Source: Paramecium tetraurelia
Lineage: Eukaryota; Ciliophora; Oligohymenophorea; Peniculida; Parameciidae
Assembly (NCBI RefSeq): GCF_000165425.1
Contig: NW_001799046.1
Coordinates: 1 to 64,000, forward strand
Length of the DNA stretch: 64,000 nt
Direction: 5' to 3'
The translations under genes and the position numbers were made by a program. The notes below the pieces were generated by a model. The model saw only the letters and a program-made list of their open reading frames with translations, had not been told where the DNA came from and searched no databases. How positions within the stretch are numbered: position 1 is the first letter of the stretch; each line of letters begins with the position of its first letter. This document shows positions 1 through 64,000 of this stretch, in pieces.

Positions 1-9
1 AAATTTTTA

Positions 10-59
10 CCCCAAACCCACCCCCAAACCCAACCCCAAACCCCAAACCCCAAACCCTA
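10..59. repeat. Telomere-type C-rich repeat array
   Basis: The first 60 bases are a run of C3-4/A2-3 units. The last four whole units read as CCCCAAA 7-mers, and the outer units are mixed. Short C-rich arrays on the 5' strand are what a ciliate chromosome end looks like. About nine non-repeat bases precede the array, so the true end may be slightly trimmed or mis-assembled. Canonical P. aurelia telomeres are 6-base C4A2/C3A3 mixtures, so the 7-base register is unusual. Confidence 0.8.
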
Positions 60-60
60 A

Positions 61-1112
61 TTATTAAGTGCAGTTTAAGATATGGTTATCACTTTCTAAA
101 TGTTTAAAAGACTATGAGTATTATCAGGATCTAATTAATAAAGAAAAAATTTTGGTAAGAGAATAGAGATCACCACTATCACTGATTGTTTAATAATTCC
201 TTTGACGAAAAACCAAATTGAGGTTAGATAGGAATTTAATATACAAGATGGAAGATTATTAATGTGGAGATGGTTTAGTTAGTATTCTAAAGAAAAACAA
301 ACAGTTAAAATTATTAAAATACTATTAAAAATAAACTCTAAAAATAATTTGAAAATAAATAAAGAAAAATTAGCCATTATTAAATTTACCAAAATCTAAT
401 TAATATAAAGTCCGAAAATATTTACGAATTAAAGATGTTAAAAATCTTAAGAAAAGGAAAACAATGGTAAGACCTATAGAAAAACATTGTAATTATAATT
501 AATTTGAGAAATTTGAAATTAAGAATAAATGAAGCCTGATGATTTTTATGTTAATGTATTTATCCTCCCTAATAAGATTAAATAATAATAATATAAATCT
601 ATGATTTACATTTAACTTAAAATGTTCATGAATAATTAATTTTACCTTGATCAAAACTTTAAATTATAGGTTAATTAATTAATTATTCTTTGAATTTTGT
701 CTTTATGATTTCCTAATTCTGGATCTAAATTAAAGATAATTCATAAAAATCTTCTAGATGTTTCTCTCTCTTTAGACTAAATACACAATTTTATTGTAAT
801 CAATGCATTATATGATATGTATGTTATTTATTTTTTAGATGATTTGTCCCAATTACATAAAAGTGAGGAATTATATGAGAAATAATCTTAAAGGGGAAGA
901 AAGGACAAAGAGTCAAAATCATTTATTTGAATAACAAAGTCCTCATACACATTTTGGTTACCATTTCAATACCATTTTTTAAATTTATAATAAGAACTCA
1001 TTAAGAACAGTATTTTGTTTTTGAAAAACTAATTAATAGTAACTAATTAATTAAGTACTATTTAGCTGAATGATTTTTATGTAAAAATCTATAATATTAT
1101 ATTCTAATATGA
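61..1112. other. Subtelomeric spacer with antigen 3' flank
   Basis: No convincing gene was found here. The part nearest the antigen gene (about 850-1112) resembles, on the minus strand, the 3' flanks of antigen genes B and C, sharing an AT-rich block with TTAATTAATTAG-like runs just after the stop. A plus-strand frame is open from about 113 to 510 when TAA/TAG are read as glutamine. That length is within what chance allows under a one-stop code, and I recognise no family in it. Confidence 0.5.
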
Positions 1113-4100
1113 TCAAATGATAAAATAGCCTAAAATAAATGTTAATGATGTTAGTATTAACCTTTAAGCCGTATTAGTATTATTATTATTTGTATCATTG
1201 ATTGTGTTATTGACATTACTACTTGGCTAATCTTATTTGGTACAAACTTAGCATTTATTTGTTGCGCTGTCCCATGTATATGCATATCCTGAAAGTCTAA
1301 AACAATCAGTTTAGTTTAATGTTGAAGGATCAGTGGCTCTACACATTCCATTAATCAAGGAACATAATTATTATGATTATTTATCCCAATTAAAGAATCT
1401 TGAACAAGTTCCACACAAGGCATTATTTGTAGCACAGGTATGACTTGTACATTTACTTGTAACATTAGAAGTTGCTGGACATCCATGAACATCTTATCTA
1501 TATGCTAGCTAAACAAGCAGTTTAGTCCTTATTTGCAGATGAACATAGAATTCATCAAAGTACAAGTCCCGCTATCAGTTATAGCTTTTGTAGAAGTTGA
1601 TTAATTAAATACACAAGGTCCATCTAATCCACCAAAATTACAAGCAGCTTTAGTTGTATAAGTTGAACATTTTGCCTTTGGGATACAAATAGTTCCATTT
1701 GAAAGACAAGATTGTAAAGCAGCTTGGCAAACACTAATTGATATTCCATTCTGAATATCTGCACAAGAAAGTAATCTACATTTGGCTGTATTATTATTTG
1801 TAGTAGAACCAACCTCCCAAAAGCAAATTCCATCATTTCCAACAGCTGTTGAACAAATAATTTAGGTAGAATAACTAGAACAATTTGTTTTAAGTAAACA
1901 TTTAGTACCATCTGAAGTACATGTTGATAATTAAGCAATTACAAATTGAATGAGTAACACCATTCAAATCAGAGCAAATTTAATCTCTACAACCACTTGT
2001 ACTCAAATCCCAAGTACAAACTCCTGTTGAAGTTATAACACCAGATTCAACTACAGATCCTTTATCATTTACCTAACATCCTGGTTAGGATTTATATGTT
2101 GAACATGCACCTAAAGGAATGCAACCCGTAGTTCCATCTGTTGTACATTTTTTATTAGCAATTTAACAATCTTTATGAGTTGCATAAAAGGCATCTGCAC
2201 ATGATTTAAATGGTTTACAAATCTTAGGATCAGAAGAATTCAAAGCAGGAGCAGATTAAATGCAAGATCCATCATAACCTGTAACACATCCACCATCAAT
2301 ATTTGTCTCAGTACATGTAGTAATTCCAATACAATTAGTTCCATTAGTTGTACATTTATTACTTATCAATTTACAAGATTCATCACTATTCCAAGCTAAA
2401 CTCTTGCATGATGTATATGCAAAACAAGCTCCTTTTGAACCATCACTATTGACAAACTTCTCAATCCATAAACACGGTCCATTTGTACCTTCAATACAAG
2501 CTTCTCTAATAGTAGTTGATTCACAACTTTATACTCTAGCACATCTACCATTTGGTCCAGCAGTACATTCTTATCTTTAAGTTTAACAAATGGCGTGAGT
2601 TGTTCCTATAAAATCTTGACAATCTTTATCTCTACACTTATTTAATGTATAATCCCATGCACATATTGTACCATTTAATGCAGTTATACAAGCTGCATTT
2701 ATAGTAGCAGCAGAACAACTTGATTTAGTAACACACCCACCTCCACTTTTTGTTGTACAATTTGTAAAATACTTTGCACAATCTACATCTGTTTATAAAC
2801 TAATTGGGGCAGTATTACATGTTTTAATTGTACAATATGCTGCAGTAATTACAACATTTTGAGAATTTACAACATCTGGTATCCATTCACAAGATTATCC
2901 AGTAGAAGATACAACACATCCTGCTTTATTTTAAGCTTAAACACAAGTTCCTCTGGTTACACAATTAATACCATTTGTTGTACAAGTAGATAAGGCCTAG
3001 TTGCATAGCTCATCTGTTTTTAAAGCATAATCTTCACAGATTTTTATTTTGCATTTTATAACATCTATTGTACATCCATATAAATAGTTATTGCATTATT
3101 CAGCAGTAGCTATTTCTTCAGGAGCATTTTCACAAGTTTTAGTAATACAATCTGATTTATTCCAATAACAAGGCTGTCCAGCACGATTGTAGCGACATTA
3201 TTGCTCATTCATTAACTCACAAATTTCTGGAATATCTATACATCCTTATCCATTTAAAGAAACCGTACATTTATTATTGAAATAGGCTTTGCATTTTGCA
3301 TCATTATCATATTCTGATGTGGCAGGAGCAGTAGAACAGGATTTATCATTGCATTCTTTTCCATTCCAACCACAAGGATCTCCAACATCATTTATTTTAC
3401 ATTATTCACTATGGATATAAGTTGAACAGGCTGCAGTTTATTAACATCCTCTTAAAATTGGTTATGCTCCATTGTCACCTGGACTAGCATACACCGTACA
3501 TCTAATAGTTGATCGTATTATAATAATTGAAGCAATCATTGTGAGTTAATATTGAAGTAGGAGCAGTTGTACATGACTTATCTTAACAAGCAGGTTCAGG
3601 TAAACTACTATTTGTATTCCAAGCACAATCTATTCTACTAGCATTAACTCTGCATTAATCCTCAATAGTATATGAACTACATGGTCCTCTTGCCATACAA
3701 CCAAGAACAGCTACCTTATTAACAGCTCTGACTGTACAAAGTAAATATTCATCAACTGTATAGCAGGCATTATGAGAATTAAATAAATTTGAAACTTCTA
3801 TATTTGCACAAACCAAATCTACACATGACTTAACAGTAGGATTCCAGTAACATTTTTTATCATTCATATCTAATTTACATTATAGTTATGTTTTATATAA
3901 TGAACAGGCAGTTCTGACTTGACATCCACCTGCTCTTGCAACTGTACAAGCCTATGAATAATTGGAGCATTCTGAATCATTATGAGAAGCATCTGATGGG
4001 GCTGTGTCACATCCTTTTCTAATGCAAATAGAATTAAACACTACACAAACTCCTTCTATTGCATTAAAACATATAGTTGATTTTTAATCGGAACATTTAG

Positions 4101-7100
4101 TAGCCATAATAATACAACCATTATTAGTCTAATTTACCGTGCAAGTTTTTAGCCAAGCAAAACAATTATCATGATTAAATATAAAACCTGTGGCATTTGC
4201 ACAAGTCCTAGCCATACATGCTGTACTTCCATTTACAGTACATCCAGCTTTGATTGTACTACAATTATCATGAGTATAATTGCCTGTTCCTAAAAATACT
4301 TTTTTCACAGGTAGAAGCACTTAAGGCAGGTACACATGCTGAATCATTACTAGTAGATGCAATACATAATCCTTCTCCTTGCTTGATAGCAACCACTCAT
4401 AGCAGTTGAATATGCAGAACATTATGCTGCTTTTTAAACACAAGCAGTCTTAGCTCTATTAACACTGCATCCCAAATTATATGATTAACATATTTCATAA
4501 GTTAATGATACACCTGTAATCTTAGCACAATCGGTAGAAACATTTAAAATAGTAATACAAGTGTTTGAATTATAGAGGTAGCATTTTGCATTTATAGATG
4601 AAGTACAAGATGCAGTTGTTCCTGAATATTATTCGCATGTTGACTTATAATCTTAACATTAAGTGCCATCATTTACTGAAGTACAACCTTTGTTATAAGA
4701 CTAACATATATTATGATTCAGATTAGCCCCAGTAATTTTACTACAAGTGGGACTTGTTATTTAGTAGCAAGAATTTTCATACCATAAACAGGAAGTACCA
4801 TTAGTTAATGCAACACATTAATTCTAAGTTGTATAATTCTTACAATTTGTCTAAGCATGTTAACATCCAGTACCATCCTTTAGATTAATACATTCACTAT
4901 TATATTATTAACACTTTGCAAGGTTGAGTCCTGTCTTTCCATTTACTAAGCTGCATTAAACTGAAGGATTTGAGAAATCATTGCAATTTGATGAGCCATC
5001 CCATATGCAACCTATAGGACAATTTTCTTTTAAAGTATAAGCTGAACAAGTGGATTTCTTTTCCTAACAAGCAGTTTCTGAATAGTTAACTGTGCAATTA
5101 GGATTATATAAAGCACATATATCTTTGGTCAGATTGATATCAGTTACATAAGCACAATGAGTAGTAACATTGGTGACAGTGATGCATGTCGAATACCATA
5201 AACAGTATCCTGCTGATCCAGAATCCTACGACCTAGTGCAATTTTCACTTTTTGTATAATCCGCACAACTGTTTTTCTTTTCTTAACAAGAGGTTCCTGC
5301 TTTATTGACTGTGCATCCATTGTTATAAGAAATACAAATATCATGAGTTAAATTTGTACCAACTACATATACACAGTCAGTAGTTACATCACTAATAGAA
5401 GTACAGCTAGATTTCCAAATGCATTTAGAACTTGAGGAAACAGAACATGAATCCTAATTTTGATAATCAGAACATGTGCTTTTTTTATCTTAACAGGCAG
5501 TCCCATTTTTATTTGATGTGCATGTAGAGCTATACCCAGAGCAATCGGAATCAGTCAAACCTGAAGATGCAGTAATGGCTGCACAATCAGTTAACAATTC
5601 TCTTGCAGTAACACATTTTGAATTGAAATAAAGACATACATTAAAAGGAGATGCAGCAGCTGAATATGTGCAAGAGTTTTCTGTTGTATAATTTGCACAA
5701 ATTGCATTTCTTTCTTGACAGCCAGAATAATCTGCTTTGACTGTGCAACCACTATGAAAAGATACACAAGTAGCATCGCTAAATTACTCGTTAGCAGGTT
5801 TCAAAATATTTGTACATTAAGTAGCAGGATCTGTAATTGTAGTGCATTATGAAGCCTTCCAAATACATCTAACTTTAGATTATGAATTTCCTGCATAACT
5901 ACACTTAGATATATCTGAGTATGATGTACAACTTGATAAAAGTTGTTAACACGCAGTTTTCTCAGCATTTGCAATGCAGCCAGCATTGAAAGTAGCACAA
6001 AAATTATCTGTTGTTGTAAAAGAGGGGTTTACAATAGCTACATTCTAGGTATCGCATTAACTGGCAGATGTTATTTAATAGCACACAGCATCTTTGCTCC
6101 AACCACAGAGTCCAGCATTTCCATTAGTTAAAGTTCTAATACAAGATTACGCTTTGTTAACATATTCTGCACAAGCAGATTTCATCTAATAGCAACTCTT
6201 CATGTTTGAAGTGGACCAGCATTCTTTAAGCAATCCATTGCAATAAGTACTAGTTAAATTAGTACCAGAAACTGAAGCACATTAATAAGGACTTGTTAAA
6301 AATATACATTTATTATCTATCCAAGCACAATAACCATCATTTAAAGATTTATAACAAGTTTTTGAATCTGAGTATTAATTACAATTTGATTGAATTTATT
6401 GACATCCAACTGCACTAAATTAAGGGATGCAAGAAGCATGATAATTAGCACATTATTAATCTGTAGCAAAAAGAGAGGTTAGGACCTTAGCACATTGATT
6501 AGCAGGGTCAGTCACATAAGTGCAATTCGAACCAGTCCATATACAAAATCCTGCCGTACCAGAAGCTAAAGATTATTAGCAATCACCTTCTATATCATAA
6601 TCTGAACAATTAGGCTTTTTTCCATAACAGCCATCTCTCGTTATTTTTGTTGTACATAATGGATTAATTGAAGGGCAATAACTGGCAGTTAAATCTGTTC
6701 CTGTAATATATTGGCACAGAGAACCAGATGTAAATGGTTAACAATGTGCCCCATCCCAAATACAACTTGCTGCTGTACCTAATGCTAAGGAAGTTGTACA
6801 ATACTATTCTTCTGTGTAAATACTACATGAACCTTATTTTATAAAGCATTCAGACCCATCTTTTTTAGCCGCAAAAGCCGGATTGAACTAGGCACATCTT
6901 GCACTTGACATTTAATTGTCCTTAATAGATCCAGCAATTGTAGCAAGTAATGTCATTATACTACAAATTCCATTATTCCATATACATTTTCCTGCTGTGT
7001 CAGCTGCCTATGATAGAGTACATGAACTTTTAGTGAAATATAAACCACATTAAGCTTTTTTCTCCTAACAGCCTGTCTTTTCGTAATTTACAGTGCAATT

Positions 7101-10100
7101 ATCATTATAAGTAGCACAAAATGAATCGGTCAGATTTGTTCCAGTTATGTAGGAACAATGAGTAGCAACAACTGTAAGTGCAATACAAGCTGTACCACTC
7201 CAAACACATTAGCTTTCTTTTAAGCTAGCTGCAGATACTGTGCATTATTCTTGAGATCGGTATAAAGCGCATGTAGCTCTCCTTTCTTAACATACTGTAT
7301 TTTATTTATTTACAGTGCAATTTATGTTATAGCCATTACATATTTAATGAGTAAGATTTGTTCCAGTAATTGAAGAGCAATTAGAAAAACGAATACAATC
7401 GGAACCATTTAAATAGCACTTACCTTATTACGACACTGTGCAATTAACAGTATTACCAGTATAAGCAGTGCAATTTTCTTTAAATTCTTAACACCCATTT
7501 CCATTACCTAAAGATGTACATGCAATATTGTATGCTTAACATTTAGCATGATCAAGTCCTGACCCACTTATAAGTGAGCATTCAGACGCTGAACTCACTG
7601 CTTAACAACTTGGTGGTGTGGCTTTATTCATGACACAATTTGCTTGTGTTCCAGTTGCATTTGATTTATAACAATTTGCTTCTGATGTCCCATATTCTGC
7701 ACATGTAGATTAAATTATAATACAACCACTACCATTCTTTTTAACAGAACAGGTTGGATCCACATTTTAGCAATCTTAGAATGTCAATCCACTTCCAATT
7801 TTTAAAGTGCAATCCAATGTACATGTAGTAAAACTTCTAGCATTGGCTTCATTTGTACATCCATCTCTATAAGCTTGACACATATCTTGTGTCCCTTTAA
7901 ATGTAGAACAAGTTCCTGTTGCTAATTCTGACAATGAGTAGCATATTCCATTTATCCATTTACAATCATCTAGACCTGTTAAATTTGATAAAGTCTAATG
8001 GCATTAACTGGAAATCTTGTAATTCGAACAAATTGGCTATTTTTGAACACACCCTTACCCTCCTATTTTTGCAATTATTGTGCATCTCTCATTTTGTGTG
8101 TTGTAATTAAGGCATTCTTTATCTGAATCAAAGAGGTCAGAATCCGGAGTGTCATCACAAATTGCATTTCTACAAAATGTTCCTGTCCAATAGCAATTTA
8201 AGGATGTAGAAGTAATTTTACAATTGTCTTAAATTTTATATGAAGAACAAGCAGAGGCTAAGGGAAAGCATGCTGTACCATCATCATTAACTGTGCATGA
8301 TTTTAATATTGTATTGCAATCATCATGTGTTGTTTATATTATATTTGTGCATAGCTTATCGACACAATTAGTTCCATTCCAAAGGCAATCGCCATCAACT
8401 TTAGTTTGATCTCCACAATTTTACTAGACTAAGAGTGAACAACTTGTGGGCTTAGCCATGCATCCATCTTAAGTGTTATTTTAGATGCAAGGATATACTA
8501 TTTTAGTACATTAGCCTAGATAATTATGGGAAACGCATAGAATCATGTACTTTTAACAATTCCTAAAAGTGAATTACCCATCTAAAATTGGATAATCTCC
8601 TGCATATTAGTTATATCCTCCCTTTATGTTTGCAGTTGTGCAAGATTGTTCAACACACATTTTAGCTAAAGGATCCCATAAACAGATTGGATATCCTAAG
8701 GGAGTAATATTGCAATTGTAGGGCGATTTTCTAGCTTCGCAAGTTTTAGGTAAATCTTAGCATCCTTAAATAGTTGAACTTCCATTTACTGTAATAGGAT
8801 CATTAGCCACACAAGGAAATAAATAAGCTAGACATTCGAATGTTTATGAAAGAGTTTTTGGAGCAGTAGAGCAAGTTCCATTAACACATTAAGATCCTGT
8901 CCAACCACAAGATTTTTTATTAGCCTTTATTTTGCAACGCAGCTTCGTATTGTAATTGCCTCACATTTGAGAGGTAATGTAACACATCCTTTTCCAGTAT
9001 TACTTAATGTGCAACTTTAATGATAAGCTTAGCATTCAGAATGAAATGTTTAGAGAAGTCGAAGCCATTGAACATTGTCTCTTATAACATCTAGCCCTCC
9101 AAATGCATGTATTGCTGTTTATATCTTTATTACAAGTTGATTAAGTTAATGAATTCTCACATGTTTTTTCTACACATCCTGTATTTGTAGAATTTACAGT
9201 ACAGGTATTCAAAAAAGATTAACAAAGTTCGTGACTATTATTACTATGAGGGAGCATTTACACAAATTTTGTCTTTGCAACTTCCACTTGCAACATGCCA
9301 AAAGCACCAGATTGCAGCCTAATGAATTTTTGATACAAGCAACTTCTATTGATATAAGTGAACAAGTGGTGTTTATTGTGCATCCACCTCCATTTTTGGT
9401 TATACATTTATTTGCAGGTAAATATGTTTCACATGCATCATTTGTATTCAATGTTATAGGAGCATTGTCACATGTTCTCTTCTGACATCCTCCTCCTGAT
9501 TAAACTGTACATGTTGATAAATAAGAAGTACATTAATCATGATTAAGTATTAGATTTTGGAGCATTTACACATGTTTTTTCTTTGCAAGTTAAATCCCCA
9601 AATACAATCGAAATTATTGATGTTTTTTAACACATGCAGTTGAAATATTAGCAGCAGAACAATCTCCATTAAGTACACAACCTCCCCCTTACTTAGTTAT
9701 GCATCCTTTTGAAAATGCAGCACAAACTGAATTAGTTGTTAATGTAGTTGGTGCATTTGAACATATTTTATCCACACATGTAGTTCCAGTCCAATAACAA
9801 TCTTCATTTGTACTATTTTTAATACATGCAGCTTATTATTGTAGCAACTTAACAGGTGGTTCTAGTGATACATCCACCATTTAGTTTTGTTGTACATGAT
9901 CCATCAGTTTTGAATAATTTACAAGAATCATCAGTATTTAAAGTAGTAGGTGCATTATCACATATTCTATCTTTACATTATGTTCCATTCCAATAACATT
10001 CCATTTTCATTGATTAATCCCAAACACATTAAATTTTACTAAAGACTTTAATTCACTACAATTAAATTCCACTATCAACACATCCAACCCTCCTGATTTT

Positions 10101-10677
10101 GCAGTACAACTTTGTATTTCATGTCTACATTCTTTATCTGTTTAAAATTTAATTGGTAGTTTATCACAAGTATCAGCATCAACACAATTATTATTTTTTG
10201 AATCCCAATAACATAAACTACCGAATAAGCATTTTACACAAGATTATTGTCTTTTATATTTATCACAAGTATCAATTTCAATACAATGAATTCCATCAGT
10301 AATACATCTATTACTAATAGCTTAGCAATCTGAATCTGTTGTTTTGTTAAATGCTGTGCAATCAGTGAAAAATGTACACTATCCTTCGACCCAAGCACAA
10401 GCAGAATACGATCCACAATTACTACATGGTTTTTACTTCGGACATTCCAATTCTTTAAAATTATCACAATATTTTGCATAGTTGATGACTGGATTAGTTG
10501 TTGTATCCTAATTTTTTACATGTCTTCTTAGTGTTATCCCATTAACATTTTTTTCATATCATTTTCTCTGCAATCGTCTTCTGAAAGCAATTAGGAACAA
10601 TCACATTAAGAAATACTATACTATTAGCCTGTTACAAGAGCAACCAATAGGGTCAGGATCACTACTTTGATAATCAT
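1113..10677 (-). CDS. Surface antigen gene A (PSA family, GPI-anchored)
   Basis: This is a giant cysteine-rich protein of the Paramecium surface antigen family, which coats the cell and cilia. The start codon at 10677 opens a signal peptide close to that of genes B-D (MIIKVVILTLLVALVTG). The body is made of cysteine-patterned repeats of about 65-75 residues, with C-x-NAP-TT-type and Gly-Gly-Cys motifs, and most glutamines are TAA or TAG. The C-terminus is Asn/Thr-rich and ends in a hydrophobic tail (RLILTSLTFILGYFII) before TGA, as expected for a GPI signal. It is the only copy on the minus strand and points toward the telomere. Several small frame differences from its paralogues occur, for example an extra A near 10550 and extra bases near 9600-9650. 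Family call is firm; whether the frame is truly intact is not known. Confidence 0.88.
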
Positions 10678-10939
10678 AAATAGTAATAGAGAATATTTAA
10701 TTATTTATTTTTGAACATTTAACTATGTTATATTTTTGGTCTACTTTGAATATATGTTTATTTATACAAATTCTTTGTACAAATATAAAATATCCAAATC
10801 AAACTCTCATCATTAATTAAATTAATGAGGATTCTGGCTTATAAGAACTATAGTATTACAAGATTCTGGTTGACAAGACAATAGTGTTAGAAGATTTTGG
10901 CTGACAAAACTATAGTATTAGAAGATTCTGGCTGACAGG
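10678..10939 (-). promoter_or_regulatory. Upstream control module of antigen A with palindrome
   Basis: The 17-base near-palindrome CATTAATTTAATTAATG (minus-strand reading) lies at 10811-10827, 133 bases before the start codon. The same element sits 132 bases before the starts of genes B, C and D. Between it and the start is a second shared block with CAAAAATATAACAT and TTCAAAAATAAATAAT. Upstream of the palindrome is the 31-base tandem repeat listed separately. Conservation at fixed spacing in otherwise diverged flanking DNA argues for a regulatory role; no binding protein can be inferred. Confidence 0.6.
10830..10939. repeat. 31-base tandem repeat, about 3.5 copies
   Basis: Units begin at 10830 (32 bases), 10862, 10893 and 10924 (partial). 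Each starts with GATTCTGG or GATTTTGG followed by CTGACA, TTGACA or a variant, then a TAGTATTA-like segment. The antigen-sense reading of the core is TGTCAGCCAGAATCTT. Genes B-D carry a shorter version of about 1.5 units at the matching place, so this looks like local amplification of a promoter module. Confidence 0.8.
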
Positions 10940-11425
10940 TTTATTGTAAATTCTAATCAATAGTTCAAATCTACTATTTTTCATTACTAAAAATAGCTAA
11001 ATTTGAAACTAAACACTTTAACTATAAGGTTTCTCAACTTTTTGTATAACAATAAATTACTTATAATATACAATTTCTAAATGTTGTCATTTCAAACTTT
11101 CTCTCACTTTTGATAGCTTAAATTTTCTAAATATTGAATAACATAATTCTTCCTTCAGTCATTCATTCTTGATAATAATGTACAAAAGTATATAAGTCTT
11201 TCTTTTTGTTCTAACTCCTATTCAATTATTAGAACTTTTTTCGTTTGTTGAAGAAAAATTTTTTTAGTTCTAATTTAAAACGGTATTGATTTTGTATTAA
11301 ATAAAAAGTAATATTTTATATGTTCAAGTATCAACAAATTGGTTTAATAATATAAAAGTAAAAATAGTGAGGAACTAAAATAGGAACACATAAGATCATA
11401 CACTCCATTATTTTTATAAGATAAA
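10940..11425. other. Intergenic DNA, nothing recognised
   Basis: AT-rich sequence between the antigen A control module and the possible small gene at 11426. I see no gene or repeat that can be supported. Confidence 0.4.
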
Positions 11426-11707
11426 ATGGAGAATAATTTGTTAAATTAATATGTTTGATTAATACAGAGCAATGTGAAGAATTTGGCTTAAGCTATTACT
11501 GCCCACTATGAATAACGAGAATACAATTAAAGGAAATTGACTTTACATTAAATACCCCCTTCCTGTTGCCTTAAATTTAATGAAGTTTTATAAGGATCTA
11601 AATAATTCTCTGACTATAAATTGATCAAAAAGCATGGCGAGATTTTGTAGATAGGATCTTTATAATATGCATAATTATGTGGCTTAATTAATATAAAAAT
11701 TTATTGA
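11426..11707 (+). CDS. Possible small protein with one 27-base intron
   Basis: The start codon at 11426 gives nine codons, then a candidate intron at 11453-11479 (GTTTGA...AAG), then 75 codons to a TGA at 11705-11707, for 84 residues. The predicted protein has a basic/polar middle (AHYEQREYNQRK) and a Cys-Cys pair (IPPSCCLKFNEVL). I do not recognise the family. Frames this long occur by chance when only TGA stops, and the intron start GTTTGA is weaker than the GTA starts of neighbouring genes. The call rests on protein-like composition alone and could be wrong. Confidence 0.35.
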
Positions 11708-12572
11708 TAATAAAAATGACTATATGAAAATCCAATCTAACTAATGTGCAATAATTATGATTTCAAGGAAAAATCATATTTCATTCCTTCCATATTGGTA
11801 TTTGCACAATAAATCCAAATTAGTTTTTTTATTTTGAAAATAAATAAATGATTTAAACTATATTATATTACTATATACTAGATAGTTTTGTCTTTACAAC
11901 TTGTATTTAAACTTGGTTAATCAAATGAAAATTACATAAAATATATTCTATATAGTATTTCTGTTAACTTGTGATGCAAGTACAATTTTTATTAACTATT
12001 TACTTTATTTCCATACTGATTTACAAAAACACTTATAGGAAATTATTCATATTGAGTTTATACAAATAAAATTGACATAATTCCCACTATTATATTCTTT
12101 CTAAAATCTACAATATAGAAAAATTTGTTTGTAAGAAAATTAATTCTAATTTAACTAATTATACAATTGTCAAGAAATATTAACTGAAAATAAAGTAATT
12201 AAGATTTAGATCGAATAATTATTTTAGTAAAACACATATATTCAAATTTATTACTTACTTATTGATTCTTGTAGGATTAAGGTGTAAAATTTTTAAGTCT
12301 TATGTGAGATGGAGTTTATTGAGGTATTTTGATATTTAATACCCCCAATTTAGCTTAAGTATTTTATTTTTATTCAGAATCCTGCTTAAATATCTTCCAC
12401 TTATCCAAAAATGTGTTTAATCATCTTTATTAAATTAATATAAATTAATGAAATACCAGAAATGTAAATAATAATTTTCTACACTACTACTTGGTTATTT
12501 ATTATAGACTATCTAAATGAGAATAGTTGATTGAGATTTAATAATTACTATAATAAATATTATATATAAATA
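11708..12572. other. Intergenic DNA, nothing recognised
   Basis: About 860 AT-rich bases between the possible small gene and the 3' end of the large secreted-protein gene. No repeat, RNA gene or convincing coding frame was seen. Confidence 0.4.
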
Positions 12573-15500
12573 TCAATGCTTTCGCTTTTTTTATGGACAT
12601 TTATCTGCGACTCCTATTTTAACCATCTTAATGTTAGACAATAAGACCAGATAGGTACCATCAGGCTAAGGATCAAAAGAATAGATATTAAAGTCTGCAG
12701 AGGCAGGATAATAATTGTCTTTATTGAATTCCAATCTCATTTCATTTTAAATTTAACTACATTTATAATGGATAATACCTTTTTAAAACTTAATACTTAA
12801 TAACAAAGAGACCATTTTTGTCACTCTTTGTTTCAGTTTTTAAATCATTGTAAGTAATTCCATTCCATTATTTAAGTTTAATATTTACTCCTTCCAATCC
12901 CCTCCATACTAATGCACCATCACAATCAAATTCTGCCATCACTACACCACTAATCGAAGAGTATTGATAATATTTATTGAGCTATCCTTTGAATTCTGGA
13001 GTTACTTCAGCTTAAGTGGATACCTTTACAGTTCCACTATCTGGAGTAATATTGAACTTATGAGATGTTTATTTAAATTTTGCTGTTTCTTAAGTAATCA
13101 CTAAACATTAGACTTTCGAGTTAGAATTCATCAACATATCCCACTTTATTTAATACATACCAGCATTGTCAGTTTTAGTTCTGATATCTATTGGCCTATT
13201 ATCTTTTCCAAAACCATCACATTGCATAGACACTTGTATATTCGAAGGGGCTACTCCTCCTTCAGAAGTAAGTTCACCATCTACTTCAAATGGTAGATAA
13301 TCATCATAAAATTATTTTGGGAACATTAATTGAGATTTTTCATCATTTGTTTAAAATGGCAATGTAACCTTATGTATTTATCCAGTTGCATCTAAAAACT
13401 GTTCAGTTAATTAATATTTGACTCCAAATTACAGTTGATCATCTAGTAATTACCACTTTCCATCCTATCCAGTCTTAGCTTCATATTCTTTGGTAACTGG
13501 ATCTGAAATCAACTTAACTGATATTCCTGACTTTCCTTTGCCTTTTGGATCAACGATTTCTCCTCCTACTGTTAATTTAGTATTAACTGGAGTCAACTCT
13601 TACGTTACCTTAATGGGAGGTACTTAAATTTAAGGTCCATTACATTAAAATGAGATTTTGTCTGTTTTAGTGTCTTTATACTTGTCGGCTGTAACATCTA
13701 AAATAAAGGATCCCTCAGAGTTTTTGTAACAAGGTATTTGTAGATTAAATTTACCATTTGCATCAGTTTTTCCTGTTATTTTATTTTTCTCTGTTCCTTT
13801 AACAATGGGTTATAAGGATTCTACTGTTAATGTGGATACAGGAGAAGGCTTTCCTTAGGGATCAGTCAAAGATGATGATACTGTGGCCTATAAGATAATT
13901 CTATCTAAAGCAGCATCTTGAGTTATAGTTTAATCTTTATTTGTTGAAATTGCAATGCTAGGTGATTTAAAGGGAGTGAAGTCTGAATGAGTAATTTATA
14001 TGACTGCGTGATATGATTAGTCGAAGACAGCTCCAAAAGTTAAGGAATATTTTCCATTCTGGTCAGACTTAGTTTTAAGATTAGAAGCTAATGGATCTGA
14101 TGGATTTAAAACTATTTCAATATCTGCACCTTGAACATTCATAGTGATTCCACTTTTATCAGTTAATACTCCAGAGAAGGTTATTTGTGCTGTTTTGGTG
14201 ATAATCTATATAGGTTTGAGTTTGGCATCTTTTTCACCACAAGTAAAGACCTGAGGAGGCAAAGGTGATTTGGGAAAGGCATCTGAAACCATATCCAACT
14301 TTAAAGTCGTAGGCACTTGATTATAGCACTAAAATGGAATAGAAAACTCTCCTTTATTGGCTTATGCATATTTATTGTATAATTAAGCATTTTACATTTG
14401 TGGAATTGAACTTAGGATTTCAACTTTTGCATTTTCAACCGCCTTGTTTTTGGAATCAATCAAGGATCCACTTATTGTACAATCTATTATTACTCTCTTT
14501 AAAGTGATATCTAGATTGATGGTTTGTTTCTCTTCTTTGCCAATTAACTATATATTATTATTTGCATTCTGAAATTGTGGTTGTCCATCAACAATAATGG
14601 TTCCATCATAATTAATACCTCTTAGAAGCTCAATTGAAAATGTGAATGTTCCATCATTCGCACTTTTGATTTTTATTTATTAATTAGTGATTGGATCTTA
14701 TTATTTTAAGCTAAAACTCATTTGGATTCCTGGTAATTTTACTTCAATCTTAGTTTCATCAATCAATTTGCCATTTATTGTAAATAATGTTGTTAAGAAT
14801 TTACTTTTTATAGAGAATCCATTTACTTCGAAATTAGGAGGAATCAATTCAACTTTATATCCATTATCCTATATCACATCTTTTGGTTTAATTAGACAAA
14901 CAATTTTATCATCATGCTTAGCTAATACTTGAAATGATATATCCACATTTCCATTTTTATCAGTTGTAAAATCCTTATTAATTGGGCCTTTTGAATCCTT
15001 AAATCCTTAACAAATCAAATTGAGAGTCACTGGTTATGATAATGTACCTTTTTCCAAATCTATTTTCCCTTTGATCTTAGCATCTACCAAATCAATATAA
15101 TTAATATCTTATACTGACACTTTTTGATTATCACTTTATACTTAGAATTTCTATTCTATTTTCTAATTTTATTTATTAATATCTTAATATGAAATAATTG
15201 CTTTGTATTCTGTAATTGGATATATCTTTGGAACTGTTGCTGTCCATGTACCATCACTTTAAGTTTTTGTTGTCAATGTTTCACTTTCTGGTTCTGTAGT
15301 GATAGTAAGTGATAAATTGGCAACTGGTTTTCCATGAGGATCTATAACCTTACCTGCTAGAATGGCTTTGATTTCAATCTTCTATAAAGTCAATGTTATA
15401 GGATTTAATTCTATTTAAGGTGAGTCACATTTAAATTTAGAACTCTTGACTTTTTATTCTTCATATTATGGTATATCTATTTATAAAGAAACAATATATT

Positions 15501-18500
15501 CTAATTCCTTGTAGCACTCAAAATTTACAAAAAAGGACCCCTTATCATCATCATTTGTTGCTATATTATAATATTTTGAATCCTTCATCAAAGGATCTGA
15601 TGAAGTCAATTTGATGATAGCATTAGGAATTGGTTTCTTATCACTACTGGATAATGTAGAATGTAATTTTGTTATCATTGTTATTCTTTCTAATTCTAAG
15701 TTTTCAGTCAATGTAATAGATTATAGACATTTATCTTCAATTATCTTATTCTCTGTTTTAAATAGAGGATTGGAAGCCTGAATTGAAAATTTTAAAGTAT
15801 ATGCTTGAACTGCTTTAAAGCTAAATGAGTATGAACCATCTTTTCCAGTTTTAGTGCTTATTTTTGATTGTGTTTATGCGTTTTGATTATGTCTTTTATA
15901 GAATAAATACTATTCCAATAAATGTTTATTTTGAACATAAACATCTTATGGTGTAATTATTAAGATTACATCAACGTTCTCTAGTGCTGTAATTGCTTTT
16001 GTTTTATCAGTCACTACCCCTTTTATTGTAATATCTACAGTATTATAAGTAACAGGTATATTAGTACTAGATGACCAGCCTGGTGCTTTTACTTCAACAT
16101 TAATTTTTATAGGTTAAACACTAGAAACAGTATTGGTTGATCCTGATTAACCAGATTGTCCTGATTGTCCTGGTTACCCTGATTATCCAGTCTATCCTGT
16201 CGATCCAGATTATCCTGATTACCCAGATTACCCAGATTATCCAGTTGATCCTGATTATCCAGATTACCCAGATTAACCAGATTAACCAGTTTAGCCAGGT
16301 TGACCAGTCAATTTAACAGGAGCATTTTAAACTACACATTATAAAGGTTTATCAGATCCAGCCAAAGTTTCTAATTCAACAGAATATGAACCATCTTCTT
16401 TAGTAGTTGTTTCCACAGATATTGGATTTCCATCTCTCCCTTTAGAATCACAGGTAATCAATAATGGTATTGGTACTGCTGCTTTCCCATCAGAGGGCGT
16501 TATCTTACCAGTTAATTTTACTTTAACGTATCTTTGGTATCCAATTACTGGAAAAGTATAAGTTTATTGTTTATCCATTGATGGAGTATAATTAGATGAT
16601 ACCAAAGTCAATTATTTATTATCATTCATGTATTCAACTGTGAATTTATAATTGTTCTAAGGAATTACTGTTAAATTATCAATCTACCAATAACCATTGG
16701 CATCAGTTATCAGATTAGAATTAGCAATTGTTAGACTGGGATCAGATTTAAATGTTAGTTAGAACCCTTTCATTGGCTTCTAATCTACATCTAACACTTA
16801 ACCTTTGATAGTGAGGAGGGAAGTTGATTTTGATAAAGTTATTTAAGTTTTAATTAGGTCTTAATTTTTACATTCTAATTAGGGCGTTTTGTAAGTAATA
16901 GGTACAAATTCCTGAACTTTAAATATAAATGTAGCAGTGAACTTCTAATTCTCGTAACATGCAAATTTATATTGAAATGTACCACTATTTAATATTCAAT
17001 ATTAATTACTCTGAATTTCCGATTATCTCCTTATTATAGAAAGATTTATCATTCATAGCAGGGATACTTTCAATAATTTTGATGCTAGCATTCTAAACAG
17101 GTTTTCCACTAGGATCAACTAGTTAATCTTTGATCGTGATTTCATTAACCTTTCGGTCAAGTACTATATCCAGCTTCAGTTAATAGGGTTATTTAGAAGG
17201 TATATTGATTTATTTTGGAGTAATGACTTGGTCGATGAATTCCTTGGCCTTGACAGTTGCCTTAATATCCAAATTTTAAGTTGATGGCACTAATACATGA
17301 ACATTGAATTTTCCATCAGCATCAGTTATAACTTTAATTGGTTCTATTATATTAGTAATAGTCAACACAATTTCAGCTCCTTGAACAAATGGAACGATTT
17401 TTGAAGAGTCTGTAATAACGCCGGAGATCTAAAGTATAATTTAAGGTAGATTATACTTATAAATCAGAAGCTTCTTATAATTTAATTATTAAATCTCTAG
17501 TAAATTGATCTTTTTTAATATTTAAATTAAAATCCTAATCGAATTCTGAACTTTAACTTAGATACTAATCTTTGGTTGCTACTTCTTTTAAATGTAATTT
17601 AGGGGTGGCTTTCAGATTATAAGTAATTGCTATTTTTCCATCAGGTCCACTAATTAAGTCATTTTCTATTAGTTATTGATTTGATCCTAAATTAGTTCCT
17701 GTAACTTAAATTTTAGCTCCTTATAATGGTTTTTAATTTTAATCGAAAATGAGGGCAGACAAGAGATATTGGAATTATCCAGGTTAGAGATCAATATTAA
17801 CTGATAATTCATATTTCTATTCTCTAATATAATAAAGAATTCTAATACGGCCATAAAACGAAATTTTAAGAATTTCTATCTAATTGTTATGTGTTCCAAT
17901 ACTCTAATTTAGATGCTGTGTATAAAATACTGAATGAACCTCCAGTAGTTGGCAATAAAAAGCGAACATTCTCTTCTCCTTTTTCATTTGTTATAGCTAT
18001 AAAGTTGACTTCTTTTGTCTGCTTAGCATCATCTAAATAAATAGCAGTAAATTGAATGAATACTCCAGGTAATGGTTTCGAATTTGATAGCGTTTTTATC
18101 TTTAGTTAGAATTGATAATTACAAAAATCAAGCCACGCTGAAATTCATCTTTGACATAAACATCAGATTGAGTAAATTAGACTTTTCCATTAAAAACTAT
18201 CAATCCAGAATGATGAGTTTCTCCATTAATTTAAGCAGATGCTTAAATATTATTGAAAGTTGTCGATGCAACAGCAATTATTTAGTATGAATGTTATTTT
18301 GCAAATTTTCCAGTTAAAGTGACCGTACCGCTGCTGTCTGTCATTAGATTCTTCTCTCCTATATTTGAATTGCCGTTCCTAAATTTTACTTAACTAAGTA
18401 CTTCACATTAATAATCACACCTGATAGAGCGTAAGCTGAAAAATCTATTACTTTTATCACTATTTTATAATTCACTTCTTCAAGTTCCGCTAATATATGC

Positions 18501-18559
18501 TCCGTGTGTTTGCCCAGACTACAACCCAAAACAACCAATAAAAATAAAGATTTTAGCAT
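12573..18559 (-). CDS. Large secreted multi-domain protein, beta-sandwich repeats plus collagen-like insert
   Basis: The start codon at 18559 encodes a signal peptide (MLKSLFLLVVLGCSLG). After removal of five introns the product is about 1,950 residues, ending at TGA 12573-12575. At least a dozen repeats of roughly 90-130 residues follow the pattern 'xGxVxDxxGKPVxxAxIxV ... T(D/K)xxGxF/Wxxx', for example DPSGKPVQNASI, DPHGKPVANLSL and DPQGKPSPVSTL. This is the signature of carboxypeptidase-regulatory, CNA-B or Big-type Ig-like beta-sandwich domains, which usually build extracellular or adhesive stalks. A 57-residue Gly-X-Y run sits between two such domains. No membrane helix or GPI tail is seen; the C-terminus is basic, so the product is probably secreted or matrix-bound. 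Near 17.89 kb the reading frame moves by one base and I found no good intron there, so a sequence error or frameshift is possible. It diverges from the UFD1-like gene across 203 bases. The exact function is unknown. Confidence 0.85.
12757..12778 (-). other. Intron (22 bases) in the beta-sandwich protein gene
   Basis: GTATTA...TGTAG on the minus strand. Removing it restores the frame into the C-terminal segment that ends at TGA 12573; read through, the frame hits a TGA within a few codons. Confidence 0.75.
16135..16305 (-). repeat. Collagen-like Gly-X-Y segment, 19 triplets
   Basis: Within the large secreted protein, 19 uninterrupted Gly-X-Y triplets are encoded: mostly GQS, with GQP, GQT and GST. 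The X-position glutamines are written almost entirely with TAA, so a standard-code reading shows only stops here. Collagen-like triplet runs can form triple helices and trimerise extracellular proteins, but proline is scarce here, so stability as a true triple helix is uncertain. It may instead be a flexible linker. Confidence 0.85.
16985..17009 (-). other. Intron (25 bases) in the beta-sandwich protein gene
   Basis: GTAATT...AATAG on the minus strand. Removal joins two conserved domain segments in frame. Confidence 0.75.
17429..17456 (-). other. Intron (28 bases) in the beta-sandwich protein gene
   Basis: GTATAA...TTTAG on the minus strand. Removal restores the frame into an ISGVITDSS domain start. 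Confidence 0.8.
18100..18122 (-). other. Intron (23 bases) in the beta-sandwich protein gene
   Basis: GTAATT...AAAG on the minus strand. Removal restores a frame with typical domain text (SNSKPLPGVFIQF). Confidence 0.75.
18379..18401 (-). other. Intron (23 bases) in the beta-sandwich protein gene
   Basis: GTACTT...TTTAG on the minus strand. Removal avoids a TGA and joins the first domain in frame (GVIINVKNGNSNIGEK). Confidence 0.8.
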
Positions 18560-18762
18560 ATTTTGAATTTAACAATATAAATTAATTATAAACTCTCAGC
18601 TGCTCTTTGTAAATAAACATTCAATGTATTTCTTCTTAAAATTCCATTATTTTTACTTTATCAGAAACCATAAGAATATTATAACAACTAATTTATCAAA
18701 AATAATTTAATTCACATTGGGATTATCAGTTCATATTAATTTCAATTATTCTTAGTCACAAA
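18560..18762. promoter_or_regulatory. Divergent promoter region
   Basis: These 203 bases separate the start codons of the minus-strand secreted-protein gene and the plus-strand UFD1-like gene, so they must hold both promoters. The sequence is AT-rich and no specific element stands out. Confidence 0.5.
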
Positions 18763-19667
18763 ATGCTTTATTAGAAATCAACACAGAGACATACTTATGT
18801 GGAGCATCTAACCGTTCATTCTGCATCCAGTTACGGTAGACCACAAATCAATAATGGAAATAAGATTCTGTTACCCGCATCAGCACTTCAATAATTAATC
18901 TTTATCAAACAAAATGGACCAATGATTTTTAAAATACAATCAACATAATCACAAAAATTTACATATGTTGGAGTCCTTGAGTTTGTGGCAGAAGAAGGCT
19001 CTTGCATTATACCAGATTGGTTATTTGAAAATATGAACTTTTTTAATCGATGTTGGGTGATTGTCAGTCTTGAATAAAGTTTGCCACTTGTAAGTTTATT
19101 CATAATTATAATTCTCTAGGGAAAGTTAATTAAGATCCAACCCCATGAGACTGCATTTATTGATCTCCCTGATCCTAGAGCCATTCTAGAGAATTAATTA
19201 AGAAATTACATCTGCTTAACTTAAGGTGAAACTATCACCATTACATTTAATAAGATTAAATACATGATTGATATAGTTTCAGTTACTCCAAAAACAGATA
19301 AACTTGCTGTTTGTATAAATGAAGCAGATGTAGAAATCGATTTTTTATAACCATTAGTATTTTAAATTTCTAAAAATAGGATTATACTGAAGCACCTCCC
19401 CAAAAATTAGTTAAAAACAATTCCACTCTAGGAATGGAATAAGATTAACAATAATAATAATCAGCTGTGTTTACTGGAAAAGGAGTTAGATTAGATGGCA
19501 AAACTGGTGTGGCTTAACCAAGAAAACAATCTGAGGATGTTAAGATTGTTGCTGAACCTTATAATCCGAGAAAAAATAAACTAGTAAATGGTATTCGATA
19601 AGCCGAAGATGTTTAACTTTTTACAGGCACTTGCACTAAGGTTGGAGCTCAAAAGAAATAACTTTGA
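18763..19667 (+). CDS. UFD1: UFD1-like ubiquitin-chain adaptor of the Cdc48/p97 complex
   Basis: In eukaryotes UFD1 pairs with NPL4 as cofactor of the Cdc48/p97 ATPase, which extracts ubiquitinated proteins for proteasomal breakdown, including in ER-associated degradation. Two introns (19090-19119 and 19357-19379) split the gene; both keep codon phase 0, and the spliced product is 283 residues against about 307 in human. Family signatures are clear: GNKILLPASAL (residues 32-42), YVGVLEFVAEEGSC (68-81) with IIPDWLFENM after it, DLPDPRAILENQLRNY in the middle of the UFD1 fold, EIDFLQPL before intron 2, and FTGKGVRLDGK in the C-terminal tail. The chosen start leaves a somewhat short N-terminus, so an upstream exon is possible. 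It converges on a RING-finger gene only 53 bases beyond its stop. Confidence 0.93.
19090..19119 (+). other. Intron 1 (30 bases) of the UFD1-like gene
   Basis: GTAAGT...CTCTAG. It lies exactly between codons, and removal joins the conserved UFD1 text on both sides. Confidence 0.9.
19357..19379 (+). other. Intron 2 (23 bases) of the UFD1-like gene
   Basis: GTATTT...AAATAG. Removal joins EIDFLQPL to DYTEAPPQK, matching the family's conserved aspartate/proline-rich join. Confidence 0.9.
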
Positions 19668-19720
19668 GTTCTTTATTATTAATTTGATAAGTATAAATAA
19701 TCAAATTCCTGTTATATTAA

Positions 19721-20622
19721 TCATGCAAATATTTCAAACATTTAGAGCACATTCTATCTGCACAGTAAACATTTTAGTTTTTGCATAACTAATTCCTTAC
19801 AAACTTAGCAATATATGAAATGTCCACAAGGAATAGCAACAAATTTTCGTTTTTTTGCAAAACAAATTTAACATTTTTCTGATTCACAAATTTACTCATT
19901 TTCTTAACCTATCTCAATAGGCTCTTATTTAATCATATTTTCATCTAATAATTTGTTCTAGCTATCTAGGTTTATTTGTTCAATAATATTTCCTCCTAAA
20001 GTTGGAGTTTCTTGCTAGTGGACCTTTTGATTTTCATCTACTATTTTTATTTCAGCTTAATTTTCTAAGATATTTCCATACTGGGATTCATCATTATTAC
20101 TGTTCTCTTTGGATTGATCTATCACCTTTTTTATTTCTCTTTTTTTATCGCAAACTAAACTTAGGATTTTGGAAGCCTCAATTACAAATTTTTCATTGTT
20201 TGACTTCACTCTTAAAATGAGAAAGTGTTCTTCAAATCTATTCAAGTTTTTTAAGTTTTTATGTATCTGCCTTTTATTATCACAAGAAAATGGCAATGGC
20301 TATAATGAATACAAAAAATTGATACCCTAATTTATAGAATTATATTTCTAATATTATCTAGTAATTTGCTTCTTTCTTCATCAGTATAATTTGAAATTTT
20401 CTTTTCTTCTTCATAATTAAACATTGCAACTTCTAATTGAGAAATCTTTTCTTTAATACTATTCTTATCAGTTGAAGTTGTAATCTGCAATCTCATCTTT
20501 TCTAACTAAATTTTTAAATTAGTAATTTTTTCATCTAATCTCAAATGATTCTCTAACGTTTCAATTAAGTTACGAACCTTTTTCTTTTATCTTATGTTTT
20601 CTTATTATTCAATTTAAATCAT
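19721..20622 (-). CDS. Coiled-coil protein with C-terminal RING finger, likely E3 ubiquitin ligase
   Basis: RING fingers bind E2 enzymes and pass ubiquitin to substrates. Starting at 20622, with a 26-base intron removed (20300-20325), the product is 291 residues. The first 100 or so residues are Lys/Glu/Gln-rich with heptad-like leucines, suggesting a coiled coil (NLIETLENHLRLDEKI). The C-terminus (about 242-279) is a C3HC4 RING: C-x2-C-x11-C-x-H-x3-C-x2-C-x9-C-x2-C, including the classic PCGHFIYC. This 'PCGH' type at the very C-terminus resembles the IAP/MULAN class. No BIR or membrane segment is seen. It converges with the UFD1-like gene, which fits a ubiquitin theme although substrates are unknown. 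Confidence 0.85.
20300..20325 (-). other. Intron (26 bases) of the RING-finger gene
   Basis: GTATCA...TTATAG on the minus strand, between codons. The spliced length is an exact multiple of three, ending at the TGA after the RING. Confidence 0.85.
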
Positions 20623-21144
20623 AATATATTTTTTATACTTTAAATAATATATACTTTTATAATTATAAAAATCAATAAAGATTTGGCTTGTAATTTTTGT
20701 ATTTATTTGTAAATCAATTTGTAACAAAAAAGTACTATATATTATTTAAATTTGCATAAAAAGTTGAAAAAAACAGAAGTTATTTATAATTGCTTATTAA
20801 ATATTTCAATAATATGGTTTTATACATTGTCTCCTAAAAATTTTAATTCTTATTAAATAACAATGCTTCGCAGCAAATTTATATATTATTCCCAAACAAT
20901 TTTAATTAAATCCTCGTGAAAATTTACTTATTTTATCCATAAAATGCAAAAGATATTTGAGTTATTTGTAAATTAATATAATCCTTTCTATTAGATCAAC
21001 CATCAATTATTAAATTAAATTTTATAAAGAAGATAGGTGATGTTATTATAAATCTGATTATATCTTCTCAGCAAGTCAACTTGAAACTTTCAATCATTTG
21101 CTTCTTTTTAATAAGACTGCTATTATGCATAACGTTTAATACCT

Positions 21145-22130
21145 TCATTTATGAGATCCTAAAATAGTTTATGAATTAATTTTTCTGAATAAAGGTTGTA
21201 TTGCTTTATTCTCTTTTAATGAATCATTCTATAAACTTTTCTCTTGGTATTTGTTGTTATTTAAGACCTTAAATGGAAAATTAATATCCAAAAGAAAGTT
21301 AGTATAAATTTCTGATGCAAAACCAAGTGAGTTAGAAATACTTAAAACTAAAATATAACTATTTTGAATGGAGAACCCAAAGGAAGTTTTTACACATTAT
21401 TACTTTTGATATTTACTAACAGTCCTCAGAAAATTATGTATTATATCGTTTTCATTTAATAAATCAATATTACCCATATGAAGATGAGCTTTCTATTATG
21501 TAAAGGAGACTTAAATATTGAATGGTTTCTGACATTTTTTAAAAAGAGAAAAATAAGATGATTAAGTATTAAAAGAAAGATTAACTTTAGAATATTATGT
21601 TTTGAATTATTACTATGTAGTTATATAAGGGTGAACTAAACTATTATCATCATCAAAGATATTCTGATTTTTATCGAGATAAGCTAGATGAGAGAAATTT
21701 TATTTAAGAAATCTCCTGAAACTTTACTTTTTGACTATCCAAATTATTTCTCACAACGAGTTATAGTCTTATCAATAACTTCAAATAATTATAAGCCATT
21801 ATCATAAATGTAGAATCATCGATAAACATAATAATATAAAAATTTAATATATTATTATTTGACAAAATAAAACACTAAAATAAAAGCATCCATCATCTTA
21901 AGAAGAAAAGGTATTTCAAAAAATTACCTTCTCAACCCCTTAAACTCCAAAACTCTCCCTAATGACTTATTTTTAAACCAAAATTGGATCCTTACAAGAA
22001 TAATTCTTTAGCTGAACTAAATGCATTAATTTTTTGAATCATAATAAAAGTCTTATCAATCTAAAGCATCATTATTTTGAAGACAATAACATTATTAAAA
22101 AAGGTTTAAAAGAATTATCTTAACAGCATT
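21145..22130 (-). pseudogene. Possible decayed gene in antigen spacer, histidine-kinase-like patches
   Basis: Minus-strand frames hold a segment with IQKINAFSSAKE followed by GSNFGLKISHQ, which resembles the G-box end of a histidine kinase ATPase domain (GLGLxIS). Next comes a candidate 30-base intron, then a GCFYFSVLF-like patch. Downstream are IDDSTFMIMAYN (like the acidic start of a receiver domain) and, in the B-C spacer copy, ILMDIQIPFK (like a receiver phospho-site). Ciliates have many hybrid histidine kinases. The patches are short, in different frames and widely spaced, so this is a tentative reading. Related text recurs in all three spacers. Confidence 0.3.
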
Positions 22131-23569
22131 TAGGTTTTAGTTTTATTCAATTATGATAAAATTACTTGTTGCTTAGAAAATTGAACAACCATATAGATAA
22201 TGAAAAAATTTTAAAATTTAACACACAAAAAACGGAATTTATTTTGTTAATTTTTAAAATGGAAGAACTTAATTATATAATTTATTAAAGAGTATTTTAT
22301 TTTAATTTAAGAATTAAGATAATATACTTTATCTCAGTATATATTAATTGGGTAATTTCTCGTTCGATGACCTAATTGCTTTTAAGAAATTGATTTTAGT
22401 ATATATATTTTATTAAAAAGACTTTCTAAACCATTAAGATTTCAAAAAGGCACCACTTTAAGAGATATTAAATTATATAAGCAAATTTCTTGTTTTTAAA
22501 AACTAACATAGCTGCATTTAAGAAAATTAATATTAATAACTCTACTATCATAGATTGCTTATGCTTGATTAATATAGTTTTGAGATTTTTAGATAGTTAT
22601 TCTAATCTTTAAAGTGATATAACAGATATTCTTATAATATATTAAATTTCTTGATTTGTACTTTAATAATTGATTTTATTTCCATTACTATAATTACTAT
22701 GTATGTTCATAGTAAAACTCAGGCTAATTAATGACTTCTAAATTGATAACTTATTTATATCATTTTAAAATACAAGTTTTCTTCTTAAGTTAATACTCGC
22801 AAAGGTAAACCATCATGTGTCAACAAGTTTTTCTATTATCCTTTTGATTTGTGTAAGATTCAACTAAGTCAGCTTGAGTTGCTATTCTCGTAAGGTTTAT
22901 TCCGCCAATTTTTCATATATTTTAAATTTGAAAAATGGGAAAATACATCCCCACCTAAAATGCAGTAAATATCTACTAATTGCATAAAAACTAAATTACC
23001 TTGACCTATTATGTAAGAAAGTACATCTGATTAAATTCTAGAAGTTAGTTAAGTACATTTTTTATTTAACAAAACTTCCTTCAATTTTTAAATTATTCAA
23101 AAAATATAAGGAGAGTGCTTTTGCGTTTACTCTAAGGTAACCTCACTTTTTGATAATTTTATAATTTAACCAATTCATTTTTACAAGCAAATATATAATA
23201 TTACTTTTATTAAAGCATAAAGAATAGCATTTGTGCAATTTGCAATTTGAAAATAGTTTTTTAAGTAATGGATAGAAGTCCGAATCATCTAACAAAACTT
23301 AAAGAATTAATGAAGGCTAGGATCAGTTGATGACATTATTTATCAAGATTAGAGTAAATGATGAAAGAGGAAGAATGATAGAATGGAATATTTAGATAAT
23401 ATGACTTATAAAATAGGAGAGAATACTTAAAATGACTATAACGAGAAGTCAAAAGCAATAGTGGGATGGTTATTATATATGTTTATTGTATTTTTATCAA
23501 TCTACCATTGATTAGTTATGAATAATTGAAGATAGTGCATCTAGATTGGGTATTACAATTAAGTAACTA

Positions 23570-23772
23570 CGTAACTGTCAGCTAAGAGTCTACTCATTGT
23601 GTTGTCTTGACAGCAAGAATGTTCATTAATTTAATTAATGATGAGGGTTCATTTCAATATTTAATTATGCTTAAAGCTTTTGGAAAAATAGCTATGTATT
23701 CCAACAAAACAAAAATATAACATTCTTGTATTATTCAAAAATAAATAATAAAATTATAATGAATTACTTTTA
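23570..23772 (+). promoter_or_regulatory. Upstream control module of antigen B
   Basis: CATTAATTTAATTAATG lies at 23624-23640, 132 bases before the start codon. It is preceded by GTCAGC and TTGACAGC motifs and followed by an A-rich block nearly identical in genes C and D. The arrangement matches the modules of all three other antigen genes. Confidence 0.65.
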
Positions 23773-26700
23773 ATGAATATTAAAGTATTGATCCTGGCCT
23801 TATTGGTTGCTCTTATAACAAGCTAATAGTATAGTATTTCTTAATGTGATTGTTCCTAATTGTTATCAGAAGATGATTGCTAAAAAAATGATATGATCAA
23901 ATGTTAATGGGATAGCACAAAGAAGACATGTAAAATCTAGGATACAACAACTAATCCTGTTATAAACTATGCAAAATATTGTGATAATTTTAAAGAAATG
24001 GAATGTCCAAAACAAAAACCATGTAGCAATTGTGGATCTTACTCTGCATGTGCTTGGGTCGATGGATAGTGTACATTTTTTACAGATTGCACAGCATTTA
24101 ATAAAACAACAGATTCAGATTGTTAAGCTATTAGTAATAAATGTATTACTGATGGAACTCATTGTGTTGAAATAGATACTTGTGATAAATATAAAAAACA
24201 ATAATCTTGTGTAAAAAGCTTATTCGGTAGTTTATGTTATTGGGATACAAAAAATAATAATTGTGTTGATGCTGATACTTGTGATAAACTACCAATTAAA
24301 TTTTAAACAGATAAAGAATGTAGACATGAAATACAAAGTTGTACTGCAAAATCAGGAGGTGGATGTGTTGATAGTGGAGTTAATTGTAGTGATTAAAGTT
24401 TAGAAATTTAATGTGTTTGGGATTAATCAATGAAAATGGAATGTTATTGGAATGGAACATAATGTAAGGATAGAATATGTGATAATGCACCTACTACTTT
24501 AAATACTGATGATTCTTGTTAATTATTCAAAACTGATGGATCATGTACAACAAAACAAAATGGTGGATGTATTACTAGAACTACTTGTTAGGCTGCTTCA
24601 ATATAAGCTGCATGTATTAAAAATAGTACAAATGAAGATTGTTATTGGACTGGAACTACATGTGTGGATAAAATATGTTCAAATGCACCAACTACATTAA
24701 CAACTAATTCAGCTTGTGCAGCATTTTCAAAAGGATGCATAACTAAGTAAGGGGGAGGTTGTGTACTTAATGGAGATTGTTCTGCTGCTAATATTTCAAC
24801 TGCATGTGTTAAAAATATCAATAATTTTGATTGTATTTGGGAATTCAACTTGCAAAGAGAAAACATGTGTAAATGCTCCAAAATCTAATACTACTCATGA
24901 TTAATGTACTTCTTATTTATCAACATGTACAGTTTAATCAGGAGGAGGATGTCAATAGAGAACATGTGACAATGCTCCTACAACACTGAATACAAATGAT
25001 GCATGTGAAATATATTTACCTGCAAATAAATGTATAACCAAAAATGGAGGTGGATGCACAATAAACACCACTTGTTCACTTATATCAATAGAAGTTGCTT
25101 GTATCAAAAATTCATTAGGCTTGCCTTGCTTTTGGCATGTTGCAAGTGGAAGTTGCAAAGACAAAATTTGTGCGAATGCTCCCTCTAGTAATAATAGTCA
25201 TGAACTTTGTTAATAATTTTTGAATTCTTGTACTGTAAATTCTACAAATACAGGATGTGTTGAAAAAACATGTGAGAATTCATTAACTTTATCTATTTGT
25301 GATAAAGATTTAAACAACAACATATGCATTTGGAAAGCAAGGTGTTATAAGAGATAATGTGCAATGGCTTCAAGTTCAATAACATCTCATTCTGAGTGTT
25401 AAGCTTATTATTCAAGTTGTACATTAAGTAATACTGGAAAAGGATGTGTTACATTACCTCTGAAATGTGAAGCAATTACAATAGAAGCTGCTTGCAAGAT
25501 AAAGGCTAATAAATAATCTTGTAGGTTGGACAGGATCTTAATGTTTTGATAAAGCCTGCAATACTGCTCCCAAAACTATTTCGACAACTTCAGACTGTCA
25601 AGCTTATTTATCTTCATGCGTAGCTAACAATCCAATTACAGTAAATGGTACCTCAATTATTTAAGGATGCTAAGATTTACCTAAAACTTGCGATTCTAGA
25701 AAATCATCTGAAAATTGTAATATTACAAGAGCAGCATTTCCAATCTGTTTTTGGGATTCTTCATCTAACAAATGCGTTGAAAAATCCTGTACAACTGCAA
25801 ATTTATCAGGCACACCAGGAGCACTTTCAAAAGGGTAATTCACATTTGATAATTGTTAAAGTTACATGAGCACATGCACGACTACTAATGCTCAAGGTAG
25901 TTGTACTTAAACATCATATCCTTGCATTTCAAATAATAGTTAAGATGGATGTATGGTTAAGCCCACAAGTTGTTCATAGTTAGTTTAGTAAAATTGTAAA
26001 GATGGATCTAAATCTAATGGTGATTGTTATTGGAATGGATCTAATTGTGTTGAAAAGATATGTACTAATATAATATTAAAAACACATAACGATTGCTATA
26101 ATATATTCAATCAATGTACCGTCAATGATGATGGTACAGCATGTATACCATTAGCCACTGCTTGTAATTCATATAAAATTTAAGAGAATTGTAAAATTGC
26201 ATCTACATAAAAGAATTGTTATTGGACAGGAACAGTTTGTAGAAATGCAATTTGTGATGATACTCCAGATTCTGATCTATTTGATTCAGATGAAGAATGC
26301 CTTAAATATCAAACTCAGAATGAAACATGTACAATAATTGCCAAAGTGGGAGGCTAAGGGTGTGTTCAAAAATAGGCAGTTTGTTCTAATTACAAGACTT
26401 CAAGTTAATGCCATAAGACTTTATTAAATTTAAATGCTTAGGATGATTGTAAATGGATTAATGGAATATGTTATTCCTTGGCAACTTTTGCAACAGGAGC
26501 TTGTTCTACGTTTAAAGGAACATAAGATATGTGCAAAGCCTTATAGATAGGGATGCACAAATGTAGCTAATGCTAGTACTTCAACTGCATGTACATTGGA
26601 TTGTACTTTAAAAATTGGAAGTGGATTGACATTCTAAGATTGCTAAAATGTGGATCCAACTTGTTCAGTTAAAAAGGATGGTAGTGGTTGTATTTTAATT

Positions 26701-29700
26701 TAATCTACATGTGCAGGATATGGAACAACAGATGTAAATTGTTATAAATCAAGTGCAACTGGAACACAATCAATATGTCTCATGAATAAAGCCACACCAC
26801 CAAGTTGTTAATCAGTGAGTTCAGCATCTGATTGTGCACTTATAAGTGGATCAGGACTTGATCATGCTAAATGCTAAGCATACAATATTGCATGTACATC
26901 TTTAGGTAAAGGAAATGGGTGTTAAGAATTTAAAGCAAATTGCACTGCTTATACTGGTAATACTGATAATTGCACAGTCTCATAATAAGGACAATGCTTT
27001 TTAAATGGTTCTGATTGTGTTCGTTTTTCTAATTGCTTTTCAATTACTGGAACAAACCTTTCTCAAGAAATCTGTTATTCCTATGGCCCTAATTGCACCA
27101 TAAATAAATAAAAAACAGCATGTTAATATAAGAGAAATACATGTGATTTATACATATCTTAAGAAGAAATGCACAGTATCTGGAACTGACTCTGAAGCAA
27201 ATTTATGTGTTTGGAGTGGTACAGCATGTCTTACTGTTACAGATGTTGCTACTCATTGTGCTTACATAACTGGAACCAATCTGACCGATTCATTTTGTGC
27301 TAGTTACAATGTTAGTTGCATTGTAAATTAAGAAAAGACGGCCTGTTAGGAGAAAAAAGCTTCATGTGGTTTATATTCAACTAAAAGTTCATGTACTCTA
27401 TCATAGGAGGCTGGATCAGCAGGCAAATGTATATGGAATGATGGAGGGTGTCGTATCATGACATTACTCTCTACAATTGTTACATCTATTGATAGCGTTG
27501 CTCTGAAAAGAGCAACATGTGCATAGGTCAATCCAGCTTTGGCACCAACAAAAAGTGGAGATAAATGTTTTATAAAATAAGGTTCATGTAGTATGTACAA
27601 AGAAGAAAAATATTGTACAACTTCCTTAGCATTAGGTACAGAAGCAAATTGTATTTGGGATAGTGATAGTTCAAGTTGTTAAGCATTTACATCTGGTTCT
27701 TTGTGCAAAAATATAACAGGAACAAATTTATCTGAGAGTTATTGCCCTTCAGTTAATCCATTGTGTACAACAAAATAAACGAGAAACGGCTGTTATGAAA
27801 AGTAGCCTAATTGTTCAGATTATAAAACATAAGATGATTGCTAATTATCTTTAGCTTCTGGTAAAGCAGGATATTGTGTATACACTGGTTACGCTTGCGG
27901 TAATGTGACAAACCCTTCGACTCATTGTGGTTATATTTAAGTCTCTTTTCCTACAACAGAGATACTTTGTGCTAGTTATGATACTTCTTGTATTCCTTTA
28001 TTTGGTGAAAACGGATGTCAAGAGATTAAATCAAATTGTTCCTCATACTCATCTTAAAAAAACTGTTATAAATCTTTGAATGACGGTTATTGTATTTGGA
28101 AAGATAGTAGCTGCAAAGTTGTTAGCGATCCGAACGAATGTGCTTCTGCATCTTCTTCTGGTTCTAAATTGACTAGTACTTATTGCAATGGATTACATAA
28201 AGATTGCTGGGTGACTCCAAGTAAAGGTGGTTGTTATTAGATGTTACCTAATTGTGAAAATTACGATCATGTGTCAAAATGTGATAAAACTTTAACTAAT
28301 GAACTCTGTAGTTGGGGCACAGGTTGTTATAAAAATTCATCAGCCAGCCAATGCTATGGTTAGTACTTCACTGATATAGCCCCCTCTGGAACAACAGATG
28401 CTATTTGCGCTATTTATAATGCTGGCTGCATAGCAGATACCGATAATTCTCGTTGTTATGAACTGAAAACAAGTTGTTCGTCATACACAGAAATGTAGCA
28501 GTGTAAGTATGCAGGAAATTAATAATCTAAAGTTGGATGTGTCTATAAAGTGACAGGTTGCGTTTAGCTAACTGATCCTGTAGATGAATGTTCATTGATT
28601 AGAACAAACCCATTTAGCGATGCTACTTGTGTATCTTTTCATAGTGGTTGCACAGTCTCATCAGATTTTTCTGGCTGTCAATAAAGATAAGCAGTTTGTG
28701 CCGATTATACAACAAAAGAAACTTGTACATATTCAGCTGCTGCATCTCCTTTCAATTTATGTCTTTATTTCAATTCAAAATGTGTTGCTGCAAGAGAATT
28801 GTTAACTGATTGTGCAGCCATTACTGCAACTTCAGGTTTGACTGATTCCGATTGCTCTGGGTATAGCTCTACATGCACATCAAATAAAAATGGGACTGCC
28901 TGTTAAGATAAAAAAAGCACATGTTCTGATTACCAAAATTAGGATTCATGTTCTGTTTCCTCAAGTTCTAAATGCATTTGGAAATCTAGTTGTACTTCTA
29001 TTAGTGATGTAACTACTGACTGTGTATATGTAGTTGGTACAAATTTAACTCATGATATTTGTATTTCTTATAACAATGGATGCACAGTCAATAAAGCAGG
29101 AACCTCTTGTTAAGAAAAGAAAAACAGTTGTGCGGATTATACAAAAAGTGAAAATTGCTCTATTTTTGATGATTCTGGAACACCAAACTACTGTATATGG
29201 CATTCGACATGCATCTCTTTCACCAATATTAATACTGATTGTTATTATATAACTGGTATCAATCTGACCAATGATATATGTGCTTTATATAATCCTAGTT
29301 GCATAGTTAATAATTCAGGAACTGCTTGTTAGCTAAATCTAGGCAGTTGTAAAAGAATATGGTTTATAAGATGGTTGTCCGTAATAATAATGCATATGGG
29401 ATGCAGCAGAATGCAAATCTATCTCAAATCCTTCAGTTTAATGCAGCTTAGTGAATGGAAAGACTGGTCTCAACCTTGACATGTGTAGATAATATCATAG
29501 TGAATGTTTTAATCTAAAAGATGGTACTGGATGTTAACATGCAAAGTCAGATTGTAAGAATTATACAACTTAGAATTAATGTGTTGCATAGCTTAATGGT
29601 ACTTCCTGTTTATGGCATGAAAATTCTTGCTACAAAATAACAGGTGTTAGTTGTTAGGTAATTACAGGGACTAATCTAAATCATAATATATGTTAGTCAT

Positions 29701-32700
29701 ATAACAAAGATTGCACTTCAGTAAGTGATGGCAATTCATGTTAAGATTATAAGACAACATGCGAATAGTATTTAGGAACAACTGAATCTTGTATTTAATC
29801 TGTAAAAGGAAAATGCTACCTCTATAATTCAAACACTTGTATTACTATTTTAAATGTTTCTACTGATTGTGCCAAGATTACAGGTGTATCATTAACTTAT
29901 GAAATATGTTAATCATATAATTTGGGATGCAGTGTTAATAGAACCAAAACTGCTTGTGTTTAAAAAGCAGCTTAATGCTCTGGATATTCAACTGCTATGA
30001 GTGGTTGCTATCAAGCAGGAGAAGGATTATGTATTGCATCCACTAGCAATGATTCAGCATGTGTGCCTGCCTCAAGTTCATCTACTTGTGAAAAAGTATT
30101 TTTAGGAACAGGCAATTATACTCATGATAATTGTAGTGCAATGAAAGCTGGATGTACTGTAAATGGAAGTACAGCATGTATGGCTAGAACTTGTGCAAAT
30201 GCTACAGGTTCATTACATTTAATCATGATAATTGTTATTCTTGGCTCAAAACTTGTACAGTAAATTAGACTAATAATGGTTGCGCAATCATGACTGCAAA
30301 ATGTTCAGATTAATCATCTACTTAATGTCTAAATGCAATAGAGGGAGTGTGTCTAGTGTTTAATTCTATTTGTATTAGAAAAGGATGTGATACAGCTCCA
30401 TCAGATGCTTCTCATGATGATGATACAGAATGTTCTAATTATTCATAAGCTTGTACAGTTGCAAGAGCAGGTGGATGTCAAGTAAGAACTGCATGTTCAT
30501 TATATAAATCATCATTATAATGTAAATTAGATATGAATGATAAAAAATGTTTCTGGAATCCATCTGTTAAGACATGTGTTGATTTGGCTTGTGCAAATAT
30601 AGAAGTATCAAATTTATATAATACTCATGCTAAATGCTTTGCAGTTGATTCAAATTTAGGTTGTACAGTCAGAGCACTTAATAAAGTAGTTGCTCCTGGT
30701 TGTATGGCCAGAGGACCATGTAGTTCATATACTATTAAAGATTAATGCATAACTAATGATAGTGGAATAGACTGTGTTTGGAATACAAATAGTAGTTTAC
30801 CTGAACCTGCTTGTTAGGATAAGTCATGTACAACTGCTCCTAGTTCCACATTAACTCACATTGATTGCTTCAATTATTATAATACATCAACTATCAAATG
30901 TACAGTGTAATGCTATTCCAGATGCTAATGGTGGATAACCAATTCTAAGAGGATGTTAATAAACTGCAGCCTGTTCAACTTATATTGATAGTGAGTAATG
31001 TAAAATAAATGCTGCTGGTGATCCTTGTGGATGGAATGGAAAAGAATGCAATGATAAATCTTGTTCCACTGCTCCTGCTACATCAGAATATGACGAGGTA
31101 ATACAAAATGTAGAGCTTATTTGAACAATAAATGTACAGTATCATCAGAAGGATAAGGTTGTATAGATATTCCAGAGAGTTGTGAGTTAATGAATTAGAA
31201 ACAATGTTATTTCAATAGTACTGGACAATCCTGTTATTGGACTGGAACAGAGTGTATTACTAAATCTTGTGAAAATGCTCCAATAGAAACAGCTACAGCT
31301 GAACAATGCAATAACTATTTATATGGATGTACAATAGATGTTATAAAATGCAAAATTAAAATCTGCGAAGATTATGTTTTAACAACTGATGAACAATGTA
31401 GTTATGCGTTATCTACATGTACTACAAATGGTGTTAATTGTGTTACCAGAGGAACATGTGTTTAAGCTTAAAATAAAGCTGGATGTGTTGTATCTTCTAC
31501 TGGATAATCTTGTGAATGGATACCTGATGTCGTAAATTCTCAAAATGTTGTAACTACTGCAGCATATTGTACAATTAAAACTTGTAATACTGCCCCAATT
31601 AGTTTATAAACAGATGCAGATTGTGGAAAGTATTTTACAAATTGTACAACAAAAAGTGGAGGTGGGTGTGTTACCTAAATCAAGTTGTTCTGCTGCCTCT
31701 GTAAATGCTGCTTGTATAACTGCATTAAACGGTACAATATGTGTATGGGATAATACATTAAATAAATGTAGAGATAAAGATTGTTAAGATTTTATAGGAA
31801 CAACTCACACCATTTGTTAAACTTAAAGATAAGAATGTACTGCTGGACCAAATGGTAGATGTGCTAGAGTATAAAGTTGTGAATCAACTACTATTAGAGA
31901 AGCTTGTATTGAAGGCACAAATGGACCATGTTTATGGATTGAAAAGTTTGTCAATAGTGATGGTTCAAAAGGAGCTTGTTTTGCATATACATCATGCAAG
32001 AGTTTAGCTTGGAATAGTGATGAATCTTGTAAATTGATAAGCAATAAATGTACAACTAATGGAACTAATTGCATTGGAATTACTACATGTACTGAGACAA
32101 ATATTGATGGTGGATGTGTTACAGGGTATGATGGATCTTGCATTTAATCTGTACCTGCTTTGAATTCTTCTGATCCTAAGATTTGTAAACCATTTAAATC
32201 ATGTGCAGATGCCTATTATGCAACTCATAAAGATTGTTAAATTGCTAATAAAAAATGTACAACAGATGGAACTACGGGTTGCATTCCTTTAGGAGCATGT
32301 TCAACATATAAATCTTAACTGCAGGATGTTAGGTAAATGATAAAGGATCTGTAGTTTAATCTGGTGTTATAACTTCAACAGGTGTTTGTATTTGGGATTT
32401 GAGTACAAGTGGTTGTAGAGATTAAATTTGCTCTGATTTGAATGGTGTTACTCATTCAATTTGTAATTCTTAATTATCAACATGTACTTCAGATGGTAAT
32501 AAATGTTTACTGAAAACAAATTGTTCTAGTTATTCTACCTAAATTATTTGTTCAACAGCTGTTGGAAATGATGGTCTTTGCTTTTGGGAGGTTGGTTCTA
32601 CTACAAATAATAATACAGCAAAATGTAGATTACTTTCTTGTGCTGATATTCAAAATGGAACATCCATCAGTGTTTGTTAAGCTGCTTTACCATCTTGTAT

Positions 32701-33271
32701 TTCAAATGGAACTGTTTGTATCCCAAAGGCTAAATGTTCAACTTACACAACTAAAACAGCATGCAATTTTGGTGGATTAGATGGAATTTGTGTATTTACA
32801 TAATCAACTTCTGCATAGGCTGTAGCTGATAGTGGAACTTGCACTTTGATGAATTCATGTTCATCTGCAAATAATGATTAAAATGCTTGTGTAGCTGCAT
32901 AAGATAGATGTTCATGGAGTCCAGCTAGTTCTACAATTACAAGTATATGTACTAATCATACATGTGGTACATATAATTAAGTTAGTGGAACTTGTTCAAG
33001 ATTCTTTAATTGGGATAAATAATCATAATAAATATGTTCTATGATTAATGGAATATGTACAGCAACTGATCCATCAACGTTAAAATAAAGTGATTGTTTT
33101 AAATTTTCAGGATACACATATACATGGAATAGCTCAACAAACAAATGTTAAGTTTGTACTAAAAAAGATTAGCCAAATGGTCCTATCAATAACACAATCA
33201 ATGATACAAATAACACTAATACGGCTTAAGGGTTATTATTAACATTCATCTTAGGCTATTTGATGATTTGA
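23773..33271 (+). CDS. Surface antigen gene B (PSA family, GPI-anchored)
   Basis: This gene encodes a giant surface coat protein. The signal peptide is MNIKVLILALLVALITSQ, followed by a Cys-rich start (CDCSQLLSEDDC). Tandem PSA-type repeats follow, each with Trp and six to eight cysteines, such as CDNAPTTLNTDDSC and CSNAPTTLTTNSAC with Gly-Gly-Gly-Cys between. Many NxS/T sequons occur. The end is Asn/Thr-rich and closes with GLLLTFILGYLMI and TGA, a GPI-anchor type tail. Total length corresponds to about 3,160 residues, long for known antigens (roughly 2,100-2,700). Compared with C and D it shows at least nine small frame differences, for example extra bases near 24845, 25520, 26530, 27165, 30215, 30905, 31095, 31670 and 32320. 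Either the copy is silent or these are assembly errors. Confidence 0.9.
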
Positions 33272-33880
33272 TCACATAAGATTATAATATTAATTTATTT
33301 TATAATTAAAATTATTCAACTAAATAGTATTTAGTTTAATTAATTAATCGATTGGTTAATTAGATATTATTAATTAATTTCTCCAACTAAAACGCTGTTT
33401 TTAAGAAATCTACTGTTATTATTATAAATTTTCATAATTTATTGAAGTAGTTCAAAACGTGATTTTTAATATCAATAATGATAATTTTGTAAGATGATGA
33501 ATTATGAATCTAATATTTTATTTTTTTTATGCTGGTTAAAAATGCTAATTAATTAAAGTTTATTGTTGTTGTTATTATTAATCCTCACTGTGTTGCCAAA
33601 AAAAATAATTTTCTATGAGGGATTTCATTCATATTATGCATGCAACAGATAAGGTTTATTTGGATTTACTGAAAATTTGCTTAGGGTTTTATTATTTAAA
33701 AAACTTTTTTGTTGTCAGATATTTCTCATATAATTTCCTTTCCTTTTATGATATTGGGATTAATCATGAAAAAATTTAATAAAAAGATCTTTTCTCTTAT
33801 TGTAGAATATTTTTTCAGTAACATCTAGCTAAGATATAACATTAAAGCTATGATTCTAAATAAAACTAACTTTTCATTAA
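33272..33880. repeat. Antigen 3' flank repeat, copy after gene B
   Basis: The sequence after the stop closely matches that after gene C (50651-51250) and more distantly the 3' flank of gene A. It holds runs of TTAATTAA-type sequence and may contain the 3' UTR and polyadenylation region. No coding potential is evident. Confidence 0.65.
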
Positions 33881-34110
33881 TTAACTGATTTTATCCATTT
33901 AAATCCATAATATATATGAGATATTTGAAAAATGAAAATAAAAATAATCCTTACTCTTATTCAACCATTAATTAGTAAGTTAAATTTTTATACAGAATGA
34001 TGGAGTTATTGCAATTCTTATTATTTCTTCATACTACTCCAGCTTGAACCTTTTCAATCATTGACTGCTGTTAATGCTTAAAGTTTGATATGTAGATGAT
34101 GATAAATTTA
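33880..34110. repeat. Left fragment of the antigen spacer repeat, copy 2
   Basis: This matches about 20920-21120 and 51300-51500 (blocks with TTATTTTATCC-like text and TTTCAATCAT). The match then stops, and the spacer resumes near 38630, which marks an intervening insert. Confidence 0.5.
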
Positions 34111-37100
34111 AAGAAAATTCTTAATGTCTGATAATATAGGAATTTGTTCACTAAACTCTTATCGATCAAGACACTCAACTTCTTATCTTCTTGATCGTCC
34201 TCTTGGTGAATCTTTCTATAAAACTACTCGATGAACTCTGTTTTTGTAAGTTGTAATTAGCCTGCTATTAATTAATTCAGGTTTTCTAAATGGCTGGTTC
34301 ATGCTTAAACTAGATGATTTCTATCCAGCTATAATAATAATAATGATCAATAAAATGGTGCTTATAATCTAAAAATAAAGAAGACAATGAGATTATTTTT
34401 ATGAATATTTAGAATAAATAATTTACTTTATGTTTTTGAAGAATTCACAAAATAATTAATAGAAGTAATCAATTATTAACTATTTAGAGATTTAATATAG
34501 GAAACAAATTTTGCTAATTAAAAATCAAAAAACAAAAGGTATTATAATTATGTTTTGGATTAATATTTCAAATTTAAAAATAAATAATTCATATTTCTTA
34601 TTTCTCAAAACATCATTATCAAATTTAATCTACTAACTAATTCAATTATTTATCAATAGAAATTGATATAAATCAGAATTCAATTTAATAAAGGATTTTT
34701 CAAATAAGGTGTCATAAGAAGAATATATCTATCAGCATAAAATTTTCGGAGCTAATTAAAAGTTGATGAATTTTATGATGCAAATTCAGGCAATTTACAC
34801 TTTTTTCCTTAATTAGAAACTGTTTTAAACTATTCTATACTTTCTCATAAGATTGAATTGAGGCGAGTTTGGTTCTAAAAATTAAAAATTGCACTAAATC
34901 AATATTATTTTAGATTTGTTTCCTCTTATGCACTCCACCATTATAAAGTATTACTTTATATTATTCTCTGAATAATTACCTTTAAAATTGTTAATCTATT
35001 CTAAAAGATGATCGACATAGAAATTTGACTTTATATTCCGGTGATATTTCATCAATGAAAACAAAATTTTCTTAATGTTATTAGCACTCAGAATTTTAAG
35101 AATATTGAATTTGTCTTTGAGTTTCTTCTTGCTCTTTACATCAAGGTGTTGGAGGTTATGCATCCATTTGGTAATTCTGATCTATCAAACCTAGAATGAT
35201 ATTTACTATATGTTAGTAAGATAATTAACATCTATGAGCTCTATATTAGTAAATTAAATATTTGAAAAAACTCATTGACATTGTTGGGAAGGTACTTAGC
35301 GATATTAATGAAATTGGTAACGTAATGATGGATGAAAGTACTGTTTAAAATCATTTTCATAAATTACTATTTTGTTGATTAATTCCATTTGGTGGTTTTA
35401 TAGGGGCATAGAATAGAAGTGGTAGTTTTAATCAACAGTGAACGACTTCTGGAAATCACAGATAAATTTTAAGCTTGACTTGAAAGACATATTAAGTTGG
35501 TTAAAGATATATTTTTATCTCAAGGTCAATGCAGGTGGACATTAATAAAGAATATGAGGAAAAATAAAAATTTACCATAATTAAGTTTGCCTATCCAAAA
35601 CAATATTGGTTTTAAAAATTTGATTGTATTATTCAGCTTTTCTGTGTGTAGATTTATTTTCCCAAGATTATTATTGAAATTCCAAGGTATTATAAGATTT
35701 AACAATTGCAAAGTCTAGTAGAGTTTGATCTTTAGTCTCGAATTATTTTGGATAATAAACATTCCTATTGTAAATTTTTGACTCTGATGTTAAATTTAAT
35801 AGATATTTTTGTAATTCTATTCAATAAGTATACATTTCTTTTTTATTGAGAGAAGTGCAACCAATAACTAGAGTTAATAGATTAGTTATGTTAATCTGTG
35901 TGTATGGAATAAGTAGAAATCTTTGAAGCTATGGTAAGAATCTGAGTTCATGTAATAAATATAAAGGACTTAAATAGTGATGGGTTTGAATTAAAATTTT
36001 TTGGGTATATAGGGATAGCTATATTGAGTGTTTTTAATCTAACTCTCCAGCAGAATTAATTAGTTGCTATTTTGGAATCAGATGATTAGAAATATATCAG
36101 AATTCTTAGTTTTACTTATGAAAGTTTCAAAGATTCCATCAGATGAAATTACTTTGTTTGACGACATTTTCTACTATATGTCTTTAAATTCTAAAATAGT
36201 GAGTGGCTGAAGAGTGGATAATTTTATGGATTACACGGCGATCTCTTTGATATTACATCTATTTGGTTTTGACTGTTATTTATTGCATTCATGCCAAATC
36301 AGATGTTTTCTTGATCATCTAAAGAATAGGAAACATTCCTCTATCTCTTTTTTTTTAGTTTATAATCGCGACTTAGATGAGATTATAGAATTTCTTGATA
36401 TTATTATTCTAAAAAAACTCTAAGAGTTTATCAAAAGAGATTGTTGATTTTCCTCAGCGTGTATCTTTATTTGTGGCACTATTCTTTCTTTTAATCTATC
36501 CATTAATCTTATATTATTTTACATAAACTTGTAGAAGCAATCAAAATCACTAAATTTGGACAGTCCAAATTTATTAAGGTTTAGAGAATTCTGGATTAGA
36601 AAATTTGTAATAGTAAATTTTTATTTTATTTTTTTAGATAATTATAATTTAATAATAGCCATAGTATAATTAGAAATTAATTGTAGTCAATATCGGTTTA
36701 TATTGTTGTTTCTAGACAGTATAGTATAATTTAAATTCTTCTCTCAATTTTTTCCCAAGTTTATACCTTTAAAACGTTTTTAGGTTATAGGGAAAGCTTA
36801 AGGATGAAAAGAACAAGGAGGGTTAATAGAGTTTTTAATCTCCACTTATGATGATTCTTTGATTACATTTAATTGGTTCATAAATTATAAGAACCTGTTT
36901 AGTAGTTCATTTTGAATTTTTTCGAATACTCATTTGCTAAGTTAAAATTAGAACATATACAAATTCATTCCTAACACTTATTAGTTAGTAATCAAATATT
37001 TATTCAGGAGTCGTAATATGTTGCTACAGTAAATTGAGGTTATACCAGAATGAACTCCTGTAATGTTTCGACTTGATTTATAATCATTCTAATTATGGCG

Positions 37101-38625
37101 TTGATAGTTAGTAGCTAGAGGATGAAGATATATTGATGTTGCGACATTTGTATAAACAGAAAATTTGTGGACCTTTCTCCTTAACAAGTCTAAGCGATTG
37201 AGAATTAATTGATAAGATATTCCATCAAATTAGGGTTCTTTGAAAACTTCACTCATTATACACGTTATCAATTTCGAGTTTTTGGACTATCTTCCTGGAC
37301 CTTACCCTTGTGTATTTTCAAATATGTAGAGATTAATCGTTGAAGTCGTGAAAAGATTTTAAGCATGACTATTTATTTCCCTGCATTCTCTTCATCTTAT
37401 TTACCTTTAGAAACACTATTTTTACTTGTACTCATTTATATGAGTATAAGAAGAAACCTATTTTTTTTTTATGATTATCTTTAAGTTCAATTGATTTATA
37501 ACTCAATTTGGTTTTAATGGATTATTGTATGGTTTGTATAAGGTTTTGTTGAGTTGCTGAGGGTGGGGTTGTCTGAGAATTTTTTTTATTTGTTTATATT
37601 TAATAATACTCTGTTTTTTTCTCATTATATATCCAAAATATTTTTTTGTCTTAGAATGTAATATTTTAATCTATTTATCGACCTTTCTGCTGGATGCTTA
37701 ATTATATTAGGGTAAAAATAACTTTGTTGCAAGTTTCAATGCGTTACTAGTAAGAATTGCTTCTTGAATGATTGTGCTGGCCTAATCCGATTACACAAAT
37801 GATATTAGTTTTCTGAGGAACACCATAAGTTTTCAGACGCAGTAAGCCTATTTTACATAATCTATTTAAGTCAGCCTATATAAGCTGCACCTGTTGTTTA
37901 CACTATTGACAAACTAGATAATTTAATATGTTAAATCTAAAATAATGCTCTAATTATTCTGATGGGTGATAATCTATGAATTAAGTTGGGTTAATCTATT
38001 GATAATTTCTGTCAACCATGCTAAAGATTAAATTTTGGTAACAATAATTAAATAATAAAAATTGTTATTATTAGGTAATTTGAGAGAAAATTTTATTCAA
38101 TCTGTGTTAATTAGTAGACTAGAGCTTTAATGAAGGCAGTTAGATTTTAGATTTGTTTAAGTTACTAGCAACAATAAGAATGGCTATATTTGTTTCCTCC
38201 TCAAAAGGCATATTAATATTCTCTAATTGTTTTCAATTTTGAGAAAAATTAATTTATTGAATGAGTATTTTTATTTTTTAATTTTGGTTGGTGATCATTC
38301 TGATGGCTTTTCTATTTAAGGAATATATTTCAAAGATCTTAATAAAAAATTGATTGTTAACTCAGAGTGCTATAATAATTTGTAAGTGTAATCAGAGAAG
38401 ATTTTAAATTGTTATATATTAAACTTTTAAATTCTATAGAATTATCAATATATAAGTTAATATATTTTTTGAATGGAATTTTAGTTCAACTGGCCCTAAC
38501 AAGTCTTTGAGCACTAATCATTATATATATATTAATCATTTTTAATGGTGAGATTTGTTTATATGATAGGAAAAGTTGTATTTAGAAGCCCAAAACCAAT
38601 AACAATTCTAAAAATTAAAAATTTT
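34110..38625. other. Insert of about 4.5 kb, unique to the B-C spacer
   Basis: Neither of the other two antigen spacers has this segment. It is AT-rich with no clean gene. On the minus strand, leucine-patterned text appears in several frames: about 34990-35170 (HNLQHLDVKSKKKLKDKF, NILKILSANNIKKI), 35200-35500 (NFINIAKYLPNNVNEFF) and 35530-35830 (TLQLLNLIIPWNF). This hints at a decayed leucine-rich-repeat-like gene. A plus-strand frame at 36214-36423 is unsupported. No transposase, terminal repeats or RNA gene was seen. Confidence 0.35.
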
Positions 38626-41155
38626 TGAATAATTGAACAATACCTTGATTATGAGGTCCTTTACATTTTATGGATTAATTATCCTGAATAAGGTTTTATA
38701 AAATGTTATTGCTTTATTCTTTTTTAAATGAATCATTTCTATATCCTTTTTCTCCTGGTATATGTTGCGTTATTTAATACCTTAAATGGAATCTGAATAT
38801 CCATAAGAATGTTATTATAAATTTTGATGCAAAACCTAATGAGTTAGTAATACTCAATATAAAAGATAGCTTTTTTAATTAAGTACCCAAAGGAATGTTT
38901 ACTCATCATTACTTTTGAGATTTACTAACATTCCTAAAAAAAAGGTTATTTAATATATCATTTTCGAGTTAACCAATAGGACTAATATAAAGTAGAGCTT
39001 GCCTTATGTAAAGGAGAAGTATTTTAATTTTCAACTGGAATGTCATAAAAGCTTTTTAGAACTTAAATCTTCAAATTAGTACAGAACTAAAATAAAAATA
39101 ACTAGAAAATTATCGAATTTTAATTCAATATATCTTCTTAAAATCTGGAAATCATATTTAATCTTGACTGTCCAAATTATTTCTTACAAAGATTTATGGT
39201 CTTATCAATAACCTAAAATAATTATAAATCATTATAATATGTGTAGAATCATCGATATACATAATAATATAAAAATTTAATATATTATTTTTTGCAAAAT
39301 TAAACACTAAGATAAAAGCCTCCATCATCTTAAGAAGAGAAGGTATTTAAAAAATTTACCTTCTAAACCCCTTAAACTCTCAAGTTCACTCTAATGACTT
39401 ATTTTTAAACCAAAATTGAATCCTTACAAGAATAATTCTTGAGCTGAAAATGCATTAATTTTTTGAATCATAATAAAAGTCTTATCAATCTAAAGCATCA
39501 TCATTTTGAAGACAACAATATAATTAAAAAAGGTTTAAAAGAATTATCTTAACAGTAATTTAGGTTTTAGTTTTATTTAATTATGATAAAGTTACTTGTT
39601 ACTTAGAAAATTGAACATCTATATAAGTAAAAATTTTAAATTCAAAACAAAAAACGGAATATATTTTTTTATTTTATAAATGGAAGAACTTAATTATATC
39701 ATTTATTAAAGCATATTTTAATTTAATTTAAGAAATAATATAATTTTCTTTATCTCAGAATATTTTAGTTGGATAATTTCTGGTTCGATGACCTAATTGC
39801 TTTTAAGAAATTGATTTTTGTATATATTTTATCTTTCTCAAAATTTAAGATTAAAAAATCTTCACCTTAAGAGACGTTAATTGTGTAAGCAATTTTCTGG
39901 TTACTAAAACTAGCATAGCCATATTTTAAATTCCTATTAACAACTATGCAATCATGGATTGTTTATGCTTATATAATATATAATTTTAAGATTTCTAAAT
40001 AGTTTCTAATCTTTAAAGTGAGATAACAAAAATACTTCCAATATATTAAATTTCATTATTATTCAACTTTAATAATTGATCTTTATTTCCATTACTAAAT
40101 ATTATAATAGTACAACCCAGGCTAATTGATAACTTATTTACATGATTTTAAAATAAAAGTTAACTTCTTAAGTTAATACCCGCAAAGGCAAACCATCATG
40201 TGTCAACAAGTATTTTCTATTATCCTTTTGATTTGTGTAAGATTTAAATGAATCAACATGAGTTGCTGTCCTAGAAAGCTTTTTCTGCCAATCTTTGATA
40301 TATTTTTAATTTTGAAAAATGGGATTATACATCTCCACAAAAATGCAGTAAATATCTACTAATTGCATAAAAACTAAATTACCTAGACCTATTAAGTAAG
40401 AAAATACATCTGATTTAATTCTAGATGTTAGTTAAGTACATTTTTTATTTAACAAAACTTTCTTCAATTTTTAAATTATTCAAAAAATATAAAGGAGAGT
40501 GCTTTTGCGTTTACTCTAAAGGTAACCTCACTTTTTGATAATTTTATAATTTAACCAATTCATTTATACAAGCAAATATATAATATTACTTTTATTAAAG
40601 CATAAAGAATAGCATTTGTGCAATTTGCAATTTGAAATAGTTTTTTAAGTAATGGATAGAAGTTCGAATCATCTAACAAAACTTAAAGAGTTAATGAAGG
40701 CTAGGATCAGTTGATGACATTATTTATCAAGATTAGAGTAAATGATGAAAGAAGAAGAATGATAGAATGGGATATTTAGATAATATGACTTATAAAATAG
40801 GAGAGAATATTTAAAATGACTATAACGAGAAGTCAAAAGCAATAGTGGATGGTTACTATATATGTTTATTGTATAGTTATCTATCTACCATTGATTAGTT
40901 ATGAATAATTGAAGATAGTGCATCTAGATTGGGTATTACAATTAAGTAACTACGTAACTGTCGGCTAAGAGTCTACTCATTGTGTTGTCTTGACAGCAAG
41001 AATGTTCATTAATTTAATTAATGATGAGGGTTGATTTCAATATTTAATTATGCTTAAAGCTTTTGGAAAAATAGCTATGTATTCCAACAAAACAAAAATA
41101 TAACATTCTTGAATTATTCAAAAATAAATAATAAAATTATAATGAATTACTTTTA
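38625..41155. repeat. Antigen spacer repeat, copy 2 main part (before gene C)
   Basis: This matches about 21150-23772 and 51840-54796 through most of its length. Near identity over the final 500 bases suggests recent exchange with the neighbouring spacers. Minus-strand coding-like patches recur (for instance GFNFGLKISHQ at about 39410-39450 and ILMDIQIPFK near 38790-38820). Confidence 0.6.
40950..41155 (+). promoter_or_regulatory. Upstream control module of antigen C
   Basis: The palindrome at 41007-41023 ends 132 bases before the start codon, with the GTCGGC/TTGACAGC block just upstream. The layout is the same as in genes B and D. Confidence 0.65.
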
Positions 41156-44100
41156 ATGAATATTAAAGTATTGATCCTGGCCTTATTGGTTGCTCTTATA
41201 ACAAGCTAATAGTATAGTATTTCTTAATGTGATTGTTCCTAATTGTTATCAGAAGATGATTGCTAAAAAAATGATATCGATCAAATGTTAATGGGATAGC
41301 ACAAAGAAGACATGTAAAAACTAGGATACAACAACTAATCCAGTTGTAAACTATGCAAAATATTGTGATAATTTTAAAGAAATGGAATGTCCAAAACAAA
41401 AACCATGTAGCAATTGTGGATCTTACTCTGCATGTGCTTGGGGTCGATGGATAGTGTACATTTTTTACAGATTGCACAGCATTTAATAAAACAACAGATT
41501 CAGATTGTTAAGCTATTAGTAATAAATGTATTACTGATGGAACTCATTGTGTTGAAATTGATACTTGTGATAAATATAAAAAACAATAATCTTGTGTAAA
41601 AAGCTTATTAGATAATTTTTGTTATTGGGATACAAAAAATAATAATTGTGTTGATGCTGATACTTGTGATAAATTACCAATTAAATTTTAAACAGATAAA
41701 GAATGTAGACATGAAATACAAAGTTGTACTGCAAAATCAGGAGGTGGATGTATTGATAGCGGAATTAATTGTAGTGATTAAATTTTAGAAATTTAATGTT
41801 TTTGGGATTAATCAATGAAAATGGAATGTTATTGGAATGGAACGTAATGTAAAGATAGGATATGTGATAATGCACCTACCACTTTAAATAATGATGATGC
41901 TTGTAAATTATTCAAAACTGATGGATCATGTACAACAAAACTAAATGGTGGATGTATTACTAGAACTACTTGTTAAGCTGCTTCAATATAAGCTGCATGT
42001 ATTAAAAATAGTACAAATGAAAGATTGTTATTGGACTGGAACTGCATGTGTGGATAAAATATGTTCAAATGCACCAACTACATTAACAACTAATTCAGCT
42101 TGCGAAACTTTTTCAAAAGGATGCATAACAAAGTAAGGGGGAGGATGTGTTCTAAATGGAGATTGCTCAGCTGCTAATATTTCAACTGCATGTGTTAAAA
42201 ATATCAATAATTTTGATTGTATTTGGGATTCAACTTGCAAAGAGAAAACATGTGTAAATGCTCCAAAATCAAATACTACTCATGATTAATGTACTTCTTA
42301 TTTATCAACATGTACAGTTTAATAAGGAGGAGGATGTCAATAGAGAACGTGTGACAATGCTCCTATAACATTGAATACAAATGATGCATGTGAAACTTAT
42401 TTACCTGCAAATAAATGTATAACCAAAAATGGAGGTGGATGTACAATAAACACCACTTGTTCACTCATCTCAATAGATGTTGCTTGTATCAAAAATTCAT
42501 TAGGCTAATCTTGCTTTTGGCATGTTGCAAGTGGAAGTTGCAAAGACAAAATTTGTGTAAATGCTCCCTCTAGTAATAATAGTCATGAACTTTGTTAATA
42601 ATTTTTGAATTCTTGCACTGTGAATTCTACAAATACAGGATGTGTAGAAAAAACTTGTGAGAATTCATTAACTTTATCAACTTGTGATAAAGACTTAAAC
42701 AACAACATGTGCATTTGGAAAGCAAGATGTTATAAGAAATAATGCGCAATGGCTTCAAGTTCAATAACATCTCATTCTGAGTGTTAAACTTATTATTCAA
42801 GTTGTACATTAAGCAACACTGGAAAAGGATGTGTTACATTACCTCTCAAATGTGAAGCAATTACAATAGAAGCTGCTTGCAAGATAAAGGCTAATAAATA
42901 ATCTTGTGGTTGGACAGGATCTTAATGTATTGAAAAAGCTTGCAATACTGCGCCAAAAACTATTTAAACAACTTTAGACTGTCAAACTTACTTATCTTCT
43001 TGTGTTGCTAATAATCCAGTTACTGTAAATGGTAGCTCAACTATTTAAGGATGCTAAGATTTACCTAAAACTTGCGATTCTAGAAAATCATCTGAAAATT
43101 GTAATATTACAAGAGCAGCATTTCCAACCTGTTTTTGGGATTCTTCATCTAACAAATGTGTTGAAGAAATCCTGTACAACTGCAAATTTATCAGGCACAC
43201 CAGGAGCACTTTCAAAAGGGTAATTCACATTTGATAATTGTTAAAGTTATATGAGCACATGCACAACTACTAATGCTCAAGGTAGTTGTACTCAAACATC
43301 ATATCCTTGCATTTCAAATAATATTTAAGATGGATGTATGGTTAAGCCCACAAGTTGTTCATAGTTAGTTCAGTAAAATTGTAAAGATGGATCTAAATCT
43401 ATTGGAGATTGTTATTGGAATGGATCTAATTGTGTTGAAAAGATATGTACTAATATAATATTAAAAACACATAACGATTGCTATAATATATTCAATCAAT
43501 GTACCGTCAATGATGATGGCACAGCATGTATACCATTAGCCACTGCTTGTAATTCATATAAAATTTAAGAGAATTGTAAAATTTCATCTACATAGAAGAA
43601 TTGTTATTGGACAGGAATAGTTTGTAGAAATGCAATTTGTGATGATACTCCAGATTCTGATCTATTTGATTCAGATGAAGAATGTCTTAAATATCAAACT
43701 CAAAATGAAACTTGTACAATAATTGCAAAAGCGGGAGGTCAAGGGTGTGTTTAAAAATAGCCAGTTTGTTCGAATTACAAGACATCTAATTAATGCCATA
43801 AAACTTTATCAAATTTAAATGCTTAAGATGATTGTAAATGGATTAATGGAATATGTTATTCATTGTCAACTTTTGCAACAGGAGCTTGTTCTACGTTTAA
43901 AGGAACATAAGATATGTGCAAAGCTTATAGATTGGGATGTACAAACGTAGCTAATGCTAGTAACTTCAACTGCATGTACATTAGATTGTACTTTAAAAAT
44001 TGGAAGTGGATTGACATTCTAAGATTGTTAAAATATGGATCCAACTTGTTCGGTTAAAAAGGATGGTAGTGGTTGTATTGTAATTTAATCTACATGTGCA

Positions 44101-47100
44101 GGATATGGAACAACAGATGTAAATTGTTATAAATCAAATGCAACTGGAACACAAGCAAATTGTCTCATGAATAAAGCCACACCACCAAGTTGTTAATCAG
44201 TGAGTTCAGCGTCTGATTGTGCACTTGTAAGTGGATCAGGACTTGATCATGCTAAATGCTAAGCATATAATATTGCATGTACATCTTTAGGTAATGGAAA
44301 TGGGTGTTAAGAAGTTAAGGCAAATTGCACTGCTTATACTGGTAATGCTGATAATTGCACAGTATCATAATAAGGACAATGCTTTTTAAATGGTTCTGAT
44401 TGTATTCGTTTTTCTAATTGCTTTTCAATTACTGGAACAAACCTTACTCATGAAATCTGTAGTTCCTATAACACTGATTGCACAGTAAATAAATAAAAAA
44501 CAGCATGTTAAGATAAGAGAGCCACATGTGATTTATACAGATCTCAAGAATAATGCACCGTATCTGCAGCTGAATCCAAAGAAAGTTAATGTGTCTGGAG
44601 TGGTACAGCATGTCTTGCTGTTAAAGTAGTTGCTACTGATTGTTCCTACATAACTGGAACAAACTTGACCAATTCATTTTGCGCTACATACAATGATAAT
44701 TGCACTTTAAATTATGAAAAGACAGCCTGTTAGGAGAAAAAAGCTTCATGTGGTTTATATTCAACTAAAAGTTCATGTACTCTATCATAGGTGACTGGAT
44801 CAGCAGGCAAATGTTTATGGAATAATGGAGGGTGTACTTTTATGACATCACTCACTAATTTTGCTAATTCTATTTTTGGGACTAAAATAACAAATGCAAG
44901 ATGTGAATAGTTCCATCCAGCATTTGCAGTAACAAAAGTAGAATATGGCTGCTTTGTAAAAAAAAGTTCATGTAGTATGTACACAGAAGACTATTGTACA
45001 ACATCCTCAGCATCAGGCACAGCAGCATATTGTTTTTGGGATGGTTCAAAATGTTAGCCACACACATCTAGTTCTCTATGCAAATCTTTTACAGGAGATC
45101 AATTACCTGAGAGTTATTGCCCTTCAGCTAATCCATTGTGTACAACAAAATTAACGAGAGACGGTTGTTATCAACAGAAGGCTAATTGTTCAGATTATGG
45201 TGTTGAAGGTGATTGCTAATAATCATTAGCTTCTGGTACAGCAGGATTTTGTATATGGACTGGTTCAACTTGCACTTATGTGACAGACCCTGCCAATCAA
45301 TGTACTAAAGTTAACACCACTATTATTACTACAGAGACACTTTGTGCTAGTTATCATGCTTCTTGTATTCCTTACTTTGGTGAAGGAGGATGTCAATAGA
45401 TTCAATCAAATTGTGCTTCATACTTAGCTAAAAACTCCTGTTATAAATCATTGAACGAAGGTTATTGTGCTTGGATAAATAACAGTTGTATACATATAAC
45501 AAGCCCGAGTCAATGTGCTTCAGTTTCTGGTTCTAATTTGACTAGTACTTATTGCAATGGATTACATGAAGAATGCTGGACAACTTTAAGAAAAAATGGT
45601 TGCTATTAGATGAAAAATACTTGTGCAGAATACTTAACGAATGACAGTATTTGTGTTAGAAGTAAAAATGAAGGACTCTGTGGTTGGTTCGATACTTCTG
45701 GGTGTTATAAAATAACATCTCCAAGCTAATGCGATACCATGGTCATAATGTAGATAGACCCCAATTTTAAAACAACAGATGCCTTCTGCGCTACTTTTCA
45801 TCCTGGCTGCATTGCAAATATCAGTAAAATGGGTTGTTAAGAACTGTTAGCAAGTTGTTCATCATATAAAGATTTAGATAAATGTATTTAAGCTGGAAAT
45901 TCACAAGTTAAAGTACAATGTTTTTGGAAAGATGGAACTTGCAATTAGATAATAGATCCTGCTAATCAATGTGCCAATATTCCATTTTCAATTAATATAA
46001 CTGACGCCGAATGTGCATCCTATTCTAGTGGTTGCACTGTCAAAAAAACATAAAATTACTGTCAAGTAAGAAAAGCAGTTTGTGCGAATTATACAACAAA
46101 TATTGATTGTACATATTCAGCTGCTGCACCTCCTTACCAATTTATGTGTTTTTATCAATTCTAATTGTGTTGTTGCAAGAGAATTGTTAACTGATTGTGC
46201 TGCCATTACTGCAACTTCAGGTTTGACTGATACCGATTGCTCTGAGTATAACCCTACATGCGTATCAAATAAACCTGGAACTGCTCGTTAAGATAAAAAA
46301 AGCTCATGTTCTGATTACCAAAATTAAGATTAATGTACTGTTTCCTCAAGTTCTAAATGCATTTGGAAATCTAGTTGTATTTCTATTAATAATGCTTCTA
46401 CTGACTGTGTATATGTAGTTGGTACAAATTTAACTCATGATATTTGTGTCTCTTATAACGTTGGATGCACAGTAAATAAAACAGGAACCTCTTGTTAAGA
46501 AATGAAAAACACTTGTGCAGAGTATACAAAAAGTGACAACTGCACTAGGTCGTAAGATTCTGGAACATCAAGTAATTGTGTCTGGCATTCTACATGCACT
46601 TCTGTCACCAATGCTAGTACCGATTGTGGTTATGTAACTGGTATCAATCTGACCAAAGATGTATGTGCTTTATATAATGATAATTGCACGGTTAATTATT
46701 CAGGAACTGCTTGTTAGGAAAAGAAATCCAGTTGTTCAGCTTATACTTTGAAAGAAAATTGTTCAGCAAATTGCATATGGGATGAAGCATTAAAATGCAT
46801 TTCTGTCTCAGATCCTTCTACTTAATGCAGCTTAGTGAATGGAAAGACAGGACTCAACCTTGACATGTGTAAATTATATCATAGTGAATGTGTTAATTTA
46901 AAGGATGGTACTGCATGTTAACACGTATAGGCAGATTGTAAGAATTATACAACTTAAAATTAATGTGTTGCAATAAGTAATGGTACTTCCTGTTTATGGT
47001 ATGAAAATTCTTGCTACAAAATAACAGGAACAACTTGTAATAAAATTACTGGGACTAGTCTAAATCATAATATATGTTAGTCATATAACAAAGAGTGCAC

Positions 47101-50100
47101 TTCAGTAAGTGATGGCACTTAATGTTAAGATTATAAGTCAACATGCGAATAGTATGTAGGAACAACTGAATCTTGTATTTAATCTGTAAATGGAAAATGC
47201 TACCTCTATAATTCAAATACTTGCATTACTATTTTAAATGTTTCTACCGATTGTGCTAAGATTACAGGTGTATCATTAACTTATGAAATATGTTAATCAT
47301 ATAATTTGGGATGCAGTGTTAATAGAGCCAAAACTGCTTGTGTTTAAAAAGCAGCTTAATGTTCTGGATATTCAACTGCTATGAGTGGTTGCTATCAAGC
47401 AGGAGAAGGATTATGTATTGCATCCAGTAGTAATGATTCAGCATGTGTGCCTGCCTCAAGTTCCTCTACCTGTGAAAACGTATTTTTAGGAACAGGCAAT
47501 TATACTCATGATAATTGTAGTACAATGAAAACTGGATGTACTGTAAATGGAAGTACAGGATGTATGGCTAGAACTTGTGCAAATGCCACAGGTTTTACAT
47601 TTAATCATGATAATTGTTATTCTTGGTTGAAAACTTGTACAGTAAATTAGACTAATAATGGTTGCACTATCATGACTGCCAAATGTTCAGATTAATCATC
47701 TACTTAATGTCTAAATGCAATAGAAGGAGTGTGTCTAGTGTTTAATTCTATTTGTATTAGAAAAGGATGTGATACAGCTCCATCAGATGCTTCTCATGAT
47801 GATGATACAGAATGTTCTAATTATTCATAGGCTTGTACAGTTGCAAGAGCAGGTGGATGTCAAGTAAGAACTGCATGTTCATTATATAAATCATCATTAT
47901 AATGTAAATTAGATATGAATGATAAAAAATGTTTCTGGAATCCTTCTGTTAAGACATGTGTTGATTTGGCTTGTGCAAATATAGAGGTTTCAAATTTATA
48001 TAATACTCATGCTAAATGCTTTGCAGTTGATTCAAATTTAGGTTGTACAGTCAGAGCACTTAATAAAGTAGTTGCTCCTGGTTGCATGGCAAGAGGACCA
48101 TGTAGTTCATATACTATTAAAGATTAATGCATAACTAATGCTAGTGGAATAGATTGTGCTTGGAATACAAGTAGTAGTTTACCTGAACCTGCTTGCTAGG
48201 ATAAGTCATGTACAACTGCTCCTAGCTCCACATTAACTCACAATGATTGCTTCAATTATTATAATACATCAACTATTAAATGTACTGTGTATGCTATTCC
48301 AGATGCTAATGGTGGATAACCAATTCTAAGAGGATGTTAATAAACTGCAGCCTGTTCAACTTATATTGATAGTGAGTAATGTAAAATAAATGCTGCTGGT
48401 GATCCTTGTGGATGGAATGGAAAAGAATGCAATGATAAATCTTGTTCCACTGCTCCTGCTACATCAGAATATGACGATAATACAAAATGTAGAGCTTATT
48501 TGAACAATCAATGCACAGTATCATCAGAAGGATAAGGTTGTATAGATATTCCAGAGAGTTGTGAGTCAATGAATTAGAAACAATGTTATTTCAATAGTAC
48601 TGGACAATCCTGTTATTGGACTGGAACAGAGTGTATTACTAAATCTTGTGAAAATGCTCCAATAGAAACAGCTACAGCTGAACAATGCAATAACTATTTA
48701 TATGGATGTACAATAGATGTTATAAAATGCAAAATTAAAATCTGCGAAGATTATGTTTTAACAACTGATGAACAATGTAGTTATGCGTTATCTACATGTA
48801 CTACAAATGGTGTTAATTGTGTTACCAGAGGAACATGTGTTTAAGCTTAAAATAAAGCTGGATGTGTTGTATCTTCTACTGGATAATCTTGTGAATGGAT
48901 ACCTGATGTCGTAAATTCTCAAAATGTTGTAACTACTGCAGCATATTGTACAATTAAAACTTGTAATACTGCCCCAATTAGTTTATAGACTGATGTAGAT
49001 TGTGGAAAGTATTTTACAAATTGTACAACTAAAAGTGGAGGAGGTTGTGTTACTAAATCAAGTTGTTCTGCTGCCTCTGTAAATGCTGCTTGTATAACTG
49101 CATTAAACGGTACAATATGTGTATGGGATAATACATTAAATAAATGTAGAGATAAAGATTGTTAAGATTTTATAGGAACAACTCACACCATTTGTTAAAC
49201 TTAAAGATAAGGATGTACTGCTGGACCTAATGGTAGATGTGCTAGAGTTTAAAGTTGTGAATTAACTACTATTAGAGAAGCTTGTATTGAAGGTACAAAT
49301 GGACCATGTTTATGGATTGAGAAGTTTGTCAATAATGATGGGTCAAAAGGAGCTTGTTTTGCATATACATCATGCAAGAGTTTAGCTTGGAATAGTGATG
49401 AATCTTGTAAATTAATAAGTAATAAATGTACAACTAATGGAACTAATTGTATTGGAATTACTACATGTACTGAGACAAATATTGATGGTGGATGTGTTAC
49501 AGGGTATGATGGATCTTGCATTTAATCTGTTCCTGCTTTGAATTCTTCTGATCCTAAGATTTGTAAACCATTTAAATCATGTGCAGATGCCTTTTATGCA
49601 ACTCATAAAGATTGTTAAATTGCTAATAAAAAATGTACAACAGATGGAACTACTGGTTGCATTCCTTTAGGTGCATGTTCAACTTATAAATCTTAACCAG
49701 GATGTTAGATAAATGATAAAGGATATGTAGTTGAATCTGGTGTTATAACTTCAACAGGTGTTTGTACTTGGGATATGAGTACAAGTGTTTGTAGAGATTA
49801 AATTTGCTCTGATTTGAATGGTGTTACTGATTCAATTTGTAATTCTTAATTATCAACATGTACTTCAGATGGTACTAAATGTTTACTTAAAACAAATTGT
49901 TCTAGTTATTATACCTAAGTTATTTGTTCATCAGCTGTTGGAAATGATGGACTTTGTTTTTGGGAAGTTGGTTCTGCTTCAAATAATAATACAGCCAAAT
50001 GTAGATTACTCTCTTGTGCTGATATTCAAAATGGAACATCCATTAGTATTTGTTAAGCTGCTTTACCATCATGCATTTCAAATGGAACTGTTTGTATCCC

Positions 50101-50650
50101 AAAGGCCAAATGTTCAACTTACACAACTAAAACAGCATGCAATTTTGGTGGATTAGATGGAATTTGTGTATTTACATAATCAACTTCTGCATAGGCTGTG
50201 CCTGATAGTGGAACTTGTTCTTTAATGAATTCATGTTCATCTCGCAAATAATGATTAAAGTGCTTGTGTAGCTGCATAAGATAGATGTTCATGGAGTCCT
50301 GCTAGTTCTAGTATTACAAGTATATGTACAAGTCATACATGTGGTACATATAATTAAGTGAGTGGAACTTGTTCAAGATTCTTTAATTGGGATAACATAA
50401 TCATAATAGATATGTTCTATGATTAATGGAATATGCAGAGCCACTATACACATCAACATTAATATAAAGTGATGTTCTTAAACTTTCAGGATACACATAT
50501 ACATGGAATAGTTAATCAAACAAATGCTAAGTTTGTACTAAAAAAGATTAGCCAAATGGTCCTATCAATAATACAATCAATTATACAAATAACTCTAATA
50601 CAGCTTAAGGGTTATTATTAACATTCATCTTAGGCTATTTGATGATTTGA
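41156..50650 (+). CDS. Surface antigen gene C (PSA family, GPI-anchored)
   Basis: This tandem paralogue of gene B has the same signal peptide, Cys-patterned repeats and C-terminal hydrophobic tail (GLLLTFILGYLMI). The first and last thirds are nearly identical to B, while the middle (about 44500-47000) differs clearly in residues, as in known antigen families where the central domain carries serotype specificity. Overall length equals about 3,165 codons. Small frame differences from B and D occur near 41278, 41435, 42022, 43165, 43965, 50245 and 50395, most being one extra base. Family call is firm; coding integrity is uncertain. Confidence 0.9.
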
Positions 50651-51250
50651 TAATATTAGAATATAAATTAATTTATTTTTATAAAAAATCATTCTACTAA
50701 ATAGTAATTGTTAATTAATTAATTAATTAGTTATTATCAATTAATATCTCTACCAACAAACACTCTTGTTAAGGAAATCTACTGATCTTATTATATATTT
50801 TCATAATGTTATTGAAGTGGTTCAAGAGGGTGATTTTTAATATTATTAATGATAATTATGGCAAAGATTAATTTTAACTTTAATATCTTATTTTTTATGC
50901 TGATTAAAAATGCGAATGAATTATAGTTTATTGTTGATATTATTTTTAATCTTAACTGTGTTGTAAAAATGAATAATTTGTCTATGAGGGATTTCATCTA
51001 TATTATGCATGCAACAAATATGCTTTATTTGGATTGATTGAAAAGAGGATGAGGGTTTTGTTATTAAAAAAACTTCATAATGCATATTGTTGCAGATATT
51101 TTTCATATATAACGTTTCCTAAAAAATTTAATGATATGAATTTCTTTTTCTCTTAATATAAAAAAATTTTTTCAGTAAAATCTTGCTAAGATACAACTTT
51201 AAAGCGATGATGATTCTAAATAAAACTAACTTTTCTTTACTGAATTAAAA
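50651..51250. repeat. Antigen 3' flank repeat, copy after gene C
   Basis: This is homologous to 33272-33880 and includes the TTAATTAATTAATTAG run soon after the stop. It probably contains the 3' UTR. No gene was seen. Confidence 0.65.
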
Positions 51251-51289
51251 ATTAAAACAAAAAGAACGCCAGAAAAATTCAATAATTTA

Positions 51290-54200
51290 AGTCTATTAAT
51301 TAATATCATGAAAATTCACTTATTTTATCCATTTAAAAAGATTTTTGAGTTATTTGAAAATAAAAACAATCCTTTATCATACTATCATACTACCAACCAT
51401 CAATATTTAAATTAATTTTATAAAGAAAGGTGAATTGATTATAAATCTTATTATTTTTTCGCATTAATCCAGCTTAAAACTTTAAATCATATGCTTCTAA
51501 CACATAACATATTGTAGATTTTTTATCTAGTCAATAAAATACCTCATTTAATTGACTAAACGGAAAATTGATATTCTGTTATGACGCCAATTCAAAATTT
51601 CCTGTATTTTTTTTGGCCTAAAATTTAGCTATTTATTGTTACCTAAATTAGCCCCGATATTATAAATTCTTACAATATGAGTGATTTATTAATTAATGAA
51701 TAGAAATTATGAATTAAATATATAAGAATAGTAGACAATTATATGAACAACAATATGCATTTAAAAATTTGTTTTAAAATTAGTAATAGATATAACATTG
51801 AAAGTTGTGAAGCAAATTTGTATGGCTGTACCATCATTCATGAGATCCTAAAACATTTTATGGATGAATTATTCTCAACAAAGTTTGTATTAAATGTTAT
51901 TTTTTTATTCACTTTTGAATTAATCAACTCTATTTGCTTTTCTATTGGTATTTGTTGCCTTATATAATACCTTAAATGGAAAATCAATGTCCATATGAAA
52001 GTTATTTTCAATTTTGATGCAAATAGTAATGAGTTGGTAATACTTAAAAATAAAAGATAACGTTGTTTTCATGGAGTAACCTTAGGAAGTTTTCCTCATC
52101 ATTACTTTCAACATTTACTAACAGTTCTCAGAAAAAATTATGTAATAAATAATTTTCTTGGAATTGACCAAAATGACCTTTATGAAGAAGGGCTTGGCTT
52201 TATAAATGAGAAGTATTTTGGTTTTCTTCTGGATATTTTATTAATTTCTTAGAATCTAAATCTTCAAATTAATGCAAAAATGGACTATTATGAAAATCAC
52301 TAGAAGATTAATTGTATATTAAAACTTTCGATAAATTAAAGGAAATAATTTATTTTTTGTTTTTATAAATCGTTTCTTGTCTAATTAATGGCAGATTTTA
52401 GATTTTATTTAGATGAAATTCTATCCTATTTCAAAAGAGCTATCCAAATTATCTCTATAAATTTGGAAATCATAATTAAATGGTTTTTATATATTGAATT
52501 TGAAATGGAAAAAGAGAATATAAAAGCTGAAAATATTGAAATTTTCTGTCATTTCATGGAAAGAGAAAATTTAGATGATAAAGTATTAAACGAAAGGCTA
52601 ATTTTAGAATATTATGTTTTGAGTTATTAATTATGTAGTTATTTAAAGATAAACTAAAATATTATCATCACTAAAGATATTCAAATAATTATATAGATAA
52701 GCTCGTGAGAAAAATATTATATTAAGATTCTCCTGAATCTTTACATCTTGTCTATCCAAATTATTTCTCAAAAAAATTTACAGGTTAATAAATACTTTAG
52801 AATAATTATAAGCCATTTTATAGATGCAGAATCATTATTGATATAAATAATAAAATAAAAACTTAATATATCATTTGACAAAATAAAAAAAACTAAAATA
52901 AAAGCATCCATCATCTTAATAAGAAAAGGTATTTCAAAAATTTGCTGTTAAACCCCTTAAACTCTCACGCTCTCTCTAATGATTATTTTTTAAACCAAAA
53001 TTGAATCCTTACAAGAATAATTATGAGCTGAACTAATGCATTTATTTTGTAATCATAATAAAAGCCTTATCCATTAAAGAAACATCATTTTTAGACAATA
53101 ACATAATTGAATTGTTTTTTAAACGAATTACATCATTTTTATAGCAATTGGTTTTAGTTTTATTCAATTATAATAAGGTTTCCTTTTACTTAAAAAATCG
53201 AACATTCAAGATAGATAAAGAAAAAATTTTTAAAATTCAAAACAAAAAACGGAATTAATTTTTCTAATTTAAAAATGAAAGAACTTAATTATATAATTTA
53301 TTAAAGAATATTTTATTCTAATTTAATTTAAGAAATAATATAATAATCTTCATCTCAGAATATATTAGTTAGATGATTTCTGGCTCGATGACCTAATTGC
53401 TTTTAATAAATTGATTTTAGTATATATATTTTATTAAAAGACTTTCTCAGCCATTAAGATTACAATAGGCTTCACTTCAAGAGACATTAAATTATATAAG
53501 CAAATATCTGGTTATTAAAATTAACATAGGTCCATTTTTAAATTACTATTAACAACTATACTACCATAGATTGTTTATGCTTAAATAATATAATTTTAAG
53601 ATTTTTAGATAGTTATTCTAATCTTTAAATGAAATAACAGAAATTCTTCTAATATATTAAATTTCTTTATTATTCAACTTTAATAGTTGATTTTTATTTT
53701 TATTACTATAATTACAATATATGTTTATAGTACAACTCAGGCTAAATTGATGACTTCTCTATTGATAACTATTTACATCATTTTAAAATTATGTTTCTTC
53801 CTTAAATTAATACCCGCATAGGCAACTAATCATGTATCAACAAGTATTTTCTATTATTCTTTTGACTTATGTAAGATTCAACTGAGTCAACATGAGTTGC
53901 TGTCCTAATATTTATTCCGCCAATTTTTCATATATTTTACATTTGAAAAATGGGAAAATAAAATAAAATGCATCTCCTCAAAAATGTTATAAATATTTAC
54001 TAATTGCATAAAAACTAATTTACCTTGTCCTATTAAGTAAGAAAGTACATCTAATTAAATTCTCAAAGTTAGTTAAGTACATTTTTTATTTAACAAAACT
54101 TTCTTCAATTGTTAAATTATTCAAAAAATATATGGGGAGGGCTTTTGTCTTTACTCTAAGGGAACCTCGCTTTTTGATAATTTTATATTTTAACCAATTC

Positions 54201-54796
54201 ATTCATCTAAGAAAATATATAATATTACTTTTATTAAAGCATAAAGAATAGCATTTGTGCAATTTGCAATTCAACAAATGGTTTTTTAAGTAATGGATAG
54301 AAGTTCGAATCATCTAACAAAACTAAAAGAATAAATGAAGGCTAGGATCAGTTGATGACATTATTTATCAAGATTAGAGTAAATGATGAAAGAGGAAGAA
54401 TGAAGGAATGGGATATTTAGATAATATGAGTTATAAAGAAGGAGAGAATACTTAAAATTAGTATAACGAGAAGTCAAAAGCAATAGTGGATGGTTACTAT
54501 ATATGTTTATTGTATTTTTATCAATCTACCATTGATTAGTTATGAATAATTGATGATAGTGCATCTAGATTGGGTATTACAATTAAGTAACTACGTAACT
54601 GTCAGCTAAGAGTCTACTCATTATGTTGTCTTGACAGCAAGAATGTTCATTAATTTAATTAATGATGAGGGTTGATTTCAATATTTAATTATGCTTAAGG
54701 CTATTGGAAAAATAACTATGTATTCCAATAAGACAAAAATATAACATTCTTGAATTATTCAAAAATAAATAATAAAATTATAATGAATTACTTTTT
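51290..54796. repeat. Antigen spacer repeat, copy 3 (before gene D)
   Basis: The same repeated blocks as copies 1 and 2 are present, without the 4.5 kb insert. Two plus-strand frames of 74 and 80 codons (51743-51967 and 52388-52630) lie in it. They have no counterpart open frames in the other copies, so I do not call them genes. Minus-strand coding-like patches are present but more decayed than in copy 1. Confidence 0.6.
54590..54796 (+). promoter_or_regulatory. Upstream control module of antigen D
   Basis: The palindrome at 54648-54664 ends 132 bases before the start codon, with GTCAGC and TTGACAGC blocks upstream, as in genes B and C. Confidence 0.65.
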
Positions 54797-57700
54797 ATGA
54801 ATATTAAAGTATTGATCCTGGCCTTATTGGTTGCTCTTATAACAAGCTAATAGTATAGTATTTCTTAATGTGATTGTTCCTAATTGTTATCAGAAGATGA
54901 TTGCTCAAAAAATGATATGATCAAATGTTAATGGGATAGCACAAAGAAGACATGTAAAAATTAGGATACAACAACTAATCCAGTTATAAACTATGCAAAA
55001 TATTGTGATAATTTTAAAGAAATGGAATGTCCAAAACAAAAACCATGTAGCAATTGTGGATCTTACTCTGCATGTGCTTGGGTCGATGGATAGTGTACAT
55101 TTTTTACAGATTGCACAGTATTTAATAAAACAACAGATTCAGATTGTTAAGCTATTAGTAATAAATGTATTACTGATGGAACTCATTGTGTTGAAATTGA
55201 TACTTGTGATAAATATAAAAAACAATAATCTTGTGTAAAAAACTTATAAGATAATTTATGTTATTGGGATACTAAAAATAATAATTGTGTTGATGCTGAT
55301 ACTTGTGATAAATTACCAATTAAATTTCAAACAGATAAAGAATGTAGACATGAAATACAAAGTTGTACTGCAAAATCAGGAGGTGGATGTATTGATAGTG
55401 GAATTAGTTGTACTGATTAAAATTTAGAAATTTAATGTGTTTGGGATTAATCAATGAAAATGGAATGTTATTGGAATGGAACATAATGTAAAGATAGAAT
55501 ATGTGATAATGCACCTACTACTTTAAATACTGATGATTCTTGTAAATTATTCAAAACTGATGGATCATGTACAACAAAACAAAATGGTGGATGTATCACT
55601 AGAACTACTTGTTAAGCTGCTACAATATAAGCTGCATGTATTAAAAATAGTACAAATGAAGATTGTTATTGGACTGGAACTGCATGTGTGGATAAAATAT
55701 GCTCAAATGCACCAACTACATTAACAACTAATTCAGCTTGTGTAGCATTTTCAAAAGCATGCATAACAAAGTAAGGAGGAGGTTGTGTACTTAATGGAGA
55801 TTGCTCAACTGCCAATATTTCAACTGCATGTGTTAAAAATCATCAATAAATTTTGATTGTATTTGGGAATTCAACTTGCAAAGAAAAAACATGTATAAAT
55901 GCTCCAAAATCTAATACTACTCATGATTAATGTACTTCTTATTTATCTTCTTGTACTGTGTAATCAGGAGGGGGATGTCAATAGAGAACATGTGACAATG
56001 CTCCTACAACATTGAATACAAATGATGCATGTGAAAAATATTTACCTGCAAATAAATGTATAACCAAAAATGGAGGTGGATGTACAATAAACACCACTTG
56101 TTCACTCATCTCAATAGAAGTTGCTTGTATCAAAAATTCATTTGGCTAACCTTGTTTTTGGCATGCTGCAAGTGGAAGTTGCAAAGACAAAATTTGTGCA
56201 AATGCTCCATCTAGTAATAATAATCACGAACTTTGTTAATCTTTTTTGAATACATGTACTGTGAATTCTACAAATACAGGATGTGTTGAAAAAACATGTG
56301 AGAATTCATTAACTTTATCAACTTGTGATAAAGATTTAAACAACAATATATGCATCTGGAAAGCAAGGTGTTATATGAAATCATGCGCAATGGCTTCAAA
56401 TTCAATAACATCTCATTCTGAATGTCAAACTTATTATTCAAGTTGTACATTAAGCAACACTGGAAAAGGATGTGTAACAATACCTCTGAAATGTGAAGCA
56501 ATTACAATAGAAGCTGCTTGCAAAATAAAAGCTAATAAATAATCTTGTGGTTGGACAGGATCTTAATGTCTTGATAAAGCTTGCAATACAGCTCCTAAAA
56601 CTATTTAAACAACTTCAGACTGTCAAACTTACTTATCATCTTGTGTGGCTAATAATCCAGTTACAGTAAATGGAACCTCAACTATTTAAGGATGCCAAGA
56701 TTTACCTAAGACTTGCGATGCTAGAAAATCATCTGAAAATTGTAATATCACAAGAGCAGCATTTCCCACCTGTTTTTGGGATTCTTCATCTAACAAATGC
56801 GTTGAAAAATCTTGTACAACTGCAAATTTATCAGGTTCACCAGGAGCACTTTCAAAAGGGTAATTCACATTTGATAATTGTTAAAGTTACATGAGCACAT
56901 GCACAACTACTAATGCTCAAGGTAGTTGTACTTAAACATCATATCCTTGCATTTCAAATAATAGTTAAGATGGATGTATGGTTAAGCCCACAAGTTGTTC
57001 ATAGTTAGTTTAGTAAAATTGTAAAGATGGATCTAAATCTAATGGTGATTGTTATTGGAATGGATCTAATTGTGTTGAAAAGATATGTTCTAATATTGTA
57101 TCAACAACACATAACGATTGCTATAATATATTCAATTAATGTACCGTCAATGATGATGGCACAGCATGTATACCATTAGCTTCTGCTTGCACTTCATATA
57201 AAATTTAAGAGAATTGTAAAATAGCATCTACATAAAAGAATTGTTATTGGACAGGAACAGTTTGTAGAAATGCAATTTGCGATGACACTCCAGATTCTGA
57301 TCTATTTGATTCAGATGAAGAATGTCTTAATATCAAACTCAGAATGAAACATGTACAATAATTGCAAAAAGTGGGAGCTTAAGGGTGTGTACAAAAATAA
57401 CCGGTTTGTTCAAATTACAAGACTTCCAGTTAATGTCACAAGACTTTATCAAATTTAAATGCTTAAGATGATTGTAAATGGATTAATGGAATATGTTATT
57501 CATTATCAACTTTTGCAACAGGACCTTGCTCTACATTTAAAGGAACACAAGATATATGCAAAGCTTATAGATAGGGATGTACAAATGTAGCTAATGCTAG
57601 TACTTCAACTGCATGTACTTTGGATTGTACTTTAAAAATTGGAAGTGGATTGACATTCTAAGATTGCTAAAATGTGGATCCAACTTGTTCGGTTAAAAAG

Positions 57701-60700
57701 GATGGTAGTGGTTGTATTGTAATTTAATCTACTTGTACAGGATATGGGACAACAGCTGCAAATTGTTATAAATCAAATTAAACTGGATCACAATCAAATT
57801 GTGTCATGAATAAAGCCACACCACCAAGTTGTTAATCAGTGAGTTCAGCATCTGATTGTGCACTTATAAGTGGATCAGGACTTGATCATGCCAAATGCTA
57901 AGCATTTAATATTGCTTGTACATCTTTAGGTAACGGAAGTGGGTGTTAAGAGTTTAAAGCAAATTGCACTTCTTATACTGGTAATACTGATAATTGCACA
58001 GTCTCTTAATAAGGACTATGCTTTTTAAGTGGTTTTGATTGTATTCGTTTTTATAATTGCTTTTCAATTACTGGAACAAACCTTACTCATGAAATATGTA
58101 TTGGCTATAGCACTGATTGCACAGTAAATAAATAAAAAACAGCATGTTAAGATATGAAAGCCACATGTGATTTATACCCATCCCAAGAATAATGCACAAT
58201 ATCTGCAGCTGAGTAAAAGGCAAGTTAATGTGCTTGGAGTGGAACAGCATGTCTTGCTGTTACAGTAGCTGCTACTCATTGTTCATACATAACTGGAACT
58301 TACTTGACCGATTCATTTTGTGCTACTTATAATGATAATTGCATAGTAAATTATAGAAAGAACGCTTGTTAGGAGAAAAAAGCTACATGTGATTTATACC
58401 CATCTCATGATTAATGTACAATATCTGCAGCTGAATCCAAAGAAAGTTAATGTATTTGGAGTGGAACAGCTTGCCTTGCAGTTACAGTAGTTGCTACTCA
58501 TTGTTCCTTAGTAACTGGAACAAATCTGACCGATTCATTTTGTGCTACCTACAATGATAATTGCACTGTAAATTACGAAAAGACTGCTTGTTAGGAGAAA
58601 AAAGCTTAATGTGGTTTATATTTAACTAAAAGCTCATGTACTCTATCATAGGCAGCTGATACAGCAGGAAAATGTATATGGAATAATGAAAGGTGTCGTA
58701 TTATGACATCACTTGCTACAATTGGTAAATCTGTTATAGGGGAAAAAATGAAAAATGCAAGATGTATAGAGATCAATCCAGCTTTGGCAGTTACAGTGTA
58801 TGGAGATGAATGCTTTGTAAAATAAACTTCATGTAGTATGTACACAATAGAAAAGTATTGTTCACATTCCTCAGCATCAGGTGCAGCAGCTAATTGTATT
58901 TGGGATGGTTCACATTGTTAAGCATTTACATCTAATTCTCTGTGCAAATATATTTAATTATGGGGTATGGTAGTAGATGAGACTTATTGTCCTTCAGTTA
59001 ATTCATAATGTATAGCAAATCTAGCCTTAGACGGCTGTTATGGAAAGAAGGCTAATTGTTCAGATTATGATACAAAAATTGAATGCTCATAATCTTTTGC
59101 TCCTGGAACAGCAGGATTTTGTATATGGACAGGTTCAATTTGCACTTATGTGAAAGACCCTTCGGTTGATTGTGCTAAAATTAACACCTCTATTAATACG
59201 ACAGAGATACTTTGTGCTAGCTATCATGCTTTTTGTATTCCTTACTTAGGTGAAAAGGGATGTCAATAGATTCAATCAAATTGTTCCTCATACATGAATA
59301 TTAAAAACTGTTATAAATCTTTGAATGACGGTTATTGTGCTTGGGTAAATAACAATTGTATACATATAACAAGTCCGAGTCAATGTGCTTCAGCTTCTGG
59401 TTCTAATTTGACTAGTACTTATTGCAATGGATTACATAAAGATTGCTGGGTGAATGCAGCAAAAGATAGTTGCTATTAGATGAAACAAACTTGTGCAGAA
59501 TACGATAGGGGATAATCAATTTGTATTAGATCATTAATCGATGGAAATGCTGGACTCTGTGCTTGGAACTCTGTTTCTGGGTGTTATTAAACAACATCTG
59601 CCAGTTAATGCGATACCTAGGATTTTGACGGTGTAAACCCCTCTTCTGGAACAACAGATGCCTATTGCGCTAATTTTAATGCTGGCTGCATTGCAAAATT
59701 AAACAAATTTGGTTGTTAAAAATTATTAACAAGTTGTTCAGACTACACATAAGATACATGTAATTATGCTAGAAATTCAGGAGCTAAAGATAGATGTATT
59801 TGGATGGATTCAAAATGCAGTAAGTTAACAGTTCCTGCTACTGAATGTTATAATATTGATAGTCCAACAGATAATTAACCGTTTAGCGATAATTATTGTG
59901 CATCTTATCATAGTGGTTGCACAGTCGGAAACGAATTTAATATCTGTCTAGAAAGAAAAGCAGTTTGTGAAGATTATACAACACAATTTTTTTGCTTTTA
60001 TTCAGCTGCCTCACCTCCTTTCAATGTATGTCTTTATATAAATTCTATTTGTGTTACTGCAAGAGATTTGTTAACTGATTGTGCTGCCATTACTGCATCT
60101 TCAGGTTTAACTGATTCCGATTGCTCTGGGTATAGCTCTACCTGCATATCAAATAAAGCTGGGACTGCTTGTTAAGATAAAAAAGACTAATGTTCTGATT
60201 ACCAAAATTAGGATTAATGTACTGTTTCCTCGAGTTCTAAATGCATTTGGAAATCTAGTTGTATTTCTGTTAGTGATGCAACTACTGACTGTGCATATGT
60301 AGTTGGTACAGATTTAACTCATGATATTTGTGCGTCTTATAACAATGGATGCACAGTAAATAAAACAGGAACCTCTTGTTAAGAGATGAAAAATACTTGT
60401 GCAGATTATACAAAAAGTGAAAATTGCACTAGGTTCCAAAATTTTGGGTCGGCAAGTTACTGTTTATGGCATTCTTCATGCATCTCTGTCACTAATCTTA
60501 CAACGGATTGTGCTTACATAACTGGTATAAATCTGACCAAAGATATATGTGCTTTATATCATAATAATTGCACAGTTAACTACTCAGGAACTGCTTGTTA
60601 GGAAAAGTAATCCAGTTGTTCAGATTATACTTTGAAAGAAAATTGTTTAGCAGGTAATTGCATATGGGATGAAGCATTAAAATGCATTTCTATATCAGAT

Positions 60701-63700
60701 CCTTCTACTTAATGCAGCTTAGTGAATGGAAAGACAGGACTCAACCTTGACATGTGTAAATAATGTCATAGTAAATGTATTAATCTAAAGGATGGTACTG
60801 CATGTTAACACGTCTAGACCGATTGTACCAAATATAAAACTTAGAATTCATGTGTTTCATTGGCTAATGGTATTTCCTGTTTATGGTATGAAGATTCCTG
60901 CTACCAAATAGCATATACTTCTTGTAGTTCCATCATTTAGACTAATCTAAATCATAATATATGTTATTCATATAACAAAGGCTGCACTTCAGTAAGTGGA
61001 TGGCACTTCATGCTAAGGTTATATGTCAACATGCGAATAGTATTCAGGAACGACTTAATCTTGTACTTAATCTGTAAATGGAAAATGCTACCTCTATAAT
61101 TCAAACAAATGTATTACTATTTTAAATACTTCTACCGATTGTGCTAAGATTACAGGTGTATCATTAACTTATGAAATTTGTTAATCATATAATTTGGGAT
61201 GTAGTGTTAATAGAGCTAAGACTGCTTGTGTTTAAAAAGCAGCATAATGTTCTGGATATTCAATTGCTATGGCTGGTTGCTATCAAGCAGGAGAAGGATT
61301 ATGTTTTGCATCTACTAGTAATGATTCAGCATGTGTGCCTGCTTCAAGTGCATCTACCTGTGAAAAAGTATTTTTAGGAACAGGCAATTATACTCATGAT
61401 AATTGTAGTGCAATCAAAACTGGATGTACTGTAAATGGAAGTACAGCATGTATGGCTAGAACTTGTGCAAATGCCACAGGTTTTACATTTAATCATGATA
61501 ATTGTTATTCTTGGTTGAAAACTTGTACAGTAAATTAGACTAATAATGGTTGCACTATCATGACTGCCAAATGTTCAGATTAATCATCTACTTAATGTCT
61601 AAATGCAATAGAGGGAGTGTGTTTAGTGTTTAATTCTATTTGTATTAGAAAAGGATGTGATACAGCTCCATCAGATGCTTCTCATGATGATGATACAGAA
61701 TGTTCTAATTATTCATAGGCTTGTACAGTTGCAAGAGCAGGTGGATGTCAAGTAAGAACTGCTTGTTCATTATATAAATCATCTCTATAATGTAAATTAG
61801 ATATGAATGATAAAAAATGTTTCTGGAATCCATCTGTTAAGACATGTGTTGATTTGGCTTGTGCAAATATAGAAGTTTCAAATTTATATAATACTCATGC
61901 TAAATGCTTTGCAGTTGATTCAAATCTAGGTTGTACAGTAAGAGCACTTAATAAAGTAGTTGCTCCTGGTTGCATGGCAAGAGGACCATGTAGTTCATAT
62001 ACTATTAAAGATTAATGCATAACTAATGCCATTGGAATAGATATGTGCTTGGAATACAAATAGTAGTTTACCTGAACCTGCTTGCTAGGACAAGTCATGT
62101 ACAACTGCTCCTAGTTCCACATTAACTCACAATGATTGGCTTCAATTATTATAATACACCAAGTAATCAAAATGTACAGTACATGCTATTCCAGATGCTA
62201 ATGGTGGATAACCAATTTTAAGAGGATGTTAATAAACTGGCTGGCTTGTTCAACTTATATTGATAGTGAGTAATGCAAAATAAATGATGTTGGAGATCCT
62301 TGTGGATGGAATGGAAAAGAATGTAATGATAAATCTTGTTCCACTGCTCCTGCAACATCAGAATATGATGATGATACAAAATGTAAAGCCTATTTCAACA
62401 ATAAATGTACAGTTTCATCAGATGGATAAGGATGTATAGATATTCCAGAGAGTTGTGAGTTAATGAATTAGAAACAATGTTATTACAATAGAACTGCACA
62501 ACCCTGTTATGTTATTGGACTGGAACAGAGTGTATAACTAAATCTTGTGAAAATGCTCCAATAGAAACAGCAACAGCTGAATAATGTAATAACTATTTAT
62601 ATGGATGTACAAAAGATATTATAAAATGCAAAATTAAAATCTGTGAAGATTATATTTTAACAACAGATGAACAATGTAGTTATGCGTTATCTACATGTAC
62701 AACAAATGGTATTAATTGTGTAACAAGAGGAACATGTGTTTAAGCTTAAAACAAAGCTGGATGTGTTGTATCTTCTACTGGATAATCTTGTGAATGGATA
62801 CCAGATGTCGTAGATTCTCAAAATGTTGTAACTACTGCAGCATATTGTACAATTAAAACTTGTAATACTGCCCCAATTAGTTTATAAACAGATGTAGATT
62901 GTGCAAAGTATTTTACAAATTGTACAACTAAAAGTGGAGGAGGTTGTGTTGCTAAATCAAGTTGTTCTGCTGCTTCTGTAAATGCTGCTTGTATAACTGC
63001 ATTAAATGGTACAATATGTGCATGGGATTATACATTAAATAAGTGTAGAGATAAAGACTGTTAAGATTTTATAGGAACAACTCACACCATTTGTTAAACT
63101 TAAAGATAAGGATGTACTGCTGGACCAAATGGTAGATGTGCTAGAGTTTAAAGTTGTGAATTAACTACTATTAGAGAAGCTTGTATTGAAGGCACAAATG
63201 GGCCTTGTTTATGGATTGAGAAGTTTGTCAATAATGATGGGTCAAAAGGAGCTTGTTTTGCATATACATCATGCAAGAGTTTAGCTTGGAATAGTGATGA
63301 ATCTTGTAAATTAATAAGTAATAAATGTACAACTAATGGAACTAATTGTATTGGAATTACTACATGTACTGAGACAAATATTGATGGTGGATGTGTTACA
63401 GGGTATGATGGATCTTGCATTTAATCTGTTCCTGCTTTGAATTCATCTGATCCTAAGATTTGTAAACCATTTAAATCATGTGCAGATGCCTTTTATGCAA
63501 CTCATAAAGATTGTTAAATTGCTAATAAAAAATGTACAACAGATGGAACTACGGGTTGCATTCCTTTAGGTGCATGTTCAACATACAAATCTTAACCAGG
63601 ATGTTAGATAAATGATAAAGGATCTGTAGTTGAATCTGGTGTTATAACTTCAACAGGTGTTTGTACATGGGATTTGAGTACAAGTTCATGTAGAGATTAA

Positions 63701-64000
63701 ATTTGCACTGATTTGAATGGTGTTACTCATGGAATTTGTAATTCTTAATTATCAACATGTACTTCAAATGGTACTAAATGTTTACTTAAAACAAATTGTT
63801 CTAGTTATTCAACCTAAATTATTTGTTCAACAGCTGTTGGAAATGATGGACTTTGCTTTTGGGAGGTTGGTTCTGCTTCAAATAATAATACAGCCAAATG
63901 TAGATTACTTTCTTGTGCTGATATTCAAAATGGAACATCTATTAGTGTTTGTTAAGCTGCTTTACCATCTTGCATTTCAAATGGAACTATTTGTATCCCA
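54797..64000 (+). CDS. Surface antigen gene D (PSA family), 3' end cut by window
   Basis: This is the third tandem plus-strand antigen, with the same signal peptide and repeat architecture as B and C. By alignment with gene B about 540 bases, including the GPI tail, lie beyond the window. Its central region has a 222-base tandem duplication absent from B and C. Frame differences against the paralogues occur near 55835-55865, 57335-57370, 61000, 62045, 62135, 62240 and 62515. Most are insertions; the pair near 57335-57370 compensate each other. Confidence 0.88.
58142..58585 (+). repeat. 222-base tandem duplication inside antigen D
   Basis: Two adjacent units (58142-58363 and 58364-58585) each encode one 74-residue Cys repeat running from a KATCDLYPS-type start to an AC-QEKK end. 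Genes B and C have a single equivalent unit. The period is a whole number of codons, so the frame is kept. This is direct evidence of repeat-unit expansion in the variable centre. Confidence 0.8.

Follow-up and report, generated by a model that had tools for sequence, protein, structure and literature searches.

A subtelomeric array of Paramecium surface-antigen genes with signs of sequence exchange among its copies

The window, a stretch of 64,000 nucleotides, belongs to a ciliate macronuclear contig (C93) that uses code 6 and carries a family of Paramecium surface-antigen (PF01508) genes next to a chromosome end. The left end of the contig is a C4A2/C3A3 telomere repeat (positions 1-57); a telomere was also looked for at the right end of C93, and none was found. 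Copy A lies on the minus strand at 1113-10677 and is about 9.5 kb long, with its ATG at 10677 and a TGA ending at 1113. It is transcribed toward the telomere, and its stop is 1.1 kb from it. Copies B (23773-33271), C (41156-50650, with the stop position counted off from the alignment of its 3' part), and D (54797-64546 in contig coordinates) are surface-antigen genes on the plus strand. The stop codon of D ends at 64546, so the last 546 bases of this copy are outside the window, which includes it up to 64000. The contig extends to 87,341 bp, where its end cuts through a fifth copy, E. A sixth copy, F, is found on the overlapping contigs C116 and C32, and both E and F are on the minus strand beyond the window. 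C93 and C116 agree at 99.3% over 1730 bp, and C116 and C32 agree at 99.7% over 6570 bp, suggesting that the three contigs are joined in this order. While A through E are on C93, F is linked through the overlaps, and the layout is telomere, A (-), island 1, B (+), spacer, C (+), D (+), island 2, E (-), F (-). A sequence-only reading of the window had described a subtelomeric array of four genes with one inverted. The array, the inversion of A, and the direct orientation of B, C, and D stand, but the number of members must be raised to at least six, with E and F beyond the window.

The similarity among A, B, and C is far beyond chance. A aligns to B and to C at 86-87% over 9.8-9.9 kb, and B aligns to C at 90% over 12.2 kb. 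The blocks duplicated at B and C are separated by about 4.6 kb (34.06-38.64 kb). In the N- and C-terminal parts no copy is as divergent as A; in the centre B, and not A, has diverged most. The 2179-amino-acid open frame of D (54635-61171) has 26 stretches matching PF01508 (Paramecium_SA; E=5e-235) and a cysteine content of 10.8%, and matches to this domain are also present inside A, B, C, E (on C116), and F (on C32). The D frame includes 97 in-frame TAA or TAG codons, which fits the ciliate code in which they specify glutamine; under table 11 there is no open frame of 200 amino acids. Cysteine codons are invariant in 250 of 256 cases, compared to 1573 of 2380 for other codons (six copies, four regions counted). 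Full copies have three to six CTVNxxGTxC-like motifs each, and D has an internal tandem repeat on the plus strand at 58116-58719 with a 222-bp (74-codon) unit present in 2.3-2.7 units. Judged by eye, a hydrophobic N-terminal leader is present in all six copies and a hydrophobic C-terminal tail in A, B, D, E, and F. The leader may correspond to the signal peptide earlier attributed to all four copies, and the tail, as seen in A and B, to the GPI tail earlier attributed to A, B, and C. The tail of C was missed by motif search because the frame of C is broken there, although the 3' DNA of C aligns to the other copies.

The extent of the shared flanks differs among the copies. About 2 kb of upstream sequence is common to B, C, and D; ahead of copy B this block is at 21513-23772 (plus strand), and it is also found on C116 before E. 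A on the other hand shares with the other copies about 160 bp upstream and 21-153 bp downstream, depending on the partner, which refines the earlier claim of common flanks. A near-palindromic element, CATTAATTTAATTAATGATGAG, lies upstream of A (10806-10827, minus strand), and the corresponding plus-strand positions are 23624-23645 for B, 41007-41028 for C, and 54648-54669 for D. This 23-bp upstream element is identical in six of six copies, and its 20-bp core has no match elsewhere in the genome. Just upstream of A there is also a tandem repeat (10830-10937) with 3.5 units of 31 bp, which is absent from the aligned upstream stretches of B through F.

The island between the inverted copy and the direct copies is present as described, but its genes are not strictly single-copy. 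The two that were examined have relatives on C38, C8, and other contigs. One is a 1417-amino-acid open frame (12745-16995, minus strand) with CarboxypepD_reg and collagen-repeat matches, whose relatives are on C38 and C8, and the other is a 533-amino-acid open frame for a UFD1-like protein (18217-19815, plus strand). Two island genes can be followed against their duplicates in a single frame, across 1417 and 709 amino acids. Examination of 39.7 kb of the duplicate region on C38 (C38:222001-261706) revealed no antigen gene, and protein searches for synteny beyond this interval gave no match on C38. The order of the islands in the array differs from that in the duplicate region, and mis-assembly may be responsible.

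This kind of family is already known. Paramecium isogene families are made up of intrachromosomal duplicates, from which a subtelomeric alpha gene stands apart (PMC9788069), and the locus, judged from its sequence, is a subtelomeric alpha-like gene (A) plus intrachromosomal isogenes. Like the D/J, B/S, and H families of P. tetraurelia and P. primaurelia, it has giant cysteine-rich antigens, intrachromosomal duplicates, one subtelomeric copy apart, disrupted synteny at the duplicates, and CTVNxxGTxC-like motifs (PMC9788069). In contrast to those families, the coding span is about 9.5-9.75 kb rather than the published average of 6.6 kb (PMC9788069), and the array mixes direct and inverted copies. 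The origin of Paramecium antigen isogenes has been called unknown (PMC9788069). The locus offers a test bed for this question: its copies lie in both orientations, it has mosaic tracts and an upstream element private to the family, and no antigen gene turned up over the 39.7 kb of its duplicate region.

The distribution of differences along the genes supports recombination or gene conversion among the copies, the inverted copy A included. Between A and B, windows along the gene vary in silent divergence from 2% to 34% (p=0.0005 by permutation). In AU tests the tree of the central segment and the trees of the end segments are each rejected by the other's data, while neither of the N- and C-terminal trees rejects the other (AU p 0.29 and 0.08). 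The differing topologies named earlier as support for conversion are seen between the centre and both ends. Exchange is supported because the central tree conflicts with both ends and because silent divergence varies strongly along the gene. In addition, 15 of 15 quartet tests have p<0.01, and the five quartets without A are all mosaic, showing the pattern among B through F too. In an eight-row alignment the centre of A falls mostly with F (columns 4644-5320), and in a five-row alignment it falls with B (columns 5636-6307). The proposal that the cluster is a substrate for gene conversion is borne out to this extent, by the silent-divergence windows, the AU trees, and the quartets.

The frames of all copies are broken in the assembly, and the breaks are best read as consensus errors and not as signs of pseudogenes. 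Broken frames were not mentioned in the sequence-only reading. The breaks are mostly 1-2 nt long and nearly all are insertions. Those private to one copy comprise 60 insertions and 3 deletions in A through E, leaving out hypervariable columns 5130-5520, while 1-2 nt indels in the upstream alignment of B, C, and D comprise 19 insertions and 25 deletions. The consensus of A through D has 41 private insertions in about 38 kb, or about one per kb. The doubly read DNA consists of parts of E and F, the bodies of A through D being covered by a single contig. There, the second contig lacks 20 of the 22 breaks private to E or F; the remaining two both belong to a gap in a hypervariable block (columns 5332-5346). 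Outside the overlaps, three frame-breaking events are common to two copies. Only 2 of 1228 private substitutions are in-frame stops, compared to a neutral expectation of 2.4% (about 29), and dN/dS is 0.36 in the N-terminal part, 0.77 and 0.63 in the centre, and 0.28 in the C-terminal part. The reading as consensus errors follows from the lack of reproduction in overlaps, the excess of insertions, the few in-frame stops, and the dN/dS of 0.28-0.77. When majority columns are read, four stops are obtained in one count and eight in another; seven of the eight fall within the first 280 codon positions, a stretch that takes in some upstream sequence, and the eighth is near the gene end. The inner ones are assumed to come from off-frame reading at tied columns. 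Introns were rejected as a source of the breaks, since a model with GT..AG introns of 18-39 nt put different "introns" in each copy within conserved coding sequence, and private small insertions aligned near the breaks. Programmed frameshifting was rejected, since nearly every break is confined to a single copy and those in doubly read DNA do not recur in the second contig. Conversion among copies could also keep dead copies looking constrained.

Two other explanations concern the assembly and the state of the genes. Reads of different copies could have been mixed or misjoined, making the mosaic pattern or the array order an artefact, and several features of the assembly fit this: contig ends bear bases that mismatch the overlapping contig, private insertions occur in A through D at the rate given above, the island order is unlike that on C38, and other contigs (C28 and C51) have interstitial or head-to-head telomere repeats. 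However, the signal of the quartet A, D, E, F remains (p=0.0005) when restricted to columns at which F is the same in both contigs that cover it, with A, D, and most of E read once, and the overlaps agree at 99.3-99.7% compared to 82-92% for long matches between different copies. We consider an artefact unlikely. It is very improbable that the breaks are real and that the array is non-functional, its copies being pseudogenes in decay. Such decay would account for the broken frames in all copies and the three breaks common to two copies, and PMC9788069 mentions non-expressed isogenes that possibly diverge fast and, in P. primaurelia, a G pseudogene that is under-amplified. Where E and F are doubly read this explanation is already largely refuted, with 20 of 22 private breaks unreproduced, and it fits poorly with an insertion bias that the flanks lack, the scarcity of in-frame stops, dN/dS below 1, and the invariance of cysteine codons. 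Also, two island genes on C93 match their duplicates without a change of frame. Caution is needed with this assembly, as duplicated antigen genes appear broken though they are probably intact.

Overall the locus is likely to be a Paramecium isogene family with at least six members at one macronuclear chromosome end, with intact genes, an expressible copy A, exchange among copies, and serotype determined by control of expression. Genes A through F would be intact in the cell. From its position adjoining the telomere and its transcription toward it, A would be the expressible, alpha-type copy, and B through F would be silent or conditional isogenes. The strong divergence of A at both ends of the gene agrees with this role, and that of B in the centre counts against it. 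Germline events, either ectopic gene conversion or unequal exchange, may hold the copies similar in their N- and C-terminal parts and let the centre diversify. Serotype would be chosen through control of expression (telomere position, RNAi) and without DNA rearrangement; passages of PMC9788069 and PMC4535620 tie serotype change in Paramecium to RNAi and telomere position. If A were instead an expression site at the telomere supplied by donors, as with trypanosome VSG, the antigen would change by the copying of segments of B through F into A. A does adjoin the telomere and has an upstream flank of its own, its centre falls with F and then B as expected of a mosaic recipient, and segmental mosaics are present among the copies, which is necessary for this mechanism but not sufficient. 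However, data from one genome state do not set the direction of transfer, mosaics also occur among B through F, and the relevant part of PMC4535620 describes serotype change as epigenetic control of expression, making switching by donor segments extremely unlikely. A related suggestion, which we consider quite unlikely, is that A is a recipient repeatedly rewritten by ectopic conversion from silent B through F, with the 23-bp upstream element marking the cassette. If true, a free-living ciliate would have donor-recipient recombination as a source of new antigens in addition to its epigenetic switching.

The array, known here from its sequence, has features in common with antigen genes of two parasites, both of which PMC9788069 touches on. 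Like the Trypanosoma brucei VSG repertoire, it has subtelomeric surface-coat genes and segmental mosaicism. It differs in that the organism is a free-living ciliate, the copies are few, and no recombination-driven switching is evident. Plasmodium var genes are clustered subtelomeric surface-antigen genes that occur in both orientations. The Paramecium array shares the subtelomeric clustering and the two orientations with var genes, while the proteins are unrelated.

The A-F locus is real, ordinary in kind and informative in detail. The window covers bases 1-64,000 of contig C93 (87,341 bp), which belongs to an assembly of 231 contigs and 69.07 Mb, and a C4A2/C3A3 telomere repeat opens the window at 1-57, in agreement with the sequence-only reading, which had placed the cluster at a chromosome end. 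Open frames of at least 200 aa are absent from the window under the bacterial code, and ciliate code 6 gives many. Four related copies with one inverted had been described, and these are present: A is on the minus strand (10677 to 1113), and B (23773-33271), C (41156-50650) and D (54797-64546, extending beyond the window end) are on the plus strand. The array is larger, however. A fifth copy, E, is on the minus strand with its stop at 82364 and is cut by the right end of C93, which carries no telomere. Identity between contig C116 (16.9 kb) and the C93 end is 99.3% over 1730 bp, and contig C32 (268.8 kb) agrees with C116 at 99.7% across a 6570-bp overlap; long matches that join distinct copies reach 82-92%, below the overlap values. 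On the strength of these overlaps the 5' part of E is assigned to C116, and a sixth copy, F, spans C116 and C32. The C93-C116-C32 join suggested by overlap identity would give the order telomere, A (minus), island 1, B (plus), spacer, C (plus), D (plus), island 2, E (minus) and F (minus), the islands being groups of other genes. The terminal ~35 bases of C93 and the initial 36 of C32 mismatch the overlapping contig; they are read tails of low quality that the assembly retained. The 2179-aa frame of D matches the Pfam family Paramecium_SA in 26 stretches (E=5e-235). A shared signal peptide had been proposed, with a GPI tail in A, B and C. By eye, each of the six copies shows a putative N-terminal leader, and A, B, D, E and F show a putative C-terminal hydrophobic tail; in C, whose frame is broken there, a motif search did not find the tail, though the 3' DNA aligns. 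The organism is accordingly a Paramecium-like ciliate.

There is good evidence that sequence has been exchanged within this six-member isogene array, which had been called a natural substrate for gene conversion. Two alignments of the copies were used, with 5 and 8 rows, whose column numbers differ by ~16 near column 6200. In the 5-row alignment, A-B divergence at four-fold sites ranges from 2% (columns 900-1500) to 34% (columns 2100-2700), an unevenness that protein constraint by itself does not explain. Among A-D, the sites that are informative cluster by topology in the same alignment (permutation p=0.0005). A groups with B in two runs, one of 14 sites (columns 5636-5892) and one of 11 (columns 6124-6307), and with D, leaving B with C, in a run of 22 sites (columns 7727-8421). 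By maximum likelihood the central tree is rejected by both the N-terminal and the C-terminal data (AU p <=3e-8), the trees of both ends are rejected by the central data (AU p <=5e-7), and the trees of columns 5600-6350 and 7700-8450 are rejected by each other's data (AU p <=0.0011). Separate trees for the three parts of the gene thus place the center in conflict with both ends, but not the ends with one another, since the N- and C-terminal trees show no mutual rejection (AU p 0.29 and 0.08). All 15 quartets of the six copies are clustered (p=0.002 each, 500 shuffles).

The reading frame is broken at several places in each copy, usually by 1-2 nt, and we conclude that these breaks are mostly consensus errors, concentrated in repeats. 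The decisive comparison comes from the contig overlaps. Here E and F have 22 private events that break the frame, and 20 of them (17 insertions and 3 deletions, one deletion right at the C93 terminus) do not appear when the second contig reads that DNA. The other two belong to a gap in a hypervariable block (columns 5332-5346), as do two more gaps common to E and B. The 8-row alignment has 93 events of frame-breaking length in total. When columns 5130-5520 are excluded, the breaks that A-E each have to themselves comprise 60 insertions and 3 deletions, 2 further breaks are shared between copies, and private indels that keep the frame are evenly split (9 insertions, 7 deletions). Single bases make up 46 of the 60 insertions, and 28 of the 46 adjoin a base identical to the inserted one. 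Indels of 1-2 nt in the B/C/D upstream alignment number 19 insertions and 25 deletions. In-frame stops arise from 2 of 1228 private substitutions, against ~29 at the neutral fraction of 2.4%, and two island genes align in one frame with their paralogues over 1417 and 709 aa. The insertion bias, the rarity of stops and the intact island frames likewise argue for consensus errors; for A-D, whose bodies were read once, the conclusion applies by extension. A majority-column reading is open for 2,935 codons (one reading, with 4 stops) or 2,947 (the six-copy reading, with 8). The six-copy alignment begins upstream of the ATG, and its stops lie no further in than codon position 277, apart from one close to the gene end (3225 of 3237). 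The inner stops are taken as off-frame reading at tied columns because D's own frame is open there.

Overall it is quite probable that the locus is an array of isogenes which are intact in the cell, have exchanged sequence in the germline and encode a serotype controlled at the level of expression. It is improbable that the mosaic or the array order was produced by assembly. On columns read identically for F by two contigs the quartet A, D, E, F is still clustered (p=0.0005), so the mosaic is unlikely to be wholly an artefact of this sort, although a single contig supplied the sequence of A-D and of most of E. The agreement of the N- and C-terminal trees and three single-base events common to two copies outside the overlaps (in A and C, in A and D, and a gap in C and F) lend an assembly origin some weight and temper confidence in the isogene array. 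Where its features could be tested, the locus conforms to a known kind: 548 putative antigens are recorded across six Paramecium species, with isogene families made up of intrachromosomal duplicates that postdate the last genome duplication, expressed antigen genes subtelomeric, and alpha genes set apart from isogenes in most families shown (PMC9788069). The same work states that the duplication mechanism is unknown and that exclusive expression, in which RNAi is involved, is hardly understood. Serotypes are under epigenetic control, and a telomere position effect does not spread to neighbors (PMC4535620); serotypes are also linked with small-RNA clusters (PMC6735861). Gene conversion is widespread between whole-genome duplicates, and almost nothing is known about recombination or gene conversion within Paramecium chromosomes, according to PMC11334263; no conversion test among Paramecium antigen isogenes was seen in the available text of PMC9788069 or PMC11334263. 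The bolder reading, antigen switching by recombination, receives no support from the findings at this locus.

Selection differs along the gene. Mean dN/dS among the six copies (bootstrap intervals in parentheses) is 0.36 (0.30-0.42) in the N-terminal region, 0.77 (0.62-1.01) and 0.63 (0.46-0.87) in two central blocks, and 0.28 (0.23-0.33) in the C-terminal region, these four regions leaving out columns 3400-3900, 5000-5560 and 6300-6900. Of the 15 pairs, 3 in the first central block and 2 in the second have dN above dS, and none does at either end. Across the same regions 250 of 256 Cys codons are invariant, compared with 1573 of 2380 other codons. Purifying selection thus acts on both ends and the center is relaxed or mixed, but the cysteine pattern is preserved along the whole gene.

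The copies group differently upstream and downstream, showing that the two flanks tell different histories. Shared flanks had been claimed for the copies, and B, C and D do have ~2 kb of upstream DNA in common, but A shares only ~160 bp with the others. Of the B/C/D block, at least 0.8-1.6 kb recurs with E (on C116) and with F (on C32). Downstream, one flank is common to D and E, and those of B, C and F look alike. A 31-bp tandem repeat lies directly upstream of A alone. Inside the ~160-bp common stretch, the longest run invariant over the six copies is the near-palindrome TCATTAATTTAATTAATGATGAG, which precedes the ATG by ~130-150 bp; so long a run occurred in 115 of 20000 column shuffles. 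Its 20-base core, with at most one mismatch, has 6 matches in the genome, one before each copy, and the reversed control has 1. The element is private to the A-F family and is a candidate regulatory site.

The island between A and B had been described as one of single-copy genes, which does not strictly hold for the two genes examined, as relatives are found on C38, C8 and other contigs. On C38, duplicates of island 2 genes (between D and E) lie at 224.9-229.0 kb, where one protein shows 86% identity over 709 aa, and those of island 1 genes at 234.3-241.8 kb. This duplicate set probably derives from whole-genome duplication. Two other island 2 proteins have no C38 match, and D's long frame finds no antigen match in C38:222001-261706 (E up to 1e-3). 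The islands lie in the opposite order on C38, implying either antigen-mediated rearrangement or mis-assembly. A UFD1-like gene between A and B (18217-19815, plus) finds no more than short matches on C38. Island sequence on the minus strand at 12745-18479, in one or more genes, matches carboxypeptidase-regulatory-like and collagen-repeat families and, weakly, Big_1/SpaA/MG4; it has relatives on C38 and C8 and may encode a large surface protein adjoining the array. A 9/18/45-bp tandem repeat (16140-16298) lies inside a 1417-aa island gene.

Antigen genes elsewhere were surveyed by scoring 150 of 1370 candidates. Those on C10 and C179 run toward the contig-end telomere, as A does, and others sit far inside contigs. 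Clusters with both orientations occur on C51 (33-39, 175-181, 188-194 and 203-209 kb) and C179 (303-308, 334, 414-420 and 451-458 kb), so mixed orientation is not peculiar to the A-F locus. Head-to-head telomere repeats inside C28 (252024-252452) and an interstitial repeat in C51 (16432-16515) are signs of joined chromosome ends or of alternative telomere sites in the assembly.
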